Shown here one piece after another: positions 1-64,000 of a DNA stretch of 64,000 nucleotides (the stretch's first letter is position 1; each line of letters opens with the position of its first letter). Position numbers and translations under genes: made by a program. Location: contig OX422196.1 of NCBI GenBank assembly GCA_949130485.1, positions 6,865,554-6,929,553 on the forward strand, written 5' to 3'. The notes beneath the pieces are model-generated. The model ran no database searches. It was not told the DNA's origin and saw only the letters and a program-made list of their open reading frames with translations. Source of the stretch: Agelas oroides. Its lineage: Eukaryota > Porifera > Demospongiae > Agelasida > Agelasidae.

Positions 1-142
1 TCATTGGTCAATGTGAAGTGCCACATGTGTATAGCTATAATTACTTTCACGAGCGCTAGGATAAAGCCCTTTGTGACAGACTGTGCTATAGGTCAGTGTA
101 TCCTCACACCACTCCACTCCACATCATGATTGATACTCACAG

Positions 143-3100
143 TTTGTGAAGCGGATGACTTCTGGAACTTTACTCGTGCTGGTACCACCGCATACTTCAG
201 CTGTCCTGAAAACACAGTCACAATCAGCAGGACCTGCAATCCGTCTGCTGTGTGGGAACCTCAGCATGTGGACTTCTCTCTTTGTACTCCGTTTAGCTCC
301 ATCAACATTGTGAGTCCCCATGCAGTGTACCTGTACTGATGTACATGCATGATATTCATGGTATACTACTTACACATGTACAGGATGACATAACACTTGA
401 AAACTTTGATAAAGTTCTCACTGGTCTAAGTGGGGCAGTGAGGGGTGCAGCTCTTAGTGAGTCAGAACAGACCTCAAGCAACCTTGCCATTACTTCAGCT
501 GTCTTTACAAAGTCTGCAACACTCATCAATCCCACCATCGTCATTGAAGATGGAGTATGTCTACTGCATGCTATCTTGCTTGTTAGTAGCTAGCAATAGC
601 TAGTATCAACTCACCTTCTCCCCCATCCTTTCAGGCAGCGCAGGACCAGGTTAACATATTGGGGGGTCTCCAACAGTGGAAGGAAGATGTACTGCAAGCA
701 AATTCCTCAAAGTGAGTAGTCTAATGACTGAAAGTACCTCTAACTCACCGGAATGTACAGGAGTCAATGGGGAAGCCTTGTAGGTATATGCAATTGATGA
801 AAAATAATTTATTGTCATCGAGTGTGCAGCATGAATAGCAATGCTGCAAAAGCCAGATTGGTTAAGTCGGCCTCAAATAAATTTTTTTGCAACATGGAAG
901 TATTCAAAAACATTGCAACAGTTTACGGAGATAAAATGGCTGCATTTGTAAGCTTTTTTGTTGCTAGTTTTGCCCTTAGTCTGTACTATGTAGCTTTGTG
1001 TTATCGCTAGTTGTGAGCTATGTATGTCTGCCTCACAGAAGGGCTATAGTTGGGATCAAAAGTTGCGTGTGTCTGGGAGGAGGAGACGCAAGTACTGCTC
1101 AAGTCACATTACCTACTACTTTTAGTGGCTGAGGCGGCTGGTGAAGACCCCTTACATCTTCATGAAATGGTGTTCTACAGTTAGGCCACTGTCAGTTTTA
1201 ATTGATTCTGCCTGGTTATTTGGTCCTTAATCTATACAGCCGCTGTGAAGGATGCTTGATGTGAAAAAATTGATAAAGAAGCCCCTGAAATTGTCGTTTT
1301 CCCAATACTTAACCTGTGTAAACCTACTGCCTTTTCAAAGATGATCATTTGATGGATGCTGTTTACCACATTGTTTAGAAGGGGTGTGTCTTTTCATGCA
1401 ATTAATAGTGGTATGTAAACAATCGTTGTAACAACACAATCATGTTTACAAAGAACCAAAAGAAAACATGATGTAGCACTAGTGAATACAATATATAGAA
1501 TTTGTGATGGAAGAAAAAATTGAGGCTGACATAACACTTCCGAGAAGGCATAAATAAATGATGTGTTTCCTGTACTATTGTGACAAATCATAAGACCCCC
1601 AATTGCATTTGGTGTAATTCCACCAATGAACAGTGACAATTCATAAGACCTCCATTTGCATTTGGTATAATTCCACCAATGAACAGTGACAATTCATAAG
1701 ACCTCCAATTGCATTGGTTGTAATTCCACCAATGAACCTAGCATGCACGCTTGACTTGTAAGTAATACTAGATCTTTTAGACCTGACTGACACAGAGTTT
1801 GGTGATACTGGTAGCACTGATATGTATGGCTCATTACTTGACTGTGGGTCTGTATTTAAAAGGCTCCCCCTTTGACTCATGATTTGAATGACATTGTTGA
1901 GTTTCTAGCTAGACTTTTGATCTATCCCTGTTACTAACCCTCTTCCTGCTTCCTCTGCATAGTATTGTGTTTTCGTTTGAGGAGATTGTGAGTGTGTTTG
2001 CTCAGCGACCGAGGAATGAGACCTTTTCTTTCATGACCAACAACATTCTCTTTGCTGCCGAATCAGTAAGTTGGGTTGCAACGATTCTTCTTCACATAAG
2101 TCACAAACTCATGCACTCCTTCCGCTGTGATGTGTGCTTTTACAATGCATGAATGAAGCTAAAACTATCATGATACTACGAATAAGATCTTTTTCACATA
2201 TAGGGACAAGGTTCTTAGTTTCTGTATGTACATGCATTCATGAACTGAACTACCAGGTATGGAGTTATCTGAATACTCTAATATGTATGCTACCTATGTG
2301 CAATGGTGGTGCATTAGTGTTTTAGTAAAGGGTTTATGCATTTAGTTTAGTTTTTAGAATTCCATTGGTTATAGTTTCTCACTTTTGCAATTATTTTAGT
2401 TGGTTATAATAAAACTTTGAACCCCCCCTTACTAAGTTATAGTTATCGGTGGAAAAATTGCGTTTTGTTTTAGCATAGTTTTCTTGGATGTTTTAGTTTA
2501 GCTTTAGTTGTAGTTTCCAGTTTGGCCAAACATTTAGTTATAGTTTGATTGACTGAAAATTTGAAAGGCCATATTTAGCTAAAGTGATAGCTAAAACAAC
2601 ACTGTGGTGCATATATCATAGTTGTGGTTGCTTCTTGAGTGGTAAATGGGCTATCTGCTTACTGTTCATGCACTTAACAATGGGGCTACATGCACAGATC
2701 GAGGAGCAAGGAGGCAAAAGCAGGGGCGGATCCAAAGATTGAAGGAGGGGGGGCATACGTAGAGTGTGGTTTGGTGCGGCACGCGCAGTGCGCACAGTTG
2801 TCTGTCTGCGTATAGTGGTCAGTGTTGTAGGGGGCATGTTTCCCCAGGAAAATTTTGAAATTTAGACCATATGAGAGTGCTTCTGAGGCCATCGGAGACC
2901 ACCATACCTACACAAAGTTTATGGCAACTGGAGTGTAACTCAGGCGATTCATCTATTGGTCGTTTCTCGGAGCCCCTTCCCTTTGGAATCAGCCTTTGTA
3001 TTTGAGGCACTGCCACAGAACAGTCGCTTGGGAGCTGCAGATTTGATTGCTTTATGTTTGCAAGACATGAAGCAGTAATTTACATAGAGATATGTGCTGC

Positions 3101-6100
3101 GTTGGAGTAGCTACGTGCGCTTAGCGCGCGGTAAACCTCCGCGTTTCGCGCTTGCTCAGTCCCGAAGGGGGGCATGGGCCCCCCATGCCCCCCCCCCCCC
3201 CCCAGGATCCACCCCTGCAAAAGTGTTTACTAGGAATTTGAAAACCAAACTAGTCTGCCATTACGGAATCAAACTGATAAGTCTGCTCTATAGTAGAGCA
3301 TTTAGAACCTCTTCACAAGATTGTCTACTCAAGGCTTAGGACTGACTATCTATCTATGACATGGGCCATTCCTGCGTCAGAGTGGGACACAGTGAAGTTT
3401 TAATATTAAGTCCAGGGAATAAAAAGTCCTAATATATAATTCTAAACACTGTTCACAACTGGTGTGTGGTAAATGAAAGAGCAAGGCCCTTTTTCCTGAC
3501 CTCCCTGAGGCTATAAACATGCCGGATTAAGCTAGCCTTGTTCCCACGCCTCCCCTGTTTTTACCTTCCGCTTGCATTCACAACAATACATGGGAGCGGA
3601 AGACCGGCTTCCGCTCCCGTGTATTATTGTGAACACAAACAGAAGGTAAAAACAGGGGAGGCATGGGAACGAGGCTAGGATTTAGCTATAATAATGGTAC
3701 CAATTACTGAGATTCTGTTTTCACCTTTCCAGGTTTCACAAACTGAACTGATCACAAATGGCAGAAGTTTCTCATCCAGTGATCAGACCGGAAATAGCAG
3801 CATTAATACCCTCAATGAAGATGAAATGGCTGCTGCGTTTCTACCAGCCTCTCTTTTCCAGTCAATCGCAAACCGTGACAATATTGGGAGCTTTTATGCT
3901 GTCTATAACACTGGAGTACTCTTTCCAATTGCAAAAGCAGCACAAATAGATCAGGGAATGAATACTTCGTTTACAACTGTTGTGGGTAGTCCTGTTTTTG
4001 CAGCTACTGTCGGGCTTCGGCAGAGATTTAGTGGACTGACAGAGCCTGTCAGGATATTGCTTCGATTGAATGATCTAGGGGTTAGTGACAGGAATGTGTG
4101 TGGGAGTTCATCTGTTTTCGTTTGTGTGTTGCCTACCTATATAGCCTCGTTCCCAGGCCCCGCCCAACTTCTCATTGCTTGCTTTCAAGTTTTCATTCAC
4201 ACGTGGAAAGAGCCTGGGAACAAAGCTATTGCCTACCCATTGACAGGAAAGCAAATCTGCTTGCACCTAGTATAATTGAAACATGTATAGTATCTCTCTG
4301 TGCAGAATGTAACAAGTGGACGGCCTCGGTGCGCCTCTTGGGATTTTGATCATAAAAGTATGTATTGACTACATATCATATTACTATCACATCAACCTGA
4401 TTCATCATGCATTAAACAAGCACCTTCTACATTATAGATTGGACAACAGAAGGTTGTGTGACAGCAGACATGAATGGAAGTGTTGTGACCTGCAACTGCA
4501 CCCACCTCACCAACTTTGCAATCCTTGTGGTTAGTGTTTATAAATGTGTGTGTGTGTGTGTGTGTTGCGTGCATGCGTGCGTGTGTGTCTGGTTAATACT
4601 TTATAGCCAGATGCAGTAGACATATGAACAAGTACATTACATGCCACAAATCATGATAATACACCCATGAAGAGTCAAGTGGTTCATCAGAAATGAGGTT
4701 TAGCGCCTAGGCCTAGCCAAGCTTTCTGCAGTACCAGTACAGAATCGTGCATGGGCTATGGAGAGAGCCTGCATGGGAATGAGGCAAGTCTGGTACACAA
4801 CACAGAGGGGGATATGTACTACAATATCCAACTGCATGCATGCTGAGAGTCTTGGTTAGCACAGATACGGAGGCAAGCCATCATTCCGCTCTTGACACTC
4901 ATAGTCACTGACACTTGATTAAAGCTCACATTGTGACTAGAAACAATGACTGACTGGCACAACTGATGCACATGGGACTCTATTTGATCCATTCACAACT
5001 CTAAGTTTCTAACTTAAACAGTACACGGTTATCACTCCAGCTTCATTATTTCCCTCAAAACATTTGGTTTGGCTGGTAGCTATACGTTGGGGTTATCTAA
5101 TGTAGATGTACTGACAAAAGATAGCTGTTACATTCAGAATGACAAGAACCTTTCTCCAACAAAGAAGGTGGAGTTAGAGAAGAGGGTTGAAGAGATGATT
5201 GTGTACTATACACATAGCTATATCCAAAAAAAACTACGGTTTGAACTATACATTGGAAAGACAAGTACCTGTTATTCATCTGTTATCCAGGATATCTGCT
5301 CAAGGTTTGAGGATTGTATGCCATCTCCTATATATGCAACATTGGCAGTACTCACCATTATTGGAGTGGTTCTTTCCCTTATTGGTATTATTGCTACCAT
5401 TGTCACCTTGCTTCTGTTCAAGTGAGTGTCTGTCCATGTAAGAGAAAGCTGTTTCTTTCTCTGTGTGTACCTTGCTAGCCTTCAGTTTTTTTGACACAAT
5501 GTAAATATTTTCATACAGGAAACTCCGTGAGCGAGATTCTACCAGGTTTCACATCCAGCTATGCATAGCCCTATTTTGCATGCTAATCATCTTCGTAACT
5601 GGCATTAACCAAACAAGTGTTTACGGAGGCTGTGTGTTTGTGTCTATTCTGATCCACTACTTCACATTGGTGTCTGTGATGTGGATGGGGGCAGAGGCTG
5701 TGCTGATGTTCCAGAAGCTGGTCATTGTGTTCACTCGTATCACCACCAGATTCATTATTGCTGTCTCACTTGTCTGCTGGTGTAAGTAAAGTATATAACA
5801 GCAAGCCACTTAGCCTCATTCCTGGTTCACCTGCCAGATGCTTTGTTGCTTTCAAAGCTGCCAGATGAGCCTGAGACCAAATGCAACAAGAAAGGGGTAG
5901 GGGGTATGATTTTCTCGGGCCAACTATGTTGAATGTGATATAGCTCCTCCATACCACTAGGAGGCTAATTTACACAAGATTCACTTGCCTTCTCCTCTTC
6001 CCCCAGTGGTACCAATCATTCCTGTGGTGATCCCAATGGCTGTAGACCTCTCAGGTGCAGTCAGCAGGGAACTTATTGTACGCATGCCTACAACAGAAGT

Positions 6101-6948
6101 CCAAGGATTGTAAGTTGCTGAATGAACAATACAGTATATGACACTCAGACTCAATAGGCTAAGCACAGAATGCTAGTGAATGGCTTTTGTTCTCACTTCT
6201 CCCTCCATATAGTTGCTTCATCTCTGATCCTGCAGTCTTCTTTGCTACCTTTCTGGGCCCCATCTTTGTTATCCTGATCTTCAATACTCTCATCTTCATC
6301 ATGGTGATCAGGGTCCTCATCAAGCACTCCCGAAACACACTTGGTCGTACCAAAGAACAAATGGACAAGAAAACTGCCATCAGACTGGTCATCAGTATTG
6401 CAGGTGTCATGTTTCTCTTTGGTCTGACGTGGCTCTTTGGTGGACTTACTGTCACTGGGTTCGGAGATGATAGAGCCTCCACTGCCTTCCAAGTTCTCTT
6501 TGTGCTCCTCAATGCTTTTCAGGGTTTCTTTATCTGCCTTTTTTTCTGTGTGTTTAGCAAAGATGCCCGGAAGTCTTGGCTAGAGCTGCTCTCTCGCGCA
6601 CATGGCCGCTATAAGTCTAAATCACTGTATTCATCAAAGACCAAATACAGCAGCTCTGGAAGCAATACGATCCGAAAGAAGAGTAGTACATCGAGTACCA
6701 ACCTTGCAAACCCATTAGTCATTCCCAGCAATGACCTCGGATCACCTGAAGCAAAAGAGAAAGAGCAGATACTGGAACAGAGTAATGATTCAGAAAAACA
6801 TGCGTCTTCCTCTCAATGGAAAGAGAATGGGGTAGAGCTCAAGGCATGTGGAAAGGACTTCTCAACAAATGAGGTCTGTAAGCAGCATGTTGAAAGTGCC
6901 AAGGTAGAGATTTCAGATAGCGATAAACTGGATGACACCAAGATTTAA
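143..6948 (+). CDS. Adhesion G-protein-coupled receptor with HRM, GAIN and GPS (5' end outside window)
   Basis: Cell-surface seven-helix receptor of the adhesion class. Exons read as 143-309, 384-554, 635-711, 1963-2065, 3733-4080, 4306-4357, 4438-4529, 5291-5421, 5519-5781, 6007-6109 and 6213-6948, all GT-AG and phase-compatible (747 codons including stop in the window). The first exon encodes an HRM-like domain (Trp, CPENT, CNPSAVW pattern). The next exons are GAIN-like, ending in exon 4438-4529 with the GPS (WTTEGC, then CNCTHLTNFAILV; autocleavage expected between HL and T). Helices follow from exon 5291. FLFGLTWLFGGL and a long Ser-rich cytoplasmic tail are in the last exon. The first exon starts with two bases of a split codon, so at least one upstream exon with the signal peptide is missing. 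A tandem paralogue follows at 8563. Ligand and G protein are unknown. Confidence 0.9.
1581..1739. repeat. Three-copy tandem repeat, 53-bp unit
   Basis: Units begin with TGACAA at 1581, 1634 and 1687 and end with a CCACCAATGAAC motif. They lie in the 1.66 kb intron between GAIN exons of the first receptor and are noncoding. Confidence 0.85.
2721..3217. mobile_element. Nonautonomous DNA transposon, CAGGGGCGGATCC ends
   Basis: Terminal inverted repeats are CAGGGGCGGATCC at 2721 and GGATCCACCCCTG ending at 3217, flanked by the direct repeat CAAAAG (2715-2720 and 3218-3223). The 497 bp interior has a C-run and no credible ORF. The ends resemble hAT-like MITEs, although hAT duplications are usually 8 bp, so superfamily is uncertain. 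It lies in a receptor intron. Confidence 0.75.
3532..3678. mobile_element. Foldback MITE, TAGCCTNGTTCCCA family
   Basis: Near-perfect hairpin: CTAGCCTTGTTCCCACGCC on the left pairs with GGCATGGGAACGAGGCTAG on the right, with arms extending through CCCCTGTTTTTACCTTC to a short loop. It is a member of the most frequent inverted-repeat family in the window and sits about 55 bp before a GAIN exon acceptor. Confidence 0.85.
4142..4228. mobile_element. Short foldback MITE, TAGCCTCGTTCCCAGG family
   Basis: Left end TAGCCTCGTTCCCAGGC, right end GCCTGGGAACAAAGCTA, 87 bp, within the 225-bp intron between two GAIN exons of the first receptor. Confidence 0.75.
4545..4590. repeat. TG/CG dinucleotide microsatellite
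   Basis: An alternating (TG)n tract directly follows the GPS exon of the first receptor. A similar tract follows the GPS exon of the second receptor (13063 onward), so it predates the gene duplication. Confidence 0.85.
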
Positions 6949-8562
6949 GCTAATTATATAGTTCAGTGACCATAATTTCTTTTGACAATGTCGTTCTAGT
7001 GAAGGTTTTAGTTTAGTTCATTATTGTGGTAGCTACTAATCTGTACTTACTGCAAAGTGCAGTTTTCTGATTTGTGATTTGTTTTTGAATTCCACATAAG
7101 CAATCACTGATACTTTCTAAAATATCAAAGGTACAATATCACTAACAATATTGACCATCCATCCATCAGCCACCTGGTGGCTGAGTAATCACAGTACTGT
7201 GCATACTGCAAGCGATCAAAAACTGGAGCCGGGGAAGGCCTGGGAACGAGGCTAGTTGCCAATGTGTTCAACTCAATTCTGCACACAATACACATTCATC
7301 CAGTATCTGTCACTGCGTTTTATTTGACTTGCATGGAATTTTTCGTGATCCATTTACTTCAGCAGGCTTTGTTTGTTTGTTTTTTTTTGGTTGACAGAGC
7401 CTGTCAAAATTATGCCACATCCACAAGTCTACAGTCTTTGTACACACTTGGGCCATCACTATATCATGAGTACAGAAGAGTTAACCAAAGGCATCAGCTC
7501 TGTATATGGAAACCCATCGATCAATATACTGCACACTTCCACTGAAGTCTTGGAACCAGACTTTTGAACATGCACTTTCACATGTAGTTATTAAATTTTA
7601 GTTTTGTGTCAAAATGGTCGTGCAACCAGAGCCCCATGAGGGTTTGATTCTGAGACTCTTGATACCATATGATAAACTTGTTGACTTTCTGCTTAGTGGG
7701 GAACAGAACTGTGATTTTAGGGATAGAAGGTAGGGTTACACTTTTTTCTATAAAAAGTTTTGCAAAATTGTACGATAGCTTATTTCCACCAGCGTGAGGT
7801 GGGGCTAATTCCACCCATGAGTAATCTCTCCTATTGGCAACAATATGGCTGTAAAATCTGCAGTCAGCTTAAATTTACAGTCTATTTGAAGAGCAATGAA
7901 TAATGTAGCCTAGGCAGACCCCAGACACTTGGAAGCAAGCAAAGATGTGTTGAAAGTTAAAACATATAGGCTGACTGAGTGAAGCCAGATGCTCAGCAGT
8001 GAAAGAACCCGGTGTAAAATTGGGCTGAAAACCTAGCTACATAACTAGACCAAAGCTTTAACAGCTAAACCCTGTTTTGTGATGTTACCATCCCTATTTC
8101 CTTATGATGTACTTACTGCTGCTGAACTAACTAACAAGTGCTGTTACTTTGGCAGTTGTTAAATTTTTACAGACGCAACAAGTGCATATTGGATTGTATG
8201 TAAGGTTATTCTTTCTCCTAATGTTGAACTCGCAGCAGTGTGCATACCATCAGTGGTGTAGCCATCCGTACAACTTCACAGACGCAACAGGTGCATACTG
8301 GAATGTATCTATAAGCGAAGGTTATTGTTTCTTTCTTTCTCCTAATGTTGAACTTGCAGCATACCATACATTACTTAGACTGCTTGGCAGCATATCATAA
8401 AAGCATTGGTAAATTTGACTAATGATTTAAACAATTACACCAATTACACTGCGCTTCTACATTCATTCCAATGCGTCTATTCTGCTTCCATGTAGTGGTA
8501 GCTACATAGCCTCTAATTCATGGAAGAGACATCATTAATGATAGGCCAAAGAATATTTAACA
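6949..8562. other. Intergenic region between the two receptors
   Basis: No gene recognised. It holds the presumed 3' UTR of the first receptor, one half of a TAGCCTCGTTCCCAGG element (7207-7255, ending GCCTGGGAACGAGGCTAG), and a diverged two-copy repeat of about 110 bp starting at 8172 and 8280 (GACGCAACARGTGCATA core). Short ORFs here do not resemble known domains. Confidence 0.7.
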
Positions 8563-11500
8563 ATGCGAGTACTGCTAATGTTCCTACTTGCCCTAGCACT
8601 GCAAGGTAAGATTTGCTAAAACGTGGGACTATACCTGGTACACCTCTGTATAGTACAATCACGCATCATAAATAGCTAAATGTGTGTTAGATGACATCTA
8701 AAGCTTTCTTTGTAATAATGCAATGTTTGTTCCCTCCTCCTCCACAGCTGCTGCACACACCTCAACTACCTGTCATGATCTGCAGCACATTGCAGATAGT
8801 ACTTCTAGGATAACATGCACCAGAAATTCTCAGTGCAGTGAGCTCCAGTGTGATGTTACGCAAACTACCACCTGCAATTATGTCAAGAGTTTTACGCTGA
8901 TACTGTTACCATGCAACCAGCCAGTTGCTATTCAACTTGTTCTCTTCAATCCTTCCAACGTAGTCATTGTGAATCAAATTATACCAGTACAAGATTACAG
9001 CAGAAACGATGGTACAACAACAACAATTCCAGTTGTGAATGGTGTGTTCTCTTTGGAGGTATACGCTTACGGGTATACATATGACACCTATTATCCAAAC
9101 TACATGTATCCAAACTACATGTATCTATGGGTACGTATTTTGTTAACATGACTATAAAAACACTGTACGTATTGTTACTTTGCCTAAGTAGTTTAGTTTT
9201 GATCAATCTGCATGGACTGCTAAACTTCTAAAGAACTTGGTGATAAGCCTATGTATGCCATGACATATAAACAATAACTGTTACTTAGAATTTCTTTCAA
9301 TCTGATATGATTTAGTGAATGGTTCTGCTTGTTAACTAAGTTAAAGTACTTGAGACTGGCATGCTTGCTCATCTTTCTCTAGTTGAAACTGCATGACTTC
9401 TGAAGCAGGATACATATCGTTATTGCAGTTCTCACTAACTTGAGATCAGAGTAACAGATGGATTAGACCTTCATTATGCAGAACAATTGGTTACTCTTGA
9501 TCCTTGAAGCTATGTGTTTCCAGCCTTTAATCCTGCACTGATACTTCTACTGCATGCCTATTAAGACAGCTATTTTCTCCTGAAGTTATTTAGGTGTTTG
9601 TTGTGTTCTCATCTAGCATATACAGATATCTGACACATTGTCAGGAACACTTCTGTATGGCGATATCCATCTGAACTGCAGTAAGTATATCTACCCACCA
9701 GATTTTAAGTATACACCTTAATTAAAGACCTATGTTCATATTAATTTTTTAACTTTGTATGTTCAAGATTAAGCATATTTACTGCTGAGCCTTACTATGT
9801 TCATAGTTGTGAATACATTCTGAAGGAAGAAGAACATTACAGGAGCTACATTATGGATAGCTGACACACAAACAATGTAACACCAAAAGTCTCATCACAG
9901 CAAAGACACAGAATTTATCAAATCAACACTTGGGGGTTGCATGCAAAATGTTGGTTCAGGTGCATGGGTGAACCAGTTAATGGTGGTCATCCAAATAGGC
10001 AGCTAGTAATTGGGTTTTCTAGCAGTGACAGCGTGATGTTCCCTGCAAAGATTTACCCTTCCTGAGGTAGCTACAACTACAGGGGAGGTTAGTGAATATA
10101 CATCTGGGAGACAAGAGTTGTATTTTAATGTAGCCACTGTACATGTCTCTAATAGCAATGCAACCTAGCAATGCTGGTATCACACTTGACAACTTTGATG
10201 AAGTTCTCACAAGTTTAAGTGGTACAGTGAGGCGTGCAGCTGCCAATGAGTCACAACAGACCACAAGCAACCTTGCCAATACTGCAGCCATTTTGGCGAG
10301 GATTGCAGAACTCATCAGTACCAACACTGTCATTGTTGAAGATGGGGTCCGTCCACTGCTATCTTGCTTTGTACGCAACAATGGTTTTGATCCCTCTTCT
10401 CCTTATCCATTCAGACAGCACAAGACCTGGTCAGTATATTGGGCGGTCTCCAAGAGTGGAATACAGATGTACTGCAAACAAATGCCTCAAAGTGAGTATG
10501 AACAGTACTGGTATAGGTTTGCGCTGCATGTACAGTTGTCCAGTGGCGGAGCTATAGACCCATGATCAATCATGTCACCAACCCTTCCTGTGCTTATCCA
10601 CACAGTATTGTGTTTTCCTCTGAAGAAATCGTGAGTGTGTTTGCTCAGCAACCGAGGAATGAGACCTTTTCTTTCGTGACCAACAATATTCTCTTTGCTG
10701 CTGAGTCAGTGAGTTGGATTGCAGCACTTTTTTTTTCTTGCAGAGGGGTTGAGCTGGCTCTTGTTAAAGACTGTGCTTGTATATAGTTTGCTAGCAGGGT
10801 CTAACATATTAGCTACTTATTAGTCCACATGCAATGACTAGCTGTTATAACATCTTGTAAGTTAGACCCAACCAACCACAGTATCACATGTGCATGATCT
10901 GTGCTGTGGTTACATGGTTGCTTGTGAGAGTTGAAATGTGTGTGATGTGGGGGGAGGGGAGTGCATGCCTCATGATTTCTGTACGTATACATTATGTGAT
11001 TCTGTAATCAGTGTGAAGCTACAACTACTAGTTTTACAATGCAGTCACTATGATATAATGTCAGTTTGCACTGATGGTGACATGTCATATTGACAGGCAG
11101 AGGCCGGGTAAACACCTTGGGCTGTCTGCTATACCTTACCGAACAATCATATCTGGGAGTCTGATCTAATGATAAGTATTGGCTTGAGATGTGGACCCCA
11201 CTAATTTTGAAGTTCTACCCATCGTTTAAACTGACTGTTTGGTGATTAGAAGAGGGAGGATTTGTCTCCTCACTGAGGCTAATGTTTTATCAATAGTGGT
11301 ATCAATATTGTAGTTTCATTCAGCCCTAATGTCAGTTTTGACATTAAAACTCCATTTTCATCCTTTTATTGTTAAAGATATCACAGGCTGAACTGGCTGC
11401 AAGTGGCAGAAGCTTCTCGTCCATTGATCAGACAGGAAATAACAGTATTAATAACCTCAATGAGAATGAAACTGCAGCAGCCTTCCTACCAGCTTCACTC

Positions 11501-14500
11501 TTCCAGTCAATTACAGTCCTTGACAACATTGGGAGCTTTTTTGCTGTTTACAACACTGGAGCACTCTTCCCAATCACAGATGCAACAACTGTTGTGGGTA
11601 GTCCAGTACTTGCAGCTACAATAGGGCTTCGGTTACGTTTTAATGAACTCGAAGAGCCTGTCAGGATCTTGCTTCGGTTGAATGAACTGGGGGTGAGTGT
11701 ATGTTAGCAGAGAGGTGGTTTATATGTCAATATGTAGCTGTGTACATGGCTAGGATAGAGTCTGGTGATTTAAGCCAGGTCTACTCTGGTTTAGTGACTC
11801 TCTGAAACAACATCATGCAGAGCCCAAACAAACTGCAGCCAACAACTCCCTCCGCAAAGTTTTAACTCCCTCTACTAAATTTTAGCCCAAGAATATATGA
11901 CTCCTCGTTACTGTACATAGGATCACTCTGCTGAATTGGCATTGGCTCAACCCTGACTCAAGAGGTCGCTCATGCAACAATGGCATCATAGCTTTGTTCA
12001 TAACAAAGCTATGATGCCCTAACCCACAATCCAGCTAGTCTCGTGCCCGGACTACTTGTTGCTGAGTGGGAAGTTTTCCAACTGGAGTCAATAAGAGTTG
12101 GTGTGGTTGAGCAACACTTGATGGAGACTTTACTCTTTTGGTAGCTGAATAAATGTGGTCATTGGCTAGTTCTGTGTGAAACGCTACTAATGTGAGTATG
12201 TATATTTGTGAGGCTGCTGAAAAACCAAAGCCAGTCTCATCCTTGTACTTAACAGTATTAATTTTATACTCTCCTATATAGCATATTGCAAATGGACGGC
12301 CTCGGTGTGTCTCTTGGAATTTCAGTCTTGAACGTATGCACTCATTGCTGTATGTATCAATATTTAGCTACCTTATTTCCTACCATATACCGTAGTGTCC
12401 CGCTAATACGCCCCCTTCGAAAATACGCCCCCCCCCTCTTTTCCGCCAAAGTTCCTGCACAGGGTAGTTTGACTCGTTATAACGCCCCCCCCCCCCCGGT
12501 GAGCGTCTTCTGGAACATCAAAACTACACGTGCTTACTATACGTTGCAAGTGCGTTCAGTAAGACTATAGTCGTCTCGCTGCCACTCTTGTGCAAGAAAT
12601 ACCAGCAGACTCTGGAAATTTCCCGTGGTACATGACCGACAGTGTTGCCGTTCTTGAGGACAGCTACAGCGAAGTCGTCGTGAATGTTATTGACCTCGCG
12701 TTGAACTGGCAGCTCTTCTCCGATGTAGGGAGACCACGCAGCTTTGTAAACGTGATGTCCGCGAACAGTACTCTCGATCCTGAAAGTCGTCGCCATAGTT
12801 AGTTGATAGTGAAAGGCATTGATTTCATAGGGGGGGGCTTATAGTCGAGACTAATTGCATCCTCGAATATAAGCCCCCCCCCCACTTTAGGCGGGATGTA
12901 GTGTACAAATTGGGGGGGCGTATTAACGGGACACTACGGTATATATAGTTAATTCCTGTTACACATGCAGAGTGGACAACAGAGGGATGTGAGAGAGCAG
13001 AAGTGAATGGAAGTGTTGTGACCTGCAACTGCAACCACCTCACCAACTTCGCAATTCTTGTGGTTTGTGTGGTGTGTGTGTGTGTGTGTGTGTGTGCATG
13101 TGTGCATGTGTGCATGTGTGTGTGTGCGTGCGTGTGTGCATGCATGGGTGAAGTGAAACGATATATTTATGTATACAATACGAGCAAGCACTTATTAGGG
13201 TTTAAACATATATATATATATAACAAGAGAGGAAAAAACTGCAGAAGCAGTATAGTTTATTAGGGCAGGTGAAAACTGTTCAACTGGTGGACGTTTCCTG
13301 TTAGAGCCCTCACCAGATCCACTGGCGGGGCTCTGACAGGAAAGCCTGAGTGCATGGGTGCATGGGTGCATGCGTGCGTGCGTGCGTCATACTACCTGTT
13401 GCTCATCTGATATCCAGGACATCTGCTCAAGATTTCTGGACTGTCCATCTCTACCATTAGATGCACTCACTATTATTGGAGTGGTTCTTTCCCTTATTGG
13501 TATTATTGCTACCATTGTCACCTTGCTTCTGTTCAAGTGAGTCTCGGTTCAAAATGCACCCAAGGGGTATCACCAAAAACTGTTTCTTTCTCTGTGTGTG
13601 CCTTCACTGCCTTGCCAACTCAGTTTTCGTGACACTATAAGCATTTCCTTTATGCAGGAAGCTTCGTGAGCGAGATGCTACCAAGTTTCATATCCAGCTC
13701 TGCATAGCTCTGTTTTGCATGCTGTTCATCTTTGTGTGCGGTATTGACCAAACTGATGATCATGTGTATGGTGGCTGTGTGTTTGTGTCAGTTCTGATCC
13801 ACTACTTTACACTGGTGGCTGTGATGTGGATGGGGGCAGAGGCTGTGCTCATGTTCCAGAAGCTGGTCATTGTATTCGGTCAAACCACCACCAGATTCAT
13901 TATTGCTGTCTCACTTGTCTGCTGGTGTAAGTGAAATATATAACAGCAAGCCACTTCCAGTTACTAGCCTCATTCCTGCTTACCTGCCAGATCTTTCAGT
14001 GTTGTGTAAGTGAGCTTTGGAATATACAACAAGAAGGGAGAAGTAGGGGGTACGGAAATTGGCCATTTTGTTGAATACAGGTTGTAGGTTTCCAAATGTG
14101 TACTACCAAGTTTGAGACTTAATTTTATAATTAGTTTTCCACTATTTCTCCGACTACACCTATGTATTAATATGTTACATTACATTATGCCTTATGTAGA
14201 TTGCAGGAGTTTCTTCAGATCACTAAGTGGCTAACTAGATAGCTATATATATATACAGTTTGCCACAAATGTCACCTTTCTTCTCTTCCCCCAGTGGTAC
14301 CCATCATTCCTGTGGTAATCCCAATGGCTGTAGACCTCTCAGACGTAGTCAGTAGAGATCTTGTTGTACGCATGTCCACAACCGACACTCCAGGATTGTA
14401 AGTTGCTGAACGCACAATTACAGTCATACTCTGAAATGCAAGTGATTGTTCTCTCTCCTTCCTCTATAGCTGCTTCATCTCTGATCCTGTGGTATTCTTT

Positions 14501-15466
14501 GCTACCTTTCTGGGCCCCATCTTTGTCATCCTGCTCTTCAATGTTGTCATTTTTATCATGGTGATTGGGGTCCTCATCAAGCACATCCGGAACACACGTA
14601 ACCGTACCAAAGAACAAGTGAGCAAGAAGAAGACTGCCATGAAACTGCTCATTAGTATGACATTTATTATGTTCCTCTTTGGTCTAACGTGGCTCTTTGG
14701 TGGACTTACTGTCACTGGGGTTTTGGACTCTAATGCTTCTGTTGCTTTCCAAGTTCTCTTTGTGCTCCTCAACGCTTTTCAAGGTTTCTATATCTTCCTT
14801 TTCTTCTGCGTATTCAGCAAGGATGCCCGAGATTCTTGGTTAGAGTTGCTCTGTTGTGGCTACTGTAAGTTCAAGTCACTGCATCCATTGCAGGCCAAGT
14901 ATGGAGCGAATACCACCCGAAGAAAGAGTAAAACCACAAGTACCAACCTTGCTAACTCAAACCGTACTTCAACCATTCCCAGCAAGAGTGATACCAGTGG
15001 CTACAATTTGAGTACTACTGGCCACAGCAAGGAGGAAAGCTACACTGATGTACCCCTAACCAGTACGCATGCAGCAGATCAAGGAGAGGAGAAGCCCAGC
15101 ATGGATGATTTCAGCAAGGAGGAGAAATATGTGAACATACCACACACTAGTGAAGAGGGAGAGGAACAAGCAGAAATGGAGAAACTTTCAGTAATCGTTC
15201 ATAAGGAACATTCAGAGGTTCATGGGACTACAGACAAGAACACTGACCTTGGATCCCCTGAGGTGAAGGAGAAAGAGCAAGTGCTTGAAAGGATTAACAA
15301 TTCTGAGAAGCATGTTTCTTCCTCCCAGTGGAGCGACGATGGGATAGAACTCAAGGTGCGTGTGAAGTGCTACTCAACAAGGAAGCGTCATTTCCAAAGT
15401 GCTGAGGTGGACTTTTTGGATAGTGACAGTGATAGTAACAATGAACCAGGTGACACAAATGCTTAA
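8563..15466 (+). CDS. Adhesion G-protein-coupled receptor with N-terminal six-Cys module
   Basis: Complete receptor of 932 codons in 13 exons: 8563-8605, 8748-9130, 9626-9680, 10156-10346, 10415-10491, 10606-10708, 11378-11692, 12282-12333, 12971-13062, 13418-13536, 13658-13926, 14295-14397, 14470-15466. Exon 1 is a signal peptide (MRVLLMFLLALALQ). Exons 2-3 encode a six-cysteine module shared with the gene at 17370 and absent from the first receptor, which has an HRM there. GAIN exons and GPS (CNCNHLTNFAILV) follow, then seven helices and a roughly 200-residue cytoplasmic tail rich in Ser, Thr, Glu and Lys. From GAIN onward it matches the upstream receptor exon for exon, so the two arose by tandem duplication. 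Exon 4 uses the acceptor at 10154-10155 because only that keeps phase 1. The donor at 10347 (GTCCGT) is weak. Confidence 0.9.
12388..12941. mobile_element. DNA transposon with TACCGTAGTGTCCCG ends, carrying a HIRAN ORF
   Basis: Left end TACCGTAGTGTCCCGCTAAT, right end complementary (CGGGACACTACGGTA), flanked by TA-rich sequence compatible with a TA target duplication. C-runs and G-runs lie just inside the ends. It sits in the intron just before the GPS exon of the second receptor. A second member with unrelated interior is at 40804-41413. Confidence 0.85.
12524..12796 (-). CDS. HIRAN-domain ORF inside a DNA transposon
   Basis: A 90-aa intact reading frame starting MATTFRIESTVRGHHVYKA. The pattern VRGHHVY, GEELPVQRE, N-x-x-DDFAVAV and VGHVPREIS matches the HIRAN fold known from the N-terminus of HLTF/Rad5, where it binds DNA ends. 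No helicase or nuclease is attached, and it fills most of a 554-bp element. Whether it is expressed or serves the element is unknown. It is antisense to the host receptor gene. Confidence 0.7.
   Translation of the reverse strand: MATTFRIESTVRGHHVYKAAWSPYIGEELPVQREVNNIHDDFAVAVLKNGNTVGHVPREISRVCWYFLHKSGSETTIVLLNALATYSKHV
13063..13150. repeat. TG-rich microsatellite with CATG interruptions
   Basis: (TG)n with GCATGTG variants, immediately after the GPS exon of the second receptor. The exon donor (GTTTGT) runs into the repeat. Confidence 0.85.
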
Positions 15467-17369
15467 GGCAATCATAATTGACATCATAAAGGTTATGTTC
15501 TTTTAGCTATAGCTACTGTTTAGTTGTATCTGGTAGTTCTCAGCCTTTAGCTATTATTTTCAATAATGTAATCTAGCTGCAAAAGATATACTAGTCTCAC
15601 AAGGGCAAGTATAGCCATCTTACATGTACAGAGAACAAGAGAACTGCACTTTTTTTTTACTTGTCATTGCATTGGCCACTTGTTTGTCATACAATAATAC
15701 AAAACATGAGCGCGGTTTCTTCTGCACAGTTTTTGAGAACTAATATCCCTAACATAGCATTTAGTTTAGAGCAAACATCATAATAAACTACTTAGCAGTG
15801 TTTTCCCCAAACCAGTTACAAACTGCTCTGAAATGCTATGTGTAGACAGCTAATCATATAATGGTCTTGTGCCAACACCCCATTCTCTCATGATTAAAAA
15901 GGTGCATGTACATTTTATGTTGTGCTGCGTCAGCAGTATCCAATATGATGATTTACAGCCAGAGCTATAGGGTTGTATGGATCTGGCTTGGAAGACTAGA
16001 TGATTACATGCTTGCATCACCTACAATAATGCAGCCCTATTTCATTCATCAAGACGTAGTGCTATTTTGTTAGCATGTTCAAAACGACTGCTGACTCAGC
16101 ACAAATCAAGAACACACTCAGAGTCACCAGATCTTAGCCTTGTGCCTGTGAGCTGGGTTGGGTCTGGACATGAAACTAACCAGACCCTTTTCCCTGGTGA
16201 GAGGGTGGAGTCTGGGTACAAGACAAATCATGTGAATGAGTGGGAGGACAATTCTAGTTGGCTGGGCTGAAAGACTGGTAGTTCAGTTTTGATCAGTATA
16301 TAGCTGCACTTGTGTAATAGTTTTTGGAGATCCTCACCAAAAAATACTCACTATGGAATGTCAAAATTGGTCTATACAATTTTTTTGTGTATAATAATTC
16401 TGCATGAGAATACATGTCAGGGATACATACAGTAGCATACATGTCGCTAATACATGGTATGTACCCATCTAATATAATATTACACAGTTAAAGTATATTT
16501 AAAATAGAAAGAGTTATAATTTGCCAGAGCCACATCAGATGGTAGTGAATTCCAGAGCTCAACAGAGTGAGGAAAAAAAGAGTACTTAAAGCTGTTTGTC
16601 TTTGTAGTAAATCCTGACAATGTATGGGGGGCTAAGCTTTGTAGATCGAAAGGGTTGTCTCTTGCAATTGCAGAGATGGGAACATTTGGGAAGTCAGCAA
16701 GACCATGTACAATTTTGTACATTACACAGAGTTTCATCTGCTTTCTCCTGGCAGCGAGAGTCGGGAGATTTAGGCTACTGCACAACATAGAATAACTAGC
16801 ATCCCACTGTTTTGAACAGACTTGCAAGGCAAACTTCTGAATTGATTCAAGCATATCTATATCTTTCTGTAGGTAAGGGTCCCAAACTTGACAGGATATT
16901 CAAGATGAGGTCTGATGTTAGATAGGGTGGCGGTATCTGCATCTCAGTAAAATTGCCTATAGAGCATTCCAACCAGCCTTCTTGCTTTGGTGCATATCAT
17001 ATTTATGTGGGCAGTCCAGGATAGATCAGCAGTAATAAGAATGCCTAAATATTTAAATTCAGTGACTCTGTCAAGTGGGATGCCATTCAGGTTGATTGTG
17101 GGTGGTAACTCTTTTGCTCTTTTCCGAGATATGGTCATGATTAGATCTGGGCCTATATCTTCAATCTATACCGAGTGAATGAAAAAGGGGTCTTCACTGC
17201 TGAGTGAAACTGAAAAGAGATTTCTTGCTGACAAGTCTGGACGCCCACATGCTGCTGTGAAGCCCAACACATTGTTTACAGACGCCCACATCCGGAAACC
17301 AAGCGGTGTGCTTATATAAGCGTAGCTATAATTATTAAGCTAGACGTACTACCCTGTTGGAGACCGAAG
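15467..17369. other. Intergenic region with LINE fragment
   Basis: Beyond the 3' UTR of the second receptor, the only recognisable content is the retrotransposon fragment at 16480-17165. The remaining AT-rich sequence shows no coding support. Confidence 0.7.
16480..17165 (-). mobile_element. 3' fragment of a non-LTR retrotransposon (reverse transcriptase C-terminus)
   Basis: Two minus-strand ORFs in order. 16944-17138 has FKYLGILITADLSWTAHI followed by KARRLVGMLYRQF, the thumb-side motif of Jockey/CR1-type reverse transcriptases. 16480-16854 has the usual C-terminal block (FFPHSVELWNSLPSDV). The frame is broken between them and all upstream domains are missing, so this is a dead 5'-truncated copy. 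Confidence 0.85.
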
Positions 17370-20300
17370 ATGCGAGTACTGCTCGTGTTCCTGACTGTCC
17401 TAGCGCTGCGAGGTAAGAACTTCGAACACATTAACTTTTTGGCAATTGAGCATAATTATGCGTCTCGCACCATAGATAATATATGCACGGAATTCTTCCG
17501 TGCGTATATTATCTATGCTCGCACTGAACACAATCTGCTTATATGCACATGTGCTATGTTTTGATTTCGGTCTGCGATAGATCTAATTTCATACTCTCCC
17601 GCAGCTGCCGCGCAGTCTACCTGTACTGACCTACAGACACTGGCCAGCAGAGCTAGTGGGATAACATGCACCAGAAACTCCCAGTGCAGTGAGCTCCAGT
17701 GTGATGTTACGCAAACTACCATCCGCGATTACATCAGGAGAGCAACACTGACGCTACTACCATGCAACCAGCCAGCAGCTGTTCGACTCGTTCTCTACAA
17801 TCCCTCCAATGCAGTCATTGTGAACCGGACCTTTGACAGTACAGCAACACTTACAGTTGTGGATGGTGTACTTACTGTGACGGTGACAGTGCAGCACCCT
17901 ACCTCCTCCTCCCTGAGACTAGGGGTAATTAAAAAATGTAGAGCACTAAACTTGTAGTGATTGTATGTTGACATAGATACACTATGAAAGATTGTGTTCT
18001 TCTGTAGATAAGTGGCACAGTGAGACTCTTGTTCTTCTCGCGATCACTACAAATACTTCCAAACACTGATATCGCACTGAACACCTCTGCCTGCTTATCA
18101 GGTAAGTATTACACCTATACACATCATGCAACAGAAAGCATTTCACCACCATGACCATAAATAGTATGACTACTACTCTACACGTGTCATGTTACTATGC
18201 TGCGTAGTATATTCGCCCACTCTAGTAAATACTAGTGCACTGCTATGATTTCCTGTAAATTGTTTCACACGCACAGCAACAACTGTCCCTACTGTAGTCA
18301 CGTCAGCTGCTACCACTGCAGCTGGTACACGTGGTTCTCAGGCAACAACGGCTCCCTCTTTGTCTGAGACATGTCGGGCATTGGATACCTTGAGGGACAA
18401 TGCACAGTCACTAAGCTGCAACAGAAATGATGAGTGTGACACAGTCTACTGTACGGTTACTGACTCCACTGTCCGGGCATTTGTCAGTGCAGCAAACCTC
18501 ACACTCCTTCCCTGCAACCAGCCACCAGCAGTCAGACTAACTGCCTACAACCTGTCAGGTGGTGTAGTTCTGGACCGTGTCATTAGCCAGTCAGAGACTC
18601 TTTCACTGCCTCAGGGAACTACATTGAGTGTGACTATGAACCAACTGACCAATGCAATTGGATTTGGGGTCAGTGGGCATGCTAATTGCATCTTGCATGG
18701 TTGTTAAGTATACATAGCTGCACATGGTAAGACCTACAGGTTACCAGCAGTTGGTCCAGCTACAACTGTTAAAAGTAGATGTTTACAAACAAGACGTGTA
18801 CACACATATATACACCAGCTGAGGAAACTATGATAAGAAAACAACAGAGGCATGTTTTTGTTCTAAAAAGTACATTTCAATTGTTTACTGTAAATAGTTG
18901 TCCTTGAACTGCTGTTGCCAAGATTTTAGCATGCCTTTTGCTATAGAAGTGGGCATTGTGTAATGCAGTTAAAGCCTCATTCCCAGGCTTCTCCCTTTTT
19001 TTTTGCTTGTGTTTTTATTCTGCTTCCTTGTGTTACTGTCACAGCAAATAAAACTGGGGGAGGCCTGGACATGAGGCTACAATGGTTATTGTCACTTTGC
19101 TTTGTTGCAGGCCAGTGCAAGTGCTACTGTATTCGGTATAACCAGGAGCACTACGCTTGTGCCCTACACACAAATCCCCATTGATACCTCAGAATGTTCA
19201 AGTGAGTCACTAGTTTTCAGACACAGTACCATGATAGATTGCAGTCAGCAGGAAGACATGTATGGCAGTATACGTACTAGGGTTGTGATTTCTCTGTGTT
19301 CTCCACTCTCTCTACTGCAGCACCAACATCCATGGCTTTGCCAACATCATCTTCCTCCACTACTCCTCCCTCCACTCCTCCCTCCGCTACTCCTCCCTCC
19401 ACTACTCCTCCCTCCACTACTCCCTCCACTCCTCCCTCCACTACTCCCTCCACTACTCCTCCCTCCACTACTCCTCCCTCCACTACTCCCTCCACTCCTC
19501 CCTCCACTACTCCCTCCACTCCTCCTTCCACTCCTCCCTCCACTCCTCCCTCCACTCCTCCCTCCACTCCTCCCTCCACTCCTCCCTCCACTCCTCCCTC
19601 CACTACTCCTCCCTCCACTCCTCCCTCCACTACTCCCTCCAATACTCCTCCCTCCACTCCCTCACCCACGTCAAACTCATTTACAGATGCCACCACAAAC
19701 ACATCCACCCTCACACCCACAGTGGACATCCCTCAGCGAAACATGTGCGTAGTCTTGCAGCAAATTGCCTCCAGAGCACCGGGGAATTTTGAATGTTCCA
19801 CGAACCAGCGTTGTGATGGGGTAGACTGCACCGCTGACCTCTTGAACAATGGCATGCCTTTTCAGTCTCGTGTGGTGATCCTTGTGTGCCAGCTGCCCCG
19901 CCCAGCAGTGGAGATTATCCTCCTTACCTCAAGTGGTGCAGCCATTGTTAATGAGACTGTGGACCACTCAGAAGTACTGTCTGTTCAACAGTTCCTGCAA
20001 GTCAACATAACACTCAACCAATACCAGAATGCCATTGGATTGGAGGTTAATGATCTTGTTTGCTTAATATTTGATGTGCCCCCCCCCCCCCCCAAGCCTC
20101 ATTTCTAGGCCTTGCCCAGCTTTTCATCACTTGCAGTCTGCACTGTATGCTGGATGGGGGCTAGAATTGAGGCTCTCCCCACCCCACATTGAAATTAGGT
20201 AGTTGTCTGTAATCGTTAGTAGAGTAGTGCATCATGTTTACATCGGGGAGTTGGTTGACCTAAGGGGCTCTTCTTGTTTGTTATCAACTGAGGATGAACA

Positions 20301-23300
20301 TGTAACCGCACTGCTCTCCTTGATATGACCTTCTCTTCTTTACAAGATACATACTCTTGTCCACTCACAGGTTGAGGCCACATTTCTCAGCAACCCTCCT
20401 GCTCCTGTCATTGAGTACACTCTCATACCAATAGACACCTCCAACTGCCAGCGCCCGACTCTGAGTAAGTGATGTCATGTTCAGTCATGTGACCTTCAGA
20501 TGTTTTGATTGTTGATGGTAGTCTCATGGCTGGTGTACCTTACAAGTTTATACCGAAGAGGGAGGTGGGTTCTCTTTCATATGTACAAACAAGCTTCACA
20601 CAGAGTGAATAGTAACAACTGAAGAAGATGGAAAACTTTTCCTTCTTCCACTTGCACAATACAATTAAGTTAATGTTTACAACCATAACTATTATAGTTG
20701 ACATTTCAACATTTCTAAATTGATCTGCTACTCATGAATACATTTTACTGCACCCCAAGATTGAGCCAGACATCTGTTGTCTACACAGCCATTAGTGGTA
20801 GTCCTATTCCCAGACAGTTTTTTCCAACATAAATGGTGTGTACCCATGCTGTTTAACACCTGTTTTGAGCCACTAATGCTGTGCACATCATTAGTGGCCC
20901 TTTGGATTTACATATTAACGTAACAGAGGAGCATGGAAAGCTTGAAATGAAATTCAATCTATTTTGTGAGTTAGCTGGTTTTAGGAATGTAGTAGATGTG
21001 CTAATCGTGCAAACGTGGTAGATTGTGTTAGTGCAGTATTAAGTCTCTTGACTGTACTGACTTATTGAAGGGAATTCTTAGATGACTCTCCTACTGTAGA
21101 GTGATTCAACTATGTTAACAACTACATAATGTGACAACAACCATGATAGGTCGCAGTCAGCAGCATGACATGTATGGCAGCAGTAGGGTTGAGATTTCAC
21201 TGTGTTCTCCCCTCTCTCCATTGCAGCACCAACATCCATGGCTTTGCCCACATCACCTTCCTCCATTCCTCCCTCCTCTTCCTCCACTACTCCTCCCTCC
21301 ACTACTCCTCCCTTCACTCCTCCCTCCACTCCTCCCTCCACTACTCGTCCCTCCACTCCTCCCTCCACTCCTCCCTCCACTACTCCCTCCACTACTCCCT
21401 CCACTCCTCCCTCCACTCCTCCCTCCACTCCTCCCTCCACTCCTCCCTCCACTCCTCCCTCCACTGCTCATCCCTCCACTCCTCCCTCCACTCCTCCCTC
21501 CACTCCTCCCTCCACTCCTCCCTCCACTACTCCTTCCACTACTCCCTTCACTCCTCCCTCCACTACTTCCTCCTCCACTCCAAACTCATCTTCAGATGCC
21601 ACCACAAACACACCCACCGTCATACCCACAGTGGACATCCCTCAGCGAAACATGTGCATAGTCTTGCAGCAAATTGCCTCCAGAGCACCGGGGAATTTTG
21701 AGTGTTCCACAAACCAGCGTTGTGACGGGGTAGACTGCACCGCTGACCTCTTGAACAATGGCATGCCTTTTCAGTCTCGTGTGGTGATCCTTGTATGCCA
21801 GCTGCCACGTCCAGCAGTGGAGATTATCCTCCTTACCTCAAGTGGTGCAGCCATTGTTAATGAGACTGTGGACCACTCAGAAGTACTGTCTGTTCAACAG
21901 CTCCTGCAAGTCAACATAACACTCGACCAACACCAGAATGCCATTGGATTGCAGGTTAATGATCTTGCTTTTGTGTCATTAATATTTGATCTGACTTCCT
22001 ACCCCCCCCCACCCTTAGCCTCATTTCTAGGCCCTGTCCAGCTGCTTGCAGTCTGCACTGTATGCTGGATGGGGGCTGGAAATTAGGCTCTCCCCATCCC
22101 CCATTGAAATTAGGTAGTTGTCTGTTATAATTAGTGAAGTAGTGCATCATGTTTACATCGGGGAGTTGGTTGACCTAAGGGGCTCTTCTTGTTTGTCATC
22201 AACTGAGGATGTAAATAGATGAACATGTAACTGCACTGCTCTCCTTGATATGACCTTCTCTTCTTTACAAGATACATGTACACACTCTTGTCCACCTACA
22301 GGTTGAGGCCACATTTCTCAGCAACCCTCCTGCTCCTGTCATTGAGTACACTCTCATACCAATAGACACCTCCAACTGCCAGCGCCCGACTCTGAGTAAG
22401 TGATGTCATGTTCAGTCATGTGACCTTCAGATGTTTTGATTGTTGATGGTAGTCTCGCCATGGCCGGTATGTTTATACCAAAGAGGGAGGTGGGCTCTCT
22501 TTCATATGTACAAACAAGCTTCACACAGAGTGAATAGTAACAACTGACCTTCCACTTGCACAATACAATTGTTAATGTTTACAACCATAACTATTATAGT
22601 AACTGTTGACATTCCTAAATTGATCGGCTACTCATGAATACATTTTACTGCACCCCAAGATAGAGCCAGACATCTGTTGTCTACACAGCCATTAGTGGTA
22701 GTCCTATTCCCAGACAGTTTTTTTCCAACATAAATGGTGTGTACCCATGCTGTTTAACACCTGTTTTGAGCCACTAATGCTGTGCACATCATTAGTGGCC
22801 CTTTGAATTTACATATTAATGTAACAGAGGAGCATGGAAAGCTTGAAATGAAATTCAATCTATTTTGTGAGTTAGCTGGTTTTAGGAATGTAGTAGATGT
22901 GCTAATCGTGCAAACGTGGTAGATTGTGTTAGTGCAGTATTAAGTCTCTTGACTGTACTGACTTATTGAAGGGAATTCTTAGACGACTCTCCTACTGTAG
23001 AGTGATTCAACTATGTTAACAACTACATAATGTGACAACAACCATGATAGGTCGCAGTCAGCAGCATGACATGTATGGCAGCAGTAGGGTTGAGATTTCA
23101 CTGTGTTCTCCCCCCTCTCCATTGTAGCACCAACATCCATGGCTTCGCCCACATCACCTTCCTCCATTCCTCCCTCCTCTTCCTCCACTACTCCTCCCTC
23201 CACTACTCCTCCCTTCACTCCTCCCTCCACTACTTCCTCCTCCACTCCAAACTCATCTTCAGATGCCACCACAAACACACCCACCGTCATACCCACAGTG

Positions 23301-26300
23301 GACATCCCTCAGCGAAACATGTGCATAGTCTTGCAGCAAATTGCCTCCAGAGCACCGGGGAGTTTTGAATGTTCCACGAACCAGCGTTGTGACGGGGTAG
23401 ACTGCAGTGCTGACCTCTTGAATAATGGCATGCCTTTTCGGTCTCATGCGGTGATCCTTGTGTGCCAGCTGCCCCGCCCAGCAGTGGAGATTATCCTCCT
23501 TGCCTCAAGTGGTGCAGCCATTGTTAATGAGACTGTCGACCACTCAGAAGTACTGTCGGTTCAACAGTTCCTGCAAGTCAACATAACACTGGACCAATAC
23601 CAGAATGCCATTGGATTGCAGGTTAATGACTTAATATTTGATGTGCCCCCCCCCCCCCCCCCCCCCCCCCAAGCCTCGAGCTCATTTCTAGGCCTTGCCC
23701 AGCTTTTCATCACTTGCAGTCTGCACTGTATGCTGGATGGGGGCTAGAATTTAGGCTCTCCCCACCCCACATTGAAATTAGGTAGTTGTCTGTAATCGTT
23801 AGTAGAGTAGTGCATCATGTTTACATTGGGAAGTAGGTTGACCTAAGGGGCTCTTCTTGTTTGTCATCAACTGAGCATGTAAATAAATGAACATGCAACC
23901 GCACTGCTCTCCTTGATATGACCTTCTCTTCTTTACAAGATACATGTACACACTCTTGTCCACCCACAGGTTGAGGCCACATTTCTCAGCAACCCTCCTG
24001 CTCCTGTCATTGAGTACACTCTCATACCATTAGACACCTCCGACTGCCAGCGCCCGACTCTGAGTAAGTGAGGACATCTTCAGTCATGTGACCTTCAGAT
24101 GTTTTGATGTCTGGTAGTCTCATGGCTGGTGTTTCTTGCATGTTTACCAAAGAGGAGGGTGGGCTCTCTTTCAAACATGAAAACAAACTTCTCACAAAAA
24201 CAAACATTTTCTCACTAGTCAAAACTGAAGAAGATGGCTGCATTCTAGGCCTCACTCCCAGACCTCATCTGTCATATATATTGCTTCCAGTATTATGTGC
24301 AGGAAAACGGTCTGGGACCGACACTAGTTTCACCTCAAATCTGAACCTATGGTTTTAACAATCTGGCCTACCCTCATACCGAGGCCATGTAGGAAAACTT
24401 TCCTTCTTCCACGTGGCCTGAGTATGAGGCTAACCCAATTCTCCACCATGCATAGCTCTTGGCACAATTAAGGTGTTTACAACTGAACCATTATAGTTGA
24501 CATTTCAACATTTGACAATTTAGACACTGAACTCTCTGGGTATCTTGGGGTGCAATAAAATGTCATTAGTATTTGTGAGTAGCAGCCAAATGGCTCCTAC
24601 TTCACCAGCTGGGCTCAAAGTAGGAGCCAGACATGTGTTGACTAGCCTCGTTCCCAGGCTCTCCAGAACGCGAATTGTACACGCGTGGAGAGCCTGGTAT
24701 CTTTTCTACGTAGGCATGACGTAATCGAAATAGGACTAAAACAGAAAGGTAACGTTTTGCACGTTGTTCAACCAACTATGCGTTCAACGCTCAGTGTGTA
24801 TAATATTCAACCCCCGATAACTAGATAAATGTAGTAAGTTGGCCGCTACCTTCGCTCTTTTTCCTCTTCTGAGTCTCGGGTACGCCCACGCGCAATTAAG
24901 GTCGTTCTACCTCCGTTCTATCTTTGAGGGTTCTCACGTGAGAATAAATACCAGGCTCTCTCCGCGTGTACAACTTCAATTTCGCGTTCCGGAGCGGAGG
25001 AGCCTGGGAACGAGGCTATGTGTTGACTACATAGCTATTAGTGGTAGCTTCATTCCCAGACAGATTTTTTGCAGACACAGATGGTGTGGGTATGAGGCTG
25101 GACACTCAAGTTGGGTTAATAGCACGTAAATTAACATGCGAATTAAAATGGACCACAGGATAACCAGGGAAGCCTGTAAACAAGGCTAGGTAAATTCCCT
25201 AGGGAGTATGTGATGATGTTACGACTGGACTGTGTAGATATCATTAGCATCGTACTCAGGCCGTTTAACGGCCAGGGAACAAGGCTAAATAATTGTTAGC
25301 TGTAGCTGTTAGTCACAATACTGTCGTAGGTAGGAAACTACCCAAGATGGCACTACAAATCTCACAAAGGCAGAATGACCTTGAGTTCGGGTAACAGCCT
25401 GGGGTAATGGGCTGGTCAGTGAACATACTGGTCAGTGTCTTTCCACATCAAACCACCAAGTCTTTTTACGAAAAAAAAATATATATAATAGTTGATGTAA
25501 AATAATGAGGGTAGTCAAATGAGGGGAACAATGAACACACAAGCACAATGCTGAGTGTGCCAGCTGTGTGTGGTTGATAATTAAGTAGTGGCTACTTCAC
25601 TCATAGCTCACCCAGATCAGGACATAATGCTGTGTCCTGCCTCCTCTCCTCTGACCTTTTTAAATGGTGTTAGTCTGATTCCCAGGCCCCCATCCAGCTT
25701 CCTGTTGCTTGCAGTATGGAAAAACGATGTGAAAGGGACATTTACAAGACACTGTTGCTAAATGGCGGGACTTTACTTTGCTTTTGGTAGCCATCACCAT
25801 GGTAAAGAGATTTTTGTCCTCAATATTGAGACAGATGGGGTGGGCCTAGGAGCTTGTTACTCAGTTAGTGTGGACAGGGACAATGGCTACTGACTGCTTT
25901 CACATCGTACTTGCTGTTCCTTGCCAACTTGAGACATGTGCCTGCATGCACCCATGCATTTTGGCTATGTCATCTTGTTAGCCATCATAGTCAGCAGGGT
26001 GTAGGCCCATAATGTGCAGAGGCCAAAACTTAAATACTACTTGTCAACAGTTGTATAGCCTCATTCCCAGGCCTGAAGTGCAGCATGGGTTTGAGGCTAA
26101 ACAGTTGGTGTGTTGATATGGGTCTGTCATACAACCACCTGTTGATATGGTCTGTAATATGTCTACGATGCTCAGAACACAATGTATTTATAACTATTGC
26201 ACTAGGTACTGGAGGAACAGAAACAGACCAGACCACTACTGATGATGATGATGGAAGAGTAGAAGGTGTGTACTGTGTGCCTTGTTCCCATGCTCAGAAC

Positions 26301-27810
26301 ACAATGTATTTATAACTATTGCACTAGGTACTGGAGGAACAGAAACAGACCAGACCACTACTGATGATGATGATGGAAGAGTAGAAGGTGTGTACTGTGT
26401 GCCTTGTTCCCAAGTTCTCCCTCTCTTAGCTTCCTCCAAAGTCTGTATTGAATCACCTTTAATAGCAAGGATGGGGTGCTTGGGAATGAGGTTGAGGTGT
26501 GTGTGTGTATGTGTGTGTTAACGTTATTGTTGTTTCGTAAGGTTTCTTGCAGTTCCTTTCCTTAAGGTAGGACAACCTTGAATCGCGAATCGGGCCGATT
26601 CTGCTCATGAATAATTAGAGTTAGGTGACCATAATGGCGCAATTGAAATTCATTGGCTTGTTTACACTTTCCCATGGCGGCAACCGGAATCAACAAGGGG
26701 GGCGTATCCCTTTGATGTGGCCTTCGGCCCTTTGTAGTGGTCTGGCGGCACTTTCATGTGGCTGGACGGAACTTTGAAAAAATCGTCCCTTAAAAAAAAA
26801 AAAAACAGTAAAGAGATTTTCTAGCTCGTTGAATGTGAAGCTTGCCTGAGTGGGCTTGAATGTTTGTGAGTGTACTGGAAAGGCAGAGAGCCATCCTGGA
26901 AGACGGGTATTATCACACAGTTGTCTGGCAAAGGTACTGTAGAAAGCTGACTTTTCGGGCTTGTAGGCTCCACCCGATTTTATTCTAGTGGGAATGTGTG
27001 TAACTTGGCTCCATTCTAGGGGCAATGACAGGGAGTAGGTTTGTGTGCATAACTCCCTGGCCTGGAGGTGAGCGGGAAAAAGCATACATAGTTTTGTAGG
27101 GGGTGAGTTGGGCTTTCTGAAACTGGGCTCAGTTTTGATTGGTTTGAGTGAAGGTATGTTGAATTTTTCATGAAAGGCAGCACAGCCAAAATTACTGTTT
27201 TTGAGGTCAAATGTGTGTTTTGGCCTGTAGACTGGAATTGAAGTGGTCCCAGGACAAATCCATACGTAAAGTTTTTACTTGTTTTGTGTGTGTGTTGATG
27301 ATGTGGTCAGGCTGGGGGTGGAGCCTTGGAGAGGGTGCAAATTTTTATTTTAGCTGAGGGACTAAAGTTTTTTTGGCATTATCAGGTAGAGAAAGCAGTT
27401 TGGTACAAACTTTTTGTGAATCTTGTGTACACTTACCCATCCATCCGTCCACATTACTCGGAGATCTGTGATTCAAGGTTGTCCCACCTTGTGTATACAT
27501 AGTGGCTGATTTGTGGTAGATAGGCAAGGTTCTAGTTTCCTGCTTTCAGTCTCCAAGTATGGTAGAAGTGTTGTCTGTTGTGGTAGACTGTGCAAGGTTC
27601 TAGTTTCCTGCTTTCAGTCTCCAAGTATGGTAGGAAGTGTTGTCTGTTGTGGTAGACTGTGCAAAGACCTTTGGCTTTGTGGCTTGCAGCAAGTTCATCC
27701 CCACCTTCATGTTTTGTCTTCAAACAGCTGCCTCAGCTGGGAACCCTCTTATTGCCGGAGCCACTGTTCTGTTTCTGTCTCTACTGGGAAGTAGACTTTG
27801 CACTCCATAG
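17370..27810 (+). CDS. Secreted/GPI-anchored mucin-like protein with five six-Cys modules
   Basis: Function unknown. Fourteen exons total 3372 nt (1123 aa): 17370-17412, 17605-17924, 18008-18101, 18277-18668, 19111-19201, 19321-20045, 20371-20464, 21227-21954, 22302-22395, 23128-23621, 23970-24063, 26206-26265, 26328-26387, 27728-27810. Exon 1 is a signal peptide (MRVLLVFLTVLALRG) nearly identical to that of the upstream receptor. Then come five modules, each a large exon with five Cys plus a 91-94 bp exon carrying the sixth. Modules 3-5 start with Thr/Pro/Ser linkers likely to be O-glycosylated. Two duplicated 60-bp exons encode an acidic spacer (TTTDDDDG). The last exon encodes small residues, then a hydrophobic stretch (ATVLFLSLLG) and stops: a likely GPI-attachment signal. 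The donor GTTAAT of the large exons is unusual but repeated. The 3' join over 2.1 kb to 26206 rests on phase alone. Confidence 0.75.
17472..17517. repeat. 46-bp near-perfect hairpin in intron 1
   Basis: Arms ATAGATAATATATGCACGGAA and its complement around TTC, in the first intron of the six-Cys gene. No similarity to the other inverted-repeat families of the window. Confidence 0.8.
18972..19079. mobile_element. Foldback MITE, TAGCCTCATTCCCAGG family
   Basis: Left AAGCCTCATTCCCAGGCTTC, right GAGGCCTGGACATGAGGCTA, 108 bp with diverged arms, ending about 30 bp before the acceptor of exon 19111. Confidence 0.7.
19351..19670 (+). repeat. Thr/Pro/Ser-coding minisatellite, module 3 linker
   Basis: Repeats of CTCCCTCCACTCCT type encode TPPS and TTPS units, about 100 residues of potential O-glycosylation sites. 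The equivalent linker is about as long at 21256-21590 but only about 35 residues at 23157-23250. Confidence 0.85.
21256..21590 (+). repeat. Thr/Pro/Ser-coding minisatellite, module 4 linker
   Basis: Same TPPS-type repeat as module 3 with the variants RPS and AHPS, ending in TSSSTPNSSSD just before the first conserved Cys exon region. Confidence 0.85.
23157..23250 (+). repeat. Contracted Thr/Pro/Ser linker, module 5
   Basis: Starts and ends with the same codons as the module 4 linker but lacks its central repeats, as expected from an in-frame deletion in a recent duplicate. Confidence 0.8.
24643..25018. mobile_element. Long compound foldback element, TAGCCTCGTTCCCAGG family
   Basis: Outer ends TAGCCTCGTTCCCAGGCTC and GAGCCTGGGAACGAGGCTA. 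Inside, a second inverted pair (GAGAGCCTGGTATC at about 24697, ATACCAGGCTCTC at about 24949) gives two smaller hairpins within the large one. It has the same plan as 63218-63424. 376 bp, in the 2.1 kb intron after the last six-Cys module. Confidence 0.8.
26056..26099. mobile_element. Minimal foldback MITE, TAGCCTCATTCCCAGG family
   Basis: TAGCCTCATTCCCAGGC at the left and GGGTTTGAGGCTA at the right enclose almost nothing; 44 bp. Confidence 0.65.
26168..26411 (+). repeat. 122-bp tandem duplication containing a whole exon
   Basis: Units 26168-26289 and 26290-26411 are nearly identical. Each holds a 60-bp phase 1-1 exon (26206-26265 and 26328-26387) with its own acceptor and GTGTGT donor, so either or both can be included without a frame shift. 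Confidence 0.85.
26564..27490. mobile_element. Nonautonomous DNA element, AAGGTRGGACAACCTTGAATC ends
   Basis: Left end AAGGTAGGACAACCTTGAAT and right end complementary with one mismatch (GGTTGTCCCACCTT). The 927-bp interior has a poly-A run and a minus-strand ORF (26690-27085) without recognisable domains. No clear target duplication. It lies in the intron before the GPI exon. Confidence 0.7.
27524..27660. repeat. Two-copy tandem repeat, 68-bp unit
   Basis: GCAAGGTTCTAGTTTCCTGC recurs at 27524 and 27592, directly after the AAGGTRGG element and before the terminal exon of the six-Cys gene. Noncoding. Confidence 0.85.
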
Positions 27811-28827
27811 AACAATGATTACTGTAACTAACCCTTCCTTGACAGCTTCTATATTTGTACAAAATTTCATCCAATGTATTGTGTGCATAGATCTCTTATT
27901 AATTGTACTACACTAATGCACCATGATGATATTGTTAACTCTGCTTGTACTGTTTTAATTTTAGCAACATCTGAATAGCTCGGTGGTGTTCCTTATGTGA
28001 CAGTATGCAGTGGGAAGTCACTTGTCCAAACACGTTGGGACCAGAGGTTGTTCGGATAACTGGATAAGGGAAACATTACTATTTGAATGCAAAGTGGATT
28101 ACTTTCCATTTAACGCACAGTAAATTCTATGAATATCATTATTTGGGGGTTAGGATAAACTGAAGATTGAGATAACTGAAGTTCAGATAAGTGACTTTCT
28201 ACTGCAGTTGCTTTTTAAAAACTAGCCACATCACTAATTTTTAGGAAGAGACTACTTTTAAATTTGAGCTGTATGTGATATGAATGCTCATTAATGGATC
28301 TCGGCAGACTATCCCCCACAGTGGATGGTGTCAAGTGCGGAGAATAAGATAGATGTGCATTAGACAGAGGATGTAGCCATTGAACAAATTCAGTGGGATG
28401 GAGGGCGGGGGTGTCCTTTACTGTTCTTGAATCCTTCACTGAATCCATCACTGTCATGAATCACTTGTGTGTTGGGCAGCCTGAGGTAACTAAAAGTGGG
28501 CTGGAGACTTTGCATGTGTACTGGCTCATCACCCCTTTGCCCATTATCCCACCCCTCCGAGCCTTGCTTTTAACATATGTTAAACTTCATAAAATTTCAC
28601 TGTCCCTTATACAGAGTGCCTCTGACATAATAGTATACCAGATGCAAACAGTGATGAGAGCCGGACAGTATATATTTTTTCCAAAAATAACAGCAAATAA
28701 AGCAAGTTACCTACCAACTAGAATGTAGCTAAAGCGGCTCTAAGTCAACTGTCATTTTAAACTTAAACAAACAAACGGCAAACACATTAAAGCTACCTAC
28801 CCAATAGAACACAGAGTATGTGAGTTT
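27811..28827. other. Convergent intergenic region
   Basis: Lies between the stop of the six-Cys gene (+) and the stop of the first TIMP-like gene (minus). No gene, RNA or obvious transposon seen; both 3' UTRs must lie here. Confidence 0.7.
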
Positions 28828-30890
28828 CTAAACAAGCAGAGTCCCAACTATAGTTAGTGCAATCAGAATGGTCACAGAAGGAAAGAATGCCAGTGCTCCA
28901 CACCTTGGTGCAAGTTCGGACAAGAGGTTGAACTCGCTACTGGAATAGCTGCCCACTGTAGACCATGCATTGATGGGGTTGCAGCCACCCCCTATGCCCA
29001 CAACATATTCTTCTTGGAGCTGAAGTAGCCTGCCTTGATTCCCACATGAAGTCAGCACATCTGGACCAGGAACAATCAGTGTTTCACCACGCTGTGCATA
29101 GATGGTAAGAAATATATATACTGGGTAGTGTACTGCATGAATGACATGGTGAAAAACTCACTAGCACCCAGCACATGTATACAATGATTGAGTGCTAGAA
29201 ATATGTGGCTGTCATGTTGGTAAAAAAACTTAGCTATGTGAACTAATGACATCTGCTGGTGCATGAGTCAGAAAAAGACTAGGCTACTGTGATCAGTACA
29301 CAACAATCAGCGAGTGCCAACAGCACCCACACTTATAGCTACAGTTGACTTGCTGGAAAAGAGAGCTCGAAAGAGTACCATAATTACACACCACTCCATA
29401 TGATGATTCAACTGTGTTAACAGTATCCCAACCCCCCCCCCCCCCACACACACACACACACACACATTTTGGTACCCCCGTGCAAAATTTGTTAGGATTT
29501 GTGGCCCCCGCATGCCAAATAATATGAGGAGATATCATATCTCCAACTATCCCCCTTTCCCCCCGTCAATTTTGCATCCATTTGTAAGTGCGGTCATGAT
29601 GAGTTTGACACTATGGAAATGCTATCTAAAGGGCAGTGTGTATTTACACCCATGAATGGTTATGGTTTCATAATGCTACCAAGGAGAATGCCATTACTGT
29701 TGAGAACGAGGACGATGCTCCTGGCAACAGGGAATATGGCACCAAAAGTGAGGAGGATACCACCAAAGTCAATAGTGAGGAGACCATCTATGAGGAGCTA
29801 CATCATTCCCAAGCAAAGGCAGAACTCACTTCTTAGATTCTCACCGCCTGATGCTTGCAACAATTCTACAATTGTAAAGTCATCTCTGAAAAAGTGTGGA
29901 CTGATTCTGAGTATATAAGCGTTACTGTACTGTTGTTTGCATTGCGTATGTAAACCAAAATACTGTGCACATAAATTAAGATATTTTGCATGGGGTATTA
30001 AATATCCTAGGAAATTTAGCACCCAGGATGTGATATTTCCTGACTTGGAAGGGGGTTCCAAATTTCCTGGGGGTTCCATATTTTCTAGGAAAAATGGTAT
30101 GGGGGTCACAGTGCTGTATTTCCTGGGGTGCCTAATAGCTGGTAGCAACGAGAGCTCCCACTGTATAATTCTACAGTCAATAATATGCTTACTGTGTAGT
30201 TGCCTTTGAAAACCCTTGTCACCTCCACTGTGTAAACACAGGGCTGTAATGTTCCCACTTCTATCCGAAGGTATTCACTGGAGCTCCTATCATTGAATGG
30301 ACAAGAGTAGAAGCAATCACTGTCCGTTCTGTTCACAACAGGAGGCATGTCGGTGGTTACACTCTCCACAGCGACACCTGCATGTGTGGGGAAAGCACTA
30401 CTCTTAGTTGGTAACAAGTGCAAGATCCAGCTGAAAGCCACAATTTCAATCTGAATTGTTGAGAAGACCCGCCCTACAGAAAACTGGGCGGGGCTGCTTG
30501 GTTGTATCGGTACCGTACGCCTTTACCTGAGCCAGCAAGTGAAGTAGCTTGAGCCGAACATGTAGCTATTTCGTTTGATGACGGTAGCCTACAGGGTCTT
30601 TCGTCCAACCTCGTCCTGTTCACCACCTCCACATTCACGACGCTCGTGTTGCCCGTTGCGAACGTGTAGTCCTGGCACTGGAGGTTAGCGTCTCCACTCG
30701 CTGGGATGCAGTTACAGGTGGCTCCGACAACTCGAGCCGTGTACACGTCAGGTCTGCTGTACTCTCCACAGAAGTCCTCTTCAATGGCTTGTGTCCTGGG
30801 ACGGTTGAATGAGCCTGGCTGACAGGAACAAGAAAACACGACGCCAGGGAGGGCACATAACAGAAACAGGCAGAGCACCTTCATTTTCAT
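28828..30890 (-). CDS. TIMP-like NTR protein with GPI-type tail
   Basis: Secreted NTR-domain protein related to tissue inhibitors of metalloproteinases. Three exons on the minus strand, 30527-30890, 30193-30377 and 28828-29091, 813 nt (270 aa). A signal peptide (VLCLFLLCALPGVVFS) is followed directly by Cys-Ser-Cys, the arrangement whose free N-terminal Cys chelates the protease zinc in TIMPs. Conserved VYTARVVG, CNCIPASG and VTRVFKGNYT precede the NTR exon (CG, LQEEYVVGIGG, CNPI-x-x-W). The last residues (ALAFFPSVTILIALTIVGTLLV-like hydrophobic run) end at the stop, indicating GPI attachment rather than the transmembrane exon used by its three paralogues. Inhibitory activity is inferred, not shown. 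Confidence 0.85.
29431..29466. repeat. C-run plus (CA)n microsatellite
   Basis: A run of about 14 C followed by (CA)n in the last intron of the first TIMP-like gene. Confidence 0.9.
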
Positions 30891-31995
30891 GCATCTACTA
30901 TCTACGATTTACGTAGCTGACAGTACCGTGGGGGGAGGTGAAAGGTAATCCATAATGTGTGAAAGAATGTTTGCAATGCTCGCAATGTTATATATTAGCT
31001 ACAGTGTTGAAATTAGCTATTAATATAATTAGCTATACAGTCATGTGGGAGTGTCTCCCATTCAGAACCAATGATAAAATATAACGAGAAAATAAATCCC
31101 CCCAGAAACAATTCATCAATTAAGCCATCAATCAGATCTATGACAAAGTGTTAGGTGTTATTGACTAGCCTTCGTTCCCAGGCCTTCTCACCGTCCAGTT
31201 TTTGATCATTTGCAGTATGCAAAAACATACTGCAAGCAATCAAAACTGGACGGTGGGAAGGCCTGGGAATGAGGCTAGTTGTTGACTACAATTTTTGTAT
31301 TAATGCTGTGATGACCATGCAGCAATATGACTTAGTAGTGTCACCATTGAAGGCCAGGTTAATGTGATGATATGAACTAATAAAGAAGATGTGCTGATAA
31401 CCAATTAGTCAGCTAATTGTATGTGCTAGCAACCACCGATTAGTCGATTATGAAAGTAGTCATTTGGACCCTACAAAGTGGGCAAATGTAACAAGTAAAA
31501 CCATCCTGCCAGGATAGCCATGAGTTCAGCACATCCTGGCTGTGTTAGCCAACAGTCAGAAAATGTGACAACGTACTAAGTCTTGGCACTAATACCTCTG
31601 CTAATACCTGATAGCAGTTCATCTAACCTCATTCCCAGACTCTCATACATGGACCTGGGAATGAGGCTACATCTCATCACGAGTAGTCACAGCAGAGTGA
31701 CAGTGAGAAAATACATAGTTAGTAAATATGAAATAGTATTATGTTCTAGCTGCTTGCTACAGCACTATGCAAGTTTTAATTACTTATACTGAGCGTGTGA
31801 ACCAGGAACAAAATTTTTGCAGAAAATTTTCAATGTCGTACAATAGGTACAAAATCAATTCAGTTGATTAAAACTGAGTGTGTATTATAATAGCATTAAG
31901 CCAGGAACAACTGATGGAGTTCTCATTGATATACAACACATACTACATACAATACAGTAACATTACATCTAGCAGTACTGCACGCCTACTGCTGC
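30891..31995. other. Region upstream of the first TIMP-like gene
   Basis: No coding support. It contains the hairpin at 31166-31277 and a minimal relative at about 31625-31670 (CTCATTCCCAGAC paired with CTGGGAATGAGGCTA). The promoter of the gene at 28828-30890 must be here. Confidence 0.7.
31166..31277. mobile_element. Intact foldback MITE, TAGCCTYRTTCCCAGG family
   Basis: The best preserved 112-bp copy: TAGCCTTCGTTCCCAGGCCT pairs with AGGCCTGGGAATGAGGCTA, and the arms continue through CACCGTCCAGTTTTTGAT to a small loop (GTATGCAAAAACATAC). Confidence 0.9.
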
Positions 31996-34900
31996 TCACT
32001 CCTTTTCATCGATTGCAGTTGTCCCACTCTCCACATTGTAGGATGACTTCTCATTCAGGGATTTGGCTTTAGGGCGGTGCTGAAGTATACAAAAAGTTTT
32101 CATTCATATTATACCATAGAACTAAAGTCACACAAACAGGAGACTCCCAGCAGTACTAGCAGTGTGGTAGCTAGTCTCTAGGAGCAGAGTAGAACAAGCT
32201 ACAGTCTAATGTACTATAGAAAGCAATGCTGGTCTCTTGGACGGTTAATAGAACTGTGAAATGTCTCGTTAATAATTGTTGGTGTAGTAGGGCAGGATCA
32301 TATGATTCATGGCATGACTGTACATGAAGCTCTATAGTCTCCATCTTGCCAGGCTGCTCACTGCTGCCCATAGCAAAAATGGAGTAGAGCTGTCCCAGGT
32401 GATCATGGGAAAGTGGCATATGTAACTGTTTGCAAACCTAACCCTCTTAACATCCTGCTCAGACACACAGCACATCATAGAGACATACCTCAATCATAAA
32501 GAGCCCAATCTTAGAAGTAGGGTGTCGGTAGCCGTACACGAGGACACCCACACATACTGCTATCCCTGCCAACACTATCAGGAACACAAGTCCTCCCAGA
32601 ACAACCCCTGCAATGGCTCCAGAGGATAGGGGGGGACCTTGTGGACCTAGGGATATGGTAGTATGATGGATAAATGCAAGTAACAAATGCATGTGTGTGT
32701 GCATGTGTGTGTGCATGTGTGTGTGTGTGTGCATGTGTGTGTGCATGTGTGTATATATTATGTGAACCACTTGCATACACGTAGTCCAATGCATACATGC
32801 AGGGAAAAAGTTTTGAAACTTAATCTGCATGTGCTAGGCATGGTGGCAGTGGAACCAGTATGGATACACAACAACATACAGTATAGAAGCCAGGGAGCAG
32901 TGAAAGTGCCGACAGCACAATGAATGGCGACATATATATCAGTTATTTTGTCTACACCTCTGCTAGGTGTAGAGGCAGTGGAACATACTCAACAATAACA
33001 GCAGAAGCAAGCACAATTTCTGGCAATCAAAAACCTTGATCCCGGTTGCAAACTCTTCAACAGGTGACATAACATTGCAACTTTCAGCAGTATGGGAAAA
33101 TGATAAAGGCTGTGGTGGTCTAGCTGATAACAGGGTGAGGGTAAGTGATCATATTGCCAGGAAGTGCAACCATCTTCTTACTAGCAAGAAGCTCCACATG
33201 CAGGTTTTTTTAAAGAGCGCCCACTTCCCTCTTTGGTAAATGTGTAAGGTAGGTACACCATTCCGTATGGGCCCTATTTCTCAAGTGGTCAATATAACAG
33301 CCTTAATCTGATGGTCACATGACTGAACATGACATCACTTACCCAGCGTTGGGCGCTGGCAGTTGGAGGTGTCTATTGGTATGAGAGTGTACTCAATGAT
33401 AGGAGCAGGAGGGTTGTTGAGAAATGTGGCCTCAACCTGTGGGTGGACAAGGGTAAGAGTTCTAACAGAGAGATCTGAAATGAGATCTGGTTACATGGTA
33501 GTAACTCAAGTAATGACACACAAGAAGAGTGATTACCCATATCTTAGTCAGATTTCCCAGAGGAATGTACTGCTTCATACATAGTAGGAGAGATTGACAT
33601 TCTTGTTATATGGCAGTAGCTTTATGAGGTTCAATTAATGAAATAAAGATTATTAACCTGCAATCCAATGGCATTCTGGAGCTGGTTGACTGTTATGTTG
33701 ATTTGCAGGAACTGTTGAACAGACAGTACTTCTGAGTGGTCCACAGTCTCATTAACAATGGCTGCACCACTTGAGGCAAGGAGGATAATCTCCACTGCTG
33801 GGCGGGGCAGCTGGCACACAAGGATCACCGCACGATACCGAAAAGGCATGCCGTTGTTCAAGGGATCAGCACTGCAGTCTACCCCATCACAACGCTGGTT
33901 CGTGGAACATTCAAAATTCCCCGGTGCTCTGGAGGCAATTTGCTGCAAGACTGTGCACATGTTTCGCTGAGGGATCTCTACCGTGGTAGTGAGGGTGGGT
34001 GTGTTTGTGGTGGCCTCTGTAAATGCTCTACACCCTGAAGCAAGTTGTGTCAGGAGGTTGAGCTCACTACTGGAATAGCTGCTTACTGTAGACCACTCAG
34101 CAATGGGATTGCAGACACCCCCTATGCCCACCACATATTCCTCTTGGAGCCGAAGCAGTATGCCAGGAGCCCCACATGTGGTCAGTACATCTGGACCAAC
34201 AACAACCAAGGTTTCACCAGGCTGCAAACAATGAGGAAATGTGACAACATACATAGCGGAATAGCATTCCACTGCATTGCATGGTACACCTAGAAACTAA
34301 GAAATATCAACTAGCAGACATACATACTTGAAAGAACAGGGTTGCTAACCAGAATAAACTTGTGATATTCTACATGCACAAAGTTGATATCCTTGCATGC
34401 AAGAGTAACATCGCTAGAAATGTATCTGATAGTAGAGCAGGAAGTTTAGTGGCTCTTTGAATTTACATATTAGAGGAACATGAATGAAATTCAGTCTAAT
34501 TTCAATGTTTTGTGAGTTAGGCAATGTACTCTGGTTTTGAGTCTTTTGACTACACTGACTTATTGAAGGGAATTCTTAGATAATTCTCCTACTATAGGGT
34601 GATTCAAGTCTATGTTAACAACTATACATAATGTGCACAACAACTTCCACTGAATGTTCCACAAGTCTATGTCAAATGTTTGCACACCGCTAAAACAGTA
34701 ATCTTGATTACTATGGTTGCATGAATGCTAATCAACAGTATGGGACAATTCCGTAGAAGTGAATACATGAATAGCCTTCCACATTTTTAGCCTTCCACAT
34801 TTTTTTTACACGCCCTACATTCTGGATAGTCACCCATTTGTATAGTAATCAAATACTTTGCTAAAACAACTTTTGATAGTGTGTACATGCATGCATGCAA

Positions 34901-35961
34901 AGCTGACTGGGGGTAGATCTTGGACTTAGGTAGTGTTTGACAAAACTTTCGGTTTGCAAAGTTTCTCTGGCATGCAGGTAAAGGCATACCAGCATACATG
35001 CATGTGCAATGAAGAGTGCGTTGGAGAAGAGGAGGACAGACGTACTTTATAGTTGCCCTTGAAAACCCTTGTCACCTCCAGTGTGTAAACACAGGGCTGA
35101 GATCTCCCTATCCACTGAATGTATTCACTCGAGCTTCTATCATTGAATGGACAAGAGTAGAAGCAATCACTTTCAGTTCTGTTCACAACAGGAGGCAAGT
35201 CGGTAGTCACATTCTCCACAGTAATACCTGCATGTGTGAGTATGTAGAGAAAATGTTGTGTGGATGGGGGTAGTTACCTCAGTGGAATGTTTTGCTGAGT
35301 TTGCAGGAAAAGACCCATAGCAGTCATGATAAGTTAAGCCTATTTAATACAGGTAGACAGCTACAAAACTGGGTGCAGCTACACCCTCAAGTGAAGTGGC
35401 TTGTGCTGCCGAAACATGTGGCTACTTCGTTTAATGACGGCATACAAAATTTTTGCCAAATAATGCAGGAGCCTGCTGACCGTGACCCACAAACAACCTG
35501 AATTGTTAGAGGGAGTCTCGACAGAAAACTGGGCGGGGCTGCTCAATTGGCAAACTGATCTCAGTTGTGGTTGTGTTGGTTGTGTACGCCTTACCTGAGC
35601 CAGCGAGTAAAGTGGCTTGTGCCGAACATGTGGCTACTTCATAAGATGACGGTATACAGAATCTTTCGTCCGGCAACCTCGTCCTGTTCACCACCTCCAC
35701 ATTCACGACGCTCGTGTTGCCCGTTGCGAACGTGTAGTCCTGGCACTGGAGATTAGCGTCTCCACTCGCTGGAATGCAGTTACAGGTGGCTCCGACAACT
35801 CGAGCCGTGTACACGTCAGGTCTGCTGTACTCTCCACAGAAGCCCTCTTCAATGGCTTGTGTCCTGGGACGGTTGAATGAACCCGGAAAACAGGAACAAG
35901 AAAACACGACGCCAGGGAGGGCACAGAACAGCAGCAACAAACAGAACACCTTCATGGCCAT
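31996..35961 (-). CDS. TIMP-like NTR protein fused to a six-Cys module, transmembrane
   Basis: Six exons on the minus strand: 35595-35961, 35046-35227, 33658-34221, 33343-33436, 32489-32646, 31996-32079; 1449 nt, 482 aa. Signal peptide, then CSC and the two-part NTR domain as in the other TIMP-like genes. In exon 3 the NTR end (LLTQLASGC) runs without an intron into a short Thr-rich linker and a six-Cys module very close to modules 3-5 of the gene at 17370; the 94-bp exon carries the sixth Cys. Then a transmembrane helix (VVLGGLVFLIVLAGIAVCVG) and a 28-codon cytoplasmic exon (HRPKAKSLNEK). The start at 35961 (MAMKV) is preferred; an in-frame ATG at 35988 would add nine residues before the signal peptide. 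The flanking intron also matches the six-Cys gene, showing the module was copied. Confidence 0.85.
32689..32756. repeat. GTGTGTGTGCAT microsatellite
   Basis: (TG)n with regular GCATG interruptions just upstream (in transcript sense) of the transmembrane exon. Equivalent tracts flank the same exon in the paralogues (about 38333-38395 and 46617-46640), so it was duplicated with the genes. Confidence 0.85.
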
Positions 35962-36191
35962 GATCGTGTAGGAGGTGTAGCTACTCATAGAGCTACTACT
36001 GCACTCAAGAGCGAGCGGAAATGAAAAATAACGTCATCATGCGCTCTTGTGTACTTACATGTACGTGCGTTCATGAGTATGTAGGCACAGATTATAGCCT
36101 CGTTCCCAGTCCTCCCAACCATGTGGCTTGCTGTGATTGGAGGTCTGGGAACAAGGCATTGGATTGAAACATGAATGTAACATCCACTGTC

Positions 36192-36674
36192 CATAGGCGC
36201 CGGAAGCACTTCGAATTTGGGGGGGCACAGTTGTAGCGCGGCGGCCGCTTTGCGGCCGTAGGGAGGGGTGCGGGATTAGTCTCGCAAGCCAGACCCAACC
36301 AACCCAGCGCGGATCGCTTTCAGTAAAGCGATCCGCGCTGGGGTTGGTTGGGTCTGGCTTGCGAGACTAGTGCGGGATGGGGTTTCCCCCCTCCCGCGCG
36401 AAGCGCGGTAGCTCAGAGTCACGGTACCGTACTTGAAAAGGTCAGAATGGCCGCGAGACTACAGGAAGCTAACCCACTTCTTCCATTCGCCGGCAACCTG
36501 GTAACGTTACAAGGTGTGTACTTTTTACCTCAGTGTCACTTATTTTCTTAGCTGCAGGTAGCCAAGTGTCAAGCGTTCTCTGGCTCGCTCGAAAATGCGC
36601 GTGCCCCCCCGTGCCCCCCAGCCTCAAGGTTTGGGGGTCACGTGCCCCCCGGCCCCCCGGTTCCGTCGCCTATG
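36192..36674. mobile_element. DNA element with CATAGGCGNCGGAA ends
   Basis: Left CATAGGCGCCGGAA, right TTCCGTCGCCTATG, GC-rich subterminal G and C runs and no ORF. A second hairpin element (36277-36369) is nested inside. It lies upstream of the 31996-35961 gene. Confidence 0.75.
36277..36369. mobile_element. Foldback MITE with TAGTCTCGCNAGCCAGAC ends
   Basis: Nearly perfect 93-bp hairpin, TAGTCTCGCAAGCCAGACCC to its complement, inserted in the CATAGGCG element. Same family: 49041-49091, and a single end at about 55541. Confidence 0.85.
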
Positions 36675-36937
36675 ACATCTTGCGGCAAAGTGCCATCTTG
36701 TTTTGCAAAGATCGAATCCTGTCACAAATTTGATGCTGCCTGTTACCTTGCAAAATCCTTCACTGGTTCCACTCTGTGACATTGAGAATCCAACTGGCAT
36801 TTTACATAGTCAACAGACACAGAAACACGTCTGCATATTCATTCCAAAGCTGCAGCTGAATGGCAGCACTCTGGGACCTATATAAATGTGCAATAATCAA
36901 TTGCTATGAAAAGTAAGATGGCATAATTATGGATCAC

Positions 36938-37260
36938 TTCTCTTTCCCCTTGGTCAAGCTTCTCCACACCTGAACAGCTTGAACACATTCTCCTTCAGAG
37001 GAGCTATTGTGTGCATGTGCCAGGGTGAGCATGAGTGATATCCAACACTACATTCTCCTTCAGAGGAGCTATTGTGTGCATGTGCCAGGGAAAGGCCGCT
37101 ACGTACCAACAAGCATGCTACTTTATACTCAACTCGGTGGTAGTCTTCCATACCTTATATAGTTTTAGAAGAGGCTTTGCGATTCTGAAATATAGTATTG
37201 GGTAAAGACACACAACTAAGTAAGCAGGTAGACAATCTTTCTAGGAGCATGTGGTGGACT
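36938..37260 (-). pseudogene. Remnant of ADA2 3' exons (copy 1)
   Basis: Matches the ADA2 exon at 51112-51188 and its surroundings: GGTCAAGCTTCTC, ACATTCTCCTTCAG and GGAGCTATTGTGTGCATGTG, followed by degraded counterparts of exon 51259-51281 (GCTTTGCGATTCTGAAATAT). The core is itself duplicated (about 36990 and 37050). No open frame. It lies just upstream of the start of a TIMP-like gene, the position the live ADA2 tail holds beside the copy at 45907. Confidence 0.8.
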
Positions 37261-37658
37261 CAACTTTCTGGTATATTGGTTTCCTCTGTTAGTAGAGGTG
37301 CATAATGTACCTATAGTATACATTGGTGCACTTTGCACTTCCAGAGTAACTGCACTTACAACAATTCTCAGCCTAAAAATCATTGCTGCATGCTTTTATG
37401 CATGCACATGACATGCACACGTGTGCATGTCATGTATGTTCTATCTTTAAAACAGTGTTGGATGGGTGATTACAAGAAAATCTGCACTAACAAACAAACT
37501 TCAAGTATAAGTAGGGATTGTGGCCTCAGGTAGAATGATATAAAAATGAAGGTAAATATATACATCTTCAGTACTGATGGAGTTCTCATTGATATACAAC
37601 ACACACTACATACAATACAGTAACATTACATCTTGCAGCACTGCATGCCTACTGCTGC

Positions 37659-40600
37659 TCACTCCTTTTCATCGATTGCAGTTTTTCCACTCTCCACATT
37701 GTAGGATGACTTCTCATTCAGGGACTTGGCTTTAGGGCGGTGCTGAAGAGTACAAAAAGTTTCCATTCATATATACGTTACCCAAAGTTACTTGTGCAAG
37801 AGACTCCTATTATAGCAGTCCTAGCTGTGCTAAGCAGGGCCATATGATACTTCTTCACCAATCAGATTTGGCAGCTGCATTTAGCTACCGACTACATTCA
37901 CGGCATACATTCACGGCATGTACATGTAGCTCTTTAGTCCCCATCTTGCCAGGCTGCTCACTGCTGTGATATTCTGCCTATGAAGAGGATGTAGCAGAGT
38001 TTCTGCCCATGTAGCTACACTGGTAATTGTGGAAAAGTTGTGAGCATGCCTGTTGGCAACCCTAACCCTCTTAACATCCTGCTCAGTACATGCAGTACAC
38101 ATCATAGAGACATACCTCAATCATAAAGAGCCCAATGTTAGAAGTAGGATGTTGGTAGCCGTACACAAGGACACCCACACATACTGCTATTCCTGCCAAC
38201 ACTATCAAGAACACAAGTCCTCCCAAAACAACTCCTGCAACAGCTCCAGAGGATAGGGGACCTTGTGGACCAAGGGATATGGTAGTATGATGGATAAAGA
38301 TAAATGCAAGATAGACAACACACATGTAATAAATGTGTGTGTGTGTGTGCATGTATGTGTTGGGTATATGTTATTGCATGTGTGTATGTACAAGCATTGT
38401 GAGGATGGAGTGCATGTACATGTCTTTTGATACAGATACAGTACTGTGATTGTGGGGGGGCAATTTTTTCTGCATTTCATGACTCGGCACAGCATTACAT
38501 ACAGCTGTCTGACCACCTCATGGATGGTCAATGCCATTGTTGCGTTGGCTAAATAGTAGTGTAATTATGCATGCAATTTTGGTATGCAAGTAAACCTTGG
38601 TCTTATTTTGAATAGGAGGTGAATGGCTGTTGTTCTGGGACAACAGCTCATTGAAAGCTTTATAAACAGTATGCAAGATTTTGCATTTCAATGCAGAAGA
38701 AAGGCTACTGAGGATAACTTTACATTTCCTGTTTCAGGCATATAATAGTGAACCGAAAGTCAATGCTGAGACTCAAGTAAAAAAGATGCAGAGGAAGGAG
38801 CATCTAACTCGGTAGCATGAGCTGGAGTTATGCAAACTCAGAAGCATGACAGGGACAGGCCCCACCCACTGTGACTAGGGATAAGCCATGTGTCTGGAAG
38901 GTGTCACCATTTATAATACCACCATGGTGGGAGTAGTTAGTCATAATATCCTGGGTAGGGAACTTCCCATGACAGCACTGAAATCACAATGAATGGGGAC
39001 ATGCATCACAGGGGAAGGTTGTCTACCAAGCTTGAGCTTACTAACTTATCTGTGTTATAGCTGTAGTGTCAGTGGAACCTGTAACATGTTCAACAAGAAC
39101 AGCAGAGGCCATGAAAGTTGTTAAAGGCCTCACTAAAAATGGAGTGTAGCAGAGGTTCACTAATCAAATTGCACTGGATTGTCATTCATAACTGCAATCA
39201 TGGAGCTGAGAAGAATAGCAAATTGTGTACATAAAGAAATGCTAAGCTGTAGGTTTCCTGGGACCTGATTTGATGTGCAATCACCTTTACACCCTGAAGC
39301 AAGTTGTGTCATGAGGTTGAGCTCACTGCTGGAATAACTGGCCACAGTAGACCACTCATTGATGGGGTTGCAGGCACCCCCTATGCCCACAACATATTCT
39401 TCTTGGAGCTGAAGCAGTATGCCAGGAGCCCCACATGAGGTCAGTGCATCTGGACCAGGAACAACCAGTATTCCACCTTGCTGTAAACAGTGCAAAAATG
39501 TAACATTAGTACAGTGTTCCATGGCACAGCATAGTACCCCTAGAAACACCTACTTAACTTCTAATCTGTTTCTGGTCCACTTTTCATGCAAATTAAATGT
39601 TTGGTGAGTCAGTACACTCTGGTTTTGAGCTTTTGATAATGCATGAGTGCTAAAGGGTGCAAGGGTATCCCTACTATAGAGAGAAAGTTATTGAAGTGGA
39701 TTCTGTGTGTGACTATGTATGTGTACATGCATGCCGACATATATAGCATAAAGAGTGCATTGGAGAAGAAGAGGACAAACTTACTGTGTAGTTGCCTTTG
39801 AAAACCCTTGTCACCTCCACCGTGTAAACACAGGGCTGTGATGTTAACCACTGAATGTATTCACTGGAGCTCCTATCATTGAATGGACAAGAGTAGAAGC
39901 AATCACTGTCCGTTCTGTTCACAACAGGAGGCAGGTTGGTGGTTACACTATTGATAGTGACATCTGCATGGAGAGTGTATAGAGAAAACATTGCATATAA
40001 TCTCAAACACAGGGCAACTGTGAGGTGCATCTCCAATTAAGAGTAATTTTCAAGTCAATAGCATCATGTTAGAGAAAGCCAAATTCATGTGGTGCGCACA
40101 AACTGTGAGGGTCCCAGTTTTCTCTGCTCTTCTCCTCCCCTTATACAGAATCGCTTACCAACGTAGAAGAAAATAGCGCACTTGCAGTGACCCCGAGTGT
40201 TTTTTACCTATGTTGAACATGGGTCCAAAAATAGATGTGGGGGCCTTGATCAGCTGAGACTCGAGAACAAGTGTGTGCCTTGCTATGCTGTTCCTGAAAT
40301 GATTCCTCAATGCTTGGTGTTCCTGCTTGACTTCTACCTGAGCAAGTTGCCACCGTATGCATTTACAGAAGATGTTCTGTATTGTAGGCCAAAAGCAAAA
40401 GGCCCTGTTGATGATGCCAGTCCATGGTATGAAGCTGTTCCTGTTGGCAAGAACAAACTGGTAAAAGAAATGTGTGAGGAAGCTGGTATCCCTCCAAAAA
40501 CGAACCATTCTCTTCGTGCAACTGGCGCGACTACCTTGTTTCAAAGCAATGTACCCGAAAAAATAATTCAGAAAACCACTGGCCATCGGTCCATAGAAGC

Positions 40601-43517
40601 TTTGCGCAAATATGAGAGGTTGTCCGATAAACAGCAAGAAGCTGTGTCTAGGGTCATGATGTCATCTCGGCCCACGTCATTCCAAGAACAGTTGGTCAAC
40701 AAAGATACCAGTGCAGTAAACTTAGCAGAAGTCAAGCATCTGGAGCTAGTGATGTTGGGAGGATATTTGGCAATCTAACGAACTGCACGATTGGAAAAAT
40801 TAATACCGTAGTGTCCCGCAAATACGCCCCCCCTTTTGCAACCTTAGCCTTAGTACAAAGCGCAGGGGGGCTTATACGCGGGATGCGACATTTTCTCTCG
40901 CGATTACGCCCTCCCTCGATCGAGAAATATGAGCGGTTCTGTGGATGCTGGCTTCGTTCTTCATGCACTGCTATTCCACCACGGAGACCTTGAACCTGAC
41001 TGTATAGGAGTTTCAACGAGGGGCGGAACGAGCCCGAAGCGCGAGGCGTCGCCGAGCGTAGAACGCGAGGCGGAGAGATGCTCCCAACGTTAGCGGTAAG
41101 ATGGCGAGCTTCAGCGTTGATGGACGAGGAAGCAGGGCGCTTCCGCGAAGTAGCTGGCGTGTCCATCGTTGCTGCAGGCGATCCGCGTTCGCGGTAGACA
41201 ATTTAACAGTAGAAAGCCGAGTGGCTTGAATAAACTTGCGATGGAGTTGAGCGGTTCTGTGGATGCTGGCTTCGCTCTTGCGCTGTGTAGGAGTTTCGAC
41301 GAGGGGGGGGGGGGGCTTATGCGCGGGATAAAAATACCCCTGCAAGACTTTGCGCTAAACATGCAGGGGGGGCTTATGCGCGAGGGTGGGCGTATTAGCG
41401 GGACACTACGGTATTAACATAAATCCTGCAGTTACTGTGCAGCACTCACTCACAGTAAAAGAAGAGTTCGATGACATAGTGAAATATTTTAGACGTGGCT
41501 CAATTCTAAGAGAGACTACATTTTTTTTTTGTTTTGCTGTCCTGTACAAAAGTGGAATGCTCTTGTGTATGTACCTTTGGTTAACTTGTTAATGCTAATT
41601 TTGATTGCCATATTCCATTGGATTTCTTGTGGAATATATTCCACAGGAAATCCTGTGGAATATGGGTTTTGCGCGTGATCTTCACCGTATAAACTGTTGT
41701 CGGCGCCTTTGATAGTATGGCTTCCCATGATACAAATGTAGCTAACCTTGAATATGAACTCAGTAATATAGAGTAACCAATCAATTATCGGACACCCCAC
41801 ATTATCGGACGGCTGCATAGCACGAATGGGAGTAACAACGGCCCTTGTTTCTGATCCAGTAGGTAGGTTGATGCAACTGCTACGTGCACCCCAAATTTGA
41901 GCTTTATAGATCAGTGAATGTGGACGCTATGCCCCAATAAAGGGCGGTGTCCGATGGTCGCGACCATCGGACGAAACTACCGATCTACGGACGACGAAGT
42001 CCTATAAAGCGAGGGAGGCAGCACTGTCCACCAAACTTGGTGTTCAGCTGCAGCTATCCTTCCTCTACCTAACCTCCAATTATCAGCGATTCTGTTGTTG
42101 AACGGAGACAAGTGTCGCGTGAAGAAGCGAGTAGGTTCAACCCATCAATCATCGGACGAGAATGAGCATGCGTATATGGACATTTTGACATTGGAAAGGC
42201 TTTTGGAAGGTAAGAATCCTTCAAAAGTAGGTGAATAGTCTGACATAGTATGTACCAGTAGCTAGTGGTAAATAGGCTGTATACGAAGTGTGGAACGTGT
42301 GATAAGTAGCCTGTATATTGGAAGTGTGCATGGAACGTGGTATAGCATACTTCTCTGCAGCATGACACAGCTTATCACACGTTCCACACTTCGTATGTAG
42401 CCTACTCACCACTAGCTACTGGTACATACTATGTCAGACTATTCACCTACTTTTGAAGGATTCTTACCTTCCAAAAGCCTTTTCAACTTCACGTGCTTTG
42501 TCAAAATGTCCATATACGCATGCTCATTCTCGTCCGATGATTGATGGGTTGAACCTACTCGCTTCTTCACGCGACACTTGTCTCCGTTCAACAACAGAAT
42601 CGCTGATAATTGGAGGTTAGGTAGAGCAAGGATAGCTGCAGCTGAACACCAAGTTTGGTGGACAGTGCTGCCTCCCTCGCTTTATAGGACCTCGTCGTCC
42701 GTGGATCGGTAGCTTCGTCCGATGGTCGCGACCATCGGACACTGCCCTTTATTGGGGCAGAGCGTCCACATTCACTGATCTACAAAGCTCAAATTTGGGG
42801 TGCACGTAGCAGTTGCATCAACCTATCTACTGGATCAGAAACAAGGGCCGTTGTTACTCCCATTCGTGCTATGCAGCCGTCCGATAATGTGGGGTGTCCG
42901 ATAATTGATTGGTTACTCTAGTGATATCATAACCAGTTGGGCAAAAAAGTGGTCTTGCCCAAACTGGATCAGTCGGAGTGGTGCCACTGCCACTGGTTTT
43001 GAATTAAAAGATGGCCATACCTCTTGTGTGAGGGGGGAAAAATCCCAGCTGCCATACAATCAGTTGGCAATCAGGCATTTATTAGCCTCTTTCCCAGGTC
43101 TTCTAAACCCAGCATCTTGTCTATTAATAGAGCTGCTCAATTACCAAGCCTGATTTATACACACTTACTGCGTGAACCAGCAAGAGAAGTGGCAAGTCCT
43201 GAACATGGGGCTACTCCATATGACGTGCCACACACTAACTCCAGTATTCTGTTCACCACCTCCACATTCACGACCCTCGTGCTGCCTGTTGCAAACGTGT
43301 AGTCCTGGCACTGTAGGTTGGCGTATCCACTCGCTGGGATGCAGTTACAGGTGGCTCCGACAACTCGAGCTGTGTACACGTCGGAACTGCTGTACTCTGA
43401 ACAGAAGCTGTCTTCAATGGCTCGTGTCCTGGGACGGTTGAAAGAACCTGACACACAGGAACATGAAAATGCGACGCTGGGAAGGGCACATAACAGAAAC
43501 AGGCAGAGCACCTTCAT
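37659..43517 (-). CDS. TIMP-like NTR protein, transmembrane, with altered splice acceptor
   Basis: Five exons on the minus strand: 43169-43517, 39785-39963, 39285-39480, 38116-38261, 37659-37742; about 317 aa. Signal peptide, CSC start, NTR domain, one transmembrane helix and the HRPKAKS cytoplasmic exon. There is no six-Cys module, so the NTR exon (ending LASGCK) is joined straight to the membrane exon. In the paralogues that exon follows CCCTAG; here the same site reads CCCTTG (38271-38274), so the usual acceptor is lost. The next AG, at 38262-38263, is in the correct phase and would delete three residues (used here). Intron 1 (3.2 kb) is packed with transposons. Membrane-anchored protease inhibition is inferred from family. 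Confidence 0.75.
40197..40778 (+). mobile_element. Crypton-type tyrosine recombinase fragment
   Basis: A 193-aa open frame with the C-terminal half of a eukaryotic tyrosine recombinase: LDQLRLENK, LDFYLSKLP, YCRPKAK, then NHSLRATGAT (H-x-x-R box), GHRS and the tyrosine in LRKYERLS. The N-terminal domain and first catalytic Arg are not seen and a stop lies just upstream, so it is a fragment. The best match is the Crypton/DUF3504 group. It sits in intron 1 of a TIMP-like gene, opposite strand. Confidence 0.8.
40804..41413. mobile_element. Second TACCGTAGTGTCCCG element, different interior
   Basis: Ends TACCGTAGTGTCCCGCAAAT and GTATTAGCGGGACACTACGGTA, as in 12388-12941, but the interior lacks the HIRAN ORF. 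An internal segment is partly repeated (GAGCGGTTCTGTGGATGCTG at 40930 and 41249). It lies 26 bp from the recombinase fragment. Confidence 0.85.
41771..42918. mobile_element. 1.15-kb foldback element with ATCGGAC-rich arms
   Basis: Arms of more than 500 bp start GAGTAACCAATCAATTATCG and end with the exact complement, flanked by TA on both sides (41769-41770, 42919-42920). The unpaired centre is about 42304-42365. Each arm contains several CGATAAT/ATCGGAC motifs and a smaller palindrome (CGATGGTCGCGACCATCG). No ORF. Confidence 0.9.
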
Positions 43518-43924
43518 TCTCGTACACGATCTCTGATATCACGCTCTAGGCTCAAAAACGGTATACCAAAAACGTAGTATTGACTATTGTGTACACCTTG
43601 TCATTTATGACGTCAGCTCATAACTATGGTAATCTAATGAAAGCGAATTATAATTATTTTTGATACAATAATTATTATAGGTAACATAATATTAAGGAAA
43701 TACAATATAGCATTATAGGTTGTATCATGTAGGGATGGAGCTTTGCCAATATGTTGACCTTTGCTTTCATATTATCCCTACCTTGTTTGCATACTTTTTG
43801 GCATGCCATCCCTACATCTTTTTACATTTTTAAGTCTTTATATTTATAGCTAATGTCCATATAAAATAAAAAATTTTGGCACATCACTGAAAACTCCACA
43901 CACCTCAGCTCTGTATCAAGGAAA

Positions 43925-44510
43925 CCATAATTGCTATCATTGTGCAATAATCAAAATTTCAGTTACCAACAGGCCGCCTTTCTAGTTTTCTTCAGTCTTG
44001 GGTAGCTTCAGCAAGGTGAAGCTTCCACTCTTCTGCCTCCTGAATTCTGAAACTAGTAGCCGTTTGTACTGCAAGTAGCTAAGTCTATGGTTGAAAACGA
44101 CACTGCATGGAAGCACAGTATAGGAGAGGTGACAGAAGAAGAACTGCGTGGAGATCATATAAGCCCTCTTCAACAATGGGCAGCTATAAAGAGGCATTTG
44201 GAAAGAAGCTTACATATTAGCTGATATGGTTCTGAATCAAGGAACAGTCAGTTGCTTTGGAAAATAAGACATTGTAAGGATCACCTTTCTTAATTTCCTC
44301 TGTTATAAGTTTCTCTATACCAACAGCATTAGTGATATCAACATCACTATACATTTTCCTTCAGAGGAGCTATTGTGTACATTCACCATGCAGAGAAAGC
44401 TAGTTTTAGAGCCCTAGTGGTTCTGAAATATAGTGCAGGGTGAAGACACATAAGTAAGCAGGTTGACATGTAAACATCTCTCTAGCTGGAAGCATATGGG
44501 GAACTTCAGC
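43925..44510 (-). pseudogene. Remnant of ADA2 3' exons (copy 2)
   Basis: The segment at 43930-44200 matches the ADA2 terminal exon, keeping the peptide YLQYKRLLVSEFRRQKSG, then a frameshift and premature stop (LPKTEEN). The segment at 44277-44470 matches the two preceding exons in order (TCCTTCAGAGGAGCTATTGT, then GGTTCTGAAATATAGTGCAG). It lies immediately upstream of the TIMP-like gene ending at 43517, as the live ADA2 lies beside the copy at 45907. Confidence 0.85.
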
Positions 44511-45220
44511 TGATTTACATTTCATGTGTTAGCCATACTCAGTAAATATGCTTCCCCAATTTGTATGATTGTGTTTTGCAAAGGCACATAGCTAAGGTAA
44601 ACAGGTAAACAGGAGTATCTGCTGGACTTCAACTCACATGCATTCTTTGTTATTGTTGTGCTTGATGAAACAGCAGGGCTTCTGTGTTACTGTATACTTG
44701 TTCAAATAAAACACATGATCCAATCTAGTCCAAGAAATTCAAGTCTGACAATTTAAGGGTGGATCTAACTTAATTAACCCAAGCTAGTAGCTACTAAGGG
44801 TTGATTCAATTTAGTGCATACCAGGAATGAAGCCTCTCATGCAGTTGTCCCTGCCAGTTTATTTGTGATAAGAGATATAGCACATAAATGATCTACTTTA
44901 GTGTTTGAATAGTTTGTTTGTTTGTTTGTTTATTAGTTTTTCCTGCAGCTGCTTCTAATTAAGTATCAAAGAAGCTCACTTCTGGACAAGACTGCATGAG
45001 AACTGAAAAGCAGGAACTTGCATTGCATTTTCGTTTTGACAAAAAGTGCTTGTGTTTGAATCCATTGCAATGCATGATCTAATCTAATGCAAGAAATTCA
45101 TTGCCTGGATTTATGGGTGGATCTACTGTACTTATTCCGATAAAACACATGCAAATTGAATAATTTGGGTGGGCATGTGTTAAGTTACATAGCCAACACT
45201 CAAAAAAACATGTTCAAGTG

Positions 45221-45590
45221 TTTGCTCTCTCCGAACCTGCTGCTAAGGAATGCACTAGCTTTGCTCTCTCCGAACCTGCTGCTAAGGAATGCACTAGCTT
45301 TGCTCTCTCCGAACCTGCTGCTAAGGAATGCACTTTGCTCTCTCCGAACCTGCTGCTAAGGAATGCACTTTGCTCTCTCCGAACCTGCTGCCAAGGAATG
45401 CACTTTGCTCTCTCCGAACCTGCTGCCAAGGAATGCACTAGCTTTGCTCTCTCCGAACCTGCTGCCAAGGAATGCACTTTGCTCTCTCCGAACCTGCTGA
45501 CAAGGAATGCACTTTGCTCTCTCCGAACCTGCTGCCAAGGAATGCACTTTGCTCTCTCCGAACCTGCTGCCAAGGAATGCACTTTGCTCA
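45221..45590. repeat. Minisatellite, 36/39-bp unit, about ten copies
   Basis: Unit TTTGCTCTCTCCGAACCTGC plus TGCYAAGGAATGCAC, with an optional AGC. All unit lengths are multiples of three, which makes long ORFs on both strands; no splice context or start supports coding. Confidence 0.9.
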
Positions 45591-45906
45591 CTGCACATAA
45601 CTGCATGGATGCATTGGTATGTTACACACTTCCAAATATGAGTAACTGAACTTCTAATATTCCTCCGTCTACTTGAATATTGTTGCAGCTTCCATACCCA
45701 CTTATGTTACAGTTCTGGATGAATAGTGATTGAAAGTTGCATGCCATGAGTAAAGCATTTTGGTCAGAAGTATTCCAATCATGATCATGACATTAAAAAT
45801 GTATAAAAATGTACAGAGAGGACGGCAGCCATAAAGTATGCAAACAAGGTAGGGATGATATACAATTTACTATACACAGCATCTTGCAATACTGCATGTC
45901 TGCTGC

Positions 45907-48900
45907 TCATTCCTTTTCCTTGATCACAGTTGTCCCACTCTCCACATTGTATGATGCAGATTTCTTGTTCAGGTATCTGGATTTAGGGCGGTGCTGCAGT
46001 GTACAAAAAGTCCCCATTCACCAAAGTTACATGTACAGGAGTCTGAAGAGACTCGTAGCAATCCTGGCAGTGTGGTATATTACCCAAGCTACGGTCTAAT
46101 GTAGTACAGAAAAGAAACATCTGGTTATTGTTGCGTGGTGCAGTTAAGCAAGGGCCACAAGATGTTTCTTTACCAATCAGATTTGGTAGCTGGATTTAAA
46201 CTAATGACTATATATATAGTTCATGGCATGACTGTACACATAGCACTTTTATCCCCATCTTGCCAGGCTGCTTACTGTTGTGGTATTCTGCCTATGGAGA
46301 GAATGGAGCCGAGTTTCTGCCCAGCTACACTGGTAATCATGGAAGAGTTGTGAGCATGCCTGTTGGCAAACACTCTTAACATCCTGCTCAGTACACACAG
46401 TACATCATATAGTACATACCTCAATCATAAAGAGCCCAATCTTAGAAGTAGGGTGTTGGTAGCCATACACGAGGACACCCACACATAGTGCTATCCCTGC
46501 CAACACTATCAGGAACACAAGTCCTCCCAGAACAACTCCTGCAACAGCTCCAGAGGGTAGGGGACCTTGTGGACCTAGGGATATGGTAGCGTGATGGATA
46601 AATCCAAGTAACAAATGCATGTGTGTGTGCATGTATAGGGGACCTTGTGGACATAAAGATATGGCTCCACAGGATAAGGGTCCTTGCACATGGATGTAGA
46701 AATATGGTATAGGGTGGCAGATAAATCCAAGATAAGAACAAATGTGTGTGCGTGTGCTTGTGTGTGTTGGGTGTATGAGCTATTGCATGTATTGGCATGT
46801 GAGGATGGCTGAGTGTGTGTATGAGCTATTGCATGTATTGGCATGTGAGGATGGCTGAGTGTGTGTATGTGCATGTAGCCATGTATACAGCTTGTGTGAA
46901 GCTATCATGATTGTGGGTGCCACTTTTTTCTGCATTACTGTATAGTATTAGCTATAGCTGCTGACCACCCCATGGATGGTCAATGTCATTGGAGGTAATG
47001 GCAAGTTGTTCTGGCACGATAACTCAATGAAAGTTTGATAAATGAAAGGTAGCATTTCGTGGTGACTTTCAGTGCAGAAGAATAGCTACTGAGGTTAGTT
47101 TTGCATTAGTGTGGTCCAGTCAGTGGTATGTAGTGGAGCCTGCAGATGCCAGGGAGGAAGTTAAAGGCCTCACTAAAATAGAGCATGGCAGAGGTTCCGA
47201 TTCAAATTACACTGGATTATCATTCATAACCATAGTTATGGAGCTGAGAAGAATGGCAAATTGTGTACATAAAGAAGGGATACTGGAAAACGCGAAATAA
47301 CGTAATAGCTGAACAAGAGAATAAAAATTCCAAGAATACACACATGCAAAGTACACAAGCAACGCCCCTTGCCGATACCAGTCCTATATCATAGATAATA
47401 GTACATGAATCATTTTACCAGCAAGAAACTGTAGCCCACAACAGCGTTGGCGTTGGATCAGTCAGGCTCTCAGAGCAACGACCAGCTTTAGTGTACTAAT
47501 TGGTGTAAGTATAGCTGCTCTCTGTGAACCCTCCAAGGCAAACAGATAAGTCATGTACATGCTATCAACTGCCTGGAGGGGTGTGGCTTGAGAGACGTGC
47601 GCAGGCATACTTCACGCATGCGCAGTCCAGTATTTTTATCCTGGCTGTTTCATTATTCTGCATTTTCCAGTATCCCCATAGAGAAATGCTAAGCTGTAGG
47701 TTTCTTGGATCTGATTTGATGTGCAATCACCTTTTGTGGGACACCCTGATGCAAGTTCTCCTAGGAGGACAAGCTCACTACTGGAATAGCTGCTCACTGT
47801 AGACCACTCAGTGATGTCGCTGCAGAATCCCCCTATGCCCACAACATATTCTTCTTGGAGCCGAAGCAACCTGCCAGGATCCCCACATGAGGTCGCTACA
47901 TCCGGACCAACAACAACCAATGTTTCACCACGCTGTAAACAGTGAAGAAATGTGACAACATACATATAGTGAAAATTATGTTTTCCTTGTCAATAATTTT
48001 GATGATTAATTTACCAAGCTACTTGTAAAAGGATTCATTCTCAGAGGCTACCAGTATTCTCAACAACAATATATTGAATGCTTGTAGTATGGCAAAAATA
48101 CCTGCAAGCATTACAAAAATACATGTACAAGGAATTGGATTTGCAAACTTGTTAAGCAGAATGTATTTGAAATACTCCATAATGCACAGTATGCACTGCA
48201 TGCCATCATGCACTTGTGAAGGGTATACACTACAGAAGTTACTCAAGTCCTATAAACTATATTGAAGTTACGCATGCAACCCAGAAAACTACACCTTCCA
48301 CTAAATTTTCTCCATAAGACTTGGTCCATATTTTGTTATGGATGCCAACATATGTAGCTACCATGAAGAGCTTATTACTTGGAGAAGAGGAGGAGCAACT
48401 TACTGTGTAGTTGCCTTTGAAAACCCTTGTCACCTCCACCGTGTAAACACAGGGCTGTAATATCCTTAAGGTCACATTTTGGGATGGACATGAGTAGGAG
48501 CAGTATCCATACTCATCAGTTCTGTTCACAACAGGAGGTAAGTTGGTGGTCACATTCTCCACAGTAATACCTGCATGAGCGAGTATGTAGAGAAAGTGTT
48601 GTGTGGTCATTGGTCCCTAAGGTGCATGTCATGTTGACAACTGCCATTCATGTAGTTTGTAATTTCAGTGATGAGTGCGGCCCTTGTCACTGTTGGACCG
48701 CAAAAAAGTAGCAGGACTATTCTGTTTACCTGCCACACTAAGTTAGCTGTTCTTTCATGTGTTTTTACTCGCATAAAGTTATCAAAATGATATACTGGTA
48801 GCTTGGATTGAGCAGTAAATGCAGAGAGTCACTGGACCCAGGGGTTCATTTACTCCCTGGGGAGTCATTGAGCCCCTGGGTAAAATGACTAGGGGTCATT

Positions 48901-49572
48901 GGCCTTTAGGGATGAATGACTGGGGACCGTGCTCCTCCGATCTTCAATTCAGTCTTTTCGAGGGGCCATTCATCCCGTGGATGCCCCCAGATAATATAAC
49001 CTTACGGGTCATCCCGTAAGGTTATTGTCTATGCTGGAAGTAGTCTCACAGGCCAGACTCTCACACAGTCTCAGTCTGGCCCGCGAGACTATACTGGAAG
49101 GGCCAGGGGCCAGGATGAATGACTGGGGACCGGAATCCCTGACTGGAGGGGGGAGTCACTCATCTCCATGACACTGGCAGAAAACTGGGCGGGCTACTCA
49201 ATTGCCTATCCTGATTGTCACGACCGCGCGGTACGTTTTACCTGAACCAACAAGGGAAGTGGCTAGTCTCGAACATCTGGGTGGTCCGCCAAATGACGCC
49301 CTACACATCAGTCTGTTCACCACCTCCACATTCACGACGCTCGTGTTGCCCGTTGCAAGCGTGTAGTCCTGGCACTGTAGGTTAGCGTCTCCACTCGCTG
49401 GGATGCAGTTACAGGTGGCTCCGACAACTCGAGCCGTGTACACGTCGGAACTGCTGTACTCGGAACAGAAACTGCCTTCAATGGTTTGCGTTCTGGACAC
49501 TATCTACAGACATGAACAAGAAAATACGACACCGGGGAGGGCACACACTAGTAGTAAAGACGGCGCCTTCAT
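45907..49572 (-). pseudogene. TIMP-like NTR gene with an in-frame stop after CSC
   Basis: Same five-exon plan as the paralogue at 37659: 49242-49572, 48404-48570, 47731-47932, 46420-46574, 45907-45993. Signal peptide (SLLLVCALPGVVFS) and CSC are intact, but two codons later TAG appears at 49504-49506, and this stretch is three codons shorter than in the paralogues (their PGSFNRP is gone). Everything downstream is open: NTR exons, transmembrane exon with a normal CCCTAG acceptor, and a more diverged cytoplasmic exon (HRPKSRYLNKK). Either a recently broken gene, a sequence error, or a gene that now starts at another upstream exon: TTCTTGTTCATGTCTGTAG resembles an acceptor. The remaining frame would then lack signal peptide and CSC unless replaced. 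Confidence 0.7.
49041..49091. mobile_element. Short foldback MITE, TAGTCTCGC family
   Basis: TAGTCTCACAGGCCAGACTC pairs with GTCTGGCCCGCGAGACTA, 51 bp, inside a G/C-run-rich stretch (48830-49165) that may itself be an older element. Confidence 0.75.
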
Positions 49573-50762
49573 TTTTAGTTATACAGCTAGGCTAGGTTAG
49601 GCTAGGCTCGTATCATTGTTGACGTCACTTTATTTCTCACAATACCGGTATTTGTAGCCCCGCCCGTATGAAGGTGCAGCAAATTCCACTATATCTGAGT
49701 TAAGCTATCAAACCCAAGCTATCAAACCCAAGCTAACAATTTGTGCACACTCGGAGCTACTTGTTGGTCGCTTGCACAGTAGTCTTGGACATACTGAAAG
49801 GACAAAATTTGTTCAAAATTGTTCAGATGACTTTGAAGCTTCACTCTGAAACTAATGATAATGGATTTATTTGTGCACAAAAATGCTTGGTTCATTGTTT
49901 TAGAAGGACCATTTCATCAGTTGTTTCCTGCTAGCTACACCGTACATTTTCCACACAGATGATTAATTGATATAGTTAGAAGTGACTTTTCACAACCAGA
50001 GGAAAATTTAACAACACCAGTGATTAGTAGAATATGTCGAAACCTGGAACACTTGTGTTGATACCTGTTGAAGGTATAGTGCCCACGTAAAACAAAAAAT
50101 CCCACATTTTGGCATATAAACGTTTATGGGCTACAAAACAAGGGTCATAGAAGTTCTAGAAATTGTAGTTCGCAGACAATGTCAGTTTGATCTTGAGTTC
50201 TACTTGATTCAAGGTTACCCAATCTTTGTATGTAGTGTCCTTGTGTGATGTCTTATGTTAACACTGGAACATGAACACCTCAAGTTAAGTGTGAGCAATA
50301 TGGCAAAATCTGTACACATGCAAAGTGCACGTGAGGAAAATAGCTACCAGTCACAAGTGCAATGTCTTTTGGCCATAGCCAACAAAATGTAGTACGACTA
50401 TGTTACAAATCCTGTTGTCTATCACCCTAGGAACTCGTGACAAAGCCTTCACTATGCAGGGCACAGTTCTAGGATTGGATAGTGACTACTGCAGCCGAGA
50501 ACAAGGATGGGATAACCATGAGTTAGGGTAAGACTCAGTTGCACCACCTGACAGCAGTGCATGTATTGAGCTCCATAACTAAACACTATCCTGTCACTTT
50601 CTACCATTTTCTTCCCACAACAACATTTTGGTTGTGGACGATATAAATAACATTGTGTATGGCATTGCTATGGTTTCAAATTATTTCACTACACTTCACT
50701 AAAACCAAGTCATCCTTCACACCCTCAGCCCTATATCAAGGTATCATAATAAAAAACACAAA
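49573..50762. other. Spacer between a TIMP-like gene and ADA2
   Basis: Nothing recognised apart from the 3' UTR of ADA2 expected next to 50763 and the promoter of the 45907 gene next to 49572. Confidence 0.65.
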
Positions 50763-53700
50763 TCATTGTGCAATGATCAGACCTTTATTTACCAAAAGGT
50801 TATAAACCTTTCTAGTTTTGTTCACATCAATCTTGAGTAACTTTCTAGCTTCAGCAAGGCGAAGCTTTCCACTCTTCTGTCTCCTGAATTCTGAAACTAG
50901 TAGCCGTTTGTACTGCAAGTATGCCTCTGGTTGAAAACGACACTGGGAGCATAGCTAGGAGAGGTAACAGATGAACAACTGCTTGAAGATGAGCAGTATA
51001 TTATAAGAACCCTCTTTAACAATGGGCAGGTATCAAATAAAAACAGAGGCACTTAGGAAAGAAGCACATTCAGGTATGAATTAGGCGATATTCAATGAAC
51101 ATATGGTTCACCTCTCTTTCCTCTCGGTCAAGTTTTTCAACACCGACAGCATGAGTGATATCCAACACTACATTCTCCTTCAGTGGAGCTATTGTGTGCA
51201 TGTGCCAGGGAAAAGTGCTATTAATGACCAATCCACTTTACACAAGAGCTTTCCATACCTTGCTTTAGAGGCTTTGTAGTTCTGAAAAATATAGTGTAGG
51301 GTGAAGACATACAAGTAAACAGGTAGACTGGTAAACATCTTCATGGCTGGAAGCAATTCAACTTACATTCCTTGATGCTGTAGTGCTTGCTGTAACAGGG
51401 TTTCCTGTGTAGTAAATAGCCAGTAGTCATGGTAAACATCCTTCATTTGTATGATTGCCAAGAATTTTGTTTGTTTGAGTAAGTCTATTGCACATAGCAG
51501 GGTGCATTTGTGTGTTCTGTGTGTTTCCAAATTAGATAACTGCACAATATTAACATCCCTGCTGGTTCCATAATAATCTGCTGTGTGTATTATGTACGTG
51601 CAGTCATGTATGTTCTATCTTCAAAACAATGTTTGGATGAATTATAGTGGGTGTGGATTGTTTCTTTTTGTAAGACTCATGAAATATACTGTACGTAATG
51701 CCCATGAGCATCTTGCCTCATGCTGGAAATAAAGGAATTTAGATGTTATGAGGTGAAAGAGGATTGTGAGGGTTGGTGGTTGTCCGGTTGCTGTAGCTCA
51801 GTGGCAGAGCACTGGCGGCTCAAGCCAGAGGTGTCCTGGGTTCGACTCCCAGTGGCTGCCGGCCTTTTTCACTTCCCTCTATTTTCGCCTCATATCATCT
51901 AAATTCCTTTATACTGTATGTAATGACGGACAATTGGGTATATTTACCACTAGAGCCTCATTCCCAGGCTCTTCCGGTTTTTGTAGTATACAAACTACAA
52001 AAAAATGTACTACAAAATCTGGGAAGGAGCCGAGGAAATGACGATAGATTAACCCACAAGTGTTTGTGGGTTCATTCGCTTGACAAACTGTCAGGATGTT
52101 AAACTTTCAGTAGCTTCTCAGTTGGCTCCTGCATAAATGACGAGTAAGGGTATCTGTTACCAACTTGAGCTCGAAAAATAACTTGCCGACGTTTTTTACT
52201 GAATGCTTCAGTCATCATCAGGGTGAAAGTGAAGAAGTATGAACAAACACTACTATTTATAGCCATACACCTGAGGATACACGATGACTGGCGCATTCAC
52301 TTGAAACATCGGTAAGTTACTTTCCGAGCTCAAGTTGGTAACAGATAACCTTCCTCTTCATTTGTCAGGACGTTAGTGTGACATTCACCATAGACTTGTA
52401 TTTCTCAGCTTATACTTACCTCTGCCAAACAACCTTTTCGCATTGCCTCTTTCTGTTCTGCTTTGTGTCGTTTTCTCTTAGCTAAAAGTCTTTCGTACAG
52501 TTCAATACCTGCAATACAACATTACACAGCAGCAAGCATGCAATACCAGCAATTCTTAGATTCTTGGGGACAACCTTTGAAAGTGGTGATCCCGTTCTCT
52601 CTGTAATGCTGAAGTTTCCTGATCTCATCACAAAGCTGGTCTTCAACTGCAAACAAACAAACAAACATGTACACAAGTGACGATACACATTAAAAACTTC
52701 CAAAATATTGGGATAAGGATAGAGACTCACAAAAGAGGCTTTGCAGGAGTTTTTCAGCTGTCTCCGGGTACATAAACCTCATGAAAGGCTTAAACAATTG
52801 CTTGATTCTCCTGAGTGAGTGTGAGGAAGATTTGATCAACCATGCATCACCAGCGAAGACTTTTAGACATGAACCAAGAGCTGCTACCAGTACCAAAAAC
52901 TATAGATGTGTATATGCTAGGCCAGTTGTAGCCATGGTCCTGAGCTAGCCAGAATCCCTATACTGATGCTCATGTGCCAAAGATTTTGCATGTCAACTTA
53001 CAGCTGGTTCTTGGCCAGTTTAACCTTGTCTGTTGCTACGGGAGGAGGAAGTGAGGAAACATTGACCATACCATGACTGAAACACAACCCTAAGTGGGCC
53101 AACCTAACTGCTTCCTAATGTCCAACAAGCCATACTCCTGCACAATTCTATACAGAGGTAAAAGATGGAGCAATGTATGTATTCACAACTGATGGCTACC
53201 TCTGAAAGTACCTCTTTCTGTAAGCCCTTTGTCTTAGCTTACAACAGTAGATTTTCACTGCTGACAATTTCAAAGCTGTTCAAAGGGCATAAAAACAACA
53301 CATTAAACTTTAGTATGCACTTACAGGCATGCATGTAACTGGCTTATAGTCAATTTCAGTTTCATTAGCGTACTCCATGACACACTAGTGACTGTTAGCA
53401 GTTAACACCTCCCATGCAAACTGCATGATGGGCTTCACACTGAGATTCAGAACAATTTGTGTGAGCCTCTGACTTATAGAACATTTCAAGAAAAAGGCAA
53501 CTCAGGGTCAAAATGCTGCAAAAAGTGTGATGAAGTTCTGCGTATTCAAAGTTGCTCAGAATATCTATGTGCACAATCTTTGGCCCGAGAGAGTGGTTGT
53601 TCGAGGGCTAGACTAGTAGAACAGTTTTAAGGAATACTTGTTCCAATGAAATGAATGACTGAATCAAAGATCTTCCAGACATGCTCTCATCAGAAGCCCA

Positions 53701-55686
53701 TGCCTGCATGCCTAAATCATACCGGCACAATTAATGCAAACTGCTGAAAAGAGATGTATCATTACTGCATTTACTAGTGAGAAGCTGGCTGTCATCAGGC
53801 TCGGGGGTGAGTCCTGCTATGTCCCCCTCAGCATTATCATCTGACTCCTACAAAACAAAGGAGATACTTAAAGTCATTGGAAGCTGCCAGTTTATGACAT
53901 TTGGTGCATTTACAGCATCAATTAAGAACGGAAGGTACACCGAAATCTCTAAAGGACATCCCTAAGTTAGGATATCTTCCTAAGGGTGTCTGTAGTTCCA
54001 CTATATTTATCAATAGAAGGCCGATTGTTGGATGCCTGGGACTTACAACTGCGAAGTCACCCCTATGAGGCATGTAGCCATCAATCTCTGTTCCTGGATA
54101 GTATGGGGAAACCATCTCATCGCTGTCTCCAGTTAGTGGGGGCTGTCGAAAGCCGTCTTCCTCTCCTTCATACTGAGGTCTGAGGACTATCATGTGGGTT
54201 GTCAAGGAGTCAAGATTGTTCATGTATCCATCTTTATTAGCTGCCTAACCTGGTAGTGCAGGGTGGGGACAGTTCAAGTAGAAACGAATGTAGTGCTCTT
54301 TACACTCTGCACAACAACAAAGTAACCATGGCAACATGATTATGTACAAACAAAACTACTATCAAGAGTGCATGATGATGTCCTTTTTACTTTGCACTAA
54401 AAATGATATCCTGTGTTCTTGCTACAATGTACGGGGGGGGGGCATTAGGTTGGGACAAGAGCGCATAAGAACGGGCGGCTAGAGTAAGAGCGTGTAACTA
54501 CGTAAAATTCGAAACCGGGCGGAATTTACCGTCAGTACTAAAAATAGTAACACGCCCTGCGCACACTCGTTGACATAAGCCCTTATGTATTGTTGCTAAG
54601 CGCGCACGTGACAGGTGTTCTATTTTTAGTACGGTTCAATAATTTTGCCCGGACTACGGGCTTCTATTGGAGTTACACACTCTTACTCTAGCCGCCCGTT
54701 CTTATGCGCTCTTGGTTGGGAATATAGCATGTACGGATGGGAATCTTTGCCAGAAAATTTAGTCATTATGACACTTGCCTCTTGAGACCTCCTCATGTCC
54801 TAAAACAACAATTATCATAGCCCAGGTAAAAATATCCTCTTTGCAACTTATGTAAAATGACAAGTTGAGTAGAGTCCGGCTGCAGCCTTAATTGTTTGCT
54901 TGTCACTGCAGTTGCAAATGGTATGCGATCCTTGCACTTTTCACTATTGGACAAAAGTTGTCCTGTACAAGCGGCAAGCTGAGTAGGAGTCAGGCTGCGT
55001 CCTCATACATGTAGCTATACATGTATATCAAAAGTCACACATGAAATTTCTGAGACAAAGTTTGGAAACATTACCCTCTGCACTTTTTCCAACTTGGACA
55101 GCAACAGAAGACCTGCAGTCAACAACACAACACACTCAGCAACCATGACTGTCGAAAAAGCAAGACCTTTGCTAGGAGGTAGGCTGATGAATAACATACA
55201 GGGGCTTTGTGCAGGCTGGGAGATGCTAGCAGTGCAGCTTTTGTCTCCACTGATGGCAGCATCCCTATACTTGTTTTGTACCAAGTACTTAATTTTTAGC
55301 CTCATACCCAGGCTCTCTTTCACATTTTCTCTTCGTGTGGTGGCAAGCCAAACTAGAACCAAATGAGCCTAAGTACAAAACTATATCTGATCAAAGCTCA
55401 CACCAAAAGCACTCTTACTCACTCCAATCGATATAGGCAAGTCACTAAATCATGCTATATCAATGTTGGCATATGCATAACCAGCCAGACCCTCCTCCTT
55501 ACAGAAGTATGGCCAAGCTGCTGTTAGCTGGCATGACTGTAGTCTCGCCGGCCAGACTCTCACACGGGACTGTTGGCTGCAGAAAGCTTACCAGTTTCCA
55601 TATCCAAACTCTTCAATGCCCTCCAGTAACTTCACCTCATCTCCTGTCGTCCATTCAGGACAGAAGAGAAACTTCTCTTCAGCCAT
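50763..55686 (-). CDS. TADA2A: Transcriptional adaptor ADA2 (SANT, ADA core, SWIRM; no ZZ finger)
   Basis: Adaptor subunit of Gcn5/PCAF histone acetyltransferase complexes (SAGA/ATAC), nuclear. Fourteen minus-strand exons: 55592-55686, 55075-55112, 54250-54306, 54047-54186, 53775-53847, 53200-53275, 53002-53076, 52731-52810, 52575-52646, 52420-52508, 51367-51404, 51259-51281, 51112-51188, 50763-50954; 1125 nt, 374 aa. SANT: LLEGIEEFGYGNW, VAVQVGKSAEE, CKEHYIRFYLN. ADA core: DGYMPHRGDFAV, FKPFMRFM and IRKLQHYRENGIT. SWIRM: YLQYKRLLVSEF and KIDVNKTRKVYNLL near the C-terminus. The ATG precedes SANT directly, so the usual N-terminal ZZ zinc finger is absent. Acceptors at 52811-52812 and 54187-54188 were chosen because only they keep phase and avoid stops. 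The SWIRM end favours TADA2A over TADA2B. Confidence 0.85.
51729..51913. mobile_element. Foldback element with a tRNA-like core
   Basis: Inverted ends ATAAAGGAATTTAGATG and CATCTAAATTCCTTTAT continue through TATGAGG(T/C)GAAA, about 30 bp per arm. They bracket the tRNA-like sequence 51787-51860. 185 bp, in an ADA2 intron. Confidence 0.85.
51787..51860 (+). tRNA. tRNA-like sequence with Pol III A and B boxes
   Basis: A box TAGCTCAGTGG and B box GGTTCGACTCC are perfect. D stem (GCTC/GAGC), anticodon stem (CTGGC/GCCAG) and T stem (CTGGG/CCCAG) pair fully. The acceptor stem has a T-T mismatch and wobbles, the variable loop has seven bases, and the anticodon loop GGCTCAA lacks the invariant T33 (CTC in anticodon position). 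More likely a transposable tRNA derivative than a working tRNA. Confidence 0.45.
52149..52350. mobile_element. Foldback MITE with GGTATCTGTTACCAACTTGAG arms
   Basis: Arm 52149-52173 is repeated inverted at 52325-52350 (CGAGCTCAAGTTGGTAACAG). The interior has a second weak pair (GACTGAAGCATTC-like). In the ADA2 intron before 52420. Confidence 0.75.
54456..54714. mobile_element. MITE with CAAGAGCGCATAAGAACGGG ends and GTTGGGA duplication
   Basis: A 44-bp terminal inverted repeat with few mismatches, flanked by GTTGGGA on both sides (7-bp target duplication). A further internal inverted pair surrounds CTATTTTTAGTAC. No ORF. In an ADA2 intron. Confidence 0.85.
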
Positions 55687-55753
55687 TTGTTGGTTGACCA
55701 CGTGTTAGCTGAGGTGGGCCTTATTTAGAAGCCAGTCGAGACTCTCGTTCTAA
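55687..55753. promoter_or_regulatory. Compact bidirectional promoter, ADA2 / mL40
   Basis: Only 67 bp separate the two divergent start codons. The sequence includes an E-box CACGTG (55699-55704) and TTATTTAG. Both transcription starts and 5' UTRs must lie in or overlap this interval, unless one ATG is not the true start. Confidence 0.6.
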
Positions 55754-56320
55754 ATGGGCCTAATGGCTCATCTTTTGTGCAGCGGTGCTGTAGGACGGGA
55801 GGCCGGGAGATTTCTAGCAACACGGCTTCTGGCTCCGCCAGTAGCAGCGAACTTCATTCCCACCAGAGGAAAGAAGCAGGCAAAGAAACAACCGAAGACA
55901 AAGAAGATGGGAAAGAAGGAGATGATGAAGGATTTTTTGATGAGACGCGAACTCGAGAAGATGACGCAAGAGGCGGTGCTGAAGGCTGCCAAAAAGGGAG
56001 AACCACTGGATACCGAGATGCTAAACCCTGTCAGAAAGAGGCCACCACCCTCCATTTCAGAGGAGGAGAAGGAAAGGAGGTACTTGTTAGTGAAGGAGTG
56101 GAGTAGATTCTGCATGGAGAAGCACAAACAGGAGCTGAAGTATCTACACAGCTTGGTGCAAAGCAGAGAGAAGGCTCTGAGAGAACTGAAAAAGGTTTCA
56201 CTTCCTCTCTACTCAAAATCATTGGAGTTAAACCCAAAGCTATTCCCTTTCGATCAACAAGGACCAACCGCTACACCTCCTCTACTGGGATACATACCAC
56301 CAGAGCCGGCTGACAGTTGA
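55754..56320 (+). CDS. MRPL40: Mitochondrial large-subunit ribosomal protein mL40
   Basis: Structural protein of the mitochondrial ribosome. Single exon, 188 aa, a little shorter than vertebrate mL40 (about 206). The N-terminus (two possible ATGs, 55754 and 55763) is Arg- and Ala-rich without acids, a mitochondrial presequence. A basic segment KKQAKKQPKTKK follows. The mL40 signature is in the C-terminal half: EEEKERRYLLVKEW, a helix to about residue 155, then LNPKLFPFDQQGP and TPPLLGYIPPE. It is divergent from ADA2 and convergent with SMG6, whose stop lies 99 bp beyond its own. Confidence 0.9.
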   Translation: MGLMAHLLCSGAVGREAGRFLATRLLAPPVAANFIPTRGKKQAKKQPKTKKMGKKEMMKDFLMRRELEKMTQEAVLKAAKKGEPLDTEMLNPVRKRPPPSISEEEKERRYLLVKEWSRFCMEKHKQELKYLHSLVQSREKALRELKKVSLPLYSKSLELNPKLFPFDQQGPTATPPLLGYIPPEPADS

Positions 56321-56419
56321 TGTTAACGTTCTACATAATTTGTCAGTCACACACATGTAGAAAAATAACTTTGCTCGTATGTATAAGTAATACAAAATTA
56401 TATACTATAAAGATGTGTT

Positions 56420-59400
56420 CTAAGCTAAAAGTTTCATGAATGCTGGAATATCCCTCACTGGCAGGTTATTGGCATGTGCCTTCACCCGTAAGTTCCTGTC
56501 ATCGGTCAACAATACCACGCTGTAGACTTCAGATGCACCACCTAACAAATGTATCGCAAAGTTTTCATCACTTAATAATAGACGTGTGAACAAGCACTTC
56601 TCTAACCTTTTGTAGTAAACCGCTTATCCGTCTTAGTATGCAGGTTCAAGCAGGATCCTAAGATCAAGTCATCGTTAGATGCCTAAAGAGAGAAGCCCAA
56701 CTGTCAACAGACTGGCAATGAGGACTGAAGAGAGCTATTGTAACAGTGCCACCTGTTGCTTGCGTGTCTTCATACTATGCACCTTACTTTGTCTGTCACT
56801 TCTGCTGTGAAGGATAGGGAGGGTAGCAGGCTCCCCTGAGTCGTCAGAGCCCTCAGATAGGCATTCTTGGAAGAGAACTCTCCATTGATGTATGCCAGGG
56901 CTGACCTGTGTTGGTACATTTACGGAAGACAGTGAGATGGTCAGTTGTTGTGTTGTTCAAGGAGGCCCAGGAGAACACTGACTTTGCTCCACTGCCCACT
57001 CTTGTAGAATTCTCCCTCTCTGAAGAGCCAGCAGACAGACCATCCAGCTCAGCTAGCACTAGAAGGCAAAATAAAACCAGGTGTGTTATAAGCTTGCTCC
57101 ACCTACTGGGAGATGTAAGACTGGTGATATTCAAATCAGATGGACTAGAAGTTGCTACATAGTTTCGAAATCAATAACCAGCAGCTTCAAACTGAATACA
57201 GAATCTCTTCTAATTCTTTGCTGTTGTGTTTTGCTGTTGTACTTGATCAAATCAATATCACAAATCAGCCTGGTTAACTTTTATCCATTGACAATGTGCG
57301 CACTTTTTATTTGGCTAAGTATCATATATTTAGAATACCACCAAAAAATTTAAATGAAGGAGAAGCACAGTAACTATCACAACTGTATTCTTACCAGTGA
57401 GAGGTACAGCCAGGGTGAAGCACCCTGAGTGCAGTAGGGTCTTGATGGAGGGTAGTTCATCTACAAAACAGTTGGTGTCCGGCACCAGATACCTGGGAAC
57501 TACACGGACCTCCTGAGACGCCTTGCTCGCTGCCTCACTTAGCAGTGCCTATAGGTATGTGTGCAACAAATAGTGAAGTACACAGACAAGCTGAGGTAAT
57601 CGCCCGGATGTGCGCATGTGTAACAAACACTGAAGCACACATGCACACAAGCAGAGATAGTCATTCCAGACAAAGTGCAATTACTTGGCAGTCTGCCAAC
57701 AAGGCTGGTACATGTATGTACCTCTTGGGTCTCCAATGCAAGGTGCTGCTGTTTAATTGCTTTTGTCAGCTTCTTCCTCTGTGCCTAAAGGAACAAATCT
57801 TCAACAGTAACAGTAAAGTAATGTACTGAAGTGCATGGGTTTAGCCCTGTACCCCTCTCCAGTTTGTATTACTCAAGTAAGGAAAACGGAACGTAAAGCA
57901 CTGATAAATTGGAGCTGGGAGAGTCCACATACACAAGCAGCTCATGAACTCCTGACAGTACCTTCAGTTGTTCAATCCCAAAGCTTGTCTTGTCTGCTTC
58001 TTCCTCCGCACTTCTGGAAGTTTATAAAATGTCAAGAGGTCTATCAACTTGATATGATGCTGTTTTTGCGGTATATAGTAGATCAATTAATAGAGGCTAG
58101 CTAGTGGGTCATCAGTTATATGTCACATACCCTTCAACAACCACATCCTCGTCCACAGAAGAATCACTCTCCTAGGGCAAACAAAATGGAGACACACATT
58201 TCGGATATGTCTTGTTTCACTCTTAACTTTCCCTTCTGTTTTTTTACTGAAAAGTAGCATTATTATACTCCTTTCTTGGTTTCAGCCCGGCTTTTCAATT
58301 GCTGAAAAGCTCCTCCAGCGTTTCAGTCACTGAAAAGCTGGGGAGAAGCCTGGGAACGAGGCTAGTGCATGTTAATTTGCAACACAATGCATGGGTAAAT
58401 CACTGCAGCTCACATACGATACCTCACTCCCTGGCTCTGAGCCCTCATCACTAGAGGATGACGCCTTCTTCTTCTCCTCCTCCAGGACTTCTTCAGCTAT
58501 AGCATCCATGACTAAAAAGTCTCTCTGTTGGGGATCATAAGCAACACCTAGTAGTCCTTCATCTGACAGCAACCTGAACGTTCTTGCCATTAGGACTATT
58601 CTCATCAGACACTGCTTGCGATGTTGCTGCAAGGAAGGTACAGTTGTCATGCTTATACTGGCCTTGTACCAGCTTTTGTGCCATCTATATAAAAAAAAAA
58701 CAAGGAGCTTTGGAACGAGGCTATCTTACTGTATAGACCTTTCACAACCACGCAGAGAAGGGATCATAACTATCCATCCTGTTAAAGTAGCAATGCATGC
58801 AGTCATCATTATTGCAAGTATTGGGCCACCCTCGATACATAACCTGAAAACCACACCCTCTAAGTGTTCACTGTGGTCAATAGAGACACTCACTCTGACA
58901 CCTTTCAGACTCATTTACGTACCTCTGTTGAAAGCTGTAGAGCGTCTTGGATGGCAAAAGTGTCTTCAGTACTCAGTGCAGCCTTCAGTGGCATGAACCC
59001 AGCTAGTAGTTTGTCCTCCCAAAGTTTCGGATAATTAGCTGTTGAAACACAAAGGCTATAATGTATCATCACATTCTACATTCATGTAGAAAGTGGGTGG
59101 AGTGGTAGCCTCATTCCCAGGCCCGAAACACCTCACTTTTCAGGCCTGGGAATGAGGCTAGTGGAATGGAAGCTATACAGAAGCACACAAGCAGTAAGTG
59201 GGGTCCCTTGGAAAGGGTGGGACAGGTTTTCGTACACGTAACTACAAACTCACAAGAAAGTGTGTCCTCCTCTACTTCCACGCATAGAGGCAAACTTTTG
59301 TTCAAGAATCGGCATGAAACTGTTCCAAATTCATGCCTAAAGGAGAAGATACACACTGAGAATTGACATTAGAAAACCTGCAAATATGCCCAGGCCTTTC

Positions 59401-62400
59401 CACTTCATCACATCACTGTGAGTGATAAAATTGAAGGCAATGAGGCTATAGCACACAATATGGAAAGCAAGAGCATGCAGATAAGGATTATGGAGACGAC
59501 TCTTTTCCTTCCCCACTTACAACACTGTTGCCTGTACATGCGAGACAAACTGTGACCACACGCCTCTCTGCTGTGCCAGCCAGTCGAACCACACTCGGAC
59601 CACTGGAAGCAACATTGACAGAACATCCAGAGCTCTGAGCAGCTCAGGAGAGGTGGAAGCAAGCCTCAGTGATTCTGAGGAGTCCTCCTGCAAACTGCTG
59701 ACATCAGAGGTACGGCTTGAGTCAGATGTTATATCTGCACTAGTTCTTGCAGCTTCAGGGAGTCCTGAAGGCATCTGGCCAGAGTATGCACTCGAGCCAG
59801 TTACAGCAGTAGAAGAAGAAGCTATGTTGTCTGATTTCAGAGTACTGTCAGAATCTTCCTCCTCCACAAGAGTTCTTTCACCCTTCAATAGAGAACAGTC
59901 ACCCCCAGCTGTATCTTGTAGATCAGAAATTTGTGGCTGTTGTCTGAGCTCCTTAGTGCATGCCTCCAAGAGGGTGGTTGTAAACTGCATGGCCAGGCTG
60001 AGTCCCAGACCACAGTAATACTGCTTCGCTGAATCAGATTCTGCATGCAAGAAAATATACAACTTTCATAGACACAGAAAGACACATAAGAAAACAGAGA
60101 GAGAGAGAGAGAGAGCTTCATCTTGGTATGATATCCAAGTCCGTGCAGGCTCTATTTATCATTTCCAGAAATATGAAGTATCCGAGAATAAACCCAAATG
60201 CTAGACTTGTTTGATATTGCCAATATAGTTTCATACACACGTATAATAATATTCTTTACAACGCAAGATGATAGCAAGGCACTGCATTACCGCTGTGCCT
60301 TTCTGCAGCATGGTGAATGGAGAAGATATTAATGACCATCATCTTGAGAAATCTGGATGCATCTTGCAGCAAAATGGGTCTCTGGAGTACAGACTGCCAT
60401 AGCTCCAGCACCTTCTCCACTGCTGCATCAAAGTTCTCTATGCTGGGATGAAATGTATCGAGGTAATCACTACATGTGCATCTCTTACTCAAGTGTACAT
60501 GCCGTAAGACTACGGGTTGGTGACTTTCCACCATTGTCCATGACACTAACAGTTGCACACATCTGTGAGATATGTGCACTAGAATGGACTCACACAAGGT
60601 CATTACAGGTTATCAGGTCATGTACAGAACCATTATACAGTGTGTGTGTGTTCATCTACAAGCCTGTCTCTCTCCCCTTCAGTGACTAGAGTAAGCGATA
60701 TGAAAGATGAAATCAGCTGCTGATTTCAATGAAACCAGATCCAATAAGCAAGAGTAGTAACAGGATGACACTAGCATACCAAACTGTCCCAACTACATAC
60801 ATAGACCTCACCCACCCAGGTGTCCATTTAGAGAGTTCCACTGTAGAGGGGTTGGCAACAGTGTCTAACAAATTAGGGTCTAAGCAAATTATTAACCTCA
60901 ATCCCAGGCTCTCCCCCACATATGAGCAATGGAAAGCTAGGAGGGACCTGGGATGAGGCTAGCTTAGCTGTAATAGACAAATTGTATACTTACCCAATTT
61001 TAGTGAAGAGCTTTCCATGGGCAACCAGAAATGTTGTTACCAATCTCTTGGTAAGCTATAGACCCAAAGGTGTGTGCAACATACATTGAAAACTTACTAA
61101 CAACATATAGTAACAGACCTCATAGTATGTTGTGACAGGATAGGAAACAAGCCAAGCCACAAGTTTACCAGGCCTCCCCCCCATTCATGTCTCAGACTGG
61201 AGTGGGGAGGCCTGGGAACGAGGCTATAATGAAGCCAACCTCAGCTATTGGAGTACTCTCAGGCTCAGCAGCACTGGTGGCAATGAACCCACCATCTTCC
61301 TCCCTTCCACTCTCTGGTACATGTTGCCTTCTCTCAGTCTCCTCACGGCCAGGCATGATCCAGATCTCCTTCCTCCCTGAGGAGAACAGCTGCTCATGCC
61401 TGTTGCTCTTCTCCGAGGGTGGTTTCTTCTGTCTACGGCGTTTCTCCAACTTCCTCTTCCGTTCTGCAGCTGTCCTTTCTGCTCTCTCTCGTGCTAGTTT
61501 CTCTTCCTCTTCTTGTCTCTTAGCCTATTTAATTAGGGGAAAAAATGGTGTTGTAGCCTCATTCCCAGGTGCTCCTAAATTTGGAGCACCTGGGAATGAG
61601 GCTAATGGTGTTGCTACATACAACTTATTGAAACACAGCCCTGCCTTTAACAAGTGTGAAAGTAGACAGGCCATTTCAGTGTCACTCAACAATTCAACTG
61701 AACAAAGGTTTAAAAAATATTTCCACGACCTTGTCTTCGTATACTTAGCCCCTCCCACAGTTTTTACAAAGTACTTACCAACATTTCAAGTTTATATAAA
61801 ATACGTGATCATTGCCATCTTTTTGGTGATACTGTTAGCGCTCGTAAGTTAACAAGAGTAAAATACAAATATGGTACAAAACCGATATCCACCAAGTCTT
61901 TGGAAAGATCAAAGTGTACACATACCTTTCTGCTTGTTTCTTCAAATAGTCCCACCAAGCTGTCATGGGCAGAAAGAAAGGGGTTCTTGGCCATGAGGCT
62001 ACGCATGTAGAAGTACACTGCATCCAGTCTTCGCTGCTGCAGTGGTGAATAGAAGACAACATAGTCACCCCACATGTGACAAATGTAATATCGACTAACT
62101 GTCTTTCGATGCATCTTTGTTGTGCGAGAGTGGAACAAAGAGGTGAAACAGATGAAAAGCTTACTGCATTTATGGCGACAATGGCTAGTTGGTTGTAGGG
62201 TTTGCCATCCTTTGGGGCCAGCTGCTGGGCCTTCAAGTAGGAACTGTAACAGACCAAGTGGAAACATGACTCCAATTTAAGGAAGCCTCATGATATCTGG
62301 TGTTTCATTACTTCTACCTAGTCTTGACCTCAGCCCCCTCACAAAGCTAGGGATGAGCCAGGGAACAAAGGTAGGAGTGAGTACAACTGCATGCAACAGT

Positions 62401-63588
62401 AACCACAGGGAAATTCTGTGTTGCCATGAGATTGATAAGTGTAAGATATAGAGCTCTTTCTATTTACACTGTACTATACTACCGTATAGTGTTAAATTTT
62501 CATGGGTCTTTAATTTCGCGAATTTTCAACCGTTCGCGAAAAATATTTCAACGAAAATTTTTGACACGCAACACAGTTTTCACGCTCTGACTGCAAGAAC
62601 ATTGATGGACAATATCACGTGGCTCTCTCCAAGGAGATACCTTCGAAGTAGGCATGCTTTGCTGACAGCTGCAAGCTCGAGGAAACGACAGTGTGCCGAC
62701 GGTACGGTGCGTGTTAGATAAAACGGCCAGGCTTGTATGCCACGCCCATAGCATATTAAGTGTGCGGCATGCACGGGCAGCGAATTCGCGAAAATATTTC
62801 AATGAAATCTTCAAAAATCGCTATTTGCGAAAATTTAGACCCTCGAAAATTTAGCGCTATACGGTACGGTATACAGTATAACATACCCACTATACCACAT
62901 GCTTGTACTGTATACTATACTAAACTAAACTCCTAAACTTAATATACTCTTACTATACTAGTCTTTCCCAAGCTCCAGTCAGACAAAGCAGGCTATCAAT
63001 CAGATTACCACACCAGGAAAGGAAATCCACACACAATAGTGTGAATCACTACACATTGCCCACCACTATAAAGAGAGCTTTAGTGTCACATGTGAGAACA
63101 AACGTTCATGTAAGCATACAAAATGGGCATTGGCGTCCAGTGCAGTGGGTGACTTTGTGCAACATCTAGACCTGCCTTTTTCAAAACAATTTTTTACACA
63201 GCTTATGGATGTCTTTCTAGCCTCGTTCCCAGGCCCCGCCCAGCTTTCCGTCGCTTTCAGTACGGAAAAGTGGGAGAGGGCCTGGTATCTTTTCTCACGT
63301 GAGTGACGTCAGGATAGAAAGGATGGTAGAAAGGGTTTAATTGTGCGTGGGCCAATACCAGGCTCTCCCCACTTTTCCGTACTGCAAGCGACGAAAAGCT
63401 GGGCGGGGCCTGGGAACGAGGCTAGATGTCTTCACTATGTGGCATAAATGCCCTACGGTCTCCATATCCTGCTGAACTTACATGCGAGGTTTGGACCAAT
63501 CAGGTTTGCTTGAGAGTTGTTCCTGGTAACGGGAGAGGTCCCCCAGACAGATGTAACAGGAGTGACAGACAATAACAGCCATCATTAC
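56420..63588 (-). CDS. SMG6: SMG6, NMD endonuclease (3' part; 5' end outside window)
   Basis: Cleaves mRNAs with premature stops near the stop codon. Seventeen minus-strand exons in the window: 63482-63588, 62165-62243, 61926-62036, 61240-61524, 60994-61055, 60291-60469, 59521-60040, 59254-59336, 58923-59038, 58423-58626, 58131-58171, 57962-58013, 57722-57784, 57395-57548, 56788-57058, 56607-56682, 56420-56541; about 841 codons. The 14-3-3-like/TPR part shows ICLGDLSRYQEQ, YLKAQQLAPKDGKPYNQLA and VYFYMRSLMAKNPFLSA, then AHGKLFTKIG and LLPVVRVWFDWL. The C-terminal PIN domain keeps the acidic residues in VPDTN, AELDGL, SNDDLIL and LLTDDRNLRVKA. Exon 56788-57058 needs one extra base near 56901 (or removal of 17) to join AELDGL to LRALTTQG; see findings. 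N-terminal exons with exon-junction-binding motifs are expected beyond 64000. Confidence 0.9.
58281..58364. mobile_element. Degraded foldback element, right end GGGAACGAGGCTA
   Basis: The right end GAGAAGCCTGGGAACGAGGCTA is intact. The left lacks TAGCC but keeps internal hairpins (GCTTTTCAATTGCTGAAAAGC). In an SMG6 intron. Other single or diverged ends: about 55300, 58700-58724, 60890-60962 and 61170-61226. Confidence 0.6.
59106..59160. mobile_element. 55-bp foldback MITE, TAGCCTCATTCCCAGG family
   Basis: TAGCCTCATTCCCAGGCCYG arms are perfect complements around CGAAACACCTCACTTTTC. In an SMG6 intron. Confidence 0.85.
61554..61604. mobile_element. 51-bp perfect palindromic MITE, TAGCCTCATTCCCAGG family
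   Basis: Arms of 22 bp, fully complementary, around TAAATTT. This is the minimal form of the family and lacks the CCCGCCCAGC-like interior of longer members. In an SMG6 intron. Confidence 0.9.
62481..62865. mobile_element. AT-rich MITE with ACCGTATAGYG ends
   Basis: Ends ACCGTATAGTGTTAAATTTT and CGCTATACGGT. Repeated TTCGCGAAAATATTTCAA motifs lie inside both ends. 385 bp, no ORF, in SMG6 between exons 62165 and 63482. Confidence 0.8.
63218..63424. mobile_element. Compound foldback element, TAGCCTCGTTCCCAGG family
   Basis: Outer ends TAGCCTCGTTCCCAGGCCCC and complement. The internal CCTGGTATCTTTTCTCACGT and CAATACCAGGCTCTCC create two hairpins head to head within the large one, as at 24643-25018. 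In an SMG6 intron. Confidence 0.85.
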
Positions 63589-63591
63589 CTT

Positions 63592-63870
63592 GGAGGAGGG
63601 GAGAGGGGAGGAGGGGAGAGGGGAGGAGGGGAGAGGGGAGAGGGGAGAAGGGGAGAGAGGAGGAGGGGAGGAGGGGGAGGAGGGGGAGGAGGGGAGAGGG
63701 GAGGAGGGGGAGGAGGGGAGAGGGGAGAAGGGAGAGGGGAGGAGGGGAGGGGGTGAGGGAGAGGGGAGGAGGAGAGAAGAGGGAAGAGTGAGACAGAAGG
63801 AAAGGGGGAAGGAGGGGAAGAAAGAACGGGAAGAGGGATGGAAAAAGGGGAGGGGTGGAGAAAGGGAGGT
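63592..63870. repeat. Purine tract of GGGGAGAGGGGAGGAGG repeats
   Basis: About 280 bp almost without pyrimidines on the + strand. Because SMG6 is on the minus strand, the transcript reads a long polypyrimidine tract that ends at the acceptor of exon 63482-63588. Confidence 0.9.
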
Positions 63871-64000
63871 GAATCAACACCACCAAGAGCCTGAGAAGAA
63901 GCTAATGCTGAGACATATACTACATACTGCTTAGAACAACTTGCCTCACGTTGGAAACAACACCTGCATTAGTTCCACAACATGCAGGGTGGGGTTTCGT
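63871..64000. other. End of window, SMG6 intron
   Basis: No exon recognised on either strand; presumably the intron upstream of the first SMG6 exon seen. Confidence 0.5.

Follow-up and report, generated by a model that had tools for sequence, protein, structure and literature searches.

A six-cysteine exon-pair module in unrelated surface-protein genes of a sponge and its probable spread by tandem duplication and exon shuffling

Genes and module copies in the window

The window, as we call the whole 64-kb stretch of Agelas oroides DNA analysed here, carries an adhesion GPCR gene starting at 8563 (receptor B), a tandem-array gene starting at 17370 and, on the reverse strand, NTR1 with its sister genes NTR3 and NTR4 (Table 1). 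The seven copies of a cysteine-rich exon pair (c1 to c7) which the first-pass annotation had placed in these genes were borne out, with GT donors and AG acceptors everywhere, but they represent only four distinct sequences because c4 to c7 are near-copies. The intron within each of the seven pairs is in phase 0. The sixth cysteine lies on a separate exon in every copy (64–94 bp, or 55 bp with an alternative c1 acceptor) and all seven pairs exit in phase 1, as had been claimed. Phase-1 entry holds for c1 to c6 but not for c7: here the NTR exon before it, itself with a phase-0 acceptor, runs without a break into module exon 1, which has no clean phase-1 acceptor. As to the proposed motifs, L-x-C is found in 7/7 copies, while C-x2-L-Q, the C-[ST]-x-N-x-x-C core and [DQ]-C each occur in six, the exception always being c3, which reads C-x2-L-D, C-N-R-N and Y-C at these places. 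The module is about 130 residues long and its six cysteines are very probably disulfide-paired. A structure model of part of c3 exon 1 (18357–18668), based on the seven window rows of which four are distinct, predicts an N-terminal helix followed by eight strands for exon 1 without exon 2 (pLDDT 82, pTM 0.75).

Table 1. Positions of host-gene exons, module copies and related features in the window
Feature	Positions	Strand	Remarks
Receptor B, signal-peptide exon	8563..8605	+	phase-1 end
c1 module exon 1	8748–9130	+	Cys 1–5 and an extra Cys; phase 1 in, phase 0 out
c1 module exon 2	9617–9680	+	sixth Cys; phase 1 out
Receptor B, start of GAIN exon (presumed)	10156..10346	+	in-frame phase-1 join after c1
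Receptor B, GPS motif	12970..13062	+	PF01825, E 8.3e-13
Receptor B, 7TM and cytoplasmic part	13641..15466	+	several exons; PF00002 (7tm_2), E 3.7e-10 and 1.1e-13
Tandem gene, signal-peptide exon	17370..17412	+	
c2, type I module	17605–17924, 18008–18101	+	
c3, type II module	18277–18668, 19111–19201	+	
c4, type III module	19321–20045, 20371–20464	+	first part with Thr/Pro-rich linker
c5, type III module	21227–21954, 22302–22395	+	
c6, type III module	23128–23621, 23970–24063	+	
Tandem gene, acidic tail exons	26206–26265, 26328–26387	+	exact tandem duplication
Tandem gene, last exon	27727..27810	+	hydrophobic end; reads as GPI-anchor signal by eye
NTR1 transmembrane exon	32490..32646	-	common to NTR3 and NTR4
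Tandem-gene block inserted in NTR1	33306..34025	-	part of an exon, the intron within the pair, exon 2 and the beginning of the following intron
c7 module	34221–33658, 33436–33343	-	first part fused with NTR1 exon c; second part sixth Cys, phase 1 out
NTR1 exon c fused to c7 exon 1	33658..34221	-	junction near 34024–34030
NTR1 exon b	35046..35227	-	
NTR1 exon a, NTR/TIMP-like	35595..35955	-	signal peptide; open frame; label by eye
NTR3, second sister without module	38116..39286	-	NTRc homology stops at 39286; the transmembrane exon near 38271 has lost its acceptor AG
NTR4, empty site	46420..47731	-	NTRc donor 47731 (phase 1) followed by an intron and the transmembrane exon, which starts at 46574; module absent

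Receptor B is open from the signal peptide via c1 into an exon that we take to be a GAIN exon. From there onward it is homologous to and collinear with receptor A (from 390 on), and a Pfam scan of a single stretch (11348–11704) returned no family. The upstream stretch of receptor A contains no module match, and the sister receptors differ from receptor B in their ectodomains, having Ig/fn3-like or HRM-like N-terminal stretches that all score below the Pfam cut-offs. The tandem gene can be read through 11 exons (1056 codons); the family to which it belongs is probably GPI-anchored, judging by eye from the anchor signal.

NTR1 is likewise open from the signal peptide through the module and the transmembrane exon, with intact splice sites. 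Its earlier label, TIMP-like, found no profile support (0 Pfam families at E≤1), and a PDB profile search with NTR1 gave no TIMP and only two unrelated matches (E 0.09). Judged by eye it is presumed to be a TIMP/NTR protein, since behind the signal peptide it opens with C-x-C and it carries a V-F-K-G motif, both features of the TIMP/NTR domain; it differs from that domain in lacking a Pfam or PDB TIMP match, and the NTR part is in any case the host and not the module.

The module family across the genome

A profile HMM built from the four distinct window exons matched 34 of 7379 frames at E<1e-3 (best 3.6e-47), seven in the window and 27 elsewhere, the latter being a biased rate because the frames come from genome stretches chosen for holding candidates and because a few of the extra matches are fragments. 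None of 14,758 shuffled or reversed frames matched (best E 0.53). The c1 exon was recovered with an E of 3.2e-22, its match stopping short of the profile end. In the genome there are 37 exon-1 matches on 8 contigs, fragments counted. A donor GT falls at the identical codon, in phase 0, in 33/33 copies that extend to the profile end, a figure which is mildly circular because the last profile column already holds the Val implied by a donor GT; the other four (c1, the L017 fragment, a truncated copy in L020 and an edge-cut copy in L024) stop before that end.

The downstream border is less uniform. A donor lies within 20 nt after the sixth cysteine in 21/37 exon-2 rows, always in phase 1, two of these rows being orphan exon-2 copies; the remaining 16 have no clear phase-1 donor nearby, two of them showing an ambiguous one within coding sequence. 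In an automatic splicing whose guide list already included some of the exon-2 peptides assigned in clusters C20, C15 and C3, 3/36 copies yielded no exon 2, L017 standing outside the 36. In clusters C20, C15, C3 and C11 exon 2 can continue directly into exon 1 of the next module, the exon-2 assignments in the first three of these clusters resting on weak similarity (about 31–50), and at C9:0.431M module and signal peptide share a single open frame without an entry intron. Elsewhere in the genome a TIG domain lies in one open frame with module exon 2. The earlier proposal of three unrelated architectures was right as to unrelated hosts sharing the module but too low as to their number, which includes the 7tm_2/GPS receptor, the tandem gene, NTR1 and the TIG protein. 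All listed exon-1 pairs with a dS of 0.01–1.5 have a dN/dS below 1 (0.09–0.99), the c4/c7 pair standing at 0.99.

Origin of c1 and c7 and rival explanations

In a tree of 35 rows cut at 135 residues and obtained by automatic splicing, c1 falls among type I modules (95/84) and c7 among type III (100/98), with the qualifications that in rows c4 to c6 a wrongly chosen acceptor left a few residues of intron origin, that some rows extend past the sixth cysteine and that the tree program flagged several long branches, c1 included. A tree test rejected a single clade for all tandem-gene modules. Both c1 and the signal-peptide exon of receptor B resemble their counterparts in the tandem gene, 8563–8611 being 86% identical to 17370–17418. 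Accordingly c1 derives from a type I module, along with the signal-peptide exon; we infer that the transfer ran from the tandem gene towards the receptor.

The block inserted in NTR1 is 93% identical to 19678–20057 and 95% identical to 20352–20501 of the tandem gene, and its 5′ breakpoint lies within coding exons. By sequence comparison, c7 is a type III module that came recently from the tandem gene next door and entered NTR1 at a phase-1 intron which is still empty in NTR4. The idea of shuffling is strengthened by this empty-site comparison between NTR1 and its sister NTR genes.

The earlier remark that no named domain family could be recognised in the module was supported for the libraries searched. 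Pfam scans of 4 and then 20 members gave weak single matches, none common to two members and, for the 20, none below E 0.01; they include Glyco_hydro_32C (0.01), DUF7436 (0.018) and TMEM219 (0.13), and scores were under the curated cut-off wherever cut-offs were listed (4 proteins; member 1 of the 20). DUF7436 was dropped as an identity after a whole-genome search without a match. A PDB profile search with the module returned 0 matches, and the predicted exon-1 structure, modelled without exon 2, showed no clearly coherent fold match in the PDB. Candidate outside origins were also set aside: a single-protein contig scan for a prokaryote source gave 103 pattern matches of which 0 were confirmed, and a phage search had no match at E≤0.1. 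A literature search, covering the accessible parts of PMC4302439, PMC3386278, PMC8001218 and PMC12716839 among others, found no description of the module, which does not prove it unpublished.

One rival, which we consider somewhat unlikely, is that the module belongs to a known extracellular domain family but has diverged so far that Pfam profiles and Foldseek overlook it, all the more so as exon 2 is missing from the modelled part. Another is that related genes, duplicated whole or by segments, came to share the module without any shuffling. Many copies are indeed tandem duplicates and on C1 a block holding receptor, tandem gene and NTR occurs in duplicate, but apart from the module the hosts are unlike (7tm_2/GPS, tandem array, NTR with transmembrane exon), c1 and c7 are of different module types, and the c7 block ends abruptly and is absent from the sister NTR genes of the window; duplication as the whole explanation is therefore very improbable. 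The NTR1–c7 junction might instead be a pseudogene or an assembly joint and not an expressed fusion. Such a reading would fit the fact that a single NTR–module fusion was seen, the unsettled frame of the last NTR1 exon and the decay of the sisters, NTR3 having lost an acceptor and NTR4 having a stop in exon a, but the open frame and intact splice sites of NTR1 from signal peptide to transmembrane exon make it improbable.

A mobile module and its possible role

We favour the interpretation, with a probability of roughly 0.8, that the module is a mobile extracellular class 1-1 unit that spread by tandem duplication and exon shuffling. Phase-1 introns at both ends would permit in-frame insertion into other genes for secreted or membrane proteins. 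The source would be the tandem-array, probably GPI-anchored gene family, from which copies passed into other hosts: a type I module with its signal-peptide exon into the adhesion GPCR and, recently, a type III module into the NTR/TIMP-like membrane gene. As described in the accessible text of Patthy (PMC8001218), class 1-1 modules such as Ig and fn3 are likewise extracellular, flanked by phase-1 introns and found in several unrelated surface proteins of multidomain build. The present module differs from those in being unmatched in the searched libraries and in being split by a conserved phase-0 intron with the sixth cysteine on its own exon, and its sole recent event has a one-sided breakpoint in a coding exon.

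The module may serve in recognition or adhesion, carried on stalks by the GPI array and the transmembrane protein. On receptor B it would form the outermost domain, so that engagement or pulling might act on the GAIN/GPS tethered-agonist unit. It is a doubtful extension of this idea that the module is a new extracellular family confined to sponges or part of them and still being shuffled, with receptor B and the neighbouring GPI and transmembrane proteins binding via their module copies as a self-made recognition system.

What seems new here is the recent insertion of c7, with an empty site in a sister gene, and the descent of c1 from a type I module. With an unnamed module type, a recently filled site and a sister gene in which that site is empty all within 64 kb, the steps of a domain gain become directly amenable to study, namely which breakpoints are used, with or without microhomology, and what role the gained domain takes on. 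Receptor B in turn points to an adhesion GPCR whose ectodomain has changed through a 5′ end held in common with the adjacent gene. It resembles the adhesion GPCRs of the sponge Amphimedon, in the portion of PMC4302439 consulted, in combining GPS and 7tm_2 with an N-terminal ectodomain unlike those of its own sister receptors, but the domains given there are EGF, fn3, HRM, Ig, SRCR, DUF and other Pfam domains, with no such six-cysteine module described. The SECOM survey (PMC3386278, accessible part) names one sponge-specific domain, which occurs in NTPases and is different from the module; its tally for the Amphimedon proteome comes to 1,783 putative novel domains, and the module could be among these unnamed clusters.

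Exon-pair structure and genomic spread of the module

The six-cysteine module is a real family of class 1-1, without a name in the libraries searched. All seven exon pairs of the window (C14:6865554-6929553, within a genome of 259 Mb in 141 contigs) could be located and spliced: exon 1 carries cysteines 1-5 and is followed by a phase-0 intron and then by exon 2 with the sixth cysteine, and the outer introns of c1-c6 are in phase 1. The sequence motifs proposed in the first-pass annotation are borne out in these copies, except that c3 deviates from three of them. Single-protein genome searches led to stretches on C1, C3, C4, C5, C9, C11, C15 and C20. A profile HMM trained on the window's four distinct exon-1 sequences matched 34 of 7379 frames at E<1e-3, seven within the window and 27 beyond it, and 0 of 14,758 shuffled or reversed control frames; after iteration there were 37 exon-1 matches across 8 contigs. 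Every exon-1 pair listed with a dS of 0.01-1.5 had a dN/dS ratio below 1.

A GT occurs at the same codon and in phase 0 in 33/33 exon-1 copies that extend to the profile end (next commonest offset, 14), a test that is mildly circular since the profile itself ends in the Val that this GT would encode; this set excludes four rows, namely three cut or decayed copies and c1, which has its donor farther downstream. A donor no more than 20 nt past the sixth cysteine was found in 21 of the 37 exon-2 rows (7/7 in the window), always in phase 1.

The module tree was computed from automatically spliced rows containing small known errors, and c1 forms a long branch in it. There c1 groups with type I modules (that of c2; 95/84) and c7 with type III modules (those of c4-c6; 100/98). 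A single clade of all tandem-gene modules was rejected (p-AU 1.3e-70).

Broken copies also exist, such as a truncated one in L020 and an inverted, decayed c1-like fragment (L017:2871-2963); the adhesion-GPCR paralog downstream of this fragment has an HRM-like stretch in its place. At C9:6.22M (L018, rows 5299 and 3532), type II exon-2 copies (type of c3) occur for which no type II exon 1 can be read; they were apparently left behind by tandem duplication and would be out of phase with the exon before them.

Features of the window
Feature	Position	Remark
Adjoining adhesion-GPCR paralogs	390-6844; 8563-15466	upstream ectodomain exons differ
GAIN exon of receptor B	10156
Stretch between receptor B GAIN and GPS exons	12430-12950	C-runs/G-runs at two ends (by eye)
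Tandem gene	17370	c2-c6
Coding minisatellite (by eye)	19340-19660; 21260-21580	Thr/Pro/Ser-rich linkers of unequal length ahead of c4, c5, c6
Exact 123-bp tandem duplication	26168-26290; 26290-26412	doubles acidic tail exon of tandem gene
Four NTR-like paralogs in a row	28891-49557	minus
NTR1	from 35955	minus; c7
tRNA gene	51787-51860	Rfam RF00005

Host genes

Receptor B, which has Pfam matches to GPS and 7tm_2, is open from the signal peptide through c1 to the GAIN exon via a phase-1 junction. Its signal exon matches that of the tandem gene at 86% over 50 aligned positions, and the module exon at 84% over 166. Collinearity with its paralog, receptor A, begins at the GAIN exon; the stretch upstream of receptor A has no module match and holds, by position, an Ig- and fn3-like exon (L032:9061-9825), and a sister receptor on C1 has an HRM-like ectodomain by position, all three below Pfam's cut-offs. 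Like the c7 insertion described below, receptor B represents a probable case of exon shuffling. Among the four paralogs examined (A, B, L016/L017, L028), only receptor B has an intact, joined module. Among the 7tm_2 matches listed (154 counted), those near module copies or remnants lie on C14, at C1:21.61M and at C4:5.315M, where the match adjoins a short decayed fragment. The stretch between the GAIN and GPS exons resembles, by eye, a small mobile element.

The tandem gene has an open frame of 1056 codons with a signal peptide, c2-c6 and Thr/Pro-rich linkers; acidic repeats follow, and the hydrophobic end of the protein can be read by eye as a GPI signal. The hosts exceed the three first described: in L009 a TIG domain (E 6.7e-7) shares one open frame with module exon 2, an AMOP match there (E 0.022) being below cut-off, and in L022 exon 2 continues into a hydrophobic stretch readable by eye as TM. 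Proximity alone links the copies in L013 and L014 to EGF exons, and that in L015 to a NIDO exon.

An extracellular location of the module follows from the sequence, namely from signal peptides, cysteine pattern, linkers, GPS and TM, and we infer a role in recognition or adhesion. The GAIN/GPS unit is known in adhesion GPCRs; in receptor B the module would sit farthest out and act on this unit.

Recent insertion of c7 into NTR1

The family shows a recent insertion together with an empty site. The open frame of NTR1 was followed across three NTR-like exons and c7 as far as a TM exon. The gene had been called TIMP-like; a Pfam search of NTR1 gave zero matches, and the term therefore stands for resemblance only. 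Its homology to NTR2, NTR3 and NTR4 stops at 34024-34030, from where 34025 to 33646 matches c4 of the tandem gene at 93%, and 33455 to 33306 matches tandem-gene exon 2 with its flanks at 95%. Past this inserted block the NTR TM exon, common to NTR3 and NTR4, resumes. NTR4 provides the empty site: its phase-1 donor at 47731 joins in frame to a phase-1 acceptor ahead of the TM exon. NTR3 has an NTR4-like layout with the acceptor lost and exon a of NTR4 contains a stop; both of these sisters may therefore be decayed. NTR2 continues to a hydrophobic end.

c7 entered NTR1 at a phase-1 site, though the exon ends are not both clean: the 5′ joint lies within coding exons and the 3′ joint within an intron. 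The junction stretch CATTTACAG of NTR1 is also present in c4, which makes microhomology possible. Between c4 and c7, dS is 0.059 and dN 0.058. The C-terminal ends of the four NTR-like paralogs vary, being hydrophobic and GPI-like, module plus TM, or TM.
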